Assembly: GCF_003946245.1 (NCBI RefSeq)
Contig: NZ_RHNN01000005.1
Span: 62,001 to 126,000, forward strand
DNA: 64,000 bases
Reading direction: 5' to 3'
From: Levilactobacillus cerevisiae
Lineage (GTDB): Bacteria > Bacillota > Bacilli > Lactobacillales > Lactobacillaceae
Numbering within the stretch: the stretch's first letter is position 1; each line of letters opens with the position of its first letter. This document shows, one piece after another, positions 1 through 64,000 of the stretch. The translations under genes and the position numbers were made by a program. Below the pieces are notes generated by a model. It saw nothing but the letters and a program-made list of their open reading frames with translations, was not told where the DNA came from and made no database searches.

Positions 1-46
1 CACCCACCACGACTGCACACTGGAAGAGCGAAGGGAGTAGGAGAGA

Positions 47-1087
47 ATGTACTTAATTGATACCAACCGCAACGGCCAAGTCGTGACCGATGCCATCGTC
101 AACCAATCCATCGACAACTACTTAGTCAACGATTTAAAATTACCCGGCCACGGCCTGATGATGTACGTCAACCAACCGGCCGTCATCGTCGGCATCAACC
201 AAACCGTGGGTGCTGAGGTGGATTTCCATTACCTTGAACAGAATCACGTGCAACTGGTGCGGCGAACGTCTGGTGGCGGGGCCGTTTACCATGACGAACG
301 CAACTTGATTTTTGAGCACATCATCAATGGCGATCCCCAAGATGGGTCGAAATTCGGCGACTACACGGTCTTTGCCGAACCCGTTTTGCGGGCACTGAAG
401 GCAATGGGCGTGGCCGACCTGGGCATCAGCAACAAGAGTGCCTTGACGGTCGCCGGCAAGAAATTTTCCGGAATGACCATGTTTAAAAATGGAGACGGCT
501 ATGCGGCTGGTGGGACCATCATGTACGACCTGAACGTCGATGCCGCGCACGCCTCACTGTTGCCTGCCAGCGACCGGCCGCACCGTGGCGTGGACTCCAA
601 CCGGGTCGCCATTACCAATCTCCGCCAATACCTGGCGCCCGAATACCGCGACCTGGATATCCAAGCGTTTAAGAACGCCTTGCTCTGCCACATTTTTGCG
701 GTCGACCAGTTAGACCAAATTGAAACGTATCACCTGAGTGACCAGGACTGGGCCATTATTGACCAACGGCTCGCGGAAAAGTACGATACCGATGCCTGGA
801 ACTATGGCGCCAACCCGGGCTTTCGCGGCTATCAAAAGCTAACGGTGGCGCAGGGTACCCTACACGTGAACTTTACTCAACACGCCGGTAAATTGCGGAA
901 CGCCATGCTGTTCGGCGCCATTGGGACGCCGGCGGAACTACATGCCATTTCAGAACAGCTCACGGGGATTGCAGCGACCGCGGACGCTATTCAAGCCGTG
1001 TTAACGCAACCGACCGTGACGGCAGTGTTGGGAACGGATGCCGTCGCACCGCTCATCCAACTGCTCAGTGAGGGGGCTGCCAAATGA
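47..1087 (+). CDS. lplA: Lipoate-protein ligase A
   Basis: Ligates free lipoate (via lipoyl-AMP) to the lipoyl lysines of 2-oxoacid dehydrogenase E2 or GcvH in the cytoplasm. The 346-residue protein has the LplA/LipB-type catalytic domain in its N-terminal ~250 residues: the ligase signature RRTSGGGAVYHD near residue 74 and the lysine-containing stretch SALTVAGKKFSG near residue 133. A C-terminal accessory domain (~residues 255-346) follows, as in full-length LplA enzymes. The ATG is preceded by a good GGAG-type ribosome site. It overlaps the next small gene by 4 bases (ATGA), so the two are translationally coupled. Family assignment is firm; the E2 partner is not in the window. Confidence 0.93.
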   Translation: MYLIDTNRNGQVVTDAIVNQSIDNYLVNDLKLPGHGLMMYVNQPAVIVGINQTVGAEVDFHYLEQNHVQLVRRTSGGGAVYHDERNLIFEHIINGDPQDGSKFGDYTVFAEPVLRALKAMGVADLGISNKSALTVAGKKFSGMTMFKNGDGYAAGGTIMYDLNVDAAHASLLPASDRPHRGVDSNRVAITNLRQYLAPEYRDLDIQAFKNALLCHIFAVDQLDQIETYHLSDQDWAIIDQRLAEKYDTDAWNYGANPGFRGYQKLTVAQGTLHVNFTQHAGKLRNAMLFGAIGTPAELHAISEQLTGIAATADAIQAVLTQPTVTAVLGTDAVAPLIQLLSEGAAK

Positions 1088-1392
1088 AAGCCAAGTACGA
1101 CGTGAACCAGTACGTCGGGGTGCCGGTGCAAGCGAACGCGTCCGGGACTTACGAAATCAAACGGGAGCCGGATGGTGATTTCAAACTCCATTCCTGGCGC
1201 ACGGGTCGTCACAGCAAGGGCAAGTACAAGGGGGTTGGCCAGATTTTTCTGACCGAAAATCACCTCAAGGTCGCTGTCGTGGCGGCATATCCGGTGAACT
1301 ACAAGGAACGCCACGACTATACGCCCATGCAACGGTTGACCAGTGAATTTGTGAGTGATGAATTGGTACAACTGGCGAATGAAAAGCTGTAA
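1084..1392 (+). CDS. Small conserved hypothetical protein coupled to lplA
   Basis: A 102-residue, basic, soluble protein whose ATG overlaps the lplA stop codon (ATGA), so it is very probably co-translated with lplA. I see no signal peptide, membrane segment or motif I recognise. It is rich in Lys, Tyr and Val and looks like a small beta-rich domain (alternating strands in residues 20-70). An intrinsic terminator follows directly, closing the two-gene unit. Function unknown; the coupling is the only hint of a link to lipoate metabolism. Confidence 0.75.
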   Translation: MKAKYDVNQYVGVPVQANASGTYEIKREPDGDFKLHSWRTGRHSKGKYKGVGQIFLTENHLKVAVVAAYPVNYKERHDYTPMQRLTSEFVSDELVQLANEKL

Positions 1393-1398
1393 GCAAAG

Positions 1399-1440
1399 TA
1401 AAAGACCTGAACCGGTGGCTGCCGATTCAGATCTTTTTTA
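1399..1440. terminator. Intrinsic terminator between lplA operon and oppA-like gene
   Basis: An inverted repeat (AAAGACCTGAA ... TTCAGATCTTTTTT) followed by a T-run on the + strand and preceded by an A-run. It can terminate both the lplA operon and the converging oppA-like gene. Confidence 0.7.
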
Positions 1441-1449
1441 GTTCAGCAC

Positions 1450-3102
1450 CTATTTCACAAAATAAGCGCCCTTAAAATTCGATTGCGTGCCCACGGTGTT
1501 GTACTGCACCCCGTTGAGCTTGGGATTGACCAAATACGTACTGGCGGGTTGGAAGAGTGGGGTAATGCCTTGATCTTTCATCAAGACGCCCTCGGCCTGC
1601 AACAGGGTATTCCAGCGCGTACTGTTAAATGACGGCGCATTGCTGGCCTGTTCCACCAGTCGATCGTAGGTGGGACTGGACCATTTGCCGGTATTGCTCA
1701 TGCTGGAACTGGTGAAGAGGGCCAGCATGGAAAGCGGATCGGCGTACTGCGCGTGTTGCGTTGTCAGCGATAGATCGGCGTTGACCGGACCCGGAATCTC
1801 ATCGACGGACCATTGCCGGGGTTTCAAGCGAATAGTCAGGCCGGGGAGGGTTGCGGTCAGCTGTTGCTTCAGCGTATGCGCAATTTTATAACTGTAGGGT
1901 GCGTCCAAGTAGCTCAACGATAGCGTGATGTGCTTTAGCTTGGCCTGCTTTAACGCCCGGTGCCACAGCCTTTTTGCCAACTTGGTGTTGTAGGTCAGCG
2001 TCTGTTGTTGGGGTTGTGACGCCGCAAAGTCTGCGGTGCCCTTCTGCCCGCGGCTGAGACCAGCTGGCACGATTCCCTGCGCCGGCAGGGAGGTGTTGCC
2101 ATAGGATGTTTGGCCGAGCTTTTTCCGATTGATTGCGTGGGAAATCGCCAAGCGTGTGTCACGTTGCGCCAACAACCGATTAATCTGCTTGTTCGTGCCC
2201 GTTTGCCGGTAGTTCAGCAGGACCATTTTGGAGTACGGCCGCGCGGTGTAGGCGGCTTGCTTTTCAAAATATTTGATATTGCCCTTGCCTAACAGCCGGA
2301 CCTCATCCAGCGTGCCCTTGCGATAGTCGCGCCACATCTGGGCGTCACTATGGTAAACGTCGACGTTGATCCGCTGCAGGTACACGTGCTTGCGATCCCA
2401 GTAGTGGGGGTTCGGAATCATGTGCCAGTGGTGCTTGGTGTTGCCCTTGGCCGCAACCATGAAGGGCCCCGCGTAGACCTGGTACTGCGGTTTCGTTGCG
2501 TAAAGCTTACCAAATTTAGCCGCAATCCGTTCGTTCTGCGGGCCAAAGAGGGGGAACGTCAGTCGCTGCGGCAGTTCCGCCATTGGGTGATCAAGGTGGA
2601 CCACGAGTTTAAATTTGCTGGGCGCACTGACCCCCAAACTGGTGGCGGGTAACTTGCCTTTTAAAATTTGACGAGCGTTTTTAATGCCAATAAACAGGTC
2701 GGCGTTCGGTGCCTTGGCCTGGGGCGAGAGCGCACGTTGCCAAGCAAAAACGAAATTCTGTGCCGTAATCACGTCGCCGTTACTCCAGTAGGAATCCTTC
2801 CAAAGGGTAAAGGTATAGGTGGTTTTGGCGGCGTTGACTTTCACTTTTTTAGCCAGCGCCAACTCGGTTTGCCCGGTGCCGGTAGTTGAGTAGAGACCTT
2901 CAATGGTATTGTTCAGTCGTCCAAATTGGGGCAGTTTGTCGGTATCCAGGGTCGTCAAAGGTTGCCCGGTGGCCAGCGTCAGCACCTGTTTCTTGGTCAT
3001 GACGCCCTGGCTGTCGCTGGGCGATTCGGTCTCCTGGGACATGCTGCAACCGGCCAAGCCGACGCAGAGAATTAATAGAGGAATAAGTCGCCAATGTTTC
3101 AA
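1450..3102 (-). CDS. Peptide ABC transporter substrate-binding lipoprotein (OppA family)
   Basis: Extracytoplasmic solute-binding protein of the SBP_bac_5 (OppA/DppA) family, expected to capture oligopeptides for an Opp-type ABC importer. From the TTG at 3102 it is 550 residues. I prefer that TTG to the in-frame GTG at 3111 because the GGAG site lies 8 nt before it and would overlap the GTG. The N-terminus is a type II signal peptide with a clear lipobox (VGLAGC, Cys at ~17). Family features include the WKDSYWSNGDVITAQNFVFAW-type 'W-S-dG-pitA-dfvfsw' block (~residue 100). It stands alone, with no permease or ATPase genes beside it, so it is an orphan binding protein that may serve a distant Opp system or act in peptide signalling. 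Confidence 0.9.
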   Translation of the reverse strand: MKHWRLIPLLILCVGLAGCSMSQETESPSDSQGVMTKKQVLTLATGQPLTTLDTDKLPQFGRLNNTIEGLYSTTGTGQTELALAKKVKVNAAKTTYTFTLWKDSYWSNGDVITAQNFVFAWQRALSPQAKAPNADLFIGIKNARQILKGKLPATSLGVSAPSKFKLVVHLDHPMAELPQRLTFPLFGPQNERIAAKFGKLYATKPQYQVYAGPFMVAAKGNTKHHWHMIPNPHYWDRKHVYLQRINVDVYHSDAQMWRDYRKGTLDEVRLLGKGNIKYFEKQAAYTARPYSKMVLLNYRQTGTNKQINRLLAQRDTRLAISHAINRKKLGQTSYGNTSLPAQGIVPAGLSRGQKGTADFAASQPQQQTLTYNTKLAKRLWHRALKQAKLKHITLSLSYLDAPYSYKIAHTLKQQLTATLPGLTIRLKPRQWSVDEIPGPVNADLSLTTQHAQYADPLSMLALFTSSSMSNTGKWSSPTYDRLVEQASNAPSFNSTRWNTLLQAEGVLMKDQGITPLFQPASTYLVNPKLNGVQYNTVGTQSNFKGAYFVK

Positions 3103-3481
3103 GTTAACCACTCCGTTATGTAATGTCGTTAATCTGTAAAAATACTGGGGGGATGGCTAAGTGGTGGTTTCACACCTAACCAAGCGCTGCGCAGAGAATA
3201 GGATAGTTAGTAAACAAACACAGCTATCTCCCTGATGATAGGGGAGTGGCGGGGCTCCGTCAAGCGCTACGTGGTGATGTGGCCAAATAAGTTGGTGGTT
3301 TAGGGATGGGTTCAGCGAATTGCCAGAAATTAAGGGCAAGGCGCACCGGGGTCTAGTGGTTAAATGCATTGGCAAATATTGACAAGGCACCCCAACAAGA
3401 CGGGCAAAAGCAGGCGTGGTAGAATAGAAAAAACGTCAAAACTAGTATGACAAAAGTGAAGACAAGAAAAAACGAAAAGGA

Positions 3482-3699
3482 GAATTCGGGGACAGGGCTT
3501 TGGAACCGGAGACTGACGAATACGCACCACTGTGTCGGTGGTGTTAGCTGGGAACCAGCTTACAGCACGGGCCGACCTTGAAGACTCGCGAACTAGGCGA
3601 GGCTCCAAGGCGAACCCGAAGACCGCCCTTTGGCTTCGGGTGGGCCCCACAGTAGAGCGTGTTCGTCAGCCGCAGGTGGAAAAGCACTGCCCCGAATTC
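3482..3699 (-). repeat. Structured intergenic repeat, R orientation (copy 1)
   Basis: Long closing stem GAATTCGGGG...CCCCGAATTC plus an inner pair GACGAATACGC/GCGTGTTCGTC. Inside are three hairpins: TTAGCTGG/CCAGCTTA, CCTTG...CCAAGG, and ACCCGAAG/CTTCGGGT with the family loop ACCGCCCTTTGG. It ends 3-4 nt before the mutY Shine-Dalgarno site. No other feature is seen between 3112 and 3481. Confidence 0.8.
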
Positions 3700-3714
3700 T
3701 TAAGGAGGTAGGGC

Positions 3715-4854
3715 ATGGAAGAATGGTCCGCAGCCACCATCCGCGATTTTCGCCGGACGTTGTTGGCTTGGTATGATCAAGAAGGACGGGATTTACCCTG
3801 GCGCAGGGACCACGACCCCTATCACGTCTGGGTCAGTGAAATTATGCTCCAACAGACACAGGTCAACACAGTAATTCCGTATTACGAAAATTTTATGCAG
3901 GTCTTTCCGACGGTGACGGCCTTAGCAAACGCTGAGCAGGCAACGTTGTTGAAGGCCTGGCAGGGACTCGGCTACTATTCGCGGGCGCGGAACCTGCAGC
4001 GAGCGGCACAACAGTTGGTGACGGATTATCAAGGCAAGTGGCCGCAGACGGCAGCTGAACTCACTGACTTAGTGGGCATTGGCCCCTATACGGCGGGGGC
4101 CATCGCTAGTATTGCTTTTGGTGAGGCGGTACCGGCAGTCGACGGCAATGCATTCCGCGTTTTCTCGCGGTTGCTGCTGATTGAAGACGACATTGCAAAG
4201 CCCCAGACGCGGCAGATATTTGAAAAAATCATTCAGCCCATCGTGGATCCGCAGCGGCCGGGAGCATTTAACCAGGCAATCATGGACCTGGGCTCCAGCT
4301 ACATGTCGGCCAAGAATTCCGACCCGGCCCACTCGCCGGTTAAGGCGTTCGATGCGTCGTTTCGGGCGAATAAAGTGGATGATTTTCCCGTGAAGACTAA
4401 GGCGCCGCGGCCAAAATTGATGCCGTACTACGGGCTGATCGTGCATTCGTCAGCGGGCTATTTGATGGTTCAACGGGATGCTAACCAGATGTTGACGGGC
4501 TATTGGACGTTTCCACTGCTGATTCAAGCGGACCTCAGGGAAAAGGAAGCGGCCACCGAACCGTCACTGGCCACGGATATAGTGGCTATCGAGCAGCAAT
4601 TTGCCACGGATTATCAACTGCCAATTCACCTGCAAGAAGTGAGCGGCCAACCCGTCAGCCACACCTACACCCATCAACGGTGGCAGGTGAAATTGTTGCT
4701 GGCCGAGCTGGAGACCGTGCTGTCGCTAGAATTTTATCCCGGTAAATGGGTGCCGGCAGCTGAAATCACCGCTTTGCCGTTGCCCAAGGTGCAGGAAAAA
4801 ATCATGACCAGATTTCAAAATCAGGGTCATCCGCGGGTATTTCCCAAGAATTAG
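3715..4854 (+). CDS. mutY: A/G-specific adenine glycosylase MutY lacking the [4Fe-4S] ligands
   Basis: Removes adenine mispaired with 8-oxoguanine in base-excision repair. The 379-residue protein has the HhH-GPD glycosylase domain (residues ~10-225) and a C-terminal NUDIX-like MutT-type recognition domain (~232-370). Catalytic Glu42 (VSEIMLQQTQ), the helix-hairpin-helix LVGIGPYTAGA (119-129) and Asp143 of VDGN are all present. The four cysteines that bind the iron-sulfur cluster in classical MutY are replaced at the equivalent positions by Met197, Pro204, Ser207 and Asp213, while spacing and flanking residues (DLG..., PVKAF) are kept. Cluster-free MutY homologues are known in some anaerobes and LAB, so the enzyme is probably active. 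Strong AAGGAGG site 7 nt upstream, immediately after a structured repeat. Confidence 0.95.
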   Translation: MEEWSAATIRDFRRTLLAWYDQEGRDLPWRRDHDPYHVWVSEIMLQQTQVNTVIPYYENFMQVFPTVTALANAEQATLLKAWQGLGYYSRARNLQRAAQQLVTDYQGKWPQTAAELTDLVGIGPYTAGAIASIAFGEAVPAVDGNAFRVFSRLLLIEDDIAKPQTRQIFEKIIQPIVDPQRPGAFNQAIMDLGSSYMSAKNSDPAHSPVKAFDASFRANKVDDFPVKTKAPRPKLMPYYGLIVHSSAGYLMVQRDANQMLTGYWTFPLLIQADLREKEAATEPSLATDIVAIEQQFATDYQLPIHLQEVSGQPVSHTYTHQRWQVKLLLAELETVLSLEFYPGKWVPAAEITALPLPKVQEKIMTRFQNQGHPRVFPKN

Positions 4855-4934
4855 TTTCGGTTTGCCGTCAATTGCAGTATCATCAGAGTAACTAATCTTG
4901 ACGAGGACAATTAGCGAAGAAGGAGTGAGTGGTC

Positions 4935-5255
4935 TTGCAAACGATTTTTGACGTGTTGAAGCATATTTCGGTGAATCACCAGGAAGTGGAGAGCAACCAG
5001 GTTGTGGTCACTGACAAAGTTGGCAAGCCGAACGGGTTACTGACGGATTTGTTACATGACTTGATCAATAATGCGTTGTTGTTTGTCACGCTGGCAGATA
5101 TGGATACAGCGGACGAACTGATCGAGAAGCTGCGGACCCATACGCCGTTGCCGGTGGATGTCTTGAGCGAGTACGGCAAGATTTTGTCGGAAAACTGTTA
5201 TGGCTTAAATTTTGCGCCCCAAAAGGGTCAGATTGAGATCATCGTTCACCGTTAG
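4935..5255 (+). CDS. Small hypothetical protein
   Basis: A 106-residue acidic protein of unknown function. I choose TTG at 4935 because the AAGAAGGAG site (ending 4925) lies 9 nt upstream, whereas the in-frame GTG at 4929 would be too close. It looks mostly helical, with no membrane segment. It is followed after 12 nt by an alpha/beta hydrolase gene and is probably in the same transcript. Confidence 0.65.
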   Translation: MQTIFDVLKHISVNHQEVESNQVVVTDKVGKPNGLLTDLLHDLINNALLFVTLADMDTADELIEKLRTHTPLPVDVLSEYGKILSENCYGLNFAPQKGQIEIIVHR

Positions 5256-5267
5256 GAGTGGTTGCCG

Positions 5268-5882
5268 ATGGCTGAAATGCCTTTGATTGAAACGATGCCT
5301 GGCGCCAACACGGCGGCGCCCTTGCTCCTCTTACAGGGGACTGGTGGCACGAACCTGGAGATGCTGAACTTTGGGCGCCGATTGTCCCCGCAGAGCCCGC
5401 TGATTACCATTGGCGGGCGGCAGGGCGTGGGCGCGCAACGCCAGTACTATTCGCAAACGGCGGCGGGACCGGTCAGCCCGGCACAAATCGCTGAAGAAGC
5501 GGGTTGGCTGGGAGCGCAGGTGCAACAGGTCTGTCAGGAGCACCGCTGGGACGTGCAACGGCTGGTGGTGGTCGGTTACTCAAATGGCGCGGCCATGGCG
5601 GCGTATGGCGTCCAGACGGGGCAAATTCCGGGGCAAGCGGCGCTCCTCTTCCACCCATTGTTATTACCAGTGGCAAATCCTGTGGAACGACCGGGCTATC
5701 AAGTTTGGCTGTCAGCGGGGCAACATGATCCGCTGGTGACGGTAGCGACCGTAAAAAAAGTTTTAGCAAATTTTGATGCGATTGGGACGCAAACGACGTT
5801 AGAAATAACGGCCGGAACTCACCAGCTGACGCCGCAAGAGGTGCTTGCGGCCCAAACCTGGTTAACAGTGAACGCTTTATAG
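5268..5882 (+). CDS. Alpha/beta hydrolase (carboxylesterase/phospholipase-like)
   Basis: A 204-residue serine hydrolase of the small esterase (Abhydrolase_2-like) type. The oxyanion-loop region LLLLQGTGGTN lies at ~22-32, the nucleophile elbow GYSNGA at ~104-109 (Ser106), a candidate acid in SAGQHDPLV (~149-157) and a candidate catalytic His in AGTHQLT (~183-189). ATG at 5268 is preferred over TTG 5262, since TAGGAG is 9 nt upstream of the ATG. It directly follows the 106-residue hypothetical gene. Substrate unknown; relatives act on short acyl or aryl esters. Confidence 0.82.
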   Translation: MAEMPLIETMPGANTAAPLLLLQGTGGTNLEMLNFGRRLSPQSPLITIGGRQGVGAQRQYYSQTAAGPVSPAQIAEEAGWLGAQVQQVCQEHRWDVQRLVVVGYSNGAAMAAYGVQTGQIPGQAALLFHPLLLPVANPVERPGYQVWLSAGQHDPLVTVATVKKVLANFDAIGTQTTLEITAGTHQLTPQEVLAAQTWLTVNAL

Positions 5883-5920
5883 GGGTCGCTAAAAAGATTC
5901 GCGATTTCGGCACTTTGCAT

Positions 5921-5949
5921 TTGCTATTCTCCGGAATTCCTGGTATCCT
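5921..5949 (+). promoter_or_regulatory. Candidate promoter of csp gene
   Basis: TTGCTA and TATCCT separated by 17 nt, with an alternative -10 (GATAAT) a few bases further on. This leaves a 5' leader of ~110 nt before the cold-shock ORF, typical of csp mRNAs, whose leaders govern temperature-dependent translation. Confidence 0.45.
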
Positions 5950-6069
5950 ATGGATAATGTATTTATGGTTCGGAAGTAAAGGCTCGACGTTCTTATAGGA
6001 ATGGCTCCTTTTTACCCCAGCTTTCAAATGCAAATATTATTGCGCTATGCGCATGGAGGTTTCATTCTT

Positions 6070-6273
6070 ATGGAACAAGGTACTGTTAAATGGTTCAACG
6101 CTGATAAAGGTTACGGCTTCATCACTTTGGAAAACGGCTCAGACGTTTTCGTTCACTTCTCCGCTATCAACAGCGAAGGCTTCAAGACTCTTGAAGAAGG
6201 CCAACACGTATCCCTTGATGTAGAACAAGGCGACCGTGGCCCACAAGCTGCTAACGTTACGGTAGTTGACTAA
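6070..6273 (+). CDS. Cold-shock protein, CspA family
   Basis: A 67-residue single cold-shock domain that binds single-stranded RNA/DNA and acts as an RNA chaperone. RNP1 (KGYGFITL, ~15-22) and RNP2 (VFVHFSAI, ~28-35) are intact. The ATG at 6070 follows GGAGG by 10 nt; an in-frame extension from 6001 is not needed and does not match the family. A long upstream leader and a strong terminator downstream make it monocistronic. Confidence 0.95.
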
Positions 6274-6298
6274 TTTACATTAGCCTAAATCGTGCTTA

Positions 6299-6334
6299 GT
6301 AAAAAACCACTGACTTCGGTTAGTGGTTTTTTTG
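6299..6334 (+). terminator. Terminator of csp gene
   Basis: Near-perfect hairpin AAAAAACCACT...AGTGGTTTTTTT about 25 nt after the csp stop codon. Confidence 0.85.
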
Positions 6335-6442
6335 CGCGCAAATTTAAACCTTAAGGTAGACTTATCACCTGACAAACGAAATACTTGTAAAGTTGGTCAA
6401 GTGAGTTTACCATGAGGATAAATATATTAGGCGGTGATTTGT

Positions 6443-6685
6443 GTGAGTGAAGAAAAAGTTTTCAATCAAGCAGAATTGGCTAAGTTTGACGGTCAAAATG
6501 GTCAACCAGCCTACGTGGCGGTTGCCGGTGTCGTGTACGATGTGTCTGGCGTTGAAGCCTGGGCCGGTGGCAAGCACCACGGCAACCTGGCCGGCCAAGA
6601 ACTGACCAGTGTGATCGATGGTAAGTCACCTCATGGCCGGAAAGTTTTGAAGAACTTACCCGTTGTTGGGAAGTTTGCAGATTAA
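6443..6685 (+). CDS. Cytochrome b5-like haem/steroid-binding domain protein
   Basis: An 80-residue single-domain protein of the cytochrome b5-like (Cyt-b5) fold. The hallmark elements are present: YVAVAGVVYDVSG (~23-35), WAGGKHHGNLAG (~39-50) with a candidate axial His, and the second-ligand region SPHG (~62-65) followed by VLKNLPVVGKF. I use the GTG at 6443 because the SD-like AGGCGG is better spaced than for the GTG at 6434. Family members in Firmicutes are small soluble proteins with uncertain partners. The role in a fermentative bacterium is not obvious; it may bind haem opportunistically. Confidence 0.8.
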   Translation: MSEEKVFNQAELAKFDGQNGQPAYVAVAGVVYDVSGVEAWAGGKHHGNLAGQELTSVIDGKSPHGRKVLKNLPVVGKFAD

Positions 6686-6695
6686 GTGATCGTAT

Positions 6696-6735
6696 GCAAA
6701 AAGGCAACCGGAAAAATTTTCCGATTGCCTTTTTA
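6696..6735 (+). terminator. Terminator of cytochrome b5-like gene
   Basis: AAAAAGGCAA(c)CGGAAAA...TTTTCCGATTGCCTTTTT hairpin with T-run just after the stop codon. It also faces the oppositely oriented tRNA gene. Confidence 0.8.
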
Positions 6736-6755
6736 TCATCCAAATAAATTTCCGA

Positions 6756-6829
6756 TGTCGCAAGAGAGATTCGAACCCTCGACCTACGGTTTAGAAGACC
6801 GTTGCTCTATCCAGCTGAGCTATTGCGAC
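6756..6829 (-). tRNA. tRNA-Arg (anticodon TCT)
   Basis: A cloverleaf reads on the - strand: acceptor GTCGCAA/TTGCGAC, D-arm GCTC...GAGC, anticodon arm ACGGT-CTTCTAA-ACCGT giving anticodon TCT, and T-arm GAGGGTTCGAATCTCTC. The discriminator base is A and no CCA is encoded. It stands alone. Confidence 0.95.
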
Positions 6830-6957
6830 AAAATCCCAATAACTTCTTAATTATAGAGAAGCAACTCGGCCGTGTCAATCACTGTTCTGCGCGGTGAGTT
6901 GACAGAACCCCACCGTTCCAGTAAAGTTAGGCTAAATCACAGAAGGAGGGTTTTCCC

Positions 6958-7290
6958 TTGGGTGTCATTCATATCGCTGCCGAGGTCGTTGTTTTTTTTG
7001 CTGCTATTTTATTGATTTATTATTTCTTTCAGATTACGCAAGCCCTCGGCGACCGCAAGAAAAATATTCGCTACGTAATTATCTCTGCCGTCGTTCTTTT
7101 CATTGCCTATCCTGTTTCCAACCTATCCGGGAAAAAGACGGTCAATCCGTCGACCCAAATTTCTGATCAAGTGCGGAAGGTTCAGAAGAAACATCAGGAA
7201 AAGAAAGAGTCAGCAAAGAAGGAATCTGCTAAGAAAGCATCTGAGAAAAAAGCGTCTAGCACCTCAACCAGTAAGTCAGAAAGTAAGTAA
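6958..7290 (+). CDS. Small membrane protein with Lys/Ser-rich tail
   Basis: A 110-residue protein starting at TTG, 8 nt after AAGGAGGG. Two hydrophobic segments (residues ~5-26 and ~39-57) are followed by an extremely charged tail (residues ~70-110) of KKES/AKKAS-type repeats ending in Ser/Thr. Orthologous function is unknown. The tail could associate with nucleic acid or with the negatively charged wall or membrane, depending on topology. No operon partner. Confidence 0.75.
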   Translation: MGVIHIAAEVVVFFAAILLIYYFFQITQALGDRKKNIRYVIISAVVLFIAYPVSNLSGKKTVNPSTQISDQVRKVQKKHQEKKESAKKESAKKASEKKASSTSTSKSESK

Positions 7291-7334
7291 TCTACTAAAA
7301 TTATCAAGAATTTCTAATTTCTAGCGTGGATGGC

Positions 7335-7382
7335 TTGCAATATTCCTGTAACATTAGGATAATATATTTGTAACCTAATGTT
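7335..7382 (+). promoter_or_regulatory. Promoter overlapped by a 9-bp inverted repeat
   Basis: TTGCAA (7335-7340) and GATAAT (7358-7363) at 17-nt spacing form a good promoter for the 49-residue gene. A perfect inverted repeat AACATTAGG (7350-7358) / CCTAATGTT (7374-7382), with an embedded TGTAAC direct repeat, overlaps the -10 and start region. It could be an operator or a 5'-end RNA hairpin. Confidence 0.5.
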
Positions 7383-7398
7383 GACGGGGGGAATTGCT

Positions 7399-7548
7399 AT
7401 GCATGCAGTAGCCATAATTATCATGATTATTTTAATCGCCGGAGTGAGCCAGCTCTACCTGAATAACCGGAGTGCGTTTCGGAAGAAGAGCAAGCATCTG
7501 GCAACTCACGACAAGTTCCATGACGATTCAAATCGTCGACTAAGTTAA
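7399..7548 (+). CDS. 49-residue single-span membrane peptide
   Basis: ATG at 7399 follows a G-rich ribosome site. The product has one N-terminal hydrophobic helix (about residues 3-20: VAIIIMIILIAGVS) and a basic, hydrophilic C-terminus rich in Lys, Arg and His. A good promoter lies upstream and a terminator follows, so I regard it as a real short gene. No family recognised. Confidence 0.6.
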   Translation: MHAVAIIIMIILIAGVSQLYLNNRSAFRKKSKHLATHDKFHDDSNRRLS

Positions 7549-7555
7549 TCTGTGG

Positions 7556-7588
7556 TAACGCCTAGTACTGCGGCTGGGCGTTTTTCTT
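7556..7588 (+). terminator. Terminator of the 49-residue gene
   Basis: AACGCC(t)AG...CTGGGCGTTTTTCTTTT hairpin and T-run beginning 7 nt after the stop codon. Confidence 0.75.
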
Positions 7589-7644
7589 TTGGATTGAACA
7601 CAAAAGTAGCGGTAACGTTGTCTAAATCAGCCGGCTTACCGTTC

Positions 7645-7794
7645 GCCAAATTTAGGCTGGAACGCTGTGGGCAGGACGCCGGCAGCCTGAGAAGCGGTCT
7701 GCCAGCTCGCTTTGAACCGCACGAACCGCGTTTCAAAGTCGCCATTTTCCAAGTAGCCCACATGGAAAATCCCACGGCTGAGCCTAAATTTGGC
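7645..7794 (+). repeat. Structured intergenic repeat, F orientation (copy 2)
   Basis: Perfect 14-bp closing stem GCCAAATTTAGGCT/AGCCTAAATTTGGC and inner helix CTGTGGG/CCCACGG. Three hairpins follow: GGCAG...CTGCC with the family loop, TTTGAA.../...TTTCAAA, and ATTTTCCA/TGGAAAAT. Flanking sequence (~7605-7860) is also shared with the copies at 20.6 and 24.4 kb. Confidence 0.85.
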
Positions 7795-7937
7795 TCACTC
7801 ACGCCTACATAGACGCGGCCAATTAATGTAGATGAACGTTGCCAGTATTGTGACAATCAAAGCGGTGGGAGAATTAGAGTTCATACTTGGCTGACACGCC
7901 GAATTTTTTGTCTTCTATGCGGAAACGTGTGTCTTTT

Positions 7938-8396
7938 CTATTTGTCTTTTTTCATAAGGTCAATAATTTCTTGATTTTGTTGCATGATAATCCAATTCTG
8001 CTCGACCAGCGCGCTTAGGTAGCTTACTTTGACTTGGTCAGCGGCGTTTGTCATTGAAAGGGTCATGCCAGCTTTAATTAGGCCGTTTCCAGCCAGGTCT
8101 GCGGAAATGTGTTTTGCGGCGTCTAAAGCATCGGGAGACAGTTTTGACAGATGTTTAGAAGCCAAGTAGCCTAATGCCTTACTATCGGATTTGGATAATT
8201 CATTACCACCATCCAATTCTTTGACAAGTGCATTGAGCCGTGCCTCGACATCATTCAACGTATAATCCTTTGGCCGGTCAGTGAGTGTGAATCCAGCGGT
8301 CTTCCAGTGATTGCTACAGATAGCTTCGCCGGATTTGAGTTTACGCTTGGTATCCATCATCGGAATCTTTTCGCCATCAATACCACAAATTGCCAT
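7938..8396 (-). CDS. Hypothetical protein with N-terminal zinc-ribbon-like start
   Basis: 152 residues. The N-terminus (ICGIDGEKIPMMDTKRKLK, then C27 and H30) resembles the degenerate treble-clef/zinc-ribbon start of DUF4428-type proteins, which are often fused to a membrane-binding or SHOCT-like domain; here one Cys pair is incomplete. The C-terminal ~25 residues form a short amphipathic, Gln-rich helix ending in Lys, as in SHOCT-type tails. Monocistronic, with GGGAGG upstream. Function unknown. Confidence 0.65.
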   Translation of the reverse strand: MAICGIDGEKIPMMDTKRKLKSGEAICSNHWKTAGFTLTDRPKDYTLNDVEARLNALVKELDGGNELSKSDSKALGYLASKHLSKLSPDALDAAKHISADLAGNGLIKAGMTLSMTNAADQVKVSYLSALVEQNWIIMQQNQEIIDLMKKDK

Positions 8397-8470
8397 AATT
8401 GTTACCTCCCTTTATGACCAGCATATCAGACTTACATAGCTTTAACAGTATTGTCGACTGGTAACCTATA

Positions 8471-8509
8471 AAAAATGGATGGGCAGTTTGAATATGCCCA
8501 TCCATTTTT
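8471..8509. terminator. Bidirectional-type terminator downstream of SDR gene
   Basis: Perfect 11-bp stem ATGGATGGGCA/TGCCCATCCAT flanked by A- and T-runs. It lies 22 nt after the SDR stop on the - strand. Confidence 0.85.
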
Positions 8510-8530
8510 GAATACTATTTTAAATTAAAG

Positions 8531-9292
8531 TTAGTACATCTGAATATCGCCACCATCAACCATCAAGGTTTGGCCGGTCATGTAGGCGCTGGCACTGCTG
8601 GCCAGGAAGAGGGCGACGGAACCGATGTCTTGTTCGGGGTCGCCCAGGCGGTGAAGGGGAATGCTGTTGACCAGGTTGTCATACTGTTCAGGTGCGGCCT
8701 GGTGCCACTGTTTCACGCCTTCCGTTTCAGCAATTGGAGAAATGATGTTCAAGCGAATCCCGTCGGCTGCCCATTCGTGAGCAACAACCCGAGTTAGTCC
8801 CCGGATGGCTTCTTTGGCAGCGGCGTAGGCGGCTTGTGTCTGTTGGCCACGAATTCCCGCTCCAGAGCCAAAATTGATCACACAACCCTTCGTGGCCTTC
8901 AGTGGTTCGTGGGCCAGTTCCATCAGATGCCGCGTGGGGGTAAAACTGGTGTTGAACGACAGGGCAAAGTCATCGTCGGTCAACTGGTCAAATGGCTTCT
9001 GCCGGGAAGCATGCGCGTTGTTGATCAAGACATCGAGTTTGCCAAACGTTGCGATGGCCGTGTCAATAATCTTTTTATCATTTTCGTAATCAGAAATATC
9101 AGCCTGCAGCACTTCAATTGTGCCGAATTGCGCAAGATTCTTAGCCGCTGCTTGTAAATGGTCTTCCTTGATGTCGACGATTAAGACTTGTGCGCCGGCC
9201 TTGACGAATGCCGTTGCCATTCCCAAGCCAATCCCGCCTGCACCGCCAGTAATGATGACGCTTTTTCCCTGAACATCCCACTGAATTGCCAT
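8531..9292 (-). CDS. SDR-family oxidoreductase (FabG/GDH-like)
   Basis: A 253-residue classical short-chain dehydrogenase. The cofactor motif TGGAGGIG is at ~14-21, followed by VDIKEDH at the end of beta-2, where the acidic residue favours NAD(H). NNAH lies at ~91-94, and Ser in NFGSGAG plus YAAAK form the catalytic Ser-Tyr-Lys set. The C-terminus VDGGDIQMY is typical. Substrate cannot be read from sequence; relatives oxidise sugars or polyols or reduce ketones. A textbook cre site upstream implies CcpA control, consistent with a carbohydrate- or polyol-related role. Monocistronic. Confidence 0.88.
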   Translation of the reverse strand: MAIQWDVQGKSVIITGGAGGIGLGMATAFVKAGAQVLIVDIKEDHLQAAAKNLAQFGTIEVLQADISDYENDKKIIDTAIATFGKLDVLINNAHASRQKPFDQLTDDDFALSFNTSFTPTRHLMELAHEPLKATKGCVINFGSGAGIRGQQTQAAYAAAKEAIRGLTRVVAHEWAADGIRLNIISPIAETEGVKQWHQAAPEQYDNLVNSIPLHRLGDPEQDIGSVALFLASSASAYMTGQTLMVDGGDIQMY

Positions 9293-9362
9293 AAGTCGTG
9301 TTCCTCCTTAAGTTATGTTGATTCCAATATCAGCGAGCAATTATACAGGATTTCTCAGCCTT

Positions 9363-9376
9363 TGTAAACGCTTTCA
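9363..9376. promoter_or_regulatory. cre (CcpA-binding) site
   Basis: TGTAAACGCTTTCA matches the catabolite-responsive element consensus at all conserved positions. It lies 71 bp upstream of the SDR start (- strand) and 96 bp upstream of the quinone-reductase-like gene (+ strand), so it could act on either. Confidence 0.75.
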
Positions 9377-9471
9377 TCAGCAAGTCGTCAAACAAACCGG
9401 GCGTTGGTTTCGGTCGATTGGCCATTTTGTGATACAGTGGTTCTAGAGAAAACAGAAAAGGAGCTGACGCC

Positions 9472-10167
9472 ATGACGACGCTTGTTTTAGTCTCCCATCC
9501 GCACCTGGCAGATTCAACCAGTCAACAATTTTTGAAAGCGAGTTTGCCGGCTGATGAGACGATTATTTGGGAACACATTGAAGGACAGTCTACACTAGAT
9601 GTGGCTAAGGAACAGGACCAACTCCGGCACGCTGACCGGATCATTTTACAATTTCCGTTGTACTGGTATGCCGCTCCGGCTGGCCTGAAGGCGTGGGAGG
9701 ACACGGTCTTAACCCGGACGTTTGTCTACGGTGACCACCGCTATCCGTTGGCCGGCAAGGAACTCGGCATTGTCGTCACCACCGGCATGCCGGGCAAGGC
9801 CTTTCAACGGGGTGGGGCCGAACAGATCACACTGGACGCCGCCATGGCCCCCTTGGCAGCCCTGGCAGACCGGGCGAAAATGACCTGGTTACCCATTTTT
9901 GCGATCCATCAGTTTGATTACCTGGAGGAATCGGAGAAACTGCAGCTGGTGGTGGATTACCAACGTTATCTGACCCAGAAGCAGCCGGACAGTTTGAGCG
10001 AACGGCAGGACTGGTTTACCAAACGTTTACCCGCCATGATCCAGCAGTTACCGCCAGAACAACAGGCGACGGGCCGGCTGATTGAGGCCGAGTTCGCGCA
10101 ACAAAAAGATGATATCGACGCGTTGGTTGACACCTTGTCGTTGATTAAGGAGCAAGAAGATGACTGA
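9472..10167 (+). CDS. NAD(P)H-quinone oxidoreductase / Kef-type flavodoxin-fold protein
   Basis: 231 residues. The N-terminal ~180 form a flavodoxin-like fold of the NAD(P)H dehydrogenase (quinone) family. Visible features are LVLVSHPHLADS at the start (phosphate loop), FPLYWYAAPAGLKAWEDTV (FMN/quinone pocket, ~66-84) and TTGMPGKAFQRGG (~106-118). The C-terminal ~50 residues are a helical acidic extension not usual for the family. It probably performs two-electron quinone or azo reduction in the cytoplasm. Preceded by AAAGGAGC; the next 59-residue gene overlaps its end. Confidence 0.88.
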   Translation: MTTLVLVSHPHLADSTSQQFLKASLPADETIIWEHIEGQSTLDVAKEQDQLRHADRIILQFPLYWYAAPAGLKAWEDTVLTRTFVYGDHRYPLAGKELGIVVTTGMPGKAFQRGGAEQITLDAAMAPLAALADRAKMTWLPIFAIHQFDYLEESEKLQLVVDYQRYLTQKQPDSLSERQDWFTKRLPAMIQQLPPEQQATGRLIEAEFAQQKDDIDALVDTLSLIKEQEDD

Positions 10168-10339
10168 GCAAACGCAATGGCTGCAGACGCAGATTGAGAA
10201 ATTGGCGGAGGAACAGGGGAAGTTCACTGACCGGGCATTTTGGCTGGCGCTGGAGGCGTTGGTGGGTGAGCAGGCGCGACGGCATGACCAGCTGAGCGGC
10301 GAAGTCGACGGCCGCACCTGGCGCCCCGACCGGTGGTAG
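10160..10339 (+). CDS. 59-residue protein translationally coupled to quinone reductase gene
   Basis: ATG at 10160 overlaps the 3' end of the preceding gene by 8 nt in another frame, with AGGAGCAAGAAG as an in-gene ribosome site. The product is a small helical, charged protein (MTEQTQWLQTQIEKLAEEQG...) ending WRPDRW. No motif recognised. Coupling suggests it accompanies the flavoprotein. A structured repeat begins 24 nt after its stop codon. Confidence 0.6.
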   Translation: MTEQTQWLQTQIEKLAEEQGKFTDRAFWLALEALVGEQARRHDQLSGEVDGRTWRPDRW

Positions 10340-10362
10340 ACGGTGTTTCTTGCTTCACCTGC

Positions 10363-10527
10363 GGTGGTTCAGGTACTTCAGGCTGTGGGGAACGCTTCAA
10401 GCCTGAGGAACGGTCTTGAAGCTTGTCTTTGAGACTTGAAAACCACAAGTCTCAAAGACATCCCGCGTTGTAGGCTGAGCAAGAACCTCAGCCAACGACG
10501 CCGACACAGCTTTCGCACCTGACCACC
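10363..10527 (+). repeat. Structured intergenic repeat, F orientation (copy 3)
   Basis: Closing stem GGTGGTTCAGGT/ACCTGACCACC and inner CTGTG/CACAG. Hairpin 1 is CTTCAAG...CTTGAAG around CCTGAGGAACGG, hairpin 2 is CTTTGAGACTTG/CAAGTCTCAAAG, and hairpin 3 is GTTG-AGGCTGAG/CTCAGCC-AAC. Confidence 0.85.
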
Positions 10528-10599
10528 TCCGGTTACGCGGCAACAGCCGCACCACCAGTCGTTGTTGGTTTCTATACTGGAATGATTACTCTATCCTGC

Positions 10600-10764
10600 G
10601 GCTGGTTGGGTCGCAGCGCCTGTGGGGAACGCTTCAAGCCTGAGGAGCGGTCTTGAAGCTTGTCTTTGAGACTTGAAGGACACAAGTCTCAAAGACATCC
10701 GCGTTGTAGGCTGAGAAAGAACCTCAGCCAACGACGCCGACGCAGGTCTCGCGACCCACCAGCC
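10600..10764 (+). repeat. Structured intergenic repeat, F orientation (copy 4)
   Basis: Hairpins are nearly identical to copy 3, but the closing stem is different in sequence yet still paired: GGCTGGTTGGGTCGC/GCGACCCACCAGCC. The tail of copy 3 (TCGCACCTGACCACC... 10515-10570) recurs downstream at 10879-10935, so this segment arose by local duplication or insertion. Confidence 0.85.
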
Positions 10765-11086
10765 TCCAGCTCCACTTACATGGATCAAACCAATACCACC
10801 TATCTGGTTCTTGTCTTTTGCCTTTTATCTATTGAAAATATTGTAATGATAGCCAAATGGCAATCTTGAAGCCATAGCCTTCGCACCTGACCACCTCCGG
10901 TTACGCGGCAACGGCCGCACCGCCAGTCGTTTTTGGATTTTAAAGTGTGTGTGGGCGACATCTTAGTTTACCTGACAATAGTGATAGTATTAGACAGTTA
11001 AACCAACTTATTTGGTGGCCTGCCCATGACAGTGATGGAAAAGACAGACTAGTTGCGTGGGTGGGGCTAAGCAAGTGTTAGCCGCA

Positions 11087-11255
11087 GGGCTGGTGAAAAT
11101 GAGCCAAGCCGTGGGAATTGCCTTAGTGGCGGCACGCCGCTTAGGCAATTGGTATCTTTGAGACGCGTTCCTTAGCGGCTCAAAGTAAGTCCGGAGACCG
11201 CCCCTCAGGCTCTGGACGGCCGCCCACAGCGATCCGGTCTCATTTTCACCAGCCC
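11087..11255 (-). repeat. Structured intergenic repeat, R orientation (copy 5)
   Basis: Closing stem GGGCTGGTGAAAATGAG/CTCATTTTCACCAGCCC, inner GCCGTGGG/CCCACAGC, and hairpins AATTGCCTTAGTGG.../...TTAGGCAATT, CTTTGAGAC.../...GGCTCAAAG and TCCGGAG.../...CTCTGGA. Flanks carry the family ends TTAGCCGCA and GGAGGCGCTGAC. Confidence 0.85.
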
Positions 11256-11278
11256 GGAGGCGCTGACAACACGTAAAA

Positions 11279-11315
11279 AGAAAAATGCCCAGCCAACAAA
11301 ATCGTCGGCTAGGCA
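11279..11315 (-). terminator. Terminator of thiD
   Basis: On the - strand: TGCCTAGCCGAC...GTTGGCTGGGCA followed by a T-run, 11 nt after the thiD stop. Confidence 0.8.
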
Positions 11316-11325
11316 CAAAACAAGG

Positions 11326-12141
11326 TTAGTATTCGCGTTGCTGGGCGGCCCAATGATTGATTGGCCCGAACTTGTGGCCCACTTCGATCGGACTGCCAAT
11401 CGCGGTGTTCACAAATTGCTTGGCAATCTCAATCGCAGTCTTCATCGGTGTGCCCTTGGCCAGTTCCGCCGTGATGCAGGCGGAGAGGGAATCACCGGTG
11501 CCGTTGACCCGGTCCGTTTGGTGATACGGTTCGCTGAGCCAGAAACTTTCGCCGGATTCTAGCAGAACGTAATCACGGACATTCTGTTGGTTGGTCTCGG
11601 CGTGACTGCCCTTAGCCACCACGTTTTTGGCGCCCATGGCCTGCATCTTCTTGGCTGCAGCGACCATGTCGTCATCACTGGTAATGGTCATTTCAGCAAT
11701 CTTTTGGACTTCGTAAAAGTTGGGCGTCAAGACGGTTGCCAACGGAATTAATTTCGTCCGCAGGGTGTTAAAGGCGCTCTCCTCCAGCAGCTGGTTGCCG
11801 TGCTTGGTCATGATGACCGGATCGACCACCAGGGGACCGAAGTCGGCGGCTTGATAGTTCTTGACCACGTCTTCGATCAGCTCGGAGTCGGCCAGCATTC
11901 CAGTCTTAGCGGCCCGAATGTGGTAGTCGTCAGCCAGGTCGGCGAATTCTTGGTCGATAAAATTCGTGGGCATCGGCACGCTAGCATGGATGCCGTAAGA
12001 ATTACCGGCCACACAGGCGGTAATGACGGACGCCCCGTAGACGTTGCGGGCGAAGAAGGTGTGCAGGTCGGCTTGCATGCCGGCGCTACCATCGCTGTCG
12101 GAACCAGCAATCGTTAAGGCTTGTGGAAATGAATTTAACAT
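11326..12141 (-). CDS. thiD: Hydroxymethylpyrimidine / phosphomethylpyrimidine kinase-type kinase
   Basis: A 271-residue ribokinase-fold kinase of the ThiD/PdxK group. It phosphorylates HMP (and HMP-P) for thiamine synthesis or salvage; some Firmicute members instead phosphorylate pyridoxal. The start TIAGSDSDGSAGMQADL (~10-26) is the ThiD signature, VVDPVIMTKHG (~104-114) is typical, and the anion hole/catalytic base region is NGTGDSLSA (~214-222). The mid-region SDDDMVAAAKKM is standard. Since no other thi genes are present, a salvage role (or PdxK activity) is inferred. Monocistronic with its own terminator. Confidence 0.85.
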   Translation of the reverse strand: MLNSFPQALTIAGSDSDGSAGMQADLHTFFARNVYGASVITACVAGNSYGIHASVPMPTNFIDQEFADLADDYHIRAAKTGMLADSELIEDVVKNYQAADFGPLVVDPVIMTKHGNQLLEESAFNTLRTKLIPLATVLTPNFYEVQKIAEMTITSDDDMVAAAKKMQAMGAKNVVAKGSHAETNQQNVRDYVLLESGESFWLSEPYHQTDRVNGTGDSLSACITAELAKGTPMKTAIEIAKQFVNTAIGSPIEVGHKFGPINHWAAQQREY

Positions 12142-12258
12142 GATATCATCAGACCTCCATTTGCAAAATTGATTGAATTTAGCATAGCATAGAACACGGG
12201 GAAATTACCATCAAACGTTACGGATAGTTTGGTAACATGAAAAAAGGGGTTGGGGAAC

Positions 12259-12555
12259 ATGACAACAGGGGCGAAAGCAGTTTTAGAATGGAGTATTGGT
12301 GGCGCATTGGCCAGCTGGGTCGCGATTGCGGGGGCATTTGATCAGCTTTATTTGCTAATTCCCAATGAACCACTGACTTTAGCGCTCGGATTGACGTTAA
12401 CTGTGATAAGCTTATATGGGTTGGTTCACTCGGCACGCCGGGGACCGCGCTGGGCGTTGGTACCCGCAACCGTGGCAATTATTGTCGTCATTGCGGGCAT
12501 CGTCACAGACGGGTCGTTGCTAGCGCTGGGCTTAACCATTCCGGGCTTTTACTAA
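12259..12555 (+). CDS. Small integral membrane protein
   Basis: 98 residues from ATG 12259 (AGGGG 9 nt upstream). Three hydrophobic spans are visible (~10-30, ~38-60, ~68-95), with a basic loop HSARRGPR between spans 2 and 3. No family recognised. Its stop is 24 nt before the cytosine-deaminase-like gene, so they are likely co-transcribed, but it is far too small to be the CodB permease. Confidence 0.7.
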   Translation: MTTGAKAVLEWSIGGALASWVAIAGAFDQLYLLIPNEPLTLALGLTLTVISLYGLVHSARRGPRWALVPATVAIIVVIAGIVTDGSLLALGLTIPGFY

Positions 12556-12579
12556 TGACTAGGAGGCAGGTTAACGCGC

Positions 12580-13815
12580 ATGTTAATTCAACAAGGGCAC
12601 ATTGAAAATGCAAAGCAGCCACAGGATATTCGCATCGAGGACGGTCAATTTACCGCCATCGCAGATCATTTAGAACCAAAAGATAACGAACAGGTGATTG
12701 ATGCAAAAGGTAAATTGGTTTTGCCACCATTCGTTGATCCTCACGTCCATTTGGATAGTACCATGACGGCGGGTGACCCCGAATGGAACCAGTCCGGAAC
12801 GCTCTTTGATGGGATTCGGATCTGGTCCGAACGGAAGAAAACGTTGAGCATCGAAGACGTGAAGACCCGTTCCCGGCAAGCACTGGAACGTCAAGCCGCA
12901 AACGGGATTCAGTTCGTTCGCTCCCACGTGGATGTGACCGACCCTAGTCTGACCGCGTTGAAGGCCCTGATTGAGGTTCGTGACGAGGTCAAGGACTTCA
13001 TCGAGCTCCAATTGGTTGCCTTCCCGCAAGAGGGAATTTTATCCTTCCCCCACGGTAAGGAATTGATGGAACAATCCGCTAAGCTGGGCGTTGACGTGAT
13101 CGGGGCCATTCCCCATTTCGAATTCACCCGGGAATACAGCGTCGAGTCCCTCCACTTTGCCGTGGAACTCGCGCAGAAGTACGGCAAATTGGTCGACGCC
13201 CACTGTGACGAGATCGACGACCCGGCATCCCGCGGGCTAGAAACTTTGGCGACATTGGCACTGGAAACTGGCTTGGGCGATCAAGTCACGGCCAGCCACA
13301 CCACGGCCATGGGCTCGTACAACAACGCTTATGCTTATAAATTAATGCGTCTCTTACAAATGTCACACATCAACATGATTTCCAATCCCTTGATCAACAC
13401 CCACTTGGGCGGGCGCTTTGACACCTACCCGAAGCGGCGTGGTTTGACCCGGGTGAAGGAATTGAACGAAGCCGGCGTCAACGTGGCGTTTGGTGAAGAT
13501 GATATCAAGGATCCTTGGTACCCAATGGGCGACGGCAACATGCTGGATTCCCTCCACATGGGTATTCACGTCACGCAAATGATGGGTTACGACGACATCA
13601 TGAACTCGTACCAATTTGTCACGACCCACGGGGCCAAGGCCATGCACGTCACCGACCATTACGGGATCGAAGTCGGCAAGCCAGCTAACCTGGTCATCAT
13701 GAACAACGACAACTTCTACAACGCGCTGAACCAACGTTCCGAAGTGTTGTACTCCATTCATCACGGTAAGATTGTGGTGAAGACGGATCCGAAGCAGGTT
13801 CATTTGGACCTGTAA
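12580..13815 (+). CDS. codA: Cytosine deaminase-like amidohydrolase
   Basis: Metal-dependent hydrolase of the CodA family: converts cytosine to uracil (and some members isoguanine or other heterocycles). The 411-residue length and motif order match E. coli CodA: HVHLDST (metal ligands, ~55-61), QLVAFPQEGI (~147), HCDEIDD (~202), SHTTAMGSYN (~234), NPLINTHLGGRFDTYPKRRG and FGEDDIKDPW. In the last block E. coli has FGHDD, so a His is replaced by Glu next to the metal-binding Asp. The base-salvage role is likely but exact substrate is open. Ends with a strong terminator. Confidence 0.87.
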   Translation: MLIQQGHIENAKQPQDIRIEDGQFTAIADHLEPKDNEQVIDAKGKLVLPPFVDPHVHLDSTMTAGDPEWNQSGTLFDGIRIWSERKKTLSIEDVKTRSRQALERQAANGIQFVRSHVDVTDPSLTALKALIEVRDEVKDFIELQLVAFPQEGILSFPHGKELMEQSAKLGVDVIGAIPHFEFTREYSVESLHFAVELAQKYGKLVDAHCDEIDDPASRGLETLATLALETGLGDQVTASHTTAMGSYNNAYAYKLMRLLQMSHINMISNPLINTHLGGRFDTYPKRRGLTRVKELNEAGVNVAFGEDDIKDPWYPMGDGNMLDSLHMGIHVTQMMGYDDIMNSYQFVTTHGAKAMHVTDHYGIEVGKPANLVIMNNDNFYNALNQRSEVLYSIHHGKIVVKTDPKQVHLDL

Positions 13816-13840
13816 GGCAACATAAATAAATTAATGCAAT

Positions 13841-13880
13841 GGGCCCTCAGCACTGCTTTTTTAGTGTTGAGGGCCTATTT
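13841..13880 (+). terminator. Terminator of codA-like gene
   Basis: GGGCCCTCAGCACT...AGTGTTGAGGGCC hairpin, 25 nt after the stop codon, followed by a T-rich stretch. Confidence 0.8.
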
Positions 13881-13934
13881 TGTCTGGTCAGTGAATGGTA
13901 AAATTAGACTAAAACAGAGACGGGCGGGGTTCAT

Positions 13935-14627
13935 ATGAGAAAACGATTGGCAATGCTGATTGTTGGTCTAAGTGCTTTCTTGGGATTGCTTGCGGAGTCG
14001 CAGGTCAATTCACAGGCGGCAAGTACGCAGGGGAAGGTGGTCGTTTACTACCGTTATTACGACACAGATAAACGGCCCAAGCATCTTAGTGTCGAGTCAA
14101 AAGATACTTTGTATGGTGCAGTTGGCACTGCGTATCAAACGCAACCAGAGGACTTGCTGGATGGCGGCTTCGGCTGGGTGTTGCGCCGCCAGTCTGCTAA
14201 CGTAACCGGAACCTTTTCGGAAAAGACGATTAAAGTCTATTATGATTATCAGACGCAGGATGGCGAAGATTATGACCATCATGGGGATGCTGTTGATACG
14301 GAGCTATGTTGGACGGCAGATCATCAATTTCTGATTATGGCGGAGAACTATCGTAATGAGGCCTATACCAGTATTGAAAGGCGTAATTTTTACAGGAAAG
14401 CCTATCAGGTGATTTTTATCACGGCCGCCAATCATCAGGCGAAACGCACTTATAATTTTGGGGGTAAATACGTGTGGCAAAAGGATCAAGAAAAATTTCA
14501 GGTGCAGCTGAGTGTTCAAGGGGACATCGTCTTGAAACAGTCCTGGAAGAATAAGCGCGGCAAATACCACACCGAAACGGTTAAAGTCTCACATACCGGG
14601 AAGTATCAGTCGTATAAGTACAAATGA
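13935..14627 (+). CDS. Secreted protein with MucBP-like domain
   Basis: 230 residues with a Sec signal peptide (basic MRKR, hydrophobic core, cleavage probably after ...SQAAS near residue 30). Residues ~33-105 resemble a MucBP module: KVVVYYRYYDTDKRPK, then GAVGTAYQTQPEDL, then NVTGTFSEKTIKVYY. MucBP units in lactobacilli bind mucin or other host glycans when displayed. The C-terminal ~120 residues are beta-rich and unrecognised. There is no LPXTG anchor or lipobox, so the protein is probably secreted or loosely wall-bound. Monocistronic. Confidence 0.75.
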   Translation: MRKRLAMLIVGLSAFLGLLAESQVNSQAASTQGKVVVYYRYYDTDKRPKHLSVESKDTLYGAVGTAYQTQPEDLLDGGFGWVLRRQSANVTGTFSEKTIKVYYDYQTQDGEDYDHHGDAVDTELCWTADHQFLIMAENYRNEAYTSIERRNFYRKAYQVIFITAANHQAKRTYNFGGKYVWQKDQEKFQVQLSVQGDIVLKQSWKNKRGKYHTETVKVSHTGKYQSYKYK

Positions 14628-14634
14628 TTGCAAA

Positions 14635-14674
14635 GAAAAACCACCTAATTCGCTTAAGAATTAGGTGGTTTTTA
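14635..14674. terminator. Bidirectional terminator
   Basis: AAAAACCACCTAATT...AATTAGGTGGTTTTT perfect hairpin between two converging genes. Confidence 0.9.
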
Positions 14675-14677
14675 AAG

Positions 14678-15151
14678 CTATTTCTTGACGTGTTTCGCCT
14701 TTTTGACAGTCGTCACGGTCGCCGGTTTGGCAGCCGCCACGGGCTTTTTCTTTTCGTGGTGTTGGGCCCGAAGTTGTTCCTTCAAGGCCTCAATCTCATC
14801 AGTGTGTTCGTTCTTCCATTCCTGGTAAGAACTTGTGGAGTCGGTATCGTTAGGCTTCAAGCCGGTGTTCAGCCAAAAGCAAGCTTCAGATAGACTCGGA
14901 AAATTGTGAATCCATAAGGTCTGGCCGTTGTCGGAATCGAACGCCACGTAGGAGCGGAAATGCTTCTTCAAAAATGTGTGGCGCCGAATCTTAAAGGCTT
15001 CTCGCTTACGGGTTAGCCGATAGTCTGGTAAGATGTACTGACCGGAGACTGCTAACTGCGGAAAACGCTCATCACGTTGTTCACGCTGGTCCTTCAGCAT
15101 GGCTCGAGCTTGGTCGACGGTTATGATGGTCGCACGGATCGGATTCTTCAT
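14678..15151 (-). CDS. Hypothetical basic protein
   Basis: 157 residues from the ATG at 15151 (GAGGGGG 6 nt upstream; the TTG at 15166 overlaps that site and is rejected). A compact N-terminal domain (~1-100; FDSDNGQTLWIHNFPSLSEACFWLN) is followed by a helical charged segment and a Lys/Ala-rich tail (KKPVAAAKPATVTTVKKAKHVKK). The tail is typical of nucleic-acid-associated or disordered ends. No function assigned. Confidence 0.65.
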   Translation of the reverse strand: MKNPIRATIITVDQARAMLKDQREQRDERFPQLAVSGQYILPDYRLTRKREAFKIRRHTFLKKHFRSYVAFDSDNGQTLWIHNFPSLSEACFWLNTGLKPNDTDSTSSYQEWKNEHTDEIEALKEQLRAQHHEKKKPVAAAKPATVTTVKKAKHVKK

Positions 15152-15363
15152 GAAAAACCCCCTCAAAATTGGTAATGCGTAGTAAAAATGGTCGTTCTCC
15201 GGTCATTATTTCACACTCTCTAGGTTAGCATAATCTAAAAGTTATGAAAACAATTTACGCTTTAAATCCGCCATATTTTCCGGATTATTAATTTTTTTGC
15301 AGAAATGACTTCCGTAGCGGGCCGGCAAATGGTGACGGGTCCATAAATTTGGTAATATCAGAA

Positions 15364-15395
15364 TTGACAAGTGACTGAAAAAAGTATGGTAAACT
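15364..15395 (+). promoter_or_regulatory. Candidate promoter of rnhA
   Basis: Consensus TTGACA at 15364-15369 and an extended -10-like TGGTAAACT ending 15395. The spacing to TAAACT is long (20 nt), so the exact -10 is uncertain. The rest of 15170-15415 shows nothing else I can name. Confidence 0.35.
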
Positions 15396-15426
15396 AGCTA
15401 AGATTAGTTCGAAAGTGGGGATTCAT

Positions 15427-16416
15427 TTGGCACAAAAATACTACGCGGTGCGCAAGGGCAAGAAGCCGGGCATCTACCGCACGTGGCCGGAAACACAAAA
15501 GCAAGTTAGCGGCTTTTCCGGCGCTGAATATAAGAGTTTTGCGACGGCTGCGGAGGCGGAGACCTTTATGCAAAGTGGGTCGGCTAAGGCCAGCAAGCGG
15601 CACGCGACTGCCAGCAAAGCAGCCACAGCTAAACGGCCCTCAGCGACCGTCTCAGCCACGATTACGGTCTATACCGATGGTGGTTCCAGAAATACGGGCA
15701 ACGTCGCTGGCGGCCACGTGAGAGACGCTGACAAGGCGGCTTGGGCCTACCGCATCGAGTTGCCGGACACCATCGAGACGGGTTCCGCCGGTGAATTTGG
15801 TGCGACCAATAATCGGATGGAGATCATGGCCTTTCGCAACGCGCTGCAGAAACTAGTTGATCTGGGGCAAAACCACGAAAGCATTCTGTTTGTGCTGGAT
15901 TCACAGTACGTGCTAAATGCCGTCAACAAGGGATGGCTCGCAGGCTGGAAACGACGCGGGTGGAAACGCAGTGCCGGTCCCTTAGTCAATGCGGAGCTCT
16001 GGCAGGACGTTGATCGCCTGTTGCCGCAATTTAACCAGCTAGACTATCAATGGACCAAGGGTCACGCGACCAATCAAGGCAACGTGTTCGTCGACCATTT
16101 GTTAAATGAAACCATGGACGGAATGAGTCGTGCAGGGAAGGGCGCAACCACGACCCACCGCACACAACCGGCCACGAAGGCAACGACAACTAAAGCAACG
16201 ACGAAGACGCAACCAACAGCGCAGGCGCAACCAGCAACGAAAATTGCAAGAACCACGAAGACTGCAGTGACGGCCCAGCCAGCGGTAAAGTCCCAACCAG
16301 TGATCAAGCCTGCTACGAAGCGGCCAACAACGTCCGCTCAGAAACACCAGACGGCGGAACAATCCGTGGCGGACATCGCCGAAAGTCTTCGTCACCTACC
16401 GTTTGAAGATGATTAA
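15427..16416 (+). CDS. rnhA: Ribonuclease H1 with N-terminal hybrid-binding domain and long low-complexity tail
   Basis: Degrades the RNA strand of RNA-DNA hybrids. Start TTG 15427 follows AAGTGGGGA. The first ~50 residues are the RNase H1 N-terminal (Cauli_VI-type) hybrid-binding domain: KYYAVRKGKKPGIYRTW...GFSGAEYKSF. The RNase H fold spans ~75-225 with the acidic catalytic set: Asp in YTDGGS, Glu in NRMEIMA, Asp in VLDSQYV and Asp in VFVDHLL. The final ~100 residues are almost pure Thr/Lys/Ala/Gln/Pro (TTK, AQP and similar repeats) ending in an acidic LPFEDD. Such a tail is not part of the family and is probably disordered. Confidence 0.92.
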   Translation: MAQKYYAVRKGKKPGIYRTWPETQKQVSGFSGAEYKSFATAAEAETFMQSGSAKASKRHATASKAATAKRPSATVSATITVYTDGGSRNTGNVAGGHVRDADKAAWAYRIELPDTIETGSAGEFGATNNRMEIMAFRNALQKLVDLGQNHESILFVLDSQYVLNAVNKGWLAGWKRRGWKRSAGPLVNAELWQDVDRLLPQFNQLDYQWTKGHATNQGNVFVDHLLNETMDGMSRAGKGATTTHRTQPATKATTTKATTKTQPTAQAQPATKIARTTKTAVTAQPAVKSQPVIKPATKRPTTSAQKHQTAEQSVADIAESLRHLPFEDD

Positions 16417-16533
16417 GGGTATAATGAAACCTAGAAAGATTGTGCGGGTTATCTAATTGGGGGAACTAGGACCCGAGAATTCAGGGACTAGCCTGAACTC
16501 ACAAAAAATTTAGTATTGAATGGGGTACCGACG

Positions 16534-17004
16534 ATGCAAGCAAAATTAATTCCATACTTGGAGTTTGAGAATGCCAAAGACGCCATCGCGTATTATCAGA
16601 GCGTATTTGGCGCAACCAACGCCACCAGAGTTAGTCCAACGGTGGCCGAGGCGGAGCGATTCGGCTTAGATCCAGCGGTCGATTTGGATAAAATGACCAT
16701 GCACGGCGGCTTTAAAATCATGGGCTTGGACATTCAATGTGCCGACGCGTTGATGGGGCAACCCACGTCGTCCACGTTGATTTCACTGATGTTGGCGGTC
16801 GATGAAGACGATAGTACCAGCGTTAAGGCGTTGGATGCGTTGTACCAGCGCTTGGTGAAGTCCGACGTTAAGGTGATCAGTCCGTTTGCCAAGCAGGCTT
16901 TGGGCGGTAAGATGGGGCAGATTGTGGATGCTTATGGGATCACTTGGATCCTCTGCGCGCAAGCCATGCCCGCCACACCAGCAGCCACCGAACCTGCAGA
17001 ATAA
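16534..17004 (+). CDS. VOC/glyoxalase-fold protein (PhnB-like)
   Basis: 156 residues from ATG 16534 (GGGG 8 nt upstream). Single VOC domain of the PhnB/YjdN type: LIPYLEFENAKDAIAYYQSVFGA at the start, a central beta-strand region with MTMHGGFKIMGLDIQ, and the C-terminal GGKMGQIVDAYGITWILC strand. PhnB-like proteins are small metalloenzyme-like or binding proteins of uncertain function. A stem-loop (TTCAGG/CCTGAA, ~16480-16497) lies in the leader. Two structured repeats follow. Confidence 0.83.
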   Translation: MQAKLIPYLEFENAKDAIAYYQSVFGATNATRVSPTVAEAERFGLDPAVDLDKMTMHGGFKIMGLDIQCADALMGQPTSSTLISLMLAVDEDDSTSVKALDALYQRLVKSDVKVISPFAKQALGGKMGQIVDAYGITWILCAQAMPATPAATEPAE

Positions 17005-17043
17005 CCTTCGCGCTCGGGTAAACTGGTCGTTGTCCGCGCCTCC

Positions 17044-17357
17044 GGGATGGTGAAAACTGGGCCGGAACGCTGTGGGCGGACGGTTGTCAATGACGTTGGC
17101 GAGACTGCCCGTTCCCGGCGGCGGGTTCAAGGTGCCCTGCTGTGGGGCCGGTTCCAGCCTGAGGAGCGGGCTTCCACCTCGACTTGAAACCTCACTGAAA
17201 CCCGTGAGTTTCCAAGGTCGTCCCATGGCCTAAGCTGAGGAAAACACTCAGTTAAAGCCATCGACACAGCTGGTCACCTTGACCCGCCTCTGGTCGCTCA
17301 GACTAGCGCCTCATTTTCTGCTGGCGGAGGAGTCGCGGGCCCAGTTTTCACCATCCC
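17044..17357 (+). repeat. Structured intergenic repeat, F orientation, interrupted by another copy (copy 6)
   Basis: Outer ends form a 20-bp stem, GGGATGGTGAAAACTGGGCC against GGGCCCAGTTTTCACCATCCC, and the left side keeps the family core GGAACGCTGTGGGCGGACG. The interior is displaced by a second complete element at 17121-17287. Confidence 0.75.
17121..17287 (+). repeat. Nested structured repeat, F orientation (copy 7)
   Basis: Closing stem GCGGGTTCAAGGTG/CACCTTGACCCGC and inner CTGTG/CACAG. Hairpins are AGCC...GGGCT, GAAACCTCAC/GTGAGTTTC and GGCCTAAGCTGAG/CTCAGTTAAAGCC. It lies wholly within copy 6. Confidence 0.8.
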
Positions 17358-17663
17358 TGCGGCTGACACTGGTTTAGCCCGTTGCGCGGTTATTCTGTGT
17401 TGGTCGCTGGCTTGGTGTGACGAGTTGGTTTTTAATTGGATATGATTGTTAACGAAGGTCGCAGAGTGAATTATTCCTTTGCGGCCTTTTTCCTGTCCAC
17501 CTGATTAACGTTGACCGCCAGCAAACTAGCGACCACCACCATAACCATCAGCTAAGCTCATCACCACCCTAAAGTTCGAGCACCCACAGAGAACGGACCC
17601 ACAACACCCTGCCTCTATGGGCCAAACCAGTGTCAAAAGTAGCACACAACATGTGGAGCCGGA

Positions 17664-17829
17664 GGCTGGCAGGGACTGAGTCCTGTGTCGGTGGTCTTGG
17701 ACCGAGTGGGGTGCTCGGCCCTAGAGCACGGGACGCCTTGTAGACGCCTGGTCTTGGCGGCTACAAGCGAGGGGCAAGACCGCCCTATGGCTTGCCCCGG
17801 TCCCCAGAGGACGGAAGTCCCTGCCAGCC
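17664..17829 (-). repeat. Structured intergenic repeat, R orientation (copy 8)
   Basis: Closing stem GGCTGGCAGGGACT/AGTCCCTGCCAGCC. Hairpins are TCTTGGACCGAG/CTCGGCCCTAGA, CTTGTAG.../...CTACAAG and GGGGCAAG/CTTGCCCC around ACCGCCCTATGG. It lies ~105 bp upstream of the acetyltransferase gene. Apart from the repeats, 17358-17663 shows only a short hairpin (GAAGGTCGCAG...TGCGGCCTTTTT, ~17453-17490). Confidence 0.85.
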
Positions 17830-17934
17830 GCAGGCGGAACGGTCCAGCTCTGCTTTTGACCTAACGTTCCGAACCGAACCCGACGCCCAAAGAGGCAGAG
17901 TGTTATCATGGGGGAAGAGGAGTGATTTGATACT

Positions 17935-18543
17935 ATGGCAACTGAACGGCAAAAAATGACGGCGGGACAACCCTACGAACAATTTGACAAGGAACTGATC
18001 GACCGACGCGTCCTGGCGCGGAAGACCTTGCAGGCGGCGAACCAACTGCCCGACAACCAAGAACGCAACGCGGCGTACAAGCAACTGATCAGTGACACCG
18101 GGGATGATTTCTTCGTCGAGGCCAGCTTCACGTTTGACTACGGCTGGAACATCCACATCGGTGACCACTTTTACGGCAACTACGACATGACGTTCCTGGA
18201 CACCTGTCCAATCACGATTGGACGGAACTGTTACTTCGGCCCGAACATCGGCCTCTACACCCCCGTGCACCCGTTGAACGCCATGGCCCGGACCCACGAC
18301 GTTGAAATGGGGGCGCCGATTACCATTGGCGATAACGCCTGGTTGGGCGGCCGGGTCACGATTCTTCCCGGAGTCACGTTGGGCAACAATGTCGTCGTTG
18401 GGGCGGGGTCCGTGGTGACCAAGTCCTTTGGCGATGACGTGGTGATTGCGGGGAACCCGGCACGGATCATCAAGGAAATTGATAACGGTGAAACTGGGAA
18501 TGCGCGGGCTTTGCAAGAATGGCCCGCTAAGCTGAAAAAGTAG
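17935..18543 (+). CDS. maa: Maltose/galactoside O-acetyltransferase family
   Basis: A 202-residue left-handed beta-helix (hexapeptide repeat) acetyltransferase of the Maa/LacA/NodL group, transferring acetyl from acetyl-CoA to a sugar hydroxyl. The N-terminal Mac domain (~1-60; KMTAGQPYEQFDKELIDRR) precedes hexapeptide coils. The catalytic His is in TPVHPLNA (~114), and the C-terminal coils WLGGRVTILPGVTLGNNVVVGAGSVV are regular. Thought to acetylate excess intracellular sugars. Preceded by GGAAGAGGAG. Monocistronic. Confidence 0.9.
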   Translation: MATERQKMTAGQPYEQFDKELIDRRVLARKTLQAANQLPDNQERNAAYKQLISDTGDDFFVEASFTFDYGWNIHIGDHFYGNYDMTFLDTCPITIGRNCYFGPNIGLYTPVHPLNAMARTHDVEMGAPITIGDNAWLGGRVTILPGVTLGNNVVVGAGSVVTKSFGDDVVIAGNPARIIKEIDNGETGNARALQEWPAKLKK

Positions 18544-18650
18544 TCTCGTTTTCAGGAAATCCTAAATTCTAATCAAATTCTTAGATTCCTAACGTGACGT
18601 GGCATGTAACCGGTTTATTTCCGGCAGAAAAAACTTATCATCCAGCAAGA

Positions 18651-18786
18651 TTTTACTAATTAACTCGACCGCGTATAATAGACTTTGGATATCGTTTTAA
18701 CAAGATTTTCGAAGGCAATTTGTATTCAACGGTAGCGCGCTGTACAGGTAGCTCGGATAACGACCCTGGAACCGCGCTTTTTTCGT
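18651..18786 (+). promoter_or_regulatory. Promoter and attenuator-like leader of BCCT gene
   Basis: TATAAT at 18674-18679 (weak -35 TTTTAC, 17-nt spacing) starts a ~170-nt leader. At 18733-18785 AGCGCG...CGCGCT with inner CAGG/CCTG is followed by TTTTTT, a premature terminator. The bases TGGAACCGCG just before the T-run resemble a T-box core, but no specifier stem fits in the ~45 nt upstream. A regulated leader is plausible; the ligand is unknown. Confidence 0.4.
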
Positions 18787-18853
18787 ACAATCTTATTGGA
18801 GCACCATCCGCTGGAAGCCTCGGCTTGCAGGAAACAAATGAGGAGGATTATTT

Positions 18854-20467
18854 ATTTTAGCGCGTAAAAATATTGATAAGTTAGTATTCGTACCAACCAT
18901 CGTTTTATTTATTCTCGCGTCATTGCTATTTATCTTAGGCGGCGGTCAATTACAGGCCACGCTCAGTTCCATTCTGAACTGGATTGATACTCGCATGTCA
19001 TGGGCTTATATGATGGTGTACGTAATCAACTTTTTATTTTTTATGTATTTAGCATTCGGCAAGTTTGGTAAGGTGAAATTGGGTGATCCCGAAGACAAGC
19101 CCCACTACAGCAACTTTCAGTGGGGGAGCATGGTCTTCGCGACGGCGATTGATGCCAGTATCTTGATGCTGTCGATCGTGGATCCGCTGCGTTACCTGCA
19201 GCACCCGGCGTTTGGCTTCAAGCCATTTTCTAGTAACGCTTACAGCGCCGCCCACATGTTGGGCCAGTTCAACTGGGGCCCCATGGCGTGGATGATGTTT
19301 GCGCCAGCCACGATTGCGATTGCGTACGTCCTGTACGTGAAGCACGCCAAGGTTCAACGGGTCAGCGCGGCGATTACCAGTTTGCAAGGCGACAGTCGGG
19401 GCAAGGTTATTGCCCGCCACGTCGTCGACTTCCTGGTCGTCTTCGGCATCATGGGCGGGATTGGCTCGTCCGTGGGGATGGAAATCCCAATCATTTCGAA
19501 AGTGCTGAGCCGACTGACGGGTGTTCAAGACAACTTAATGCTAAAAATTGAGCTCTTCATTATCCTGTTTATTCTATTTGCCGTCACGGTCTTCCACGGG
19601 TTAAACGGTGGGATCAACCGCTTGAGTTCCGCACATATCTGGACGGCTTTAGGATTGTTAGCCATTATTTTAATTATTGGACCAACGATTTATATCTTAA
19701 ATTCTGAAACAAATAGTATCGGGTTGATGGCCCAAAAGTTTATCGCCATGTCCACCAACACCTTGCCTAACGGTGGGGATAGTACCGCTCAGCAGGAAAC
19801 GATTTTCTACTGGGGCTGGTGGTTATCCTACATGCCAGTCATGGGACTGTTCATCGCCCGGATTTCCAAAGGTCGGACGATTCGTCAGGTCTTGGTCGGG
19901 ATGTTAACATACGGGGCCTTAGGGTGCATGAGTTTCTACGCCATCTTTGGGGGTTACTCCCTGTGGCTCCAACGGACTGGAGCCGTCAACTTGGTCCACA
20001 TCTTAAATACGCAAGGCCAAGCTGCCGTGGTTGCCACGGTGATTGCGACGTTGCCATTTAAGATGATTATCCTGGCGTTGTACTGTATCTCTTGCTTCAT
20101 CTTCCTGGCCACGACCATTTCGTCGTCAGCCTTCATCGTGTCATCCTTCACGAGTCTGCATTTGGATGATGGGCAAGAACCTAGTCGCTGGAACCGGATG
20201 ATCTGGGTCATCGTCTTCATCGTCTTCTCCTTTGGGATCGTGATGGTCGGGGGCTTCAAGACCGTGCAAACCGTGTCAACGATCGCCGGTTTCCCACTGA
20301 TGTTTGTCTGTTTGTTGCTGCTGCATTCCATTTGGCACATGCTGGCAGCCAAGCCAAAAGCGGTGCCCGTGGTCGTGCCACAGCCAGTCGTCATTCGGCG
20401 GATTACCGTCGAATTACCCCGTGCCGTTCGTGGACCAATGATTTTGTCACCGGACCACGCAAACTAA
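18854..20467 (+). CDS. BCCT-family glycine betaine/choline/carnitine transporter (ATT start)
   Basis: Secondary transporter of the betaine-choline-carnitine family, importing compatible solutes for osmoprotection. The reading frame is open from the AGGAGGA ribosome site, but its only standard start (TTG 18923) lacks a ribosome site and would delete most of the first membrane segment (KLVFVPTIVLFILASLLFILGG). The ATT at 18854 is 6 nt after AGGAGGA and restores it, so ATT is the likely start (537 residues). Twelve hydrophobic spans; the BCCT signature is recognisable as FYWGWWLSYMPVMGLFIARI followed by SKGRTIRQ. C-terminus is cytoplasmic, basic and short. Confidence 0.88.
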   Translation: MLARKNIDKLVFVPTIVLFILASLLFILGGGQLQATLSSILNWIDTRMSWAYMMVYVINFLFFMYLAFGKFGKVKLGDPEDKPHYSNFQWGSMVFATAIDASILMLSIVDPLRYLQHPAFGFKPFSSNAYSAAHMLGQFNWGPMAWMMFAPATIAIAYVLYVKHAKVQRVSAAITSLQGDSRGKVIARHVVDFLVVFGIMGGIGSSVGMEIPIISKVLSRLTGVQDNLMLKIELFIILFILFAVTVFHGLNGGINRLSSAHIWTALGLLAIILIIGPTIYILNSETNSIGLMAQKFIAMSTNTLPNGGDSTAQQETIFYWGWWLSYMPVMGLFIARISKGRTIRQVLVGMLTYGALGCMSFYAIFGGYSLWLQRTGAVNLVHILNTQGQAAVVATVIATLPFKMIILALYCISCFIFLATTISSSAFIVSSFTSLHLDDGQEPSRWNRMIWVIVFIVFSFGIVMVGGFKTVQTVSTIAGFPLMFVCLLLLHSIWHMLAAKPKAVPVVVPQPVVIRRITVELPRAVRGPMILSPDHAN

Positions 20468-20488
20468 TTTAAGTGAAAATGAATGTGA

Positions 20489-20519
20489 GGCTGGGACGAC
20501 TTGTCCTGGCCTTTTATTG
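20489..20519 (+). terminator. Terminator of BCCT gene
   Basis: AGGC-TG-GGAC...GTCC-TG-GCCT hairpin with TTTTATT downstream. Confidence 0.6.
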
Positions 20520-20609
20520 TTGTGACGAATATGTAAGGTTGAACATAAATTATCGACGTAATCCGCTACAGAGTAGGGAGACAACACTGAATATTTGCAA
20601 CGCTGTCTA

Positions 20610-20780
20610 AACCTGCCGGCTTACCGTTCGCCAAATTTAGGCTGGAACGCTGTGGGGAGGACGCCGGCAGCCTGTGAAGCGGTCTGCCGACTCGCTTCAA
20701 ACCGAGCCTGAGGACCGTCCCTCAGGCCGCAGGTGGTCTCCCCATAGCAGCCGGAATCTCTGGCAGCCGCAGGTGGCAAT
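20610..20780 (+). repeat. Chimeric structured repeat, F left half joined to R right half (copy 9)
   Basis: The left part (AAATTTAGGCTGGAACGCTG... to ~20700) matches the F copies at 7.6 and 24.4 kb. From ~20705 the sequence switches to R-type (GAGGACCGTCCCTCAGGCCG... CTGGCAGCCGCAGGTGG). Neither closing stem can form, so this is a recombined or deleted pair. Confidence 0.7.
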
Positions 20781-20943
20781 TTTTGACTGATTTTGTGGAT
20801 TGAATCTCTGTTAGCTGGGCCGTTCAGGTTCTTTTGGACTTTCGACCTTTAGTAAGTATAAAATGAAACGATTTAGCCCCAGCTGTATTCGTAAATATGA
20901 TACAATGGGGGCCGTATCATTCATTGGAGGGAATTAATTAATT

Positions 20944-21402
20944 ATGGCAGATGAAAGCAATGATCCGCTGTTTTTCAAACGTATTTTAATTACGATCGAT
21001 GAGGATGACCGGCCATCGACTAGTCGGGCGTTTCGGTTTGCAATGACCATGGCCAAAGATTACGGTGCACACCTGGGCATCGCGTCCGTGCTGGAAAGTA
21101 ATGACATCAGCATTTATGAGTCCTTGATGCCAGATAAACTAAATGAAAAGCGTGAGCACTTGCGCAGCGTGGTCCGGGACTACGCAAAGAAGGCTGAGGC
21201 GTTTGGCGTGGAAGAGGTTCGCGCCATTGTCGCAGAAGGCGGCGACGTGGACGACGTGATTTTACAAAAAATCGTGCCCGACTTCGAGCCAGACCTGATT
21301 GTGTCCGGTGCCGACGTAGACTTCGCCAGTCACGGTAAGCCCGGTGCCATCGGCTTGCGGTTGACGAAGAAGGCCGACGTTTCGGTGATTGTGATTCGTT
21401 AG
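20944..21402 (+). CDS. Universal stress protein UspA family
   Basis: A 152-residue single Usp domain. The N-terminus FKRILITIDEDDRPSTSRAFRFAM is typical, with Asp near residue 18. The ATP-binding-type C-terminal motif GxxGxxxxGSVS is degenerate here (SGADVDFASHGKPGAIGLRLTKKADVSVIVIR), so nucleotide binding is not assured. Proposed role: stress resilience under acid, starvation or oxidative conditions. Leader ~20907-20943 with TACAAT -10 candidate and GGAGGGAA ribosome site. Monocistronic. Confidence 0.9.
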   Translation: MADESNDPLFFKRILITIDEDDRPSTSRAFRFAMTMAKDYGAHLGIASVLESNDISIYESLMPDKLNEKREHLRSVVRDYAKKAEAFGVEEVRAIVAEGGDVDDVILQKIVPDFEPDLIVSGADVDFASHGKPGAIGLRLTKKADVSVIVIR

Positions 21403-21422
21403 AATTTTACTTGAGTTAAATT

Positions 21423-21456
21423 GAGAGGTTGGGATCTTGATGGACCTAACCTCTTT
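21423..21456 (+). terminator. Terminator of usp gene
   Basis: GAGAGGTTGGGATC...GACCTAACCTCTTTTC hairpin, ~20 nt after the stop. Confidence 0.75.
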
Positions 21457-21507
21457 TCATTTGGCAACGCGTAGTGGCGGGGCTAGACAAAGCATAACAA
21501 GAAAAAT

Positions 21508-21546
21508 TGACCCGAATCGCAACCGCGATTTCGAGTCAATTTTTAG
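21508..21546. terminator. Second strong hairpin downstream of usp
   Basis: AAAAATTGAC-CGAATCGC/GCGATTTCG-GTCAATTTTT, symmetrical A/T flanks, so it can act on either strand. No other feature seen in 21457-21700 besides a TATAAT box at 21602. Confidence 0.7.
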
Positions 21547-21724
21547 TTAAACAATCTAAATAGGGTTCTGTCGCGGCCGCTTAGTTTTACGGCAAATTGG
21601 TGTATAATTGACACATCTTATGGCACTGGTCATTGGCTGAAGCCGCAACGTTCCGGTGCATTTTCTACCAAGCCCGGCAACAAGGGCCAAAGCCAATTTC
21701 ACCAGCAAGAAAGGGGAAACGTCA

Positions 21725-22402
21725 ATGCCAACGCGTAAAATTCAAGGGTTTCTGTTCGACCTTCACGGCGTCATTGCCGATTCCTGGCAGTATCATTTGG
21801 CGTCCTGGCAGGCCATCGCGGCCGAACTCAGCATTCCGTGGACGCACAATTTAGCCGACGTCTTGCCCGGCATGAGTCGATTGGGCTCCCTGCAAACGAT
21901 TCTGGCCTCCGCCAACCGTCAGGGCGAATTCACACCCGCGCAAATGACCCAGATCACCGATCACGAAAACGACCTCTACCGGCAGTACGTGGCGGCAATG
22001 ACGCCAGCCAACCGCTTGCCAGGCGTGACGGATTTTCTCACCGAAATCGTTGCCGCCGGTTATCCACTGGCGTTGGCCTCCGCCTCAACCAATGCGCCCG
22101 CAGAAATCGCCCGCCTACAGCTGACGCAGTTCTTTACCCACATCGTGCCCGCCGGCAGCTTGAAGGCCAGTAAGCCCGCGCCCGACGTGTATTTAGCAGC
22201 CGCGAAGCTACTCAATTTACCAGCGACCAACTGTGTGGCCTTCGAGGATACCGTGACCGGCGTCCAGTCGGCCAAGCGGGCGGGGTGTCTGACCGTGGCC
22301 ATCAATGGCGATCCGCTACCCGGTGCCGACGTGCAATTTCACAGTACGCGCGAACTCAGTCTGTCAGGCGTGCTGCAGGCACTCGGTCAGCCAGACGCTT
22401 AA
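21725..22402 (+). CDS. pgmB: HAD-superfamily beta-phosphoglucomutase-like protein
   Basis: 225 residues, homologous along its length to lactococcal beta-PGM (interconverts beta-glucose 1- and 6-phosphate). Motif I is FDLHGVIADS: nucleophile Asp12 is present, but the second Asp (general acid/base two residues on) is His14. Motif II Ser in LASASTNAP, motif III Lys in SKPAPDVY and motif IV FEDTVTGVQSA are normal. The cap region (~20-90; YHLASWQAIAAEL) is as in beta-PGM. Either activity is altered or the substrate differs. ATG 21725 after AAAGGGG. Its last 47 bp overlap the converging DUF488 gene. Confidence 0.85.
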   Translation: MPTRKIQGFLFDLHGVIADSWQYHLASWQAIAAELSIPWTHNLADVLPGMSRLGSLQTILASANRQGEFTPAQMTQITDHENDLYRQYVAAMTPANRLPGVTDFLTEIVAAGYPLALASASTNAPAEIARLQLTQFFTHIVPAGSLKASKPAPDVYLAAAKLLNLPATNCVAFEDTVTGVQSAKRAGCLTVAINGDPLPGADVQFHSTRELSLSGVLQALGQPDA

Positions 22403-22748
22403 CCACCAATTCCTTTAAAACGACCGCTTGATTATGGGTCTCATCCTTGGCGCCGTACAGGAAAATGACGTCCTGGTCGGCCAATTGCGTTGCGACCAAG
22501 TCTAGAAAGGCGGGAAACGCTGCGTTGGCCGTCAGCTCCGCCAGGTATTTTTCCTTAAACGCCGGAAACTTTTCTGGCTCGTGGTTGAACCATTTGCGCA
22601 ACTCGGTTGAAGGGCCCATGTCTTTTTCCCAGGATGCCAACTGCGCGTTGACCTTGGAAATGCCCCGGGGCCAGAGTCGATCGACCAAGACGCGGTAGCC
22701 GCTTAAGTCTGCGGGCTTGGTATAAATTCGTTCCAGTTTAATTGCCAT
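22356..22748 (-). CDS. DUF488 family protein
   Basis: 130 residues from ATG 22748 (GGAG 8 nt upstream; an ATG at 22763 overlaps that site). Matches the DUF488 family: IYTKPADLSGYRVLVDRLWPRGISK (~8-32), then WFNHEPEKFPAFKEKYLAEL (~53-72) and the C-terminal VIFLYGAKDETHNQAVVLKE. Function is unknown; the family is widespread in bacteria and has conserved Arg, Trp, Asp and His residues that suggest an enzyme. The 3' end overlaps pgmB tail-to-tail by 47 bp. Confidence 0.88.
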   Translation of the reverse strand: MAIKLERIYTKPADLSGYRVLVDRLWPRGISKVNAQLASWEKDMGPSTELRKWFNHEPEKFPAFKEKYLAELTANAAFPAFLDLVATQLADQDVIFLYGAKDETHNQAVVLKELVVKRLADRVPAARLTD

Positions 22749-22801
22749 TTTGACCATCTCCATGGGTCAATTCTACCATAGCGAAAGGGAAGCGAGAGTC
22801 C

Positions 22802-23431
22802 ATGACGAACCCGTTAGCCGATTTCTTTACCGGGCGGCCCACTGCCCAGATTGCCCAAGAGTTGTTGGGGCACGAACTGATTTACCAAACACCCGCGGGG
22901 ACCATGAGCGGCTGGATTGTGGAGGCTGAAGCCTATCTCGGTGAGCAAGATACCGCGGCGCACGCCTTCAATGGCCGTTATACGGCCGCTAACGCCGCGT
23001 TGTATGATGCGCCGGGAACAATCTACATTTACATTCTGCGGGGCTACTACATGCTAGATGTGGCTACTCAGGCGGCGGGCACCCCGCAAGGAATCCTGAT
23101 TCGGGGCATCGAACCCCATCAGGGTCTGTCGTTGATGCAAGAACACCGGCCCAAGCCGGAACCAGAGGTCACCAACGGACCGGGAAAGCTGACGGCGGCG
23201 CTGGGATTACAGTCTAAGGACCTGAACCGCACGATGTTGGGCGCGCAGAATTTGACGATTACGCCGACCGTGACCCGTCAGCCCCGGGAGGTCGCAGCGA
23301 CGTCGCGGGTGGGTGTCAGTGACGGCAGTTGGCAGGACCGACCGTTACGTTACATTGTGGCTGGCAATCCGTTTGTTTCCGGCAGTCGCAAGCGTGATTG
23401 GGACCACGAAAATCATGGCTGGCAAGGCTAG
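22802..23431 (+). CDS. DNA-3-methyladenine glycosylase (AAG/Mpg family)
   Basis: Excises alkylated and deaminated purines (3-methyladenine, hypoxanthine) in base-excision repair. The 209-residue length is standard. Visible features: LARDLLG-like start (IAQELLGHELIY), the catalytic region GWIVEAEAYLGEQDTAAHAF (~37-56) with the base-activating Glu, APGTIYIYILRGYYMLDVAT (~70-89) and the DNA-contact loop NGPGKLTAALGL. C-terminus NPFVSGSRKRD is typical. Preceded by GGGAAGCGAGAG; the start codon is 54 bp from the divergent DUF488 start. Confidence 0.92.
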   Translation: MTNPLADFFTGRPTAQIAQELLGHELIYQTPAGTMSGWIVEAEAYLGEQDTAAHAFNGRYTAANAALYDAPGTIYIYILRGYYMLDVATQAAGTPQGILIRGIEPHQGLSLMQEHRPKPEPEVTNGPGKLTAALGLQSKDLNRTMLGAQNLTITPTVTRQPREVAATSRVGVSDGSWQDRPLRYIVAGNPFVSGSRKRDWDHENHGWQG

Positions 23432-23451
23432 GCGTTCGGACTAATTGTTGT

Positions 23452-23457
23452 TATAAT
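23452..23457 (+). promoter_or_regulatory. -10 element of the Rgg-type regulator gene
   Basis: Consensus TATAAT 35 bp upstream of the ATG; the -35 is weak, suggesting an activated or low-level promoter. It lies directly after the glycosylase stop codon. Confidence 0.45.
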
Positions 23458-23491
23458 GAGTCCATAACGTTTTAAGGGATGGCATAAATTT

Positions 23492-24343
23492 ATGAATATC
23501 GACATATTTATCGAAACGCGGAAGCGGCTCCACCTTTCCCAAGACCAGTTGGCACACGGCATCTGTACCCAGGCGACCTTGAGCAAATTCGAGCGCAACG
23601 GCAAAGTTCCCTCACTAAAAATCTTATTACAACTCTGTGATCGGCTAGAACTCACCCTTAACGACCTGTTCCCGTTAAACCACGATGAGGACTCGGTTCG
23701 CTCCCAGGCGCTAGAACAGGCGGAATTCCAACTATTGGTCGGTGAATATGCCGAAGCGCAAGCGAACCTGAAAAAGTTGGGTGATCCCGCCAACGGCACC
23801 CTGAATTTTCAAATGCGCTACTACTTCATTCGCGGCTACGTCACCGCGCTAAACGGCGGGGCGATTGCGGACGCCCTGTACGACTTTTCCCAAATCCTTA
23901 ACCGCTTCGATGAAGGCCATCACTCGGTGTACTCGCTGTTGGCGTACACGGGGATGGGCGTTGCCTACAATCAGGATGGCGACACCACCCGCGCCGCTTT
24001 TTACTTCAACAAGGTTGCCGGAGAGATCCGCAACCTGACGTTTAAGAACAGCCATAATATTTGGCGCTCCCTGAACATTATTTATTACACCGGCCAATTT
24101 TACGGCCAAACGGGGGACCTCAAGGCTAGCGATGAGCTGTTGAACTATGGCGTCGAGGTCTGTGCCCGCTACCACGTGACTTATTACCTGGCGCGCATCC
24201 TGTACCAGCGCGCGCTGAACACGCGCCAACAGGCAGGGGATACCGCCCAAATCAAGCAGGATCTCCAGGACGCCGCGGCGTTCGCCCGGTTGAACCGGAA
24301 TGATAATTTGTTAACACTGATTGCTAATTTTGACCAGAATTAA
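23492..24343 (+). CDS. Rgg/GadR/MutR-family transcriptional regulator
   Basis: 283 residues: an N-terminal XRE-type helix-turn-helix (~8-62; LHLSQDQLAHGICTQATLSKFERNGKVPSLKILLQLCDRL), then a helical TPR-like region (~75-283) that in the family forms the dimerisation and peptide-sensing domain. Rgg proteins often answer to short hydrophobic peptide pheromones encoded nearby; I see no convincing peptide gene next to it. A strong terminator ends the gene. The regulated target is not evident from neighbours. Confidence 0.87.
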   Translation: MNIDIFIETRKRLHLSQDQLAHGICTQATLSKFERNGKVPSLKILLQLCDRLELTLNDLFPLNHDEDSVRSQALEQAEFQLLVGEYAEAQANLKKLGDPANGTLNFQMRYYFIRGYVTALNGGAIADALYDFSQILNRFDEGHHSVYSLLAYTGMGVAYNQDGDTTRAAFYFNKVAGEIRNLTFKNSHNIWRSLNIIYYTGQFYGQTGDLKASDELLNYGVEVCARYHVTYYLARILYQRALNTRQQAGDTAQIKQDLQDAAAFARLNRNDNLLTLIANFDQN

Positions 24344-24385
24344 AAACAGTGGCCAACGCCTAATTTGACGTTGACCACTGTTTTT
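24344..24385. terminator. Terminator of Rgg-type gene
   Basis: AAAAACAGTGG-CAACG...CGTTG-CCACTGTTTTT hairpin immediately after the stop codon. Confidence 0.85.
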
Positions 24386-24446
24386 CGTTTAGTTGCGATG
24401 AAAGAGTTAACTGCTAACGTTGCATAAACCTGCCGGCTTACCGTTC

Positions 24447-24594
24447 GCCAAATTTAGGCTGGAACGCTGTGGGAGGACGGTCCAAGCCAAAGAGCGGTCT
24501 TGGACCTCGTTTTGAACCGCCAAACCCACGTTTCAAAATCGCCATCTTCCAAGCAGACCACATGGAAAATCCCACGGCTGAGCCTAAATTTGGC
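24447..24594 (+). repeat. Structured intergenic repeat, F orientation (copy 10)
   Basis: Same closing stem as copy 2 (GCCAAATTTAGGCT/AGCCTAAATTTGGC), but hairpin 1 differs and still pairs: GGTCCAAG/CTTGGACC. Hairpin 2 is TTTTGAA/TTTCAAAA and hairpin 3 is TTCCA/TGGAA. Confidence 0.85.
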
Positions 24595-24663
24595 TCACTC
24601 ACGCCTGCGTAGGCAGTGTCCAATAACTATGACAAACGTTGGCAGTCCGGCGAACTTTGTCAG

Positions 24664-24748
24664 CCTTCAAACCGAGCCGGAGGACCGTTTCTTAGGCCGC
24701 AGGCGGTCCCCACAGCAGACGGAATCTCTGGCAGCCGCAGGTGGCAAT
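24664..24748 (-). repeat. Partial structured repeat, R orientation
   Basis: Half-element: GAGGACCGTTTCTTAGGCCG...CCCCACAGCAG and the end CTGGCAGCCGCAGGTGG, near-identical to the right half of the chimera at 20.7 kb. The other half is missing. Confidence 0.65.
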
Positions 24749-24772
24749 TTATAACGAATTTTGCATCGGAAA

Positions 24773-25492
24773 TTACCGGTAAGGCTTAGTGCCAAAGTGC
24801 ACGGCCGCCGCGCCCAGGTTGAACTGCTGGTAGTGGACCTGTTTGAGGCCAGCCGTGCGAAACATGGTGGCCAGGGCCGTGACCGACACAAACTTGTGGG
24901 TCGACTGTTGCAGGTAGTTGTAAGCCTGATAGTGGTGGGCGAAGCGGCCCATCAAGGGAACCACGTGGCCGAAGTAGAGTTGCCAACCGGCGTGAATCAC
25001 GGGATTGGTGGGTTGTGACGTTTCCAAGCACACAACCTGGCCACCGGGCTTCAACACGCGCGCCATCTCTCGGAGCACCTGATTGGCGTCCGGGACGTTA
25101 CGCAAGCCAAAGCCGATGGTGACCACGTTGAAACTGTTGTCCGGGTAGGGCAGGTGCATGGCGTCTCCCTGGCGCAAGGTGATCCGACTGGCGAGGTGGG
25201 CCGCTCGAACCTTTTGATCAGCTTCTCGCAACATGACGTCGCTAAAATCTAAACCGACCACGTGGCCCGCGGGCCCCACGGTTTGGGCGAGCGCCAAGGT
25301 CCAGTCACCCGTGCCACAACACAGGTCGAGTGCAAAGTCACCGGGCCGAATCGTCATGGCGTGCATGACTTGTTGACGCCAGATACGGTGAGTGCCCAAG
25401 CTGATGACGCTGTTCATTTGGTCGTACTGCGGGGCGATGCGGTTGAAAATGTCTTGCACCGTGTCTTCCGGTGTCTGATTGGTCAAAGCCAT
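24773..25492 (-). CDS. menG: Demethylmenaquinone methyltransferase
   Basis: A 239-residue class I SAM-dependent methyltransferase of the UbiE/MenG family, making menaquinone from demethylmenaquinone. Signatures: VQDIFNRIAPQYDQMNSVISLGTHRIWR at the N-terminus, SAM motif I LDLCCGTGDWT (~55-65), the middle motif VTIGFGLRNVPDANQVLREM (~122-141), LKPGGQVVCLE, and the C-terminal FNLGAAAVHFGTKP. Presence hints at quinone-dependent respiration capacity, common in some lactobacilli. A structured repeat sits ~50 bp upstream of its start. Confidence 0.93.
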   Translation of the reverse strand: MALTNQTPEDTVQDIFNRIAPQYDQMNSVISLGTHRIWRQQVMHAMTIRPGDFALDLCCGTGDWTLALAQTVGPAGHVVGLDFSDVMLREADQKVRAAHLASRITLRQGDAMHLPYPDNSFNVVTIGFGLRNVPDANQVLREMARVLKPGGQVVCLETSQPTNPVIHAGWQLYFGHVVPLMGRFAHHYQAYNYLQQSTHKFVSVTALATMFRTAGLKQVHYQQFNLGAAAVHFGTKPYR

Positions 25493-25539
25493 ATTCGTCA
25501 GCCTCCAAGCTGCATTGATAAATGGTGGTTAACGCTGCG

Positions 25540-25705
25540 GTTACTAGGTACGCCAACCCTGTGGGGCAACCTCTAAAGCCTGAGAGGCGGTCTTTAGAGG
25601 CGCTTTGAACCTCGAAAGACCCGAGTTTCAAAGGCGTCCCCGTTCTAAGGCCAGGAAGACCGCCTGACCTAAGAAACGCGTCACAGGGTTTCTGTACCTA
25701 GTAAC
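25540..25705 (+). repeat. Structured intergenic repeat, F orientation (copy 11)
   Basis: Closing stem GTTACTAGGTAC/GTACCTAGTAAC and inner AACCCTGTG/CACAGGGTT. Hairpins are CCTCTAAAG/CTTTAGAGG around CCTGAGAGGCGG, CTTTGAACCTCG/CGAGTTTCAAAG and TTCTAAGGCCAGG/CCTGACCTAAGAA. All stems differ from copies 2-4 but pair perfectly. The remainder of 25706-25860 shows nothing further. Confidence 0.88.
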
Positions 25706-25861
25706 CTCCGCTAGACATCATTTATCAACTTGTGAATTAATTTGTGGATCAATTTAAAAAGTTTGGAGCATCCCAGACCTCCTAATTTACAGTGCGGCAA
25801 CAGGCGGCTGGTACAGTTTGAATTTGATAGCTAACCGCCTCTGTCACACTCTCATCTTCAG

Positions 25862-25893
25862 TGTAAAACAAAAGAGCGAGGAAACCAATCCTC
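25862..25893 (-). terminator. Terminator of map
   Basis: On the - strand GAGTGAGG...CCTCGCTC (one G-T pair) then TTTTGTTTT, 20 nt after the map stop. Confidence 0.75.
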
Positions 25894-25913
25894 ACTCCAT
25901 CATTTTACGATTG

Positions 25914-26711
25914 TTATTTAAGGCGGTACTTTTCGTCAATCTCATCGTCTTGTGACGTTAAGAGCTTGGGACCGTCGTCCGTGATGACCAGGGTGTGTTC
26001 GTATTGTGCGGACAGTGAGCCGTCAGCCGTGACGTAGTATTCCCAGGATTTGTCGGCCGTTTCGCGGGAGGCAATTTCCCAGGTGCCCAGGTTGATCATG
26101 GGTTCGATGGTGATGGTCATGCCGGCACGTAGCCGGAGGCCCTTGCCTGCTTCACCGTAGTTTGGCACGTTTGGTTGTTCGTGCATGGTGGGTTGAATCC
26201 CGTGGCCAATCAGTTCACGGACGTCGCCCATGTGTTCCTGGCCTTCGGTGTAGGCTTGGATGGCATGGCCAATATCACCGATCCGGTTGCCGACAATGGC
26301 TTGGTCGATGCCCAAGTAGAGGGACTTCTTGGTGACGTCCATCAGGTGTTGTGCTTCTGGGCTGATTTTACCCACGGCGTAGGTCCAGCAAGAATCACTT
26401 TCAAAGCCGTCCAAATTAACCGTCATGTCAACGGCAACAATGTCGCCTTCCTTGAGTAACAGTTCCTTACGGGGGATGGCGTGGGCGACTTCATCGTTCA
26501 CACTGACACAGGTAGCGTATTTGTAGCCTTCAAAGCCCTTTTCGGAAGGCTTAGCCCCGTGTTCTTCAATGTATTTGTTGGCAAAGCGTTCGATTTCCCA
26601 GCTAGAAATACCTGGCTTGATGATGTCCCGTAAGCCCTTGTGGACACCAGCTAAAACGGCACCGGATTCGGCCATTTTTTCAATTTCACGATCTGATTTA
26701 ATGGTTATCAA
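25914..26711 (-). CDS. map: Methionine aminopeptidase type I
   Basis: Removes N-terminal Met from nascent proteins. The start is TTG at 26711 with TAGGAGGT 9 nt upstream, giving 265 residues (upstream in-frame codons lack a ribosome site). Pita-bread fold with the dinuclear metal ligands in order: Asp in VDMTVNLDGFESDS (two Asp), His in IGHGIQPTMHE, Glu in TIEPMINLG and Glu in YEHTLVIT. The loop GHGIQPTMHEQPNVPNYG replaces the E. coli-type GHGIGRGFHEEP and is a LAB-style variant. Monocistronic with its own terminator. Confidence 0.95.
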   Translation of the reverse strand: MITIKSDREIEKMAESGAVLAGVHKGLRDIIKPGISSWEIERFANKYIEEHGAKPSEKGFEGYKYATCVSVNDEVAHAIPRKELLLKEGDIVAVDMTVNLDGFESDSCWTYAVGKISPEAQHLMDVTKKSLYLGIDQAIVGNRIGDIGHAIQAYTEGQEHMGDVRELIGHGIQPTMHEQPNVPNYGEAGKGLRLRAGMTITIEPMINLGTWEIASRETADKSWEYYVTADGSLSAQYEHTLVITDDGPKLLTSQDDEIDEKYRLK

Positions 26712-26987
26712 CGTGTTACCTCCTAAAAATTTATTACTACTTCTAATGTACACCAATTTCACGTTTTCAGCGACTTTGCGGTTGAAATATTTTCTGAAAT
26801 TGATGGATGGTTACCTAAGTTGGGTTTTAGCCAGGTTTTTAGCTAGCAGTGTTTGGGTTTAAAGATCGGATGTTGTCGACGACTGCCTGGAAAATCGTGA
26901 TTTGAATGTCAATTCAATAAACGACATTGCAATCAAGGCTGCGAGTTAGGTCAAAATTTACGGCGGGCTAAGACAGTGTCAGCCGCA

Positions 26988-27153
26988 GGAACGGTGAAAA
27001 TGAGTCAAGCCGTGGGAATTGCCTTAGTGGCGTGAGCCGCTTAGGCAATTGATATCTTTGAGACGTGTTCTTCGGCTCAAAGTAAGCACGGAGACCGCTC
27101 TTTGGCTCCGGGCGTTCGCCCACAGCGGTCCGATCTCATTTTCACCGTTCCGG
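26988..27153 (-). repeat. Structured intergenic repeat, R orientation (copy 12)
   Basis: Closing stem GGAACGGTGAAAATGAG/CTCATTTTCACCGTTCC, inner GCCGTGGG/CCCACAGCGG, hairpins AATTGCCTTAG.../...TTAGGCAATT, CTTTGAGAC.../...GGCTCAAAG and CGGAG.../...CTCCG. Confidence 0.85.
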
Positions 27154-27164
27154 AGGCGTAGTGA

Positions 27165-27235
27165 ACATCTGTCTCAGGCTGGAACCGGCCCCACAGCAGG
27201 GCGACTTGAGCCCGCCGCCGGGAACGTAACTAGTG
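27165..27235 (-). repeat. Partial structured repeat, R orientation
   Basis: Half-element CTCAGGCTGGAACCGGCCCC...GCGACTTGAGCCCGCCGCC, the reverse complement of the left half of the nested copy at 17.1 kb. Confidence 0.6.
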
Positions 27236-27257
27236 AGCCCATTTTCAAATCCAATAG

Positions 27258-27289
27258 AAAAACCGAACGCGGATAGCACGTTCGGTTAA
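27258..27289 (-). terminator. Terminator of the 57-residue gene
   Basis: On the - strand AACCGAACG...CGTTCGGTT followed by TTTC, a few bases after the stop. Confidence 0.75.
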
Positions 27290-27294
27290 CCCAA

Positions 27295-27468
27295 TTAAGC
27301 CTTCAAACTAGTAATCTTGCCAGAGTTGACCTGTTCCAAGATCCGCTTGGCTTCGGTAATCCGGGCGTCACACAAAAAGTTCATGGCGTTGTCCTTTTCA
27401 TCTTTGGCGCGGTTCATTTGTTCCGTTAAAAAGTTAATTTCATCGGTTAAATATGCTACTAAGTCCAT
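27295..27468 (-). CDS. 57-residue helical protein
   Basis: ATG at 27468 with GAGGG 6 nt upstream. Highly charged, fully helical-looking sequence (MDLVAYLTDEINFLTEQMNR...) with heptad-like Leu/Ile spacing, so a short coiled coil is likely. Own terminator. No family recognised; being short and convincing in ribosome site, composition and terminator, I regard it as real. Confidence 0.65.
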   Translation of the reverse strand: MDLVAYLTDEINFLTEQMNRAKDEKDNAMNFLCDARITEAKRILEQVNSGKITSLKA

Positions 27469-27655
27469 TGTTTGCCCTCAATTCTGTGCGTCATCCGCAA
27501 CGATTATCCCGTTCATTAGTCCCATTGTACCAAAAATCACCCAATAAGTAACTTCGTTCAACATGGGACGGCGGGTTGGTTTACAGCGCGACGGAAAAGG
27601 ACTAGGATAGAAGTCAGTTAATAATGTTTCTAAAGTGGCAAGAGGAGTGAGAGCA

Positions 27656-29074
27656 GTGCAGGAAGAGGCAATTGATTTACAGGGGCGGCCCTACGGCCAT
27701 ATGGCATTTATCTGGACACTACTAGCGGGGACGTTCACCATGTCCATCAGCCAGTCATCGTTGTCGACGGCCTACCCGACGTTGATGAAATACTTCAACG
27801 TCCCGGCGTCGACCGTTCAGTGGTTGACGACCGGTTTCATGTTGGTGATGGTGGTCATGATGCCAGTGAGCCCATGGCTATTAAATAACATCCGGTTCCC
27901 AGTCTTGTTCGTTAGCGTGCTGGCGTTGTTCGACGTTGGGACGTTTATCATCTACCTGGCAACCAGCTTTCCGTTGATGATGTTGGGCCGGGTGATGGAG
28001 GCCATGGCGGTCGGCATCATGTTCCCATCCTATCAAACGGTCATGTTGCGGATTACCCCGGAAGCACAGCGGGGCGGTGTCATGGGGTTTGCCGGCCTAG
28101 TGATGGGCTCGGCGTTAGCGGTTGGCCCAATCATTTCTGGCATCGTTTTAAAATACACGACTTGGCAGGGGCTGTTCGTGGTCTTCATGGTGATTATCAC
28201 GGTAGTCTTCCTGGTGGCGTTGAAAACGATTAAAGACGTGATGCCACAACACAAGGCGCACCTGGACTACTGGTCCGTCTTGAGCAGTCTCGGCTTCATT
28301 GGCATTCTTTACGTGGTCAATCAGATTGGCCAGACGGCGGTCGACTGGACCGCTATGAGTGGTCTGTTGGTCGTCAGTCTGTTAGCGGTGGCTTACTTCG
28401 TTTACCGGCAGTTCCACGTGGCGGCACCGTTGCTGGATCTGCGAGTGCTCAAGACGTTTAACTTTGACTTGGCGGTCCTCTTGACGGGGACGTCCTACAT
28501 CGCCTTGATTGTCGTGACGATTGTCTTTCCGTTGTACTACCAAGAAGTGCTGGGCATCTCGCCGTTTGCATCCGGAATGGCCTTGGTACCAGGAGCGGTG
28601 GTCCTGAGCCTGTTGAACCCATTGACGGGTAAATTGGCCGACAAAATTGGCTTCAAGGCAACCATGTTGACGGGGATGTCGATGATTGTGCTGGGCTGGT
28701 TGTGGTTGACGCTGGTGGGTGGTCGTCAGTCATTGGTGGCCATGATCCTAACGGCAACGCTGATTGAAGGGGGTAACGCCTTCGTCATGATGCCAGCCGT
28801 GACGTTGGGCGCCAACTCCTTACCAGATCAGTTGATCTCGCACGGAACGGCGGTCATCACCACCGTTCGGCAAATCCTTGGATCAACGGGGGTTGCGGTG
28901 GCGACCCTGATTCTGGCGGCGGTGACGGCTGGCCAACTGAAGGTCACCACGAGAGCCGCAGCCAATATAGCGGGGTACCACGCAGTCTTTGTCACGTTCC
29001 TAGCAGTTGCCGTAGTGGGCTGGATCTTCGCAGCCATGTTACGTGACGGTCGGAAGGAAAAAGTAACCGCCTAA
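27656..29074 (+). CDS. MFS transporter, DHA2 (EmrB/QacA-like) drug:H+ antiporter
   Basis: A 472-residue major facilitator with ~14 predicted membrane spans. The GTG at 27656 has AGGAG 8 nt upstream. Features: TMSISQSSLSTAYPTLMKYF in span 1, the motif-C-like stretch FAGLVMGSALAVGPIISGIV (~140-160) characteristic of antiporters, and a long cytoplasmic loop. Probable multidrug or metabolite efflux. The 3' 57 bp of the gene plus its terminator are duplicated 2.3 kb downstream around a bacteriocin islet, so the gene's tail served as an insertion point while the full-length gene stayed intact. Confidence 0.88.
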   Translation: MQEEAIDLQGRPYGHMAFIWTLLAGTFTMSISQSSLSTAYPTLMKYFNVPASTVQWLTTGFMLVMVVMMPVSPWLLNNIRFPVLFVSVLALFDVGTFIIYLATSFPLMMLGRVMEAMAVGIMFPSYQTVMLRITPEAQRGGVMGFAGLVMGSALAVGPIISGIVLKYTTWQGLFVVFMVIITVVFLVALKTIKDVMPQHKAHLDYWSVLSSLGFIGILYVVNQIGQTAVDWTAMSGLLVVSLLAVAYFVYRQFHVAAPLLDLRVLKTFNFDLAVLLTGTSYIALIVVTIVFPLYYQEVLGISPFASGMALVPGAVVLSLLNPLTGKLADKIGFKATMLTGMSMIVLGWLWLTLVGGRQSLVAMILTATLIEGGNAFVMMPAVTLGANSLPDQLISHGTAVITTVRQILGSTGVAVATLILAAVTAGQLKVTTRAAANIAGYHAVFVTFLAVAVVGWIFAAMLRDGRKEKVTA

Positions 29075-29139
29075 TTGAAAATACCCAAAGAGGGACCGTG
29101 ACGATTGCCGTCGCGGTCCTTTTAGGTGATCTTAGACTT
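29018..29139 (+). repeat. Left direct repeat: MFS 3' end and terminator
   Basis: GGCTGGATCTTCGCAGCC... through GGTGATCTTAGACTT. Matches 31374-31496 over ~122 bp with two substitutions and one extra A in the right copy. It includes the terminator GGACCG-GACG.../...CGTC-CGGTCC (29091-29124). Confidence 0.9.
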
Positions 29140-29169
29140 AGGAGAAAGTCAAACTGACTGAGATTGTTA

Positions 29170-29934
29170 CTAGTTGTCGACGATTCCCCAGTTGTTTTGA
29201 ATCTCGACATACTTTCTGACGTACTTGGCATTTACCCAACCGGTGAGCGCGCTATTGTCCTGAGCGATAACGTGATAATAGGTATCCCTTTCGCGGGTTC
29301 GTTCCGCTGCTGAATCAATTTTGAATTTAGCTAGGTGTGGAATTGTTGTCGATTCACCAGAAGTCATCTTGCCAAGTAATTTTGTTTTATACGCCGTGTA
29401 AGGAACAACATTCCAAAGCTTTCCAGGCGTAGCTATGCCAACGTCACCAGAAAAATAAGAGGGGATGTTTACTTTTTTTGTCGTTTGCACTTTTTTAATT
29501 CCCCCGGTAATCTTGCCAACTTTTTTACCACCATAAATATAGCCGCGATACTTTCCGTTTTGACTGACCATTTTATAGTACACGCTTCCTGAGTTGGTTG
29601 TTTGATAGCCGTAGACGTAGAAGTAATAAGTTGATCCCTTGTCACGGTTGTTCTTGTTATGGAAAACATAGGCGGCGGCATCTGACTTGCTGTATGACCC
29701 AAAACTTTTCAGCTTTGCCTTCGACGCAACAAGCTTAGCGCCTCTCATGTTTCCAGGCTTGGTGTAAAGCGCATTTGTACCTGTTGTAGCAACATTGTAG
29801 CCTTTTCCAGAGATAGCTGTATACCCCGACTTAACAGATTGCGCTTTCACATGGTCAATCTTCCCCTTACTAAGGAGAACCATGCAGATCAGCAATACCC
29901 CTGAAATTGTCATTACTTTGAAATAAGAATTCAT
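29170..29934 (-). CDS. Secreted protein with SH3-like surface modules
   Basis: 254 residues with a Sec signal peptide (MNSYFKVMTISGVLLICMVLL...; cleavage probably after VKAQS). The mature part appears to contain three SH3/GW-like modules common in lactobacillar surface proteins: LYTKPGNMRGAKLV..., YYKMVSQNGKYRGYIYGGKK and YYHVIAQDNSALTGWVNAKYV. Such modules bind wall polymers. No catalytic domain is visible. It is the first gene of the islet between the MFS direct repeats, on the strand opposite to the bacteriocin gene; it could protect the surface of the producer, but that is inference. Confidence 0.7.
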   Translation of the reverse strand: MNSYFKVMTISGVLLICMVLLSKGKIDHVKAQSVKSGYTAISGKGYNVATTGTNALYTKPGNMRGAKLVASKAKLKSFGSYSKSDAAAYVFHNKNNRDKGSTYYFYVYGYQTTNSGSVYYKMVSQNGKYRGYIYGGKKVGKITGGIKKVQTTKKVNIPSYFSGDVGIATPGKLWNVVPYTAYKTKLLGKMTSGESTTIPHLAKFKIDSAAERTRERDTYYHVIAQDNSALTGWVNAKYVRKYVEIQNNWGIVDN

Positions 29935-30121
29935 ACTATTTCCCTCCCTTTTGGCTTATTATAAAGCAAAATTAATTTTATTTTGTTTCAATTACATTAA
30001 GTTTACGTGATAATAAATTCATAGTACTTACTAACTTCATTAAAGCATTTTGCATAGGATTTTGAATTGTGAGGACTACCATAATTGAGAGTCAGATAAT
30101 AATTTGGGAGGAGAAATTATT

Positions 30122-31276
30122 ATGAGTGAAGAAAATGATGAATTACTTGACGAACGATTTGATTCTGGACGTCCCGTTGGTAGTGACAAGCTACTTTTAG
30201 ACCGTGGTGACTTTAAGTCAGAACAAGCAATGGATGAGTATTTCAACGCGCATCCTGAAGCACCGAGGGATGCCTATGATTATGACCTCAAAGCTCGTAG
30301 TATTGGTGTTGGTACGAGTCAAGTTGTCCGTACTTCTACGAGATCTACAGCACCAGGAACACTAGAATATACACTCTCAGGATTAACTTATGGCAATGTT
30401 GTTCAAAGCTGTTACATTGGAAGCTCGTACCTTTACACTACACAGCAAGTGGATACTAAGGCAGGAGCAAAGCAAGTGATTGGGCGTTTTCAGCTTGGTG
30501 GTAGTACATTACGGTGTAAAGATGAAATGACCTTAACTCGGTTTGGACATGGGCAAACTTTACAGTGGTTTGATAACGCCCAAAAGGTTCCGTATTTTTG
30601 GATTGTTTGCAAAGCGACTAAAGTCGACAATCCTAATCTAGACAGTGTTGACTGGGGAACACAGATTGGTCGCTTTCAATACCAACCGAATGTTAAGGTC
30701 GATTACACTAACATCGCTCGAATTTCTAGTATTAATCGTGCTAATAAGAATGGTGCATCTTTTGGGACACTTAAGCGGTGTGAGGCCGCTTTGGACAGTG
30801 CTCGTAAATATTTACTTATCTGGGGGATGAATACATCTGGTAAGGTTCAATTTTCTTATTACAAGGCATCACGACTAAATCAGATTTTAGATGGCAAGGA
30901 AAATTTGAATTCTAAATATATTTCAGCCGGAGATGCGCAAATTGTCGGGGCCTGCATTGATTCATACCCCGTAGATAAGTTTTACTCGATGATTGCCAAC
31001 TCTTCTGTACAAGGAATCGAATTTAACGATAATCAAAATATCTATATATCTGGTGGGGCATCAGGGGTAGTACCAGTGATTCAAAAAGGTGGCTGGCGTA
31101 CCCATGATTTTGCCGCCCATGCTGTTAAAATTACTGGTGGTATTTTATCAAGTCCGTCACAATTTAAGCTTGAGACTGAAGGAATTCAATTAAAAGGAAA
31201 TTATGTTTACTTAAATGTGACGACCCATTCGGACGGAAAACGAATGATTTTTTCAATTCCAAAGTCAGCTTTTTAG
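30122..31276 (+). CDS. Helveticin J-like class III bacteriocin
   Basis: A 384-residue protein (ATG 30122, GGAGGAG 9 nt upstream) similar to helveticin J over its C-terminal ~300 residues. Recognisable stretches are HGQTLQWFDN, YFWIVCKATKVDNPNLDSVDW, GRFQYQPN, ISSINRANKNGASFGTLKRCEAAL, LLIWGMN, VQGIEFNDNQNIYISGG and the end of the beta-rich fold. Helveticin J is a large heat-labile bacteriolytic protein of lactobacilli. There is no signal peptide; the first ~70 residues are acidic and not found in helveticin J itself. No immunity or export gene is adjacent. Codon and base composition is AT-richer than the flanking chromosome, consistent with acquisition. Confidence 0.8.
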   Translation: MSEENDELLDERFDSGRPVGSDKLLLDRGDFKSEQAMDEYFNAHPEAPRDAYDYDLKARSIGVGTSQVVRTSTRSTAPGTLEYTLSGLTYGNVVQSCYIGSSYLYTTQQVDTKAGAKQVIGRFQLGGSTLRCKDEMTLTRFGHGQTLQWFDNAQKVPYFWIVCKATKVDNPNLDSVDWGTQIGRFQYQPNVKVDYTNIARISSINRANKNGASFGTLKRCEAALDSARKYLLIWGMNTSGKVQFSYYKASRLNQILDGKENLNSKYISAGDAQIVGACIDSYPVDKFYSMIANSSVQGIEFNDNQNIYISGGASGVVPVIQKGGWRTHDFAAHAVKITGGILSSPSQFKLETEGIQLKGNYVYLNVTTHSDGKRMIFSIPKSAF

Positions 31277-31373
31277 GTCTATTTTCCCATGGAAGTCTAT
31301 AGAATCTCGTCAAATGGTTTCACTTTGTGTAATGGTCACACGTGCGATTTCTGTTTATTCCCATTTTTAGCTA

Positions 31374-31496
31374 GGCTGGATCTTCGCAGCCATGTTACGT
31401 GACGGTCGGAAGGAAAAAAGTAACCGCCTAATTGAAAATACCCAAAGAGGGACCGTGACGATTACCGTCGCGGTCCTTTTAGGTGATCTTAAACTT
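31374..31496 (+). pseudogene. Right direct repeat: duplicated MFS 3' fragment
   Basis: Copy of the MFS gene's last ~57 coding bases plus terminator. One extra A (six instead of five after GGAAGG) shifts the frame, so it is a non-coding remnant. Together with 29018-29139 it brackets a 2.23-kb insertion. Confidence 0.85.
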
Positions 31497-31541
31497 CAAA
31501 GATGTGTGGTGAAACCGAACAAACGTCACGCCTGATGGGAC

Positions 31542-31985
31542 CTAGTCTACCCGTTCAAACACTTCACAGAAACACGGAATTTGTTCGGTGAAGGTCTGGC
31601 CCATTTGGCGATAGGCGTCCTCGAAAAATTTGCGATGTTCCTGGCGCCACATCGTGAGGGTCCGGTCGTCTTCGCCCTCATGATAGGCGTGTTCCCGGGT
31701 CACCTGATCAAAGGCGACGACCTCGGTAACCTTGGTTTGCGTCACGCAGATGGGCTGGTCGTGAGCGTCTAAAATGACGTTGTACTCGCCGACAAAGGGG
31801 AGCGGTTCATCTGGCTCATAGAGGTCGAGAGCGGACGTGGTGGCCGTTTTCTGGCCAATTTTGACTAGGTGAGCCAGATGGTCTGCGAATTCGTCCGTTG
31901 AGCCAAAGGCATAGGTGTCGTGATGGTTGGTGGTGACTGCGGGATGGGTAACTTTGAAATGTTGCCAAAAATTTTCTGCGTCCAT
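31542..31985 (-). CDS. ASCH domain protein
   Basis: A 147-residue protein of the ASCH (ASC-1 homology) superfamily: FGSTDEFADHLAHLVKIGQKTATTSA (~27-52, the G-K-AT/S motif), LPFVGEYNVILDAHDQPICVTQTKVTEVVAFDQV and the final W..EHRKFFE...MGQTFTEQIPCFCEVFE. PUA-related fold; relatives bind RNA or hydrolyse modified nucleosides (for example N4-acetylcytidine). Specific role unknown. Once the immediate downstream neighbour of the MFS gene before the islet inserted. Confidence 0.85.
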   Translation of the reverse strand: MDAENFWQHFKVTHPAVTTNHHDTYAFGSTDEFADHLAHLVKIGQKTATTSALDLYEPDEPLPFVGEYNVILDAHDQPICVTQTKVTEVVAFDQVTREHAYHEGEDDRTLTMWRQEHRKFFEDAYRQMGQTFTEQIPCFCEVFERVD

Positions 31986-32170
31986 AATGGGCCTCCTAGT
32001 GAATGAGATTGTGTTTAGTCTACGCTAGTTTGGCGGGAGAGACCAGGCATAATTATTTTAATGGCATAAATATAAATATATAAATAATATATACGGTAGA
32101 CTAATCTGACGAATAGGGCTATGATAAGGCAATGGTTGTTGGTAGAAGCGCTGCGAAGGAGAGAAGATAG

Positions 32171-33082
32171 ATGAAGCTGTATCTAAAAGGAGTCATGATT
32201 GCCACCGCTATTGTAGGGTGGGGTTGGCACAGCAGTATTGTCGGGGAAGCCAGTAACTATTCAGCGAGACGAGCGAACTCGGTGCGATTAGTTTGGCGCC
32301 ATAGCATGGGGCGCCACGCCTATCACACGGTTAAGGGAGCACGATATTCTAAGCATCTGGGCGTGAAGTACAGCACTAATGATGATCTGCCAGACGTGAC
32401 TTGGTATACGGATGCTCACGAAAAGCTGTACAACAAGGCCAAGCGAACGTCAGCTATTTATTATCATGTGAAGAGTGGGGATGGCCAGCATGGTGGCTGG
32501 ATCTGGCGGGGGTATTTGACAGCTGGTCAGGCCGCAGAGGTAGCTGGGACAACATCGCAGCAATCCGATAATCCTAAGGTCGTCCTATTCAATGCCAAAA
32601 GCTCGGCAGAGTACCAGCATGCGATTGAGACGCAGGATTATTACGCCTTGGCGAAGAATGTGTGGGCGTTGTTTCCTGGGACTAAACTGAATCTTTGGTT
32701 GTCACAATTTACGGCATACTCCGGCATTATTGGTTCTCAGAACAAGCATAATTTTGATGGCTTAAAAAGTGAAGGTGTTTCCAGTCCTGGTGAAATTGTG
32801 AGCTGGGATCTTGGCAATAGATGGAAAGAACTCCAGGATAGTAAGAGTAGATCGATGAGTGAAAGAATTAAATGGCTAACGGAAAAATTAAACCAATCTG
32901 GTCTCTCGAAAGTTAAACGGGAACAATTTAAGGACTGGTATATTGGATTGAATTTTGTGGATGATGAAAATGATGGCAGTAATATTAATTACAATAGCCT
33001 CGTTGACTCAGATGAACATCCATTTCATTACGAAATTATCCTGGCACCACCAACTAGTTTTCAAACGCTACACAAAGAATAG
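32171..33082 (+). CDS. Surface protein, constant N-terminus / variable C-terminus, paralogue 1
   Basis: 303 residues. Signal peptide (KLYLKGVMIATAIVGWGWHSSIVGEAS), then an SH3/GW-like module (~40-118; YSKHLGVKYSTNDDLPDVTW ... YYHVKSGDGQHGGWIWRGYL) shared almost unchanged with the genes at 33121 and 40492. From residue ~120 the sequence becomes unique: NAKSSAEYQHAIETQDYYALAKNVWALFPGTKLNLW ... WYIGLNFVDDENDGSN. Weak shared features with paralogue 2 (LFP.T...L, a W/H-IG-.. strand and an acidic loop) suggest a common fold under diversification. Role unknown; wall-bound and exported by inference. Upstream ~32050-32100 is very AT-rich. Confidence 0.8.
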   Translation: MKLYLKGVMIATAIVGWGWHSSIVGEASNYSARRANSVRLVWRHSMGRHAYHTVKGARYSKHLGVKYSTNDDLPDVTWYTDAHEKLYNKAKRTSAIYYHVKSGDGQHGGWIWRGYLTAGQAAEVAGTTSQQSDNPKVVLFNAKSSAEYQHAIETQDYYALAKNVWALFPGTKLNLWLSQFTAYSGIIGSQNKHNFDGLKSEGVSSPGEIVSWDLGNRWKELQDSKSRSMSERIKWLTEKLNQSGLSKVKREQFKDWYIGLNFVDDENDGSNINYNSLVDSDEHPFHYEIILAPPTSFQTLHKE

Positions 33083-33120
33083 TATCTAGTTAATGACAGC
33101 ATGAGAGAGGGAGAGAACAG

Positions 33121-33975
33121 ATGAAGCTGTACTTAAAGGGAGTCATCGTTGCTACCGCCGTATTGGGGTGGGGATGGAGCAGCAGTATTGTCGGGAAAGC
33201 CAATAACTATTCAGCGAGACGAGCGAATTCGGTGCGATTAGTTTGGCGCCATAGCATGGGGCGGCACGCCTATCACACGGTTAAGGGAGCACGATATTCT
33301 AAGCATCTGGGCGTGAAGTACAGCACTAACGATGATCTGCCAGACGTGACTTGGTATACGGATGCGCACGAAAAGCTGTACAACAAGGCCAAGCGAACGT
33401 CAGCTATTTATTATCATGTGAAGAGTGGGGATGGCCAGCATGGTGGTTGGATTTGGCGGGGGTATTTGACAGCGGGACAGATGACGGAGTCTAATGTGCA
33501 GAAACCTGGAAATGATAGTGACCAGTCTTTTCGAACTGTTGAGCAGACCAACTGGACACAACAAAGTAAAGATAGAAGAATAACACAGGCTGAGATTGCG
33601 GCGATGAAACTATTTCCGAAAACTGTGTTTGACTTGCGAGCATTCACAGCGACTAATGATTACTTGTTTATAGATGATGTGAATGCAGTTGATGCTTATG
33701 ACGAGAGAACAAGCGCCGGCCGTGAAATGTATAGAAAACTGTTGGCCTATCGTGGGGCACCGTCCAACAAATTTGCGTTCACTAAATTTGTTGTTAAAGA
33801 TTTGAGTAGTGTGGAGTCGATTGATCAGGCTTTAACCAAAGTGGGATTTGATAAAGAGCAACGTAGCAAGTATGCAGGTTGGCATATTGGTATTTCCATT
33901 CTTGATTATTCCGAGGATAATGTGGAAGAGGGAGCGGTACCTGGGGAAGGACTATTATTGTTGGGGAAAGATTGA
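33121..33975 (+). CDS. Surface protein, constant N-terminus / variable C-terminus, paralogue 2
   Basis: 284 residues, starting 38 bp after paralogue 1. Residues 1-118 are nearly identical to paralogue 1, including at the DNA level, and identity stops abruptly at ~33480 (TAGQM...). The C-terminal domain reads ITQAEIAAMKLFPKTVFDLRAF ... KFAFTKFVVKDLSSVESIDQAL ... GWHIGISILDYSEDNVEEG. Likely produced by tandem duplication followed by exchange or fast divergence of the 3' half. Followed by an intrinsic terminator shared by both genes. Confidence 0.8.
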   Translation: MKLYLKGVIVATAVLGWGWSSSIVGKANNYSARRANSVRLVWRHSMGRHAYHTVKGARYSKHLGVKYSTNDDLPDVTWYTDAHEKLYNKAKRTSAIYYHVKSGDGQHGGWIWRGYLTAGQMTESNVQKPGNDSDQSFRTVEQTNWTQQSKDRRITQAEIAAMKLFPKTVFDLRAFTATNDYLFIDDVNAVDAYDERTSAGREMYRKLLAYRGAPSNKFAFTKFVVKDLSSVESIDQALTKVGFDKEQRSKYAGWHIGISILDYSEDNVEEGAVPGEGLLLLGKD

Positions 33976-34006
33976 CGGCGTGCTTCCAAAAAGCTGGTGT
34001 GATATT

Positions 34007-34044
34007 AAAAAGCCGCCAAACCAGCAAAGGTTTGGCAGCTTTTT
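34007..34044. terminator. Terminator after paralogues 1-2
   Basis: AAAAAGC-GCCAAACC...GGTTTGGC-GCTTTTT hairpin, able to act on both converging strands. Confidence 0.85.
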
Positions 34045-34091
34045 AATTGGACATTTTTAGTTAAGATTACTGATTTACATGGCGAAATATG

Positions 34092-36368
34092 TCAGATACT
34101 CCAAGATTTTTTGAAATTCGGACCTTGATAGCCAAATCTATGACGAATTACTTCGTTACGAGTTGGATTAAATTGGACGATTTCCCAAGCATTTTCTGAA
34201 AGGGTATTGAGTGATCGAGAGGTAGATCCATCACCGCGGTCTGCAAGGGCACATGTGGTCGTAACAAATTGAATTTGTCCAGATAACGCATGATTGTCCA
34301 TATGAGTATGACCAGCAAAGAACCCTAGAATATTATGTTGCTTTTCTTGGTGTGTGGTCAAAATATCATAAATGTTTCGGCTCGTTGCGAGTCCTGCTTG
34401 ATAAGAAGCATATGGAGAATGTTCAAACCAGCTATTATTTTTATCGCTAATTGCCCATTGATTAACTGGAATTCCGGTTAAGGAGATATGATCGAATACA
34501 GCAATTTTTTGGGAATCAGGTAAGGAACTCAGAGTATTTCGTAACCAATCCTGTTGGGCAGACGAATATTCAGTATGTCCATGTCGGAGCTTTGTCCGCG
34601 TTGGTGCGGCATAGTCAGGTTGATCGAAGCCGTCAAGCACAAGGACTGTTAAGTTGCTGTTAGGAACGTCATAGCGACCGAAAACGGCATTGTTCGGGTT
34701 GTTACTAGGGGTGTTCAGCCAGCGGCCAAACCAATTTCGACGAAGGGTTAAGGCTTCAGAGTTGGTAATTACTTGATCAGCATTATTATGAGCCTCATCC
34801 CGAGCATATCCCGAATTATCATCATGATTTCCCTGAAGGATAATAAAGGGACGCTGACTGAGCTTAATAGCATCGACACCACGCTTTACTTCATTGATTG
34901 AAACACTTTTTGGTTTTACGCCATCATTTAAATCACCACCATGAACGACCAAATCGACACCAAAGTGTTTGGCAAAGTAGCTCATGAGTTTCATGTTACG
35001 TAAAACTCTAGCAGTGCTTGGCGTCTTATAACTATCGAAGTGAGTGTCAGTAATGTAGGCAATGGATACGCTTTGTGAGTCCGCTGATGCTTTAATGTTT
35101 TGTGCAAGTGTGGTCATTTCAGCTAGTTCTGTGGAAGTTGGGGTTACCTCTACAGAGGATGAAACATCAGAAATTAACAGATTTGATTCAAGGTAAGAGG
35201 TGTCCCCGACACCATGCCTTAAGTCCTTAGTGTATGGCCAAAGTTCTTCAGGTGGTTGCATTTTGGCATTATCGTTTTGAACGTATGAGTAGCTTGAAGT
35301 GTTTGACTTCTCACCGTTTTGCATTGATTTTAGATGATCCATTGTACTAATTGGCAAATACTGACCATTTCGAAGAATGACCCATAAATGCCCATTGTTG
35401 AACAGCTTATAATTGTAATCAATTCTAGTACCAGCCTGATATTTGTGGAGCTTGTTAGCAGATTTCATGAACGGTTGATCTCGTCCCCAAGCATTTGACG
35501 TAATAGTTAGCGTTGATCTGGAAGGATAATGGTAACCCTCTCTAATGTTTTCGCGATAGTCACTACTGGTTAGCGGCAATAGGCCAGTGTCAGTGCCACC
35601 TTGTGGTCGTGAGAAGTGGGACGAACCAGTAGATTCATTGTTGTTACTACTGTTGTCCACATTACCAGTCGACGTCCCAGAATTGTCTTGCGTGAGGACC
35701 GGATCACCGGGATTCGCATCAGTCCCATAAGACCGGTAAGGATTGATTGTGGCATACGGTACGTAGTAGGTCGCGCCACTCGTATGAATGTAGCGGAACC
35801 AATAATGTCCGTCGGCCTTAATTTTAGCATTGTAGTAAACAGTTTGATTCTCAAGAAAGCGATCGACCTTATTGGCAGTTGTCATATTTGTTCGATCCCG
35901 CCCGCGAGCTGGTTCATCAAAGGTGAAAGAACCTTTCATGACTAAAATCGTGCCGTCGGGAGTTTGGTCCGCAATATCGGCACCGGTTTGACCGGTTAGC
36001 GTACCTAATAGGTGGCCAGGATGAGGGGTGGAGACATTGGATCCACCATCATTCCCACCAGGAACGACGACAGTTTCTGGCTTAATCGGATTCCCAGGAT
36101 TGGTATCCGTCCCAAAGTAAGTTTCCTTATCCGTATTGGCGTAAGGTACATAGTGACGGCCACCAGAATTGCTCATATAGGACAGCCACAGGTGATTGCC
36201 GTTCTTGAGCTTACTGTCGTAGTTGACAGATTGGCCAACCTGATAGGTGACAATACCAGGGTCACTCATGTCAGGCGTGTTGCGGACCCGACATTTGGTA
36301 TTGAAGGTGAAGCGACCGGACGTATAAATCTTGTACATATCAGGTGTGTTGCTAACGTTAATAGACAT
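34092..36368 (-). CDS. Leaderless SH3-repeat protein with C-terminal calcineurin-like phosphoesterase
   Basis: 758 residues from ATG 36368 (GAAGAAGG ribosome site), no signal peptide. Three SH3_5-type wall-binding modules of the kind found in Lactobacillus phage endolysins occupy ~13-85, ~140-210 and ~285-345. Residues ~433-700 form a metallophosphoesterase with every calcineurin-like block: DTHFD (441), GGDLND (477), GNHDD (513), FDH (625) and GHTH (686). Linkers are Ser/Asn/Gly/Thr-rich. A phage-tail-associated or wall-active phosphodiesterase/phosphatase (for example on teichoic acids) is plausible. The N-terminal ~95 residues and upstream DNA are near-identical to the gene at 45496. Confidence 0.85.
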   Translation of the reverse strand: MSINVSNTPDMYKIYTSGRFTFNTKCRVRNTPDMSDPGIVTYQVGQSVNYDSKLKNGNHLWLSYMSNSGGRHYVPYANTDKETYFGTDTNPGNPIKPETVVVPGGNDGGSNVSTPHPGHLLGTLTGQTGADIADQTPDGTILVMKGSFTFDEPARGRDRTNMTTANKVDRFLENQTVYYNAKIKADGHYWFRYIHTSGATYYVPYATINPYRSYGTDANPGDPVLTQDNSGTSTGNVDNSSNNNESTGSSHFSRPQGGTDTGLLPLTSSDYRENIREGYHYPSRSTLTITSNAWGRDQPFMKSANKLHKYQAGTRIDYNYKLFNNGHLWVILRNGQYLPISTMDHLKSMQNGEKSNTSSYSYVQNDNAKMQPPEELWPYTKDLRHGVGDTSYLESNLLISDVSSSVEVTPTSTELAEMTTLAQNIKASADSQSVSIAYITDTHFDSYKTPSTARVLRNMKLMSYFAKHFGVDLVVHGGDLNDGVKPKSVSINEVKRGVDAIKLSQRPFIILQGNHDDNSGYARDEAHNNADQVITNSEALTLRRNWFGRWLNTPSNNPNNAVFGRYDVPNSNLTVLVLDGFDQPDYAAPTRTKLRHGHTEYSSAQQDWLRNTLSSLPDSQKIAVFDHISLTGIPVNQWAISDKNNSWFEHSPYASYQAGLATSRNIYDILTTHQEKQHNILGFFAGHTHMDNHALSGQIQFVTTTCALADRGDGSTSRSLNTLSENAWEIVQFNPTRNEVIRHRFGYQGPNFKKSWSI

Positions 36369-36403
36369 AATAATTAACCTTCTTCTTTTATTTTTTTGTA
36401 ACA

Positions 36404-36440
36404 AAAAGCACCTCGCTGGTTTGATACGCAGTGAGATGCT
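36404..36440 (-). terminator. Terminator-like hairpin just upstream of the SH3-phosphoesterase gene
   Basis: On the - strand AGCATCTCACTG...CAGCGAGGTGCT then TTTTTGTT, only ~36 nt before the ATG. The same hairpin precedes the gene at 45496, where it follows the holin. Here the upstream holin-like gene is absent. Between 36445 and 36890 I see no supported gene, only hairpins (GGCTGATAGCC/GGCTATCAG, 36794-36840, inside AAAGGCGG...CCAGCTGCCTTTT). Confidence 0.65.
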
Positions 36441-36896
36441 CTTAAGTGGTGTATGTGATGTTAGATTCTAAATGCAGAGTGAATAGGCAGACCTCCTTGG
36501 TTGGCGCTCAGATGGATGCTTACTGATAAATTTTTGAGCGTCTTTAGAAATTTGGTACAATACCATCTTAAGGCCTTTTCAAGAGCCTTTTCCGCTAAGA
36601 GTCGGCAACTTAACAGTCAAATAACCGCAATTTCTCGGCTTGATAGTCAACTGAAAGGAATAATTTATGGGGTAAGAAAGTAAGACCTTACGTATGAATA
36701 TGATTGCTTTCAGCTTTGTGAATATGGTAAAGTTCATGAATAGATTTCAAAAAAAGAGAGTGGGACCAAAGGCGGTTAGCTGGTGAGTATTAAGGCTGAT
36801 AGCCGAATAATCCCGGGCTTAGATTGTTTGGCTATCAGTTTTAAGCGGAGCCAGCTGCCTTTTGCACACGTTTCAGCAATATGGAATTGGAGAACC

Positions 36897-36931
36897 AAAA
36901 AGAGTCTGGGGTTTGTTTCCCAGACTCTAAT
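36897..36931 (-). terminator. Terminator of endolysin gene
   Basis: AGAGTCTGGG...CCCAGACTCT followed on the - strand by TTTTTGG, directly after the endolysin stop. Confidence 0.85.
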
Positions 36932-36934
36932 TTA

Positions 36935-38719
36935 TTAGTTTGTGATTACTGGATCGCCAGGATTGGTGTCGGTTCCAAAGTAGGTCTTTTTCGTAATGTT
37001 GTCGTAGGGAATGTAGCGTCTAGTGCCACTGACTGAGATGTAAGACAACCAATAATGGTTGTCATTCTTAATCTTTGAATCATAGTTCACCGTCATTCCA
37101 GCCTTGTAAGTGGCAACGCCATTGTCATTCATAAAGAGTGTATCGCGAACACGACAATTGGTATTAAAGGTGAAAGATCCGTGACGCTGAATGGTATAGC
37201 CTTCGGGCGTAGGCACTGGCTGTTGTGGCTTAGGGGGAATGGGTGCCGTAGGTCCGGGCGTTCCGGGGGAGGCAATGGGATCGGTGTTATTGGTGTCGTT
37301 GCCGAAGTAGGTGCCAGTCGTAATGTTTGCATAGGGAACGTAGTGGCGGGCCCCACTGGCAGATTCATATGACAACCAGAAATGATTATCCGCCTTGATT
37401 TTGCGATCGTAATTAACGGCATTACCAATCGCGTAGGTGGCAACCCCAGGATCAGTCATCTGAGTTGTGTTGCGGACACGACAATTTGTATTAAAGATGA
37501 ACTTCCCCGCCTGGGCAATTTGGAAATTCTCCATGGTTGCTTGTGCACCAGAAAGGTCCATCTGAGGGTGATTAGAGGGAGTCGTGCCGTACGTCCCTGT
37601 ATTTCCCAGGTTGTAGATGTGCCACCAATTACTGGCATTTGCTTGGCGAATGGCTAAGGAATCTTGCGTAGGAAAATGCATTTCGTAGCCCTGCAGAAAT
37701 TCAAGTGCTGCTTGACGAGGATTGGTTTCATGAGCAAATTGAAGGAACGTCTTGCCACCACCGTAAAATCCGTTGGAAGTGGTCACTTGGCCCCAGATGT
37801 AATCTAATTGGACATTCATATCGCTGACAGATTTACCCATGCGGTCTGCGTAGTTTTTAATCTTTCCGGCGGGCGTGAATTGTGCAACACCATAGCCGGT
37901 TTTAGAGTACATGGACCAAGTGTGGGGCATGCCATATTGCCATTGGGCTGGATTAATACTTGATTCATGCTGGAAATTTCCCAAGATACCGCAGATTGCG
38001 GCATCGGATAATCCCTTAGCGTGAAAGTAATCGAAGACTTGTTTTGCGTGAAGATGAATCGCATCTAGTGATGGCTTGGGGGGCGTTACTGGTGGTCGTG
38101 GGGTGGCATTGGACTGATCACCGATGAGTGTGCCATCAAAATCGTAACTGAAATCCACATGGAGGCCGTGCCCGTTGTCCGTGTATTGCCAGGCACTGGC
38201 ATGGTTGACACCTGGCTGACTGGAGCCATAGGAAGCTACCCAGATTGGTGTTTGATTATACAGCTGATACTGTTTGATTCGACCAGATGTGAACCAGCTA
38301 GCGGAGGCGTAGACGACTAAGTGATGGTATCCTTGTTCGGTCATGTACCTTAAGAATAGGTTGATGTCATTGGTGACCTGATTCATCAAAACGGCATCTT
38401 CAATGTCTAACGCGCAGACGGTTGACTTGTCTAAACCCACGGCTTGCAGATTTTGAATAAACCACTTGGCTTCGTTAATCGGATCATTGACACCGAAGCG
38501 TTGTGAGTTTGCCTTAAAATAATGATAGGCACCAACGCTTTTGAAGACTTGCAGACCGTTTGCTACTTGGGTCGCAGCCTTGGGGTTCAAGTAGCGATCC
38601 CCTGTGGCAGACCCTTGCGTGATTTTGACCATGATGCTGGTTGCGTAGCGACTAAGGGACTGCATGAAACTCATGGAACTGGGTTGATAACTGGAAATAT
38701 CGGCTACTTCTTTAAACAT
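36935..38719 (-). CDS. Modular endolysin: GH25 muramidase, phage tail-type lysozyme and two SH3 domains
   Basis: 594 residues, no signal peptide. Residues 1-~205 are a GH25 (Chalaropsis-type) muramidase (Asp7 in VADISSYQ, acidic pair in ALDIEDAV at ~103-110, and AWQYTDNGHG). Residues ~217-370 are a phage tail-tip lysozyme (Phage_lysozyme2-like): ICGILGNFQHESSINPAQWQ with candidate catalytic Glu252, and TGYGVAQFTPAGKIKNYADR. Two SH3_5 modules (~400-475 and ~512-585) bind the wall. Two different lytic domains in one chain is unusual. It needs a holin or similar route to reach the wall. Gene order with the ArpU- and sigma-like genes upstream recalls a phage late-lysis unit. Confidence 0.88.
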   Translation of the reverse strand: MFKEVADISSYQPSSMSFMQSLSRYATSIMVKITQGSATGDRYLNPKAATQVANGLQVFKSVGAYHYFKANSQRFGVNDPINEAKWFIQNLQAVGLDKSTVCALDIEDAVLMNQVTNDINLFLRYMTEQGYHHLVVYASASWFTSGRIKQYQLYNQTPIWVASYGSSQPGVNHASAWQYTDNGHGLHVDFSYDFDGTLIGDQSNATPRPPVTPPKPSLDAIHLHAKQVFDYFHAKGLSDAAICGILGNFQHESSINPAQWQYGMPHTWSMYSKTGYGVAQFTPAGKIKNYADRMGKSVSDMNVQLDYIWGQVTTSNGFYGGGKTFLQFAHETNPRQAALEFLQGYEMHFPTQDSLAIRQANASNWWHIYNLGNTGTYGTTPSNHPQMDLSGAQATMENFQIAQAGKFIFNTNCRVRNTTQMTDPGVATYAIGNAVNYDRKIKADNHFWLSYESASGARHYVPYANITTGTYFGNDTNNTDPIASPGTPGPTAPIPPKPQQPVPTPEGYTIQRHGSFTFNTNCRVRDTLFMNDNGVATYKAGMTVNYDSKIKNDNHYWLSYISVSGTRRYIPYDNITKKTYFGTDTNPGDPVITN

Positions 38720-38827
38720 AACGATTCACATCCCGCTTCTTTATTTTTGGTACAGGCCAGAAAGGTATTTACTGGTTAGAATGAGTAGTTGACAACGTGA
38801 CAGTACATAACGACTGTTAGAATTAGA

Positions 38828-39268
38828 TTACTTAAAAACTCGCAGTTCCCGTGGACAAATCGCAGCGAATTCACATGAGGCCAACTTTAGATGGGTATCG
38901 TAAGTTCGTTCTGCGATATAGGCAATGTCATACTTTGCGGCAAGTTTTTCACAGACCTTTTTGACTGACCAGCCATAAATCCATCGAAATTTAAGCAAGT
39001 CAGAATAGTAAGCATCTTGCCGGTTGAGACTTGCTAGCAACTCGAGTGTATCCAGTCGCTGGTCGCATTCAAACTTAGCGTTTACCCCAGCTAGGGTGCG
39101 TTCTTCGGTCGTGTTTTTCATGCTAGAGGTGACTTTAGCTGCTGACATATCAGGAGATTTGAGATAATTGGAGGATCGGTGGGCTTCCAATTCCCAATCG
39201 TGAAAGTCCTGAAGATATTCCTTTACGTTGGCGCACGTTTTGTTCTTATCGTATTGTGCATTTTTCAA
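38828..39268 (-). CDS. ArpU-like phage late regulator
   Basis: 146 residues. Resembles the ArpU/RinA-type phage regulators that act on late genes: a helical N-terminus (NVKEYLQDFHDWELEAHR) and a sigma region 4-like C-terminal helix-turn-helix (LLKFRWIYGWSVKKVCEKLAAKYDIAYIAERTYDTHLKLASCEFA). It lies 43 bp downstream of a sigma-like gene and ~110 bp upstream of the endolysin on the same strand, so control of the lysis genes is the natural inference. Confidence 0.65.
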   Translation of the reverse strand: MKNAQYDKNKTCANVKEYLQDFHDWELEAHRSSNYLKSPDMSAAKVTSSMKNTTEERTLAGVNAKFECDQRLDTLELLASLNRQDAYYSDLLKFRWIYGWSVKKVCEKLAAKYDIAYIAERTYDTHLKLASCEFAAICPRELRVFK

Positions 39269-39311
39269 TGATAGCGTCTCCTTCTTTAAAGGCCGTTAGC
39301 GTCAGGTCATT

Positions 39312-39872
39312 CTAATTCTCGGACAGGAAAGCGGAAAAACGTTCCTTTGCGCGATGGGTCTGCTGACTCATTGCATTTGTGTAGGGCTTTTTTGGCATAC
39401 CGACATGAATTTCTCGACTGCTAAATCCTTGGATGAGCAACAGGATGATACGGCCGTCACGGGGATAATTCTCAGAAAATTTTGACAATTGTTGTTGGCA
39501 GCCTAAGACGACTGAGTCCGGTTGAGAAGTTGTCTGAATACTTGAAGATAACTCAAGAGGTATCGTCTCAATCCGCTGGTAGATGGTAGTGCCATGTTCT
39601 TGATGACAGTACTGGCGGAACAGATTGGGAATCTCCGACTTCAAATAGTAATTCAGCGTGTAATCTATGCCGTATTGGCTTCGCCTTTCGAAGTCCAGCC
39701 ACATCTTGTAAAATGCCATGTTGTAAGCACTAATGAAGTCTTCTACATAAATTGGCAAACCCGAGGTATTAGCCTTGTTAAAACGGAAGTGAGCCCGTCG
39801 GATGAGTTCTGGTGTGTAGCGTAAAAAGTCCGCCTCAAAGTCATTTGTGAGCTGGCAGTTTTGCAATTGCAT
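39312..39872 (-). CDS. Sigma-70-like (ECF/phage-type) factor
   Basis: 186 residues. The N-terminal ~90 residues (DFISAYNMAFYKMWLDFERRSQYGIDYTLNYYLKSEIPNLFRQY) resemble sigma region 2 (DFISAYNMAFYKM as the D..e..AF.k. core-binding helix). The C-terminal ~50 (RIILLLIQGFSSREIHVGMPKKPYTNAMSQQTHRAKERF) resembles a region 4 helix-turn-helix. Divergent from standard ECF factors, closer to the small sigma-like regulators in Lactobacillales prophages. First gene of the - strand unit sigma-like / ArpU-like / endolysin. Confidence 0.6.
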   Translation of the reverse strand: MQLQNCQLTNDFEADFLRYTPELIRRAHFRFNKANTSGLPIYVEDFISAYNMAFYKMWLDFERRSQYGIDYTLNYYLKSEIPNLFRQYCHQEHGTTIYQRIETIPLELSSSIQTTSQPDSVVLGCQQQLSKFSENYPRDGRIILLLIQGFSSREIHVGMPKKPYTNAMSQQTHRAKERFSAFLSEN

Positions 39873-40491
39873 GATTTCCTCCTACGTGTTTGTCGAAGTT
39901 CTAACGCCTTTAGATATATCTATCGGGAAATTCACACGTTTGTGACTAAAGACTTAAATTAATCGTTTCATCCAACTACGTAATATGATACGGAAATGAT
40001 TGTTGCTGCAATGGTCATTTGTTGTAAGCTTTTGGCCGCTTAAAAAGTTTCTACGCATACTGTTGTGAATTGGCGTGGCACTCTTCCTGAAAATAGCCAC
40101 GATACTGGTGTGTTCTCTAGTAGTTCATTTCCGCTCACATCCTTTCAACTGGTTAAGGCATGAACATAGCATAACGTTCAGAGAAGATGAAAAACTGCAG
40201 CAAGACAGCTACTTTTCTGCTGATTAACTGCTGAAAGTCAGCTGTGTGACGGATAATGTTCTGCACCCCACGCTTAATTTATACGGGGAAAAATATGAAT
40301 TGACAACAACTTTTATAAAAAATCGTATTTATCTGATAAGCTAATTGTTATCGAAATCATGTTGGATAGACATCAATTCAATTAATATAAAAATATAAAT
40401 ATTTTATAGGCTGGACTATATACTGCGAAAGCGGTATGCTAGATTTCAGTAAATGTGTTTTGCCAATGTTAGTGCGAAGGGGAGAAAGCAG
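39873..40491. other. 619-bp intergenic region, AT-rich, with a dyad
   Basis: No gene supported. A dyad ACAGCTACTTTTC...GAAAGTCAGCTGT (40205-40245) encloses a direct CTGCTGATTAA/CTGCTGA repeat. Very AT-rich tracts at 40376-40420 resemble those before the gene at 32171. It must contain the divergent promoters of the sigma-like gene and of surface paralogue 3. Confidence 0.5.
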
Positions 40492-41415
40492 ATGAAACTG
40501 TATCTAAAGGGAGTTGTCATTGCTACCGCCGTATTGGGGTGGGGATGGAGCAACAGCATTGTCGGGGAAGCCAGTAACTATTCAGCGAGGCGAGCGAACT
40601 CAGTTCGATTAGTTTGGCGTCATAGTATGGGACGGCATGCCTATCACACTGTTAAGGGAGCGCGGTATTCTAAGCATCTAGGCGTGAAGTATAGTACTAA
40701 TGATGATTTGCCAGATGTAACTTGGTATACGGATGCGCACGAAAAGCTGTACAACAAGGCCAAGCGAACGTCAGCCATTTATTATCATGTAAAGAGTGGG
40801 GACGGCCAGCATGGTGGCTGGATTTGGCGGGGATATTTGACTGCAGGGGGCGCGGAGAGTACTAATTCTACAGATAAAACAAATGGGTCAATTGATAGTG
40901 ATGAAGGAATGGCCCAAAAAATGATTCAATATCTTGGCAGGAGTGCACATCCGGATCCACAAACGATGGCAAAGGCTAAGGAGGTATTGAATCGATCGTT
41001 GAATGGTCAGTATCACTTTTTAACACTCCATGAATTAACCCCGAATAATAATTATGGACGTGATAAGGACTATGTAGTTATTCAAAATTTTAATCCCATA
41101 GGTGTTGCTGAACACTCACCTGATAAAAATCGACTTGCTTATCTTAATTTATTGTCTGATAGCAAAATAGCTATGCAAGATCAATCTTTCGAGGGCGGGT
41201 ATTCAGTTGAGAGCAGGAGTGACACGTTAACGTTACTTGGAATGTTCTATGCACCAGAAGAGGACTTCATTGGACAAAAAGGGTTAACAAGAGACAATTA
41301 TTTTAATGATGTAAAAATTGGTGTTGCTGTGACTAAGATTGCTAATGGGAAATATGCTTCGAACGTTATTTTCCATTATCCAGAAAAATTTTGGGATTTG
41401 GTTGTTGATGACTAA
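40492..41415 (+). CDS. Surface protein, constant N-terminus / variable C-terminus, paralogue 3
   Basis: 307 residues from ATG 40492 (GAAGGGGAG upstream). Residues 1-118 match paralogues 1 and 2 almost exactly in protein, with more silent differences in DNA. After a Ser/Thr/Asn linker (NSTDKTNGSIDSDEG) the C-terminal ~170 residues are different: MAKAKEVLNRSLNGQYHFLTLHEL ... YLNLLSDSKIAMQDQSFEGGYS ... VKIGVAVTKIANGKYASNV. The KIGVAV strand lines up with WHIGISI and WYIGLNF of the other two. Its terminator has been interrupted by the IS3-type element. Confidence 0.8.
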   Translation: MKLYLKGVVIATAVLGWGWSNSIVGEASNYSARRANSVRLVWRHSMGRHAYHTVKGARYSKHLGVKYSTNDDLPDVTWYTDAHEKLYNKAKRTSAIYYHVKSGDGQHGGWIWRGYLTAGGAESTNSTDKTNGSIDSDEGMAQKMIQYLGRSAHPDPQTMAKAKEVLNRSLNGQYHFLTLHELTPNNNYGRDKDYVVIQNFNPIGVAEHSPDKNRLAYLNLLSDSKIAMQDQSFEGGYSVESRSDTLTLLGMFYAPEEDFIGQKGLTRDNYFNDVKIGVAVTKIANGKYASNVIFHYPEKFWDLVVDD

Positions 41416-41516
41416 AAAAGCACCATCACACTCCCCCAACAAGGGTGTTATGATCCCTTTGTGGTTGTCAGATGAAATAATATAATTCATCTGACAATGA
41501 CGGAGGGATTTTTTGT

Positions 41517-42191
41517 ATGCCAAGAACTAAGTATAAAGCGGTTGAGAAGCTGGCATTGATCACTGAGTTTGAAGCCTCAGGACAATCAAGCGGGCGCTTT
41601 GGAAAAATGCATGGACTAGGTGATAAAACAATTGGGCAGTGGCGAGATCGATACAAACGTGATGGGCTTGATGGACTGGCGGAAGCGAAAAAGAATCAGC
41701 ACTATAGTGAAGCCTTCAAGTTGAAGGTTATCACTGCCTACTTAAATGGTGAAGGCTCAGCGGATAAGCTAGCAATGGCCTATGGATTGCGCTCATCTTC
41801 GCAAGTAAAGGCTTGGGTTTCCAGGTATAATAGGGACAAAACTGTGACGGCCTCGCCGTCAAGAAAGCAGGTCCCGAAGATGAGCCGCAAAACTACGCTA
41901 GAAGAACGGATTGAGGTTGTCGAGTATGTTACTACGCAGAAACATTCGTACAGCGAGGCTGCCGAGCGATACCAAGTATCTTATCAGCAAGCCCGTTCAT
42001 GGGTCCTCAAGGCCAAAGACGGAGGTTACGAAGCACTTAGTGATAACCGTGGACATCATAAGCCGCAGAGAGAACTGACCGAGTTAGATAAAGCCAATCT
42101 GCGAATCCGACAATTAGAAGGCCAAGTGGCTGACATGAAACTGTTGGAGGAATTCGTAAAAAAATATCAGGAAATTCAGCACAAGGGGTGA
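41517..42191 (+). CDS. IS150-type transposase OrfA
   Basis: 224 residues with two successive helix-turn-helix segments (KLALITEFEASGQSSGRFGKM and a second at ~113-160, TLEERIEVVEYVTTQKHSYSEAA), then a leucine-zipper-like helix at the end (ANLRIRQLEGQVADMKLLEEF). It recognises the IS ends. A -1 slippery heptamer A-AAA-AAA lies at 42158-42164; the orfB frame is open from there, so an OrfAB fusion transposase by programmed frameshifting is expected. Confidence 0.88.
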   Translation: MPRTKYKAVEKLALITEFEASGQSSGRFGKMHGLGDKTIGQWRDRYKRDGLDGLAEAKKNQHYSEAFKLKVITAYLNGEGSADKLAMAYGLRSSSQVKAWVSRYNRDKTVTASPSRKQVPKMSRKTTLEERIEVVEYVTTQKHSYSEAAERYQVSYQQARSWVLKAKDGGYEALSDNRGHHKPQRELTELDKANLRIRQLEGQVADMKLLEEFVKKYQEIQHKG

Positions 42192-43084
42192 ACAAACAGC
42201 GTCAGCAGGCTTACCAAGCAATAAAGGAAGTCAGCCAAGGAAAGCGTGGAGCCATTACAAAATTACTGGACCACGTTGGTGTCAGTCGTCAAGCTTACAA
42301 CAAGTCTTTTCATCGTCAGGAAACGCCCTGGGACGCCCAGGAGCGACTTCTGGAGGAACGCATCACATACTGGTTCAACCAACATCACCAGGCCATAGGC
42401 ACCAGTAAAATCTTATCTAATCTAAATCATGATAAGCTCGTCACCTTCAAGGTCACAATCAAGCGGGTTAAGCGGATCATGATCAATTTGAATATTCGTT
42501 GCCAGATTCGTATCAAGAAACATCATCGAATCAAGGAACAGGAACAGTATATTCAGGACAACGTTTTAAACCGTAACTTCAGTGTTTCCCGACCGAACCA
42601 GGTCTGGTTATCAGATTCGACGGAACTGACTTACGGTACAGCGAAAGCACACTTCAAGATGCGCTTGAGTGGTGTCTTAGACCTGTATGGGCGCGTATTA
42701 ATCGCGTCGAATTTGAGTACGACAGAAACAGCCGCAGCAGAAATCCAGGTCTTCCAGCGAGCCTTTGAATATGCCGGTGAAGTTCACCCGTTAGTGCATA
42801 CAGACCGAGGTGCCGCATACACATCAAAGGACTTCAACAACTTTATAGCTGGTCATGAAGCCACACGAAGCATGTCACGTCCAGGAACGCCTTACGACAA
42901 CTCACCCATGGAGCGTTGGTGGAACGAATTCAAGACGCATTGGATGGATCGGCATCCAATGCCCACAACCTACCAAGAATTCAAAGAACTCGTAAACGAA
43001 GGAATTCACTACTTCAATCACTTAGATCGTTCACCAGCAAGAAACGACCTCACCCCGGTAGAATACCGGAATGAGGCCGCTTAG
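42188..43084 (+). CDS. IS150-type transposase OrfB (DDE integrase domain)
   Basis: 298 residues from GTG 42188 (4-bp overlap with orfA). An HTH_21-like start (GAITKLLDHVGVSRQAYNK, RITYWFNQHHQAIGTSKI) precedes an rve-type integrase core with the DDE triad: Asp in WLSDSTELTYG, Asp in LVHTDRGAAYTS and Glu in NSPMERWWNEFK. Full length, no internal stops. Normally produced as a frameshift fusion with OrfA. Confidence 0.9.
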   Translation: MNKQRQQAYQAIKEVSQGKRGAITKLLDHVGVSRQAYNKSFHRQETPWDAQERLLEERITYWFNQHHQAIGTSKILSNLNHDKLVTFKVTIKRVKRIMINLNIRCQIRIKKHHRIKEQEQYIQDNVLNRNFSVSRPNQVWLSDSTELTYGTAKAHFKMRLSGVLDLYGRVLIASNLSTTETAAAEIQVFQRAFEYAGEVHPLVHTDRGAAYTSKDFNNFIAGHEATRSMSRPGTPYDNSPMERWWNEFKTHWMDRHPMPTTYQEFKELVNEGIHYFNHLDRSPARNDLTPVEYRNEAA

Positions 43085-43183
43085 AAACAATATCAAATTT
43101 ATATTATTTCGTATGACAACTTGACAGGGACCAGCACAAGGGGTTGTGGACGGTGCTTTTTTAATTTTTCGAGGATGAACAGC

Positions 43184-45496
43184 CTAAATATAAGGCATAT
43201 AAAGACTGGAGTCATTGGATTCAAAACCAACGGTGATTGTAGAAACTGCTGGTTCATATCCTGAATGAGAACTTAGTGAAAATTCGTAAGGTAGGTTCTT
43301 GTTAGAAGTAACGGTCGTGATAAGAAATTGTTGCCCATTGGGCAATACACCATAAATTGATTGGGAATACGCGTGGTGGGCGGCCTCATTACCATTTCCG
43401 CCCTCAGGCATAGGTAGTCGAACATTTTGGGAGCTAGACCAAGTACTACCCGCACCAACACCCTTGACGCGCATGTTAGAACTGTCATGAATATCTTTAG
43501 CTTTTTGGGGAATAGTCTTACCATCTTGTTTTGTAGGCTGCAACATTGATTTATAAGTGTAGATTTTGTTGTAGTCAACATGGATGTTTGACATTGTATG
43601 TCCACCACTAACTGTGAATAGTACATAGGAAGGTGCAGAGGCCAGTGCACGTTCGGCATTACTCTGGTTACCAACACGTACGTGAACAAGTTGTGGATTC
43701 ATGTTGAAGAAGGAGTTATTATTAATTGTGAAGCCGCTGTTATTTTTGACTGTTACGTTCTTTTTGTAATTATAAAACATGAAAACATTGGGCGAGACTT
43801 GCGTTTTCCGTCGTTCAATTTGATTTCCGGTGAAGGTGACATTTTGAACTGAAGGAAAATGAATTGGGGCAAAGTAACCATAGCCGCCATAGTTTGCTGG
43901 TTTGGGATCTAAAACCAAGCAGTTCGTCATTTGAATATTGCTTGGAACACGATTTCCACCACCGGGAGTACCGTCAGTGCTGTTATTTGATAATGTTTTG
44001 TGGGTACCAACTGGATGGGGACCAAACTTTTTAAGGTGGTTTGCTTCATTATCCGTATACAGGGGGAGAAAACGGCATTGATTGATGAATACGTCATGGG
44101 TAGGTAAGAACGTGTAGGTATGGTTTAAAGGTGTTGCACTAGTGCCACTTTCGTAATCATAGTCAATTTGAATTGCTTCTTTATAACAATACTTATCTCG
44201 GATGGGCTCAATGGTATCGAAGCCAACTCCGATAAATGTTGAATCGTTGATGTAAATGTGGGAAGAACCGCAGAGATCGATACAGTGCCCACCATTGGAC
44301 TCAGTTTGGTCGAAGATACATTTTGTGAAAGAAACGTTATGACTAGTCAAAAGGTTATGGACTAAGCGATATACGTTACTTCCGTTCGATGCAGTGTAGT
44401 CGATACCACGGAAGGTCACATTTGACCAGGCGACATTGTTGGCACATTCATATTGGAAGGCGGCTCCCGAGTGAGCAGTATCTGAAGCGTAATTGTCGGT
44501 TTGAGTTCCTAAAAAAGTTGCACCATCTTCACCAATGAAATCAACGTTTGAAGAAATCTCCGGGCGGCCAACTTTATAGACTCCAGCCGGGATCCTAACA
44601 GTAACTTTAGAATTGGGATGAAAGTCAACTAGCTTTTGAAAGGCATTATCGTTTACCCGGCAGTTACTCTCTGATAGCCCTGAAATCCCTCCCAGGTCTC
44701 GAACAAAATCAATCAGTGATTGTCCGGGAGTTAAACCACCAGCTGAAGAATTACCTGCTGAATTTCCTGGATTTACAGTATTTGAGTTGTTTCCACTATC
44801 GCCTGGTGTGGTTACAGTTTCTTGCGAGTAAACAGGATCACCAGGGTGAGAGTCAGATACACCATAAGGACGATAAGGATCAATGGTTGCGTAAGGAACA
44901 TAATAGGTTGCACCGCTGGTGTGGATGTAACGTAACCAGTAGTGGCCGTCGGACTTGATTTTTGCATTGTAATATATCGTGTCACCAATTTTAATATGAT
45001 CCACTGTCGTCGCATTGGTCATATTAGTTCGATCGCGGCCACGAGCAGGCTCATCGTATTTATACGAGCCGCTGATGACAAGTGTGGTGCCATCTGGGGT
45101 TTGGTCTGCAACGTTAGCTCCGGCATAACCGGTCAGAGTGCCTAAACCGTGATTCGTATGAGACGGCGAAGTAGATGGGGTGCCACCAGAAACATTTGTA
45201 GAAGCTGGCTTAATCGGATTCCCAGGATTGGTATCCGTCCCAAAGTAAGTTCCCTTATCCGTGTTGGCGTAAGGTACATAGTGACGGCCACCAGAATTAC
45301 TCATGTAGGACAGCCACAGGTGATTTCCGTTCTTGAGCTTACTGTCATAGTTGACGGATTGGCCAACCTGATAAGTGACAATCCCAGGATCACTCATGTC
45401 AGGCGTGTTGCGGACCCGACATTTGGTATTGAAGGTGAAGCGACCGGACGTATAAATCTTGTACATATCAGGGGTGTTGTTAACGTTAATAGACAT
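43184..45496 (-). CDS. Leaderless SH3-repeat protein with right-handed beta-helix domain
   Basis: 770 residues from ATG 45496, no signal peptide. Two SH3_5-type modules (~13-85 and ~138-208) are followed by a Gly/Asn/Ser linker. Residues ~258-700 are a parallel beta-helix of the pectate-lyase/tailspike kind: LIDFVRDLGGISGLSESNCRV... with a VTVRIPAGVYKVG start, then repeating short strands with Asn-rich turns (NVAWSNVTFRG, SHIYINDSTFIGV, IQMTNCLV, VTFTGNQIERR). It resembles phage receptor-binding/depolymerase proteins, so wall or capsule polysaccharide cleavage or binding is plausible. N-terminal ~95 residues near-identical to the phosphoesterase at 36368. Confidence 0.82.
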   Translation of the reverse strand: MSINVNNTPDMYKIYTSGRFTFNTKCRVRNTPDMSDPGIVTYQVGQSVNYDSKLKNGNHLWLSYMSNSGGRHYVPYANTDKGTYFGTDTNPGNPIKPASTNVSGGTPSTSPSHTNHGLGTLTGYAGANVADQTPDGTTLVISGSYKYDEPARGRDRTNMTNATTVDHIKIGDTIYYNAKIKSDGHYWLRYIHTSGATYYVPYATIDPYRPYGVSDSHPGDPVYSQETVTTPGDSGNNSNTVNPGNSAGNSSAGGLTPGQSLIDFVRDLGGISGLSESNCRVNDNAFQKLVDFHPNSKVTVRIPAGVYKVGRPEISSNVDFIGEDGATFLGTQTDNYASDTAHSGAAFQYECANNVAWSNVTFRGIDYTASNGSNVYRLVHNLLTSHNVSFTKCIFDQTESNGGHCIDLCGSSHIYINDSTFIGVGFDTIEPIRDKYCYKEAIQIDYDYESGTSATPLNHTYTFLPTHDVFINQCRFLPLYTDNEANHLKKFGPHPVGTHKTLSNNSTDGTPGGGNRVPSNIQMTNCLVLDPKPANYGGYGYFAPIHFPSVQNVTFTGNQIERRKTQVSPNVFMFYNYKKNVTVKNNSGFTINNNSFFNMNPQLVHVRVGNQSNAERALASAPSYVLFTVSGGHTMSNIHVDYNKIYTYKSMLQPTKQDGKTIPQKAKDIHDSSNMRVKGVGAGSTWSSSQNVRLPMPEGGNGNEAAHHAYSQSIYGVLPNGQQFLITTVTSNKNLPYEFSLSSHSGYEPAVSTITVGFESNDSSLYMPYI

Positions 45497-45534
45497 AATA
45501 ATTAACCTTCTTCTTTTATTTTTTTGTAACAAAA

Positions 45535-45570
45535 AGCACCTCGCTGGTTTGATACAGTGAGATGCTTTTA
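45535..45570 (-). terminator. Terminator between holin and beta-helix genes
   Basis: On the - strand AGCATCTCACTG...CAGCGAGGTGCT plus TTTTTG, the same hairpin as at 36404-36440. It would limit read-through from the holin into the SH3 gene. Confidence 0.7.
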
Positions 45571-45580
45571 ATCTGTATAA

Positions 45581-45934
45581 CTACAGATTGTGTTGATCGC
45601 CATTAGTGACGTGCTTGTAGACCTGGTACGCATTTTCTACAGCTGCGGAAACAGTTGCGGCCTTAACCGTAATGCCTTGTTCATTGAGCTTGGCTGTAAT
45701 GAACCGAATGGCCTCAGCTTTTCGACCAACGTTGTCGAGTTCGGTCATGACAGCAAGTTCAGGAACAATGAAGTTTGCAAGTTGCTCGGTCAGCTTAAGG
45801 GCTTGCACCAACTGTTGATGATGATTCAGTTTAATTCTGCCGAGTAAAAGGGGTCTAAGCGCATAGTAGGTGGTAAAAACGACTGCTGAGATAAGTGAAA
45901 CTAGTCCAGTCGTTGCAAAGTCAAAAGGATGCAT
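45581..45934 (-). CDS. Phage holin, LLH family
   Basis: 117 residues, ATG with AAAGGAG 8 nt upstream. One N-terminal membrane span (~10-30; TTGLVSLISAVVFTTYYALRPLL) is followed by a charged helical region (LVQALKLTEQLANFIVPELAV..., KAEAIRFITAKLNEQGITV) ending in a hydrophilic tail, as in holins of phage LL-H. Holins form membrane lesions that let endolysin reach the wall. No phage structural genes are next to it; the nearest partner is the endolysin 7 kb away on the same strand. A hairpin (CAGGC...GCCTG, 45953-45997) lies in its leader. Confidence 0.8.
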   Translation of the reverse strand: MHPFDFATTGLVSLISAVVFTTYYALRPLLLGRIKLNHHQQLVQALKLTEQLANFIVPELAVMTELDNVGRKAEAIRFITAKLNEQGITVKAATVSAAVENAYQVYKHVTNGDQHNL

Positions 45935-46138
45935 GGCGTGTTCTCCTTTCTAAGCAGGCCACATGATGGAGACTGAAAATGTGGCTTGCCTGTTTTTGGG
46001 TACGATATCATAATAAGGCGGTTGGCGAGCTGTTTTACGCTGTAGTGCGGCAAATTTACGGCCGGGAAACGGCTGAATGACTGCTGCGGTAGCCGATGGC
46101 CTAGGACTGCAGTCGCAGCAGAGCCTTGGAAAACGGAC

Positions 46139-46200
46139 CCAAAAAAGGCATCCATTAAGTGACTGCCCACAATGGGGTTATCACCTAATGGATGCCTTTA
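46139..46200 (-). terminator. Terminator of the SDR / aroE-like / MFS operon
   Basis: A 15-bp stem, AAAGGCATCCATTA...TAATGGATGCCTTT, with TTTTTT on the - strand, 17 nt after the SDR stop codon. Confidence 0.85.
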
Positions 46201-46216
46201 AAATTTTTTCGCAAAT

Positions 46217-47035
46217 CTAGTGCGTCTCCGCAAATCCACGCCGGCCACCGGGTTTGGGAATCTGATTCTGCATCATGACGCTGAAGCCGCCGTCAATTGC
46301 GAGGCCAGTGGCATTGATGTAACTGGAACGGTCACTTGCCAGGAAGAGAATCGCGTTCGCAATATCATCAGTCGTCCCAATTCGCTTGCTGGCGGTCAAC
46401 GTTTTCCGGCCCTTTTCCACCTCGGGGTCCGCATAGAAGGCGGCCGACATCGGCGTCTTAACCAGGCACGGTTCAAGGACGTTACTGCGGATACCGAACA
46501 TCCCCCATTCAGCCGCCACCTGCTTCGACAGCATATTCACCCCAGCCTTGCTGGTACTGTACGCGCCACTGTAGGTTTCGGGGATATCACTGGCAACCGT
46601 AGAAATATGAACGAAGGTCCCGTGTTTCTGTTCAATCATTAATTTACCAAATTCGTGCGTGACTAAGTAATAGCCGTTTAGGTTAACATCCAAGACCTGT
46701 TTCCAAGTAGCGTAGTCCAGGTCCTCTAACGGGTCGAATTTCAAAATTCCGGCCGTGTTGATGACCACATCGACGTGACCAAACGTGTCCTTGACCTGGT
46801 CCACGGCCCGCTGTACGCTAGCTTCTTTGGTGACGTCACAGGTGACCGCCAACCCTGCAATATGGTAATCATTGATCAAGTTGGTGACCAACTCGGCCGT
46901 CTTATCCTGATCCATGTCTAAGGCGACCACCGTGGCGTGTTGCCCAGCCAACGCCTCACAAATTTTCGTGCCCATGCCACCCACGGCACCGGTGACGACG
47001 CAAACCTTTTCTTCTAAGCCTAACCACTCTGTCAT
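46217..47035 (-). CDS. SDR-family oxidoreductase in shikimate/quinate cluster
   Basis: 272 residues from ATG 47035 (AGGAGGAAA upstream). Classical SDR: VVTGAVGGMGTKICEAL (cofactor), ALDMDQDK (acidic residue, NAD preference), NTAGILKF, and catalytic Ser/YSTSK (YSGAYSTSKAGVN). C-terminal extension ~20 residues. Third gene after the MFS transporter and AroE-like dehydrogenase, 14 bp from the latter, so it probably acts on the same cyclohexane-carboxylate compounds or an intermediate. Exact reaction unknown. Confidence 0.85.
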   Translation of the reverse strand: MTEWLGLEEKVCVVTGAVGGMGTKICEALAGQHATVVALDMDQDKTAELVTNLINDYHIAGLAVTCDVTKEASVQRAVDQVKDTFGHVDVVINTAGILKFDPLEDLDYATWKQVLDVNLNGYYLVTHEFGKLMIEQKHGTFVHISTVASDIPETYSGAYSTSKAGVNMLSKQVAAEWGMFGIRSNVLEPCLVKTPMSAAFYADPEVEKGRKTLTASKRIGTTDDIANAILFLASDRSSYINATGLAIDGGFSVMMQNQIPKPGGRRGFAETH

Positions 47036-47049
47036 GTGAATTTCCTCCT

Positions 47050-47901
47050 CTAAAGTGCCTGATCTTTCAACGGCATTTCTTGACCAGTCCACAGCTTAAA
47101 GGCCGCAGCGCCCTGGTTCAGTAACATGCCTTGCCCGTTGATGACGTGAGCGACGTGGGCGGCATTGGCCACCCCCATCAGTTTGGTCACGCTCGGGGCG
47201 TAGACGGTATCAAAGACCGTCATATCCTGGTGGAACCAACTCGGGTCATCCACCAAAGTCTTGTCGATGAGCTTGCCCATCCCCAGTCCAGTGGCATCGG
47301 TGTAAACGTCGCTGGCGGTGATGCTCTGCTTAAACTGGTCGCGGTCCTCCAGGGGATAGAAGGTGGCGTGACAATCCGTCTGTTCGTTAATGATTTTTAC
47401 AATATTACGCGCGTTTTTCACGGATGGATCATTGATGTTAAAGACATTCAGCGTTTTCAATCCGGAGAGGGCGGCTTGAATGGCAATCGGCGTGCCGGCA
47501 CCACCCACGCCAGCCAGCGTCATCGTTTGCCCAGCCAGGCTGACACCGTCGTCGGTCAAGGCGGCCACAAAGCCAATGCCGTCGGTGGTATACCCGGTCA
47601 GTTCGCCGTCATGGTTGACCACGGTGTTCACGGCGCCGACCAGTTCGGCCGTCTTGTCAACGTGATCCAGTAGGGAAATCACGGCTTGCTTGAACGGCAT
47701 GGAGACGCTCGCCCCCAGCATTTTAAAGGCACGTAAGGCGTTAACGGCGTCGGGGAGTTGGTCGGGTTCCACATCAAAGGCCAGGAACCGTGCATTAATT
47801 TCCGTTTGTGCAAAGGCCGCGTTGTGCATCGCCGGGGACTTGGAATGTCCAGCCGGATGCGCAATCAAGCCAACGAGTTTTGTGTGTCCATCAATTTCCA
47901 T
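47050..47901 (-). CDS. Shikimate/quinate dehydrogenase (AroE family)
   Basis: 283 residues from ATG 47901 (GGAGG 9 nt upstream). Substrate-binding features of AroE are present: SKSPAMHNAAF, VSMPFKQAV (catalytic Lys), GAVNTVV, TTDGIGF (catalytic Asp; usual NTDG is TTDG) and LLNQGAAAFKLW. The nucleotide loop GVGGAGTP is followed by NINDPSVKN, where NADP-dependent AroE carries an Arg-containing NRT/NRS motif, so NAD(H) and a catabolic shikimate or quinate role are favoured. Located between an MFS transporter and an SDR in one operon, not with aromatic amino-acid genes. Confidence 0.88.
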   Translation of the reverse strand: MEIDGHTKLVGLIAHPAGHSKSPAMHNAAFAQTEINARFLAFDVEPDQLPDAVNALRAFKMLGASVSMPFKQAVISLLDHVDKTAELVGAVNTVVNHDGELTGYTTDGIGFVAALTDDGVSLAGQTMTLAGVGGAGTPIAIQAALSGLKTLNVFNINDPSVKNARNIVKIINEQTDCHATFYPLEDRDQFKQSITASDVYTDATGLGMGKLIDKTLVDDPSWFHQDMTVFDTVYAPSVTKLMGVANAAHVAHVINGQGMLLNQGAAAFKLWTGQEMPLKDQAL

Positions 47902-48007
47902 GAATATGACCTCCAAAGTATTTTAGGTAAAGGGTTGTTGGCAGAACTTCTTTGAGATGTGCCTGGCAGACGAGCGCTATTGGCATGCTGCCCCAGGTGA
48001 TCGTCAT

Positions 48008-49240
48008 CTAAGTCGTTTCGGCGTTGACGTGCTTGCCGATGCCTTGGTGGATCAGGTAGAGGTCAATCAGAATTCCCACGACCGCGACGCCAATCGCTAC
48101 CAGATAAGAACCGTTGTAGGCTTGGGTCCCAGCCGAAGCGTTCATGGACAACGTCGCAATTTGCGGTCCGATTAAGGCGCCAATGGCGTAGCCAAAGAAC
48201 ATGATACCGTAGTTGGTCCCGGAGAATTTCTGGCCAAACGTCTTGCCAGTTAAGGTTGGAAAGACAACCAGGACACCCCCGAAGGAAGCTCCCAGGATGA
48301 TTAAGAAGATGGTGAACATCGCGATATTAGAGGCAAAACGCAAGCCAGCCAGGCCAATGATGGTTAAGCAGAGGATGACCAGTAACGTCCGGGTTTCACC
48401 TAACTTGTCAACGGTTCGACCCGTAATCATCCGACCAAAGAAGTTTGCCAGGGTGTTGACGACCACGAAGTTCGCCGCCACGATAGGAGTCAACTGTAGC
48501 TGAATCTGCGCGATGGAAGACAGGGAGCCGATTAACATGATGCCGGCCGTGCAGGCAATCGCGAAGAGTAGCAGTAACAGCCAAAAGTTCAGGGAGCCCA
48601 TCATTTCTTTAGGCGATTTTCCAGTAGTTGCTGGTGCGGGTTGGTCGTCGTCAGACTTAGGCGTTTCCGGTGAAGCCATTAACCAGCCGACCAGCCAAAT
48701 CAAAGCTAAGTAAGCAATCCCAATGGGCATCAAGCCGTTGGCACCCATCGTGTCACAGAGCCAAGCCCCAGCTTTCGCTAAGACCAGCGGCCCGAGGGAA
48801 GCGGCCCCCAGTAACAGGCCGGAGATGGTGCCCCGCTTTTCTGGGAACCATTTCAACGTCGTCAGGAGCGATGGATTGTAGAGCAGACCGTTCCCACTAC
48901 CGGCGAGAATCCCAATGGAGAAGTACAGGAACCAGATGTTGTGGGCAAAGGCGCCCAGGAACCAGCCGAGGCCGAAGATGAAGCCGCCGACGTACATCAG
49001 TTTTTTCGGGGAAGAGTGGTCGATGATTCGGCCGGACAGAATCCCGAAGGCTGCCATGAAAAATTGATAGATGGTCAGCGTCAGCGCAACCTGTGAGGCC
49101 GTGGCGCTAGTCGCTTGTACCAGCGTGTCTGCGAAAACGGAGAACGCTGCGGATGCGGAACAGCAGAAGATGATGATAAAGGCCGCGGTGAAGATGAACC
49201 GTCGGTGGCCGGATACCTGTGTCGTATGTGTTGCTTCCAT
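48008..49240 (-). CDS. MFS transporter, oxalate/formate antiporter (OFA)-like family
   Basis: 410 residues from ATG 49240. Twelve spans; N-terminal FTAAFIIIFCCSASAAFSVF, the OFA-like QVALTLTIYQFFMAAFGILSGRIID and GSGNGLLYNPSLLTTLKWFPEKRGTISGLLLGAASLGPL, typical of organic-anion exchangers. First gene of the operon with the AroE-like dehydrogenase and SDR, hence a shikimate/quinate (or product) transporter is inferred. A structured repeat starts 69 bp upstream, and a cre palindrome lies in the shared promoter region with the divergent LysR gene. Confidence 0.87.
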   Translation of the reverse strand: MEATHTTQVSGHRRFIFTAAFIIIFCCSASAAFSVFADTLVQATSATASQVALTLTIYQFFMAAFGILSGRIIDHSSPKKLMYVGGFIFGLGWFLGAFAHNIWFLYFSIGILAGSGNGLLYNPSLLTTLKWFPEKRGTISGLLLGAASLGPLVLAKAGAWLCDTMGANGLMPIGIAYLALIWLVGWLMASPETPKSDDDQPAPATTGKSPKEMMGSLNFWLLLLLFAIACTAGIMLIGSLSSIAQIQLQLTPIVAANFVVVNTLANFFGRMITGRTVDKLGETRTLLVILCLTIIGLAGLRFASNIAMFTIFLIILGASFGGVLVVFPTLTGKTFGQKFSGTNYGIMFFGYAIGALIGPQIATLSMNASAGTQAYNGSYLVAIGVAVVGILIDLYLIHQGIGKHVNAETT

Positions 49241-49308
49241 AATTGAACACCGCCTTGAATTAGAATGTCGCGTCTGTTGCTGGTTAGACTGGTCGTTGTC
49301 CGGCTTCC

Positions 49309-49476
49309 GGGCTGGTGAAAATGGATTGGAACGCTGTGGGCGGACATCCAGAGCCAAAGGGCGGTCTCTGGATTTACTTTGAGCCTCCAAGGTCGAGTCT
49401 CAAAGATACCAGTTCACTAAGCGGCAAAGGTCGCCACTAAGTGAACTCCCACGGCTGAGTCCATTTTCACCAGCCC
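49309..49476 (+). repeat. Structured intergenic repeat, F orientation (copy 13)
   Basis: Closing stem GGGCTGGTGAAAATGGA/TCCATTTTCACCAGCCC. Hairpins are ATCCAGAG/CTCTGGAT around CCAAAGGGCGGT, CTTTGAGCC.../...GTCTCAAAG and AGTTCACTAAG.../...CTAAGTGAACT. It lies between MFS and LysR starts. Confidence 0.88.
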
Positions 49477-49626
49477 TGCAGCTCCTACGGTGTTAACCAA
49501 CGACAATAGCTTGTCCGATGACACGGGAGGTTATCGTCACAATCAGCCGGTTTTCTTGGCTTCCTTTCAGAAGTCGGTGAGCCTAACAAACAATAGACGT
49601 GTAATGATATAGGAATAATTTCGAGT

Positions 49627-49642
49627 TAGAAAACGTTTTCTA
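49627..49642. promoter_or_regulatory. Perfect cre palindrome
   Basis: TAGAAAACGTTTTCTA, a 16-bp perfect palindrome fitting the CcpA cre consensus, ~105 bp before the LysR start in the divergent promoter region of the shikimate/quinate cluster. Confidence 0.7.
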
Positions 49643-49746
49643 CACTCTGTATGTTAAGGTGGAGAGAGAGAAATTACCAATACCGATTGGTCGGGGATTG
49701 ATAGTCAGAGACTATAGATTGTGAATGATAGAACAGAGGGGTGACC

Positions 49747-50631
49747 ATGAACTTACATCAATTACGTTATTTTGAATGTGTTGGCCGATTGGAAAACTAT
49801 ACGCAAGCGGCGCAGGAGTTGCGGGTCAGTCAGCCTAGTCTGACGACCGCCATTCATAAACTGGAAGATGAGTTGGACCTGACGTTATTTACCAAGCAGG
49901 GACGGCACATTGTGCTAACCAACACAGGTAGTCAGCTCCTGCAAGTCGTGCAGCACAGTCTTCAGACGCTGGACGATGGGGTGGCGCAGCTTCAGGCGGC
50001 CAATTCTACGCGGCCCGTGACGATTCGCGTCGGCTGTATTCCCACGGTGATCGGCACCTATTTGCCCAAGGTCCTCCACCAGTTCGAGCAGGCGCACACC
50101 CAACAAATCAGCTTTGAACTGCACAGCGTGACGACGGAAAAAATTCAGACCGGGCTGGCGGCAAAACAGTATGACCTCGGCATCGCCGCCACGGATAGTC
50201 GCGAAGCTGGGGTGCTCTACCAGCCACTCCTGAAGCAGGCATTCATCGTCATCGTGGCGCCGGACCACCCGTTAGCCGCGCGCAAACAGTTAGCGTTAAC
50301 CGACTTGGTGGGAGCGGACGTTTTGACCTATACGCCGGACCTGTTGATTGGCCAAAAGGTTCAGCGTACGCTCAAACGGCAGGGGGTGGCCGACCGCTTG
50401 ACGGTCCAGGCTGTCTACCCGGATGAAATCTCGATTGCGGGGATGGTTCAGTCGTCAACAGCGGTCGGACTGGTGGCGGATACGCTTTACCTGGAGGCGT
50501 TCAACCTGGTGAAGATTCCGGTCAACGTGCCAGAGGATTTGCGGGTGATCTACGCCATGTACCACGCGGATAATCCGCAGCATGAGACCTTGCGTCAGTT
50601 GTTTCAGTTATTTAAATCCGCCGCAGAGTGA
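49747..50631 (+). CDS. LysR-type transcriptional regulator
   Basis: 294 residues from ATG 49747 (AGAGG 7 nt upstream). N-terminal winged HTH (NLHQLRYFECVGRLENYTQAAQELRVSQPSLTTAIHKLEDEL) and a C-terminal two-lobed effector domain starting ~residue 90 (VTIRVGCIPTVIGTYLPKVL). Oriented away from the MFS/AroE-like/SDR operon with a ~500-bp shared region, the standard LTTR arrangement, so it likely activates that operon in response to shikimate, quinate or a derivative. Confidence 0.92.
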   Translation: MNLHQLRYFECVGRLENYTQAAQELRVSQPSLTTAIHKLEDELDLTLFTKQGRHIVLTNTGSQLLQVVQHSLQTLDDGVAQLQAANSTRPVTIRVGCIPTVIGTYLPKVLHQFEQAHTQQISFELHSVTTEKIQTGLAAKQYDLGIAATDSREAGVLYQPLLKQAFIVIVAPDHPLAARKQLALTDLVGADVLTYTPDLLIGQKVQRTLKRQGVADRLTVQAVYPDEISIAGMVQSSTAVGLVADTLYLEAFNLVKIPVNVPEDLRVIYAMYHADNPQHETLRQLFQLFKSAAE

Positions 50632-50721
50632 GAAGTCACTTCCCACGAGCCCCAATTTAGGCTAAAATTACCTATTAAGATACTTGGGTGCCGGGAAAAC
50701 TAGTCGTGGTCAGCGCCTCCA

Positions 50722-50888
50722 GGCCGGTGAAAATGGGACCGGGCCGCTGTGGGCGGACGCCTGGAGCCGAAAGGCGGTCTCCAGGCTTACTTTGAGCCTC
50801 GAGAACCGAGTCTCAAAGTTACCAATTATCTAAGCAGCAAAAACCGCTACTAAGATAATTCCCACGGCTAAGCCCATTTTCACCGGCC
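50722..50888 (+). repeat. Structured intergenic repeat, F orientation (copy 14)
   Basis: Closing stem GGCCGGTGAAAATGGG/CCCATTTTCACCGGCC. Hairpins are GCCTGGAG/CTCCAGGC around CCGAAAGGCGGT, CTTTGAGCCTCG.../...GTCTCAAAG and AATTATCTAAG.../...CTAAGATAATT. Confidence 0.88.
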
Positions 50889-51099
50889 TTGCGGCTAACA
50901 CGAGTGGTGGCTGGCACCCAGGTGTCTGAAGGTGACAGGTGGGTGGAATTAAGCAGTCATGTTTTATGGACGCAATCTGTGGTTTTGTCGTAGAACTTTT
51001 GATCAATTGACACAGTGAAACACAAACAGTTAACAAGAGAGACTAAAAATTTTAAGTACAATCCCGTCTGGTTGCGGGTTAAACCAGTGTGAGCCGTGA

Positions 51100-51258
51100 G
51101 GTTGAAAAAAATGGACTCAGCCGGGGGATTTTCTGAGTGGTCTTTGCTCAGAAAATGGTGACTTTGAGACTGGTTCTCAAGGCTCAAAGCAAGTTCGAAG
51201 ACCGGGTCTCAGGCTTCGGACGTCCTTCCGCCAGCGTTCCAGTCCATTTTTTTCAACC
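51100..51258 (-). repeat. Structured intergenic repeat, R orientation (copy 15)
   Basis: Closing stem GGTTGAAAAAAATGGACT/AGTCCATTTTTTTCAACC. Hairpins are GATTTTCTGAG.../...CTCAGAAAAT, CTTTGAGAC.../...GGCTCAAAG and GTTCGAAG.../...CTTCGGAC. It faces copy 14 and lies 78 bp upstream of the PEPCK-like gene. Confidence 0.88.
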
Positions 51259-51335
51259 GGTAAGGCGCTGTAACCCAGAGTCTAACCCGACAACCAGCTG
51301 CGATGTAGGTTACATAATTTGAAAGGGGCTTTTGC

Positions 51336-53054
51336 ATGCTAACACCAGAACCGATTGACTTGGCGGCCTTTTACGCCAATCCAGACCGGAGCGTGGCGGT
51401 CCTCAACTATAACGCCCGCTTCATTACCAGCATTTTTGATTTAGTGAACAGTGAGGAACTTGCCAGCTTTGTGCGGTTATTCTTGGACGAACAGCGCGAC
51501 AAGGTGCCGTTGGACGCCGACCCGACCGCGACGTTTAACCTGGTTTCACCCGAAACTTATCTGAGTACCGTCAAGGCTATCTTGACTGACCAACCGGACG
51601 CTTACAGTCAATTCAAGCCAGCCGACATTTTGGCCAGCATCGAAGACCTGTACTCGTACTACCGGACCTACTTGCGGGTCGCGACCATGACGGTTCGGCA
51701 AAATGACGTGGTCACCAGTGAATTCATGACGATTGATCAGCGTTTCAATGACCTGGTCATTCGCCTTTACCGGACGATTGAAGAAAAACTTCAAGGTCAC
51801 GCGAACCACGTTTACCGTCAAATTAGTGCCGGGTCTAGCGCCTGTGTGCTGCTGGAACAGGTCAAATGGCCCGAACCCGCTGGCTACGAAAAGCTCGGGG
51901 ACATTCGTTTTATTAGTCGCTTAATGTTGCGGCCACCAATGATGCTCCACACCAAGAGCAACAAACGTAAGGGTCTGTTCACGGCGACTAAGGTCAACCC
52001 ACTGGAGAACTTCCAAGGGACCGAGGACGACTGGTTCTGTTACCCGGCTAAAATTGGTGAGAGCCTGGCTTACATTTACTTCCACCGCGACTACCTGGCT
52101 TCCGGGATTGCACTGGCGAACCTGTTCCAATTAGCCGACAGTAGTGAAATTGCTGGCAAGAAGCCCGACTTGGTCCTGTTATTTGGGACGCCCGGCGTTG
52201 CCAGTGACGACCAACCCGAAAATGGCCACTACTTCTACGATGAAGCCAATGGCATTTACGTGGGGCAGGTGCCTTACAACGACCAGACCACTTACTTTGG
52301 CTACATGAAGAAGATGTGTTTGACGCTGCACAACCTGCACATGATTGCCGAAAAGAAGCTGCCAATTCACGGCTCGATGGTTAAGATTACCTTTGCCAAC
52401 GGGAAAACCAAGACGGTGGTCTTCTTCGGTGATTCCGGTGCCGGCAAGTCCGAATCCATTGAAGCGCTGCAAAATGTCGCCGACGAAGAAATTGTAAACA
52501 TTGAAACCATTTTCGATGACATGGGCAGCTTTAGTCTGGCTGACGGCAAGCTTTACGCTCAGGGAACTGAAACCGGGGCGTTTGTCCGGCTCGATGATTT
52601 GAGTAGTGAAGTGGCCTTCAACAACATGGACCGTGGGGTATACATGAACCCCGAACAGAAGAACGCGCGGGTCATCATTCCGGCCAACACCTGGCCACGG
52701 ATCGTTGCTCACCACGAGATCGATATGTGGGTTTACGCCAACAACTATGACGATGCCATTGGGATTCACCGATTCGACGACCAGGAGTCAGCCAAGGCAA
52801 CCTTCGTGGCTGGCAAACGAAAGGCCCTCGGCACCACGGATGAGGTGGGGATGAGTACGACGTTCTTCGCCAACCCATTCGGTCCCGTGCAGGAACAAGC
52901 GGCAACCAAGCCCGTCATCGATGCCGTCTTTGACCGTTTATTCACGGATGACGTCTACGTGGGAGAAATCTTCACCCACCTGGGCAACGACAAGTCCCAA
53001 GATAAGCTGAACGAATCGGCCAGAGAATTATTGCAGGTCCTGTTGAAGCTGTAA
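51336..53054 (+). CDS. Phosphoenolpyruvate carboxykinase-like kinase
   Basis: 572 residues in the PEPCK/HprK P-loop superfamily. A PEPCK-like C-terminal half contains the nucleotide-binding loop as FFGDSGAGKSESIEAL (~367-382; classical ATP-PEPCK has GLSGTGKTTL), followed by EEIVNIETIFDDMGSF in place of the usual metal-binding DDEHGW-type motif. HGSMVKITF precedes it. The N-terminal ~300 residues are family-specific. Whether it interconverts oxaloacetate and PEP or is a diverged protein/metabolite kinase cannot be settled from sequence. Preceded by GAAAGGGGC. Monocistronic. Confidence 0.75.
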   Translation: MLTPEPIDLAAFYANPDRSVAVLNYNARFITSIFDLVNSEELASFVRLFLDEQRDKVPLDADPTATFNLVSPETYLSTVKAILTDQPDAYSQFKPADILASIEDLYSYYRTYLRVATMTVRQNDVVTSEFMTIDQRFNDLVIRLYRTIEEKLQGHANHVYRQISAGSSACVLLEQVKWPEPAGYEKLGDIRFISRLMLRPPMMLHTKSNKRKGLFTATKVNPLENFQGTEDDWFCYPAKIGESLAYIYFHRDYLASGIALANLFQLADSSEIAGKKPDLVLLFGTPGVASDDQPENGHYFYDEANGIYVGQVPYNDQTTYFGYMKKMCLTLHNLHMIAEKKLPIHGSMVKITFANGKTKTVVFFGDSGAGKSESIEALQNVADEEIVNIETIFDDMGSFSLADGKLYAQGTETGAFVRLDDLSSEVAFNNMDRGVYMNPEQKNARVIIPANTWPRIVAHHEIDMWVYANNYDDAIGIHRFDDQESAKATFVAGKRKALGTTDEVGMSTTFFANPFGPVQEQAATKPVIDAVFDRLFTDDVYVGEIFTHLGNDKSQDKLNESARELLQVLLKL

Positions 53055-53132
53055 GGCGAGCAGTGATTTGTACCGGTTCGCGGTGGTCGTGAAGTTGCAT
53101 GACCTCAGCGCTGCTAAAATTAATTGGATGTA

Positions 53133-53178
53133 TGTCAAAAGTCGTGTCGCTCCCATTGTGGGGGTAACACGACTTTTT
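53133..53178. terminator. Terminator between PEPCK-like gene and ABC ATPase gene
   Basis: AAAAGTCGTGT...ACACGACTTTTTT hairpin with inner CCC/GGG pairing, acting on converging genes. Confidence 0.85.
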
Positions 53179-53187
53179 TATAGCTAA

Positions 53188-53793
53188 CTAGTCCAGGTAA
53201 AGGATTTCATCTGCCTGGTCCAGTACCGTTTGAGAATGGGTCGCGACAATCACGATTTTACCCATCCTGGCGAAAGCCGCGAGACTTGTCAGGACTAATT
53301 TTTCGTTCGCCGTGTCCAGTGCCCCGGTCGGCTCGTCCGCCAAGATGATTGGGGGATCCTTCAACAGCATTCTCGCTAGGGCAACGCGCTGACATTCACC
53401 ACCGGACAAGGTAAAAATCTTGCGGTCAAGGTAGTCGGTGCTGAGGCCAAATTGTTCCAGCGCAAATTTTAACTGGGTTGGCCGATACCGCTTCGTCAGG
53501 GTCAAGTTGGTGCGCACCGTCGCGTCGTCGATCAGCGCATAGTTTTGAAAGAGGTAGCCCAAGTAACTGTATAAGTAGCGGTGATTCGCGATTTTGGTGA
53601 TGTCGTGCTTCTGAAAGCAAATGGTCCCGCTGTCTAAATTTTCTAGGGTTGCGATACAGTTTAACAGGGTTGATTTACCCGACCCGGATGGTCCTGAGAG
53701 GGCGTAAATCAGCCCCGGGTGGAAGTTGTACGTTAAATCAGCGAAGATGACGTGGCGGTCAAAGGCCTTTGACGCTGACGAGATGGTTAACAT
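53188..53793 (-). CDS. ABC transporter ATP-binding protein
   Basis: 201 residues with all ATPase motifs: Walker A LSGPSGSGKSTLLN (~32-45), Q-loop in YLGYLFQNYAL, signature LSGGECQRVALAR (~127-139), Walker B PPIILADEPTGALD and His in VATHSQ. LolD/MacB-like subfamily. Its ATG overlaps the permease stop (TAATG), so the two are translationally coupled and form one exporter. Confidence 0.92.
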   Translation of the reverse strand: MLTISSASKAFDRHVIFADLTYNFHPGLIYALSGPSGSGKSTLLNCIATLENLDSGTICFQKHDITKIANHRYLYSYLGYLFQNYALIDDATVRTNLTLTKRYRPTQLKFALEQFGLSTDYLDRKIFTLSGGECQRVALARMLLKDPPIILADEPTGALDTANEKLVLTSLAAFARMGKIVIVATHSQTVLDQADEILYLD

Positions 53794-55811
53794 TAGTTGT
53801 CCCCCTTAAGGCTGGTCTTGAGATGGGTGACGTTGCGCCTGGCTTTGATGACAAGGGTGAGGAGGGTCAGGCCGCTGGCTGCGAGGTAGTAGGTCAAGGT
53901 GACCGGACTAGCTGGCTTCACCACTAACGTGAGGGCCAGCTCCCCTAGGGTGAGACCGGTCAAAATTACGGCGAAGGCGGCGTGAACCTTGACGAGGGAT
54001 TGGCCCATCAACGTGCGAATGGCGTGGTCCTGTTGATAAATGCTCAGGTAGAGGGAGCAGGCTAGAACGCATTCCAACAGGAGCAGACCGACCAATAACG
54101 CTAAGATACTTGCCAGTCGAATAACCTGTTGCCGCTGGGTCTGATAAACCTTACTGGCATAGCTCTTAATATTGGTGTAGCCGCCAATGTGCTGGTATAG
54201 GCCGAGTGCGGTCAATTGGCGGTTTAGGTGACGGTAATCGCTGAAACTAAACGCACCATTTGACAGCATCGAATTCCACAGGCGGTCGGCGTCATCGTTA
54301 TCCCCGCCGAGAGATGCCGGTGAAATCACAATGATGACTGGGTCGGGAACACTAGCGTTATAGTAGCCCAAATCTAAGCCAACCGGATTGTAGGTTAACC
54401 GTTGCTGGTGATTCTCGAGTAACTGGGTGTGGACACGTGGGTGGGCGTCATCGTTTGCCGCCATGTGACGGAGGTTCATTTGATCCACGTAGGCGTTCGT
54501 TAGCTTTTTCCGTTGTTTGGCAAGCTTGGCGGGCAGCAATATGTGGGTCACGGGGTCATTGGCGGAGAAAGTCAGTCGGTGGCCGGAACTGTCCCGCACC
54601 TGATTCAGTCGTAGATACGTCGCGTTCACGAGTAAGACGTTGCCGCCATTGTAATAGTCGCTGTAATCATTGAAGTCTAAGGTTGGCCGCTCTTCGGCTG
54701 CGTTGTAACCCGCATAATTTGCAATGAGTCCGTGATGCTGGGCAGACCATTTTACCAACTGATAGGTCTGCCGATCCTCGACTGCTTGTTCCTGGTCGTT
54801 AATGTTTATGGCAAGTGTGGGAGAGTACCGCGTAGGCAGGCGTGACCAGGTGCTAACCTGTGCTTTGATAGCTTGGCTGGTCAGAAACTGTTGCCCCAAT
54901 GACAAGAGGGCAAACAAAATCAGCAATTCAGTCAAGGTCTTTATCACCAATACGATGGCTAAGGTCAGACGGCTTTTAGCGCGTCCTTTGATTGTTGGCA
55001 GAATGGTGGCTTGCCGATAAGACCATGACCAGATGAGGCCGGCCGCTAAATACACGAGCGTCTGAGCAATGGCCAGTAACAGTGCCAAGTAAGCCGTGAT
55101 CCAGAACACGCCCCAGTGTTGCGCGAAGAAGAGGGTACCGAAGACGGTTCCACAGACGATGGCATAGTTGGTTAGAAAGAACGCTTGGTCACGTAGGAAT
55201 GCTCGCTTGAAAATGGTTCGTTTTGTTAACCCCTGAAGGAGCATGATGTTAGCGGCCCGTAAACTTTTGAAATTGTGAATCACGAGCGTTAAGAACAGTA
55301 AGAGAAGCAGTAGTGCTAAGAAAATACTGTAGTCATTCGCTAGGAGAAAGTCGCTTATCCGTAAATGCCAGTTTTCTGATTTGCGCTCAAAGGTTAATCC
55401 CAGGCTAGTGAGTTCATGGCGCATGACCTGCGAGCTAATGGGGCCAAAGACGTACAAGGGATAACGTAGGTCACTAGTTAAGAATTCAGAACGGGAAGCC
55501 AGCGCTGATTTTGAAATCTGATTGGCGGTAAAGTGATGGGCCTTGCCCAGAACATAATAGCTGGGATGGGCGTCAGCACTGGGCGTGGGTACCCAAAACT
55601 CTTTAACGATGTTGATCTGGTGATGATTGGCAAAGCTTTCTAAGCGGTGATTGATTTCGTTAGACGTTAGTTTGTTAGCGCTGTGGGTGATGTTGTACGG
55701 TTGTTCAAGGCTAGAGAGACCGGTTGCGCCAACCGATTGACTGAAAGCCCAGAGTAGGAACCCGAAGCCAATGGCGACGATGATGAGAACGGCATTGCGA
55801 ATTTTATTCAT
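53793..55811 (-). CDS. DUF1430-type bacteriocin-associated membrane protein (FtsX-like permease)
   Basis: 672 residues. One N-terminal span (~5-25), a large extracytoplasmic domain (~30-155), three central spans (~160-310), a second extracytoplasmic domain (~330-565) and three C-terminal spans. This is the architecture of DUF1430 proteins (bacteriocin-associated, putative immunity) and resembles MacB/FtsX permeases. With the coupled ATPase it likely exports or removes an antimicrobial peptide or lipid-linked molecule. No structural bacteriocin gene is adjacent. Confidence 0.8.
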   Translation of the reverse strand: MNKIRNAVLIIVAIGFGFLLWAFSQSVGATGLSSLEQPYNITHSANKLTSNEINHRLESFANHHQINIVKEFWVPTPSADAHPSYYVLGKAHHFTANQISKSALASRSEFLTSDLRYPLYVFGPISSQVMRHELTSLGLTFERKSENWHLRISDFLLANDYSIFLALLLLLLFLTLVIHNFKSLRAANIMLLQGLTKRTIFKRAFLRDQAFFLTNYAIVCGTVFGTLFFAQHWGVFWITAYLALLLAIAQTLVYLAAGLIWSWSYRQATILPTIKGRAKSRLTLAIVLVIKTLTELLILFALLSLGQQFLTSQAIKAQVSTWSRLPTRYSPTLAININDQEQAVEDRQTYQLVKWSAQHHGLIANYAGYNAAEERPTLDFNDYSDYYNGGNVLLVNATYLRLNQVRDSSGHRLTFSANDPVTHILLPAKLAKQRKKLTNAYVDQMNLRHMAANDDAHPRVHTQLLENHQQRLTYNPVGLDLGYYNASVPDPVIIVISPASLGGDNDDADRLWNSMLSNGAFSFSDYRHLNRQLTALGLYQHIGGYTNIKSYASKVYQTQRQQVIRLASILALLVGLLLLECVLACSLYLSIYQQDHAIRTLMGQSLVKVHAAFAVILTGLTLGELALTLVVKPASPVTLTYYLAASGLTLLTLVIKARRNVTHLKTSLKGDN

Positions 55812-56059
55812 GGTTTAGGCTCCTCGTTTGTTAGAGGTTATCATAGACTGAATTTTTGTTCAATGGCAGAATGATACATACGATGTCCAATTATAACGAA
55901 ATTAATATTTCAAACGCTGCTAGACCGGTTAGACAGGGCAAATTTGTTGGATTATCGCTTCCAGCTAAATTTATTTTTTTGTTTTTTTCTGCATATAACC
56001 CGGCGAAAATGATTTCATCAGTAATCTAGTATCCTTTAGACAAATCCTAAAAGTAAAGT

Positions 56060-56110
56060 CGAAAAAAGCGGCAGACCAGCAAGCATAACCTTGCCAGTCT
56101 ACCGCTTTAT
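56060..56110 (-). terminator. Terminator downstream of the etf operon
   Basis: On the - strand AAAGCGGTAGAC...GTCTGCCGCTTTTTT. It follows the structured repeat beyond etfA. The rest of 55812-56180 is AT-rich and holds the permease promoter region only. Confidence 0.7.
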
Positions 56111-56206
56111 AATTGTAGAAATCAGTATCAATCAGGTGCACAGACAGTCATGACCACGGGCCCCGACGCACAACTAAAATTGCACAACAATCGTAGCCGA
56201 AGGAAG

Positions 56207-56369
56207 CCAGGGACGCAGCCAGCTGTGTCGGTGTTCTAAGACCGAGCGTTCCCCTCGGCCTTAGAACACGGGACGACCTTGGAAACTCGCGGTTTGGGCG
56301 AGGTTTCAAGTCGAGGTGGAAGCCCGTTTCTCAGGCTGGAACTGGCCCCACAGCAGGCGGAGTCCCTGG
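56207..56369 (-). repeat. Structured intergenic repeat, R orientation (copy 16)
   Basis: Closing stem CCAGGGAC/GTCCCTGG. Hairpins are TTCTAAGACCGAG/CTCGGCCTTAGAA, CTTGGAAACTCG.../...CGAGGTTTCAAG and AGCCCG...CAGGCT. Confidence 0.85.
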
Positions 56370-56418
56370 AATCCGCAGGCGGCCAATGTTCCTGTGTCCT
56401 AAATCACTAAAACAATCT

Positions 56419-57384
56419 TTAGTTAAAAGCCGCCAAAAGAGCGGTCATGAATGCCTGGGCGTCGCCGACGTAGCCGTAATCGGCCACCTCAAAGATGGGC
56501 GCCCGTTCATCCGAGTTCACGGCGACAATGGTCTGTGAATCCTGCATCCCCACCAAATACTGAACGGCACCGCTAATCCCAAAGTTGATGATCAACTCGG
56601 GATGAATCGTGTTGCCACTCTGGCCGATCTGGTCGTCGTGGGTGAAGCGGTCCTGGTCCGTCAATGGCCGGGAAACGCCAATCCGACCGCCGAGCTTTTC
56701 AGCGAGCTTGGTGGCGTTAGCAATAGTTGCGGCACTGGCGGCACCACGCCCCAGGGCAACGACGCGACTGGCATCGCCAACTGTGGTGGCCGTGTTGACC
56801 ACTGGTACGGCGGCTTTGACTTGCAGGCGGTCAACGGGGTGGAAGGTCACCGTATCCGTGGTCACCGTGGCGTCTCCAGCAGCGGGGGTTGCCACGAAGG
56901 TGTTCGGCCGAACCGTGGCCATTTGCGGCCGGTGGTCCGGACAGATAATTTCGCACATGATGTTATCGCCGTAGGATGGCTTGGTGGCGACCAAGGTGTC
57001 GTCATCAAAACGCAGGTCCAGGCAGTCGGCGGTCAGTCCCGTTTGGAGCTTGGCCTGTAGCCGGGGCGCAATGGAGCGACCGGTAATTGTTGCGCCAAAT
57101 AGTAGTGAATTTGGTTGGTATTTTTCAACCAACTGTTGCAGGGCATCGGCATGCTCAGCGTCCGTGGCCGTTGGGAAGCGGTCGTCACGCACGACCCGAA
57201 TTTCGTCGGGGCCATACGCCTTGAGCTCGTCTTCCAAGTGGTCGGTGGTGGCTTCCAGCAAGATCGTCACGACGTTAAATTGGTCGCCGGCTAATCCCTT
57301 GGCCTTCGTAATCAGTTGTTGGGTGGTGGGTTCGATGTGATCTAAGCGGCGTTCCGCAATGACCCATAATTCTGGTTTTGACAT
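56419..57384 (-). CDS. etfA: Electron transfer flavoprotein alpha subunit
   Basis: 321 residues. The FAD-binding C-terminal domain is clear: GRGAASAATIANATKLAEKLGGRIGVSRPL, GQSGNTIHPELIINFGISGAVQYLVGMQDSQTIVAVNSDERAPIFEVADYG. The N-terminal domain (~1-190) carries LLFGATITGRSIAPRLQAKL. Pairs with EtfB (14 bp upstream) to carry electrons to or from the acyl-CoA dehydrogenase encoded by the first gene of the operon. Last gene of acd-etfB-etfA. Confidence 0.95.
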   Translation of the reverse strand: MSKPELWVIAERRLDHIEPTTQQLITKAKGLAGDQFNVVTILLEATTDHLEDELKAYGPDEIRVVRDDRFPTATDAEHADALQQLVEKYQPNSLLFGATITGRSIAPRLQAKLQTGLTADCLDLRFDDDTLVATKPSYGDNIMCEIICPDHRPQMATVRPNTFVATPAAGDATVTTDTVTFHPVDRLQVKAAVPVVNTATTVGDASRVVALGRGAASAATIANATKLAEKLGGRIGVSRPLTDQDRFTHDDQIGQSGNTIHPELIINFGISGAVQYLVGMQDSQTIVAVNSDERAPIFEVADYGYVGDAQAFMTALLAAFN

Positions 57385-57397
57385 AGCAGCTTCCTCC

Positions 57398-58189
57398 TTA
57401 GATTAGTTGTCGTTCCTTCAGCGCCTTGATCAACTGGCTGGCGGCCTCACTCGGCGTACCGGTCAGTGGCGTTAGCTCCCGTTTGACCGGCTCTGGCGCG
57501 TAGACCTTGGTCACAATCGTGGGTGAACCGGCCTGGCCCAAACGAGAATCGTCCAGGTCGAGGTCGTCGTGGTGCCAAACGGTGAGGGACTTGGCAAAGC
57601 TGAGCTGAATGTTACGTGGCGTGGGATAACGCGGCGTGTTGAGTTCGCTCCGGACACTAACCACGGCGGGCAGTTGGGCAACCAGCGTCTGCTTGGTGTC
57701 CTCCAGCAGGCGTTCGGCTGTGACTTCATTGGCACCACTCAGTCGTAAGCTGGCCGCGTAGGTGATTTGTGGTTGGTGGAGAAATTCAGCCACAATGGGG
57801 CCCACCTGACCGGTATCGGCGTCAACGGCTTGGCGACCAAATAAAATCAGGTCGGCGTGGTCGATTTTCTTCAGGGCTTGAGCAATCACGTAACCGGTCG
57901 CCAAGGTATCGGCACCGGCAAAGGCCCGGTCAGACAGGAGGTATCCCTCATCGGCGCCCATGGCCATGCCCTCGCGCAGGGATTCGGCGTAGTCGTCGGG
58001 GCCCATCGTCAGGAGGGCGACCTGCACGTCGTCACGGCTATCCTTCAAGGTCAGCGCCAGTTCGATGGCATTTTTATCAAATGGATTCATCACACCGGCC
58101 AGGCCACGGCGATCCAGGTTGTGGGTGACGGGGTCAATCGTGACGTCGTTGGTTTCTGGAACTTGTTTGATACAAACCACAATTTTCAT
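57398..58189 (-). CDS. etfB: Electron transfer flavoprotein beta subunit
   Basis: 263 residues from ATG 58189 (GGAGG upstream; an ORF extension to 58261 lacks a ribosome site). Features: MKIVVCIKQVPETNDV, NPFDKNAIELAL, MGADEGYLLSDRAFAGADTLATGY, ILFGRQAVDADTGQVGPIVAEFL and VVSVRSELNTPRYPT. The GRQA-DaDTgQvGP segment is where bifurcating Etfs bind their second FAD; whether this one bifurcates is open. Confidence 0.95.
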   Translation of the reverse strand: MKIVVCIKQVPETNDVTIDPVTHNLDRRGLAGVMNPFDKNAIELALTLKDSRDDVQVALLTMGPDDYAESLREGMAMGADEGYLLSDRAFAGADTLATGYVIAQALKKIDHADLILFGRQAVDADTGQVGPIVAEFLHQPQITYAASLRLSGANEVTAERLLEDTKQTLVAQLPAVVSVRSELNTPRYPTPRNIQLSFAKSLTVWHHDDLDLDDSRLGQAGSPTIVTKVYAPEPVKRELTPLTGTPSEAASQLIKALKERQLI

Positions 58190-58199
58190 GGGGAACCTC

Positions 58200-59321
58200 C
58201 TATTTATTAAATTCAGCGTTGGCAATGGCGGAGCGCATCTTCTCGACGGTCCCTTCGGCAATTTCCATCGCCCGGGCGTCGCGAATCAGGTGTTCTACCG
58301 GGTATTCACGACTGTAACCGTAACCCGCTAAAATTTGCAGGGCATCGTCACCAGCACTAACGGCGGAGCGGGAACCGTGGGCCTTGGCCATTGCGGCTTC
58401 TTCACTGTACGGTTGACCGGCAGCCTTGAGCTGGGCGGCGCGTTGGTACAGCAGCTTCGTGGTTTCCTTACGCATGGCAATGTCGGCCACTTTGCGGTGG
58501 GTCACTTGGAGTTCGGTCAGCTGTTTATCGCCGGCCTTGCGCTCCTTGGCGTAGTCGGTCGCAATCTTCAGTTCGTGTTCCATGATGCCGGTCAACACGG
58601 CACCCATCAGAACGCGGGCGTCGTCGTGGGCGGAATCCCCAATCAGGCCGCCATCGCCGAGCTTGCCCAGCAGGTGGTCGTCATCCACGACGATGTGGTC
58701 CATCACCACTTCACCAACTGGCGTGCCTCGCAGACCGATGAAGTCTTCGCGTTTGCCAAATGAAAATCCGGGCATGTCTTGGTCCACCACGAAGACGGAG
58801 AGCTCGGCGGGAGCAGTCTTGACCAGGACACAGTAGACCTGGGCCAAGCCGCCGTTGGTAATCATAATTTTATCGCCGTTAATGACCCAGTGATCTCCTT
58901 CACGAGTGGCGGTGGAGCTGATACCCATCGGGTTGGAGCCACCGGAGGCTTCGGTCATGGAAAAGGCGAAGATCCGGTCATTAGCGGAGGGGAGCAGCGC
59001 TTGTTGCAGGGCTGGCGTCCCGAATTTAAGGATTTGGTCAATCGTTTTAAAATGGCCCTCAAGGGTGACTGCTGTACTAGCATTTCCCCGGGCGATGTGG
59101 TTTAGCGCGGTTGCTGTAACCTCGGGGCCGAAGCCAGCACCGCCGAATTCTTGGGGAAGCATGAGGCCTAAGAAACCGGTCGCGGTCAGCTGATCAATGA
59201 AGCCTTCTGGGAAGTCCTGAGCAGCGTCCATGGACATATCGTAGGGACTGATTTCCCGGGCGGTGTAGTCGTCGACCATTTGTAGTAACAGTTTCTCGGC
59301 AGCAGCAGTTGTAGATGGCAT
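58200..59321 (-). CDS. Acyl-CoA dehydrogenase family protein
   Basis: 373 residues from ATG 59321 (AAGGAGG 9 nt upstream). FAD-dependent ACAD fold with LMLPQEFGGAGFG, FAFSMTEASGGSNPMGISSTATREGDHWVINGDKIMITNGG (flavin and substrate contacts), GFSFGKREDFIGLRGTPVGEVVMDHIVV, and ILAGYGYSREYPVEHLIRDARAMEIAEGT, where the catalytic Glu sits in AEGT. First gene of an operon with etfB (10 bp on) and etfA. In lactobacilli, which lack beta-oxidation, the pair could reduce an enoyl- or aryl-acrylyl-CoA (compare caffeyl-CoA reductase-Etf) rather than oxidise fatty acids; that is inference. Confidence 0.92.
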   Translation of the reverse strand: MPSTTAAAEKLLLQMVDDYTAREISPYDMSMDAAQDFPEGFIDQLTATGFLGLMLPQEFGGAGFGPEVTATALNHIARGNASTAVTLEGHFKTIDQILKFGTPALQQALLPSANDRIFAFSMTEASGGSNPMGISSTATREGDHWVINGDKIMITNGGLAQVYCVLVKTAPAELSVFVVDQDMPGFSFGKREDFIGLRGTPVGEVVMDHIVVDDDHLLGKLGDGGLIGDSAHDDARVLMGAVLTGIMEHELKIATDYAKERKAGDKQLTELQVTHRKVADIAMRKETTKLLYQRAAQLKAAGQPYSEEAAMAKAHGSRSAVSAGDDALQILAGYGYSREYPVEHLIRDARAMEIAEGTVEKMRSAIANAEFNK

Positions 59322-59511
59322 AAATATTTCCTCCTTAAGCAAGCACAAATTGTGACGTATTGAACGATTGAGGCCAGTATAGCGAATAATCAATTGATAA
59401 GTCCAGTGAAAGTTTATGATTGTTGAATATCCATCATGCCTACTAGGAATAATTCGGATTCGCTGGAAGAATACAAAGAGGTAAAAGTTCTAGGAAAATT
59501 TAGTAAATAAA

Positions 59512-59541
59512 TTGGTACTTTGAGCCCGGTTAGAGTACAAT
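59512..59541 (+). promoter_or_regulatory. Candidate promoter of galM
   Basis: TTGGTA and TACAAT with 18-nt spacing, 36 bp before the ATG. Region 59322-59511 holds the acd promoter on the other strand. Confidence 0.4.
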
Positions 59542-59576
59542 GAAAACGGATTCTTATATGGAGGTGCTCGATTATT

Positions 59577-60599
59577 ATGGAAATTACGAAAAGCGCAGCT
59601 GGGACGTTGAACCAGCAAGAAGTTACGAAGTACTTACTCACGAACCAACAAGGAACACGTGTCGCCATCCTGACTTGGGGGGCAACCTTACAGGAATTTA
59701 GCGTGGTCGAAGACGGCCAAACGCACAACCTGATTGTTAACCTGCCAGACTTGAAGGGCTACGATCACAACCCATACTACTTATGCCAAGCGTTAGGCCG
59801 GGTCGCTGGCCGAATTGCCGGTGCGCAATTTGAAATCGACGGTAAGACGACGCACCTGGACCAAAACGAAAAGCCAAACGCCAGCCACGGTGGCCCTCAC
59901 GGCTTTACTTTTGCCAACTGGGATGCCACGACGACTGAAACGACGGACACAGCTAGCGTTGTGCTGACCCATACGTCTACTGAGGCCGATGACAAGTATC
60001 CTGGTACCATGGCAACCACCATCACGTACACGTTGACGGAAGAGAACCGCTTGGACATTACCTTTGACGCCAAGAGTGATGCCGCCACGCTGTTCAACCC
60101 AACGGTCCACACCTACTTTAACGTCACTGACGATCAACACAGCTTGGACGACCAATGGTTGAAGCTGAGTGGTGACAAACGCCTGGTCTTAAACGGCGAA
60201 AAGATTCCCACCGGCGAAATGATCAAGACTGCCGGTACCGGTTACGACTTCAGCAAGCCCCGGACTATCAAAGATGGTTTGGACCAACTGCACAAGACGG
60301 GTCAAGTCGAATACGACGATGCCTTTGTCGTTGAACCTAGCAAGGACACCCCAATCGCCACTGTTGGTGATGAAGGCGGTCACCGTGAAGTTGAAGTTTA
60401 TTCCGACCGGAATGCTTTGGTTGTCTTCACGGCTAATCCTACTGACGCTAAACGCGCTGATGCTCGGGATTACAATGCTTTGGCTATGGAGGCGCAGACT
60501 TTGCCGGATGCGATTCACCATGCCGATTTCGGCGACGTCATCCTTCCCGCCAACCAACCTGTCACGCACTTCATCAGCTACCAATACGTTCGTAAGTAA
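59577..60599 (+). CDS. galM: Aldose 1-epimerase (galactose mutarotase)
   Basis: 340 residues. Interconverts alpha and beta anomers of galactose/glucose ahead of the Leloir pathway or maltose phosphorylase products. Features: LTWGATLQEFSV, NPYYLCQALGRVAGRIAGAQF, the catalytic-site region NASHGGPHGF (His), LFNPTVHTYFNV (second His), and the C-terminal acidic NALAMEAQTLPDAIHH (catalytic Glu). Strong TATGGAGGTG ribosome site. Followed by a repeat pair and pgcA, which acts on glucose phosphates. Confidence 0.94.
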   Translation: MEITKSAAGTLNQQEVTKYLLTNQQGTRVAILTWGATLQEFSVVEDGQTHNLIVNLPDLKGYDHNPYYLCQALGRVAGRIAGAQFEIDGKTTHLDQNEKPNASHGGPHGFTFANWDATTTETTDTASVVLTHTSTEADDKYPGTMATTITYTLTEENRLDITFDAKSDAATLFNPTVHTYFNVTDDQHSLDDQWLKLSGDKRLVLNGEKIPTGEMIKTAGTGYDFSKPRTIKDGLDQLHKTGQVEYDDAFVVEPSKDTPIATVGDEGGHREVEVYSDRNALVVFTANPTDAKRADARDYNALAMEAQTLPDAIHHADFGDVILPANQPVTHFISYQYVRK

Positions 60600-60627
60600 C
60601 GGGTTGGTTGTGTCCTGCCGCTTCGGC

Positions 60628-60792
60628 GGCTAGGTACTCCCGACCTGTGGGGCAACCTGTGGAGCCGAAAATCGGTCTCCACAGGCGCACTTAAGCCTTG
60701 CAAAAATCGCAAGTCTTAAGCACGTCCCAGTTTCTAAGGCCGGGAAGAACGCCCGACCAAAGAAACTCGTCACTGGTCGTCCGTACCTAGCC
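60628..60792 (+). repeat. Structured intergenic repeat, F orientation (copy 17)
   Basis: Closing stem GGCTAGGTAC/GTACCTAGCC. Hairpins are CCTGTGGAG/CTCCACAGG around CCGAAAATCGGT, CTTAAG-CTTGC/GCAAGTCTTAAG and AGTTTCT-AGG-CGGG/CCCGACC-AAGAAACT. Paired with copy 18. Confidence 0.87.
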
Positions 60793-61154
60793 ACCTTCAG
60801 CTGACACAACGCCGCCGAACTTACGATTGTATGGTAGGATTCGTGGGTGACTGGTGGTGTGGCTCTGTCCTTGTTTTGGTTTTGCCTTTTAAGCAAGGTC
60901 GCGGTCAAGCTTGTGATCGCCGGTTAACTTTCTTGGTTGCTGGCGGTCATGTTTAAACGGAATAAATAAAATTAATGATATGATTTGTGTAGTTCACTGA
61001 TGTCAGTTCAAATTACTGTCGGCTGAAAATACATTTGGTATGGTGCCAATGTATTTTCGGTCGATTGTCGCCAAACTCGATTATTCATCTGTTGAGTGGT
61101 GGCAGGCTAACGTTAGTGAATACACTGTTGCTGTTTAACGCAACGTAAGCCGCA

Positions 61155-61319
61155 GGGCTGGTGAAAATGGGCTTAGCCGTGGGAATTTCCTTAGTGGCTT
61201 TGCCACTTAGGAAATTGGTATCTTTGAGACGCGTTTCTTGCGGCTCAAAGTAAGCCTGGAGACCGCTCTTTGGCTCCGGGCGCCCGCCCACAGCGCTCCA
61301 GTCCCATTTTCACCAGCCT
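61155..61319 (-). repeat. Structured intergenic repeat, R orientation (copy 18)
   Basis: Closing stem GGCTGGTGAAAATGGG/CCCATTTTCACCAGCC. Hairpins are AATTTCCTTAGTGGC/GCCACTTAGGAAATT, CTTTGAGAC.../...GGCTCAAAG and GCCTGGAG/CTCCGGGC. It ends ~60 bp before the pgcA start. Between copies (60800-61080) nothing else is recognised. Confidence 0.88.
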
Positions 61320-61382
61320 GGAGGCGCTGGACCCGTCGCGTTAACCCCGCATAAAATGTAAAGTATAAGGAGAGATTTGAAC

Positions 61383-63116
61383 ATGAGTTGGCAAGATAAT
61401 TATCAAGTTTGGCAACAACAGCAAACGATGATTCCTTACATCAAGCACGACCTCGACGCCATCGCTAACGATGATGACGCCAAGAAAGCCGCGTTTACCG
61501 CGCCCATGAGTTTTGGGACCGCCGGCATGCGTGGCGTGATGGGACCCGGCATTGGCCAGATGAACGTTTACACGGTTCGGCAAGCCACTGAAGGGGTCGC
61601 CCGTTATTTGGATACCCTGGACGACGCCACTAAGCAACGCGGGGTTGCCATCAGCTTTGATTCCCGCTACCACTCCCGTGATTTTGCTCACGAGGCCGCT
61701 CACGTGTTGGGTGCGCACAATATTCCTAGCTTTGTCTTCGATGACATGCGGCCCACACCCGAGCTGTCCTTTGCCGTGCGCCATTTGAACACGGCCATGG
61801 GCATCATGATTACGGCCAGCCACAACCCGAAGCAATACAACGGGTACAAAATTTACGGGCCAGACGGTGGGCAAATGCCGCCTAAGGCTTCCGACATGAT
61901 TACCGATTTTGTCCGCTCCGCTAAGGACGTCTTTGCGATTGCCGTGGCCGACGAACAAGCACTGCGGGCCGCCAAGACCTTACAGATCATCGGTGAAGAC
62001 GTCGACCAACCTTACCTGCAAAACGTTGAGAGCGTGACAATCAACCATGACCTGGTCCACTCAGTGGGGAAGAGCATGAAGCTGATCTACACGCCACTCC
62101 ACGGGACGGGGAAAGTGATTGGCGAACGGGCCTTGCGTGGCGCGGGGTTTGAAAACTTTACCATGGTGCCCGAACAGGCGATTGCCGATCCTGAATTCCC
62201 AACGGTGCCGTTTCCCAATCCTGAGTTCGCTCAGGCCTTTGACATGGCGATTGCGCTGGGGAAGAAGGAGGGCGCTGACCTGTTAGTGGCCACCGATCCC
62301 GATGCTGACCGGTTGGGTGCCGCTGTGCGCCAACCAGACGGCGAATACCAACTGTTGACGGGAAACCAGATTGCTTCAATTTTGTTGGCTTATATTTTAA
62401 AGGCCCGCAAAGAAGCTGGTCAGTTGCCCGCTAACGGTCGCGTAGTGAAGTCCATCGTTTCTACCGAGCTGGCGACCAAGATTGCGGCCGCTTACGGCGT
62501 GGAAATGAAGAACGTGCTGACTGGGTTCAAGTTTATTGCGGAACAGATTCATGAATACGAAACGACCCATGAGCATACCTTCCTGTTTGGTTTTGAGGAA
62601 AGTTATGGTTATTTGATCAAGCCATTCGTGCGCGACAAGGATGCCATCCAGTCGACGGTGCTCTTGGCCGAAGTCGCTGCCGATTACAAGCAGCGCGGCA
62701 TGACCCTCTACGACGGCATCGAAGAACTCTACGCGACCTACGGCTACTTTGCTGAGAAGACCACGTTTGAGGAATTCCCAGGCGTCGATGGGGCTGACCA
62801 GATGGCCCACTTGATGAGTGAGTTCCGGGAAAATGCACCGAAGTCCTTTGCCGACAGCACCATTGAGACGGTCGAAGACTTTTCAACCAGCACCAAGACG
62901 GCAGCCGATGGCACGACCAGCACGATTGATCTGCCACAGTCGAACGTTTTGAAATACTGGCTGAGCGATGGCACCTGGATCTGCATCCGGCCTTCTGGGA
63001 CTGAGCCGAAAGTGAAGTTCTACATTGGGGCCAGTGACACGACGGACGCCGCGGCACAAAAGCGGCTGGCCAGTTACGAGACCGCTTTAAAGCAATACGT
63101 TAATTCGGTTAAGTAG
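61383..63116 (+). CDS. pgcA: Alpha-phosphoglucomutase (phospho-sugar mutase)
   Basis: 577 residues from ATG 61383 (AAGGAG 10 nt upstream). Interconverts glucose 1- and 6-phosphate. Four-domain alpha-D-phosphohexomutase: AGMRGVMGPGIGQMN, active-site serine loop MITASHNPKQYNGYKIYG (Ser ~145), metal loop DPDADRLGAAV (~303-313), sugar-specificity loop GFEESYGYL and phosphate loop RPSGTEPKVKFY. Length and order match PgcA of bacilli. Supplies UDP-glucose for wall polysaccharides or handles maltose/galactose breakdown. Confidence 0.95.
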   Translation: MSWQDNYQVWQQQQTMIPYIKHDLDAIANDDDAKKAAFTAPMSFGTAGMRGVMGPGIGQMNVYTVRQATEGVARYLDTLDDATKQRGVAISFDSRYHSRDFAHEAAHVLGAHNIPSFVFDDMRPTPELSFAVRHLNTAMGIMITASHNPKQYNGYKIYGPDGGQMPPKASDMITDFVRSAKDVFAIAVADEQALRAAKTLQIIGEDVDQPYLQNVESVTINHDLVHSVGKSMKLIYTPLHGTGKVIGERALRGAGFENFTMVPEQAIADPEFPTVPFPNPEFAQAFDMAIALGKKEGADLLVATDPDADRLGAAVRQPDGEYQLLTGNQIASILLAYILKARKEAGQLPANGRVVKSIVSTELATKIAAAYGVEMKNVLTGFKFIAEQIHEYETTHEHTFLFGFEESYGYLIKPFVRDKDAIQSTVLLAEVAADYKQRGMTLYDGIEELYATYGYFAEKTTFEEFPGVDGADQMAHLMSEFRENAPKSFADSTIETVEDFSTSTKTAADGTTSTIDLPQSNVLKYWLSDGTWICIRPSGTEPKVKFYIGASDTTDAAAQKRLASYETALKQYVNSVK

Positions 63117-63129
63117 TTTTCGCCTTACC

Positions 63130-63288
63130 GGACAGAAAAAAATGGGCTGGAACGCTGGGGGCAGGACGCCCGGAGCCAAAGGGCGGTCTCCGGGCTTGTT
63201 TTAAGCCTTTGAGAACCAAGTCTTAAAAGCACCATTTCCTGAGAAGAACACACAGGAAATCCCCCGGCTGAGCCCATTTTTTCTGTCC
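63130..63288 (+). repeat. Structured intergenic repeat, F orientation (copy 19)
   Basis: Closing stem GGACAGAAAAAAATGGGCT/AGCCCATTTTTTCTGTCC. Hairpins are GCCCGGAG/CTCCGGGC around CCAAAGGGCGGT, TTTTAAG.../...CTTAAAA and ATTTCCTG.../...CAGGAAAT. It begins 14 bp after the pgcA stop. Confidence 0.87.
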
Positions 63289-63349
63289 TCACGGCTGACA
63301 TCGACTTAACCTGATTTATAGGTGGTTTATGAGTCTTTAATCTGATTAC

Positions 63350-63402
63350 TTTGCAGCATGTTGCCTTACCTCCTGAGCGGGGTGGGTGGCATGCTGCTTT
63401 TT
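63350..63402 (+). terminator. Hairpin terminator downstream of pgcA
   Basis: GCAGCATG...CATGCTGC stem followed by TTTTTG. No gene supported in 63290-63600. Confidence 0.55.
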
Positions 63403-63609
63403 GTTTACATTGCTTAGTGGCTTGTGTCAGTTGGCGACGGTTTGCAGGGGCGGCTTGCTCTTGTTTGGTTGCTGGTCCTTGTTTCTTGACGGTTACCACT
63501 CAATCGTTCATTTTCACAAACTTTCAAAATAAAACACCAAAATAGTTAATAGGCCGACAATCGCTGACGACTTTACTAGAAAGTTTTACTAAATTTTTTA
63601 TCAAGAAAT

Positions 63610-63633
63610 TGCAACCGATTGCAATCGCTTACA
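63610..63633. promoter_or_regulatory. Two overlapping cre-like sites
   Basis: TGCAACCGATTGCA (63610-63623) and TGCAATCGCTTACA (63620-63633) each fit TGNAANCGNTNNCA; a third imperfect one (TGTAAAGCGCTTACA) is at 63717-63731. They lie 75-195 bp upstream of the last gene. Confidence 0.55.
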
Positions 63634-63805
63634 ATTGCGGCGTACCGGAATACTTAGTTCAGTATTACACAACGAAAGTGGTTGCATTTAAGCGGAGATG
63701 TCCTTAGAATAATGATTGTAAAGCGCTTACATTTTACTGAAATGGCAAGCGGTAGTTTTACCAGATTTAGCTAAATTTTATTTTAGAAAACAGAGGTGTT
63801 TCAAA

Positions 63806-64000
63806 ATGGCTAAGAAGGATGACAAGATTACGTTGGATCCAGCAGAGTTCGCTGCTGCTGTTTTGGGCGGGAACGCTCAGTATCCAGACGAAGAGAATAA
63901 GTTGTACATCAAACGACAACTGACCCTTTACCTGGAAGCAACATTATTGGCGCAAGACTTTAATCAACTGGAAGAATCCCAGTTCGATATGGCGAAGGCG
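63806..64000 (+). CDS. 5' part of an unidentified gene (runs off the window)
   Basis: ATG 63806 with AGAGGTG upstream; at least 65 residues, continuing past the window. Soluble, acidic start MAKKDDKITLDPAEFAAAV..., a region predicted helical (LYIKRQLTLYLEATLLAQDF). Not enough to name a family. The cluster of cre-like sites upstream suggests carbon-catabolite control, so a metabolic gene is likely. Confidence 0.7.
   Translation, partial: MAKKDDKITLDPAEFAAAVLGGNAQYPDEENKLYIKRQLTLYLEATLLAQDFNQLEESQFDMAKA

Follow-up and report, generated by a model that had tools for sequence, protein, structure and literature searches.

Structured intergenic elements of two types in Levilactobacillus cerevisiae and other Lactobacillaceae

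The intergenic gaps of the Levilactobacillus cerevisiae DNA analysed here (64,000 nt, hereafter the window) repeatedly carry similar foldable sequences, which raises the question of what these elements are, whether their fold is maintained by selection and how they came to lie at gene borders. Their recurrence, proposed in an initial annotation made from the sequence alone, was confirmed by covariance models that identified 19 non-overlapping elements in the window. Of the 19 places named in that annotation, 18 were recovered, while at 17.0 kb what remains of an outer arm has apparently fused with the 17.1 kb copy; the partial copy at 24598-24730 was outside that list. The elements, and one gene end that recurs beside an element, are given below with the folded strand and the score of the covariance model (R1 or R2).

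3513..3667, + strand, type B core (R2, 125.8 bits)
7646..7794, - strand, type A core (R1, 143.7 bits)
10368..10526, - strand, type B core (R2, 132.5 bits)
10605..10762, - strand, type B core, in tandem with 10368..10526 (R2, 116.7 bits)
11093..11248, + strand, type A core (R1, 161.1 bits)
17125..17286, - strand, type B core, with the remnant of an A-like outer arm at 17.04-17.1 kb (R2, 151.6 bits)
17669..17823, + strand, type B core (R2, 110.6 bits)
20633..20762, + strand, hybrid or internally deleted element, left part A-like and right part B-like (R2 matches on both strands, 42.2 and 29.8 bits; repeats D4, D10, D11 and D16)
24448..24594, - strand, type A core (R1, 143.3 bits)
24598..24730, + strand, partial type B, divergent partner of 24448..24594 (R2, 62.7 bits)
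25545..25701, - strand, type B core (R2, 103.3 bits)
26994..27144, + strand, type A core (R1, 156.2 bits)
49316..49470, - strand, type A core (R1, 157.4 bits)
50728..50883, - strand, type A core (R1, 164.3 bits)
51105..51253, + strand, type A core (R1, 133.7 bits)
56207..56368, + strand, type B core (R2, 151.4 bits)
60549..60597, + strand, coding end of the gene 59577-60599, recurring inverted beyond the element 60630..60790 (gapped alignment, score 38)
60630..60790, - strand, type B core (R2, 109.8 bits)
60819..60866 (end approximate), - strand, the coding end 60549..60597 in inverted, decayed form (gapped alignment and sequence reading)
61161..61312, + strand, type A core, divergent partner of 60630-60790 (R1, 170.9 bits)
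63136..63283, - strand, type A core (R1, 154.3 bits)

Types, density and distribution

The elements fall into two homologous types, and type-A copies are also matched by the type-B model on the same strand. The CTGTGGG/CCCAC inner helix that had been attributed to every copy belongs to type A, whereas type B has a GGGAC/GUCCC helix enclosing two hairpins. The length of 150-170 nt given initially proved too short: the core alone takes about 150 nt, the element with its own closing stem about 205 nt, and element-specific sequence stops about 26-30 nt beyond the core in the best examples. Almost all of the copies examined are intergenic, and the stretches analysed carry about one copy every 2.4-3.6 kb, with 46-50 elements per 120 kb in three sister species. 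Allowing at most one mismatch, the 3.38 Mb genome contains 205 matches to the motif GGAACGCTGTGGG, compared with a single occurrence of the reversed control pattern; allowing up to two, the window contains 12 (1.7 expected from shuffles).

Within the genus, 34 of 35 genomes carry the family, as do 70 of 301 Lactobacillaceae genomes (40 genera); it is very dense in relatives of Lactobacillus brevis. Across the order, 11 of 295 genomes (74 genera, against the 40 seen in the family) were positive, all 11 within the Lactobacillaceae, which supports, at family level, the restriction to lactobacilli that had been anticipated. A search of 13 non-lactic loci with R1 gave no match (21 such loci stood among the motif matches listed), nor did the available sequence of two viral contigs carrying the motif match the model, and one type-A copy had no plasmid match. 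The family had not been recognised initially, and no Rfam family covers the copies: with Rfam 15 at the gathering cut-off, the whole window gave only cspA and tRNA, neither at an element, and two element-rich stretches searched at E<=1 gave one chance-level match to a human lncRNA in one stretch and none in the other. Of the structured RNA candidates from Lactobacillales (Weinberg et al., 2010; excerpts of PMC2864571), Lacto-rpoB (RF01709) and Lacto-usp (RF01710) have no match in the window, and Lacto-int stands without an Rfam number in the table of that paper. No description of the family was found in the open-licence papers searched, including the excerpts of PMC5217627, PMC2267715, PMC12513839, PMC2229807 and PMC2864571, and a term search of PMC13155455 gave no result. 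These short interspersed structured elements, types A and B, form a Lactobacillaceae family that is named neither in Rfam nor in those papers.

Compensatory change maintains the fold in orthologous copies

The strand that folds better is opposite to the one described initially; its fold comprises three hairpins, a junction and a closing helix, and includes conserved non-canonical features. Among type-A copies, 98.8% of pair cells are paired and 28 of 42 pairs show two-sided change; in 500 shuffles, four of five measures were never reached and the fifth was reached once, and slid controls remained far below the real values. Covariation beyond both controls, as expected of a functional structured RNA, was present in the aligned copies. 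A set that included four other genera was 95.9% paired, with two-sided change in 27 of 36 pairs. In alignment A6 (54 of 73 type-A copies), a junction pair missing from the initial description (columns 70-139) covaries, being Watson-Crick in 54/54 rows with three pair types, and an A.G mismatch (51/54), a bulged A (54/54) and a C.A mismatch (51/54) are conserved. Alignment A5 omits one misfit copy (L108:15945-16117), and A11 includes three matches below 25 bits, one of which is the complement of another row.

Comparison of sister species site by site shows that compensatory change also maintains the fold between orthologues. From 117 orthologous element pairs, 86 entered the count of double changes, 79 that of neighbouring doubles and 85 that of strand asymmetry (32 below 72% identity were dropped). 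Core pairs had 214 double changes compared with 22.8 expected, with pairing kept in 186, these orthologue counts being doubled because each pair was scored from both folds. The residual class (pairs within the flank, or between flank and core) also exceeded expectation (92 vs 29.8, 59 kept), and rate variation or misalignment therefore somewhat inflates such counts. The outer base stem had no excess (34 vs 34.6). The initial annotation had read the unrelated outermost closing stems as compensatory, but these are copy-specific and partly host gene sequence. Its claim of selection on structure was nonetheless supported by covariation against the two controls, the set with other genera and the orthologous copies.

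Paired changes could also arise without structural selection, if template switching corrected one arm from the other or gene conversion spread changes among copies. Near copies are available as donors, and 29 of 85 compensatory doubles adjoin another double; however, 43 of 85 are solitary, the excess is missing from the outer palindrome although arm correction would be expected to homogenise that as well, the conserved mismatches and bulge persist, and the isolated junction pair covaries. On the outer-stem comparison, the conserved mismatches and the junction pair, arm correction by template switching was rejected as an explanation of the covariation, and an origin of the paired changes without selection is very unlikely overall. 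The core is very probably a structure selected in place.

Polarity, outer palindrome and proposed mode of insertion

The folded strand turns its 3' side to the nearest gene, be the near end a start or a stop, in 132 of 139 copies from sister species (105/120, 132/139 and 86/99 across three sets), and in all 12 scored copies from other genera. Solo copies keep this polarity (60/62), and neighbours at most 800 nt apart are divergent or tandem, never convergent. In the three sets, 47, 49 and 37 copies lie near starts and 58, 83 and 49 near stops. Such positions could suggest a cis-regulatory RNA, acting as a leader at starts and, at stops, as a 3'-terminal or antisense element; the copy at 61161-61312 immediately precedes a conserved gene of like orientation, and in a crude scan start-side copies had some promoter signal in their upstream sequence (12 vs 4). 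At stops, however, the folded strand runs antisense to its neighbour, and a strict regulator fits poorly with relatives that have the gene without the element and with one site that switched type, so that this reading is unlikely. In the same crude scan, stop-side copies had no enrichment of folded-strand promoters (7 vs 10 and 5 vs 5), leaving a promoter of their own without support there, and a crude detector applied to the short region between stop and element found intrinsic terminators in 7/58, 14/83 and 8/49 cases.

Rare one-sided changes had suggested a strand-symmetric DNA palindrome, which was rejected as anchored counts are asymmetric. Wobbles in P4 on the folded strand are mostly G.U rather than A.C (28:3, 25:5 and 21:2). 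Three columns account for most of the asymmetry (14 vs 11 over all columns), which is weak in orthologues (278 vs 236); since P4 and one column of the closing stem hold the bulk of it, it is only moderate evidence on the strand. Folded DNA also tolerates G.T, and the strand test is therefore compatible with a working form that is DNA, either a single strand or a cruciform that folds at its site and serves as the recognition target of a protein, in the manner of integron attC sites and IS200/IS605 ends, having moved as folded single-stranded DNA. Copies occur on either strand of transcription units (32 vs 36 orientations in tandem gene pairs), and those at stops lack a promoter signal, as this form would allow. 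Elaborate junctions with isolated pairs and purine mismatches are more usual in RNA, however, and here such a junction contains a covarying isolated pair and purine mismatches; moreover, no linked Y1 gene tracks the copies. A DNA form is therefore doubtful.

Outside the element lies a copy-specific palindrome whose arms reach about 110 nt from the core. At gene stops, the coding end of the gene recurs inverted in the 5'-side arm (z 10.8; 14 of 62 vs 2.7%), as found among 93 copies at most 110 nt from a gene (62 stop, 31 start) in this genome and G016, some of whose orthologous sites are common to both. A separate test on other named loci at most 60 nt from a stop gave 5 of 21 (vs 3.3%). The host-derived repeat is inverted, not direct, and extends to about 110 nt; the direct-repeat comparison at stops had no excess over background. 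Gene starts gave no sign of an inverted coding copy (12.7 vs 12.6), and 14 copies from other genera none of an inverted arm (17.5 vs 17.3). One such gene end was shown to be ancestral by species lacking the element, and the idea that longer inverted copies fill the middle of divergent pairs had no support beyond about 110 nt from the core. The outer palindrome is probably a relic of insertion.

An ordinary bacterial MITE, with terminal inverted repeats, a transposase in trans and paired A and B copies as its two ends, would account for the dispersed, intergenic copies confined to one family and for the composite <A B> of about 400 nt, with a nearly fixed gap of about 105 nt, in L. tujiorum and its relatives. 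In contrast to MITE-like families, stem sequences here differ while pairing persists, orientation is fixed to the nearest gene even in solo copies, and many stop-side copies stand beside an inverted host copy rather than a direct duplication. Divergent-pair centres in three sister species have only arm sequence in common. A MITE is an improbable explanation. As to the conserved terminal inverted repeats and direct target-site duplication expected of one, the arms proved copy-specific, clean empty sites were few, and a non-systematic look found no terminal repeats with target duplication.

Insertion by target-primed copying of a folded template is the favoured route, if still short of an even chance. 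The 3' end of a target strand beside the gene would be extended along the element RNA (or a single DNA strand), starting from the element's 3' end; at the element's 5' end the new strand would fold back on the closing stem and prime itself (snap-back), and the self-primed strand would copy the target, leaving the inverted repeat behind. In a SINE-like version, a rather unlikely one, the element would be a bacterial retroelement with a folded RNA, target-primed, whose second strand is self-primed on the closing stem, so that this stem is extended by the inverted host gene end, and the host would afterwards keep and compensate hundreds to about 1000 copies per genome.

The search for partner enzymes covered two families, neither of which tracks the copies. 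Reverse transcriptase (PF00078) was found in 10 of 34 genomes, with no match in this genome or G016, both copy-rich; a past or unusual polymerase may be the enzyme behind the copies. The Y1 transposase (PF01797) occurs in 23 of 34 genomes, unrelated to copy number, with none in G029 and one in the element-free G024. Most copies now seem to be inherited vertically and lost through deletion.

Relation to known elements and significance

The elements are short, dispersed, intergenic and foldable, as are ERIC, RUP, Correia/NEMIS and REP/BIME. Integron attC sites likewise keep their structure while the sequence varies and act as one folded strand; the elements differ from them in a multi-branched core of about 150 nt, and no cassette arrays were seen. 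They resemble target-primed retroelements (group II introns, SINEs) in the folded-strand 3' end directed toward the presumed target, but the RT family is unmatched in this genome and the inverted target copy lies on the 5' side; having no match to any Rfam family, they also match no Rfam group II intron model. Unlike REP/BIME with RAYT or IS200/IS605-derived repeats, they are not tracked by Y1. Small intergenic repeat families of 100-200 bp with stable stem loops are described in the excerpts of PMC2229807.

Taken together, we give a probability of about 0.4 to the full reading of a structured Lactobacillaceae family whose core is kept by selection, which inserts by target priming and which has a host role at gene borders. 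As to that role, we infer, more weakly, that the host keeps copies for an action of the folded strand (RNA or single-stranded DNA) at gene borders, which might consist of protein binding, processing or insulation.

The family is a very dense bacterial repeat in harmless, culturable food bacteria, in which compensatory evolution can be measured in paralogues and orthologues and, within a single locus, a maintained core can be distinguished from a palindrome that is a relic. Should the inverted host copy have arisen as a by-product of insertion, the route would be unlike that of any described element known to us, and a large share of the intergenic DNA of these genomes would be under structural selection if the copies work where they lie.

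Copies and fold of the elements

The recurring motif described in the initial annotation is real, since at no more than one mismatch it occurs 205 times in the source genome (3.38 Mb, 82 contigs), against once for a reversed control pattern. Covariance models R1 (type A, built on the strand of that annotation) and R2 (type B, built on the other strand) yield 19 copies in the window, covering 18 of the 19 places claimed, and 129 copies in the window plus 20 more stretches (460,554 bases in total), these stretches being chosen around type-A matches. For the three sister species the counts per 120 kb are 46, 46 and 50 in stretches syntenic to the window's element-rich part, or about 1,200 copies per 3 Mb if evenly spread. 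A short fused unit in a compared stretch (L152:1249-1344), with an A-like left and a B-like right arm, is probably an internal deletion; the element at 20.6 kb of the window resembles it. Other features of the window are:

5964-6333, + strand, cspA thermoregulator (Rfam match)
6756-6829, - strand, tRNA (Rfam match)
29058-29139 and 31415-31496, 82 nt direct repeat, 98% identical
32152-33401, 40473-40772; 36077-36376, 45205-45504, long direct repeats in coding DNA, 87-96% identical
59577-60599, gene with C-terminal end SYQYVRK (stop-side example 1)

The 82 nt repeat carries a terminator-like hairpin and flanks the ORF 30104-31276 on both sides, and the long coding repeats are, to judge from their sequence, recent gene duplications.

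On the better-folding strand (the folded strand), the order from 5' to 3' is closing helix, hairpins P2, P3 and P4, and closing helix, with P3 and P4 enclosed by one covarying pair in type A (columns 70-139 of alignment A6) and by a GGGAC/GUCCC helix in type B. The proposed compensatory stems are supported for type A: in A6, which takes in 54 of the 73 type-A copies, 98.8% of 2,263 cells are paired and 279 cells show two-sided change. The covariation score was 0.401, compared with 0.160 in shuffles and no more than 0.075 with slid partners, and the observed value was reached by 0/500 shuffles in four measures and by 1/500 for the number of pair types. Alignment A11 (35 matches in 20 loci, nine loci being from four other genera), which was fitted to the model structure, is 95.9% paired, has two-sided change in 27/36 pairs and scores 0.462 against 0.155. 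Irregularities are also kept in A6, namely an A.G mismatch in P3 (51/54), a bulged A in P4 (54/54) and a C.A in the inner closing helix (51/54). An internal loop in which GCA faces GGA on the folded strand is found repeatedly outside the core.

Compensatory change and the folded strand

Paralogues are diverged (median nearest-neighbor identity 0.87). Among copies 80-90% alike, compensatory doubles exceed single-sided differences (1000 against 593), and paired sites have diverged by 0.095, unpaired ones by 0.228. Copies more than 90% identical show 11 doubles and 29 single-sided differences, the sequence pairs being non-independent throughout. Across the three sisters, an element is present in 241 of 267 flank-anchored comparisons, with matches on the same strand in 259 cases and on the other in 6. 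The other 26 comparisons are empty; among the empty sites listed, several retain the outer arms and look like deletions, and others differ in the copy number of a tandem array.

Double changes were scored in 86 orthologous pairs, each from both folds, hence with doubled counts. The core shows 214 double changes against 22.8 under independence (186 keep the pair), and in the inner base stem 48 were counted where 14.3 were expected (31 kept). Compensation was not borne out for the outermost stems, since at 25-90 nt from the core the outer base stem gave 34 doubles against 34.6 expected, with 13 kept. The remaining pairs, which lie inside a single flank or join a flank to the core, gave 92 against 29.8 (59 kept), and therefore uneven rates or misalignment somewhat inflate the double-change counts; the core excess is far larger. 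Counted once, 79 pairs hold 85 compensatory doubles (29 of the 79 having any), of which 43 are isolated within their helix, 29 sit next to another double and 13 fit neither case, so that some module exchange between copies may occur. On the 3' side of the orthologues of gene 61377-63116, the element is type A in the window genome (L148) and type B in the three sisters (L149-L151), with site and orientation kept, as if copies were replaced or converted.

The fold described initially stands, and its strand should probably be reversed, considering P4 wobbles and folding energies. With gap-free anchoring and a strand-symmetric selection criterion, P4 mismatches on the originally described strand were A.C in 28 cases and G.T in 2 in the window genome, and 60 against 9 in all lactic loci, window genome included. 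A second count on the folded strand gave G.U:A.C ratios of 28:3, 25:5 and 21:2 in three sets, and RNAalifold energies also favor this strand (-42.5 vs -33.0 and -38.2 vs -32.5). However, when all type-A columns are taken, A.C outnumbers G.T in 14 of them and is outnumbered by it in 11, the type-A A.C excess (64 vs 20 cells) is concentrated mainly in three columns, and among orthologues the strands differ little (278 vs 236, with every pair counted in both directions). Because folded DNA also tolerates G.T, the strand test does not separate RNA from single-stranded DNA.

Polarity, inverted host copies and a proposed insertion route

Genes were taken as mechanical ORFs of at least 110 codons for nearest-gene counts and at least 100 codons for element-pair counts, cut-offs that miss small genes. 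A gene lies closer to the 3' than to the 5' side of the folded strand in 105/120 copies of the window genome, 132/139 of the sisters, 86/99 of other named loci and 12/12 scored copies of other genera. The near gene end is a stop in 58, 83 and 49 copies and a start in 47, 49 and 37 (window genome, sisters and other named loci, respectively). Element pairs were divergent, tandem and convergent in 28, 23 and 0 cases in the window genome and 32, 13 and 0 in the sisters (within 800 nt, no intervening gene), and in 42, 3 and 0 in other named loci (within 700 nt); convergent pairs are few within 2 kb (4 in the window genome, 3 in other named loci). Only 5/123 copies overlap a predicted gene, and in tandem gene pairs the orientation is symmetric to transcription (32 vs 36).

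In the 62 stop-side copies, the 5' flank resembles the inverted complement of the adjacent gene's last 30 nt, scoring 16.8 on average, compared with 13.2 when the genes of other copies are used (z 10.8, copies treated as independent), and 14/62 score at least 20 against 2.7%. In start-side copies (n = 31) the coding part gave no such signal (12.7 vs 12.6). In other named loci, scores of at least 20 were found in 5/21 copies that lie no more than 60 nt from a stop, against 3.3%, and in 0/19 copies 120-400 nt away. When all copies are pooled, the excess concerns inverted rather than direct matches and extends to about 110 nt beyond the core, with z values of 23.5 at 0-60 nt, 8.1 at 50-110 and 0.5 at 100-160. 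The 14 copies compared in other genera gave no sign of an inverted arm (17.5 vs 17.3).

In example 1, a decayed inverted copy of the last ~49 nt of the gene lies past the element, at 60819-60866. Compared by eye, relatives without elements (L155, L157, L158, L165, L172 and L173) have a similar gene end 12-21 nt before the next gene, a distance that in the window is ~780 nt and includes two elements. In example 2, relatives without an element match (L215, L216 and L218) end in FYNERKQLQVPSN and a stop 15 nt before the next gene, while in L118 the gene ends in FYNDRKQLTI and a stop, apparently at the edge of the element, whose far side carries an inverted copy of ACAACGACCGCAAGCAGTTGAC (19/22 matching). 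At L118:16285-16730 the gene C-terminus is unlike that of relatives lacking an element, and past a second element, in tandem, lies a comparable inverted copy of this gene end.

We infer a snap-back insertion route with a putative polymerase, in which synthesis would begin at a 3' end of the target, the element would then be copied from the 3' end of its folded strand, and the new strand would snap back on the closing stem. Synthesis from the target 3' end followed by snap-back would, if so, account for the polarity as well as for the inverted copy of the target. In 34 genomes, the presence of RT or Y1 genes does not follow that of the copies.

Distribution of the family

No Rfam match was found at the elements, and no published description of the family was found in the open-licence papers searched. 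Restriction to lactobacilli, initially proposed as a check, is supported at the family level in the genomes searched: 11 of 295 genomes of the order were positive, all 11 from the same taxonomic family, in which stricter filters gave carriers in 70/301 genomes and 11/40 genera. Named carriers with model matches, among the matches listed, include Levilactobacillus tujiorum, hammesii, mulengensis, lanxiensis, wangkuiensis and tongjiangensis, as well as Lactiplantibacillus mudanjiangensis. Within the genus, the family is present in 34 of 35 genomes, and the members with few model matches (G024 with 0, G011 with 3 and G004 with 9) are useful natural contrasts.
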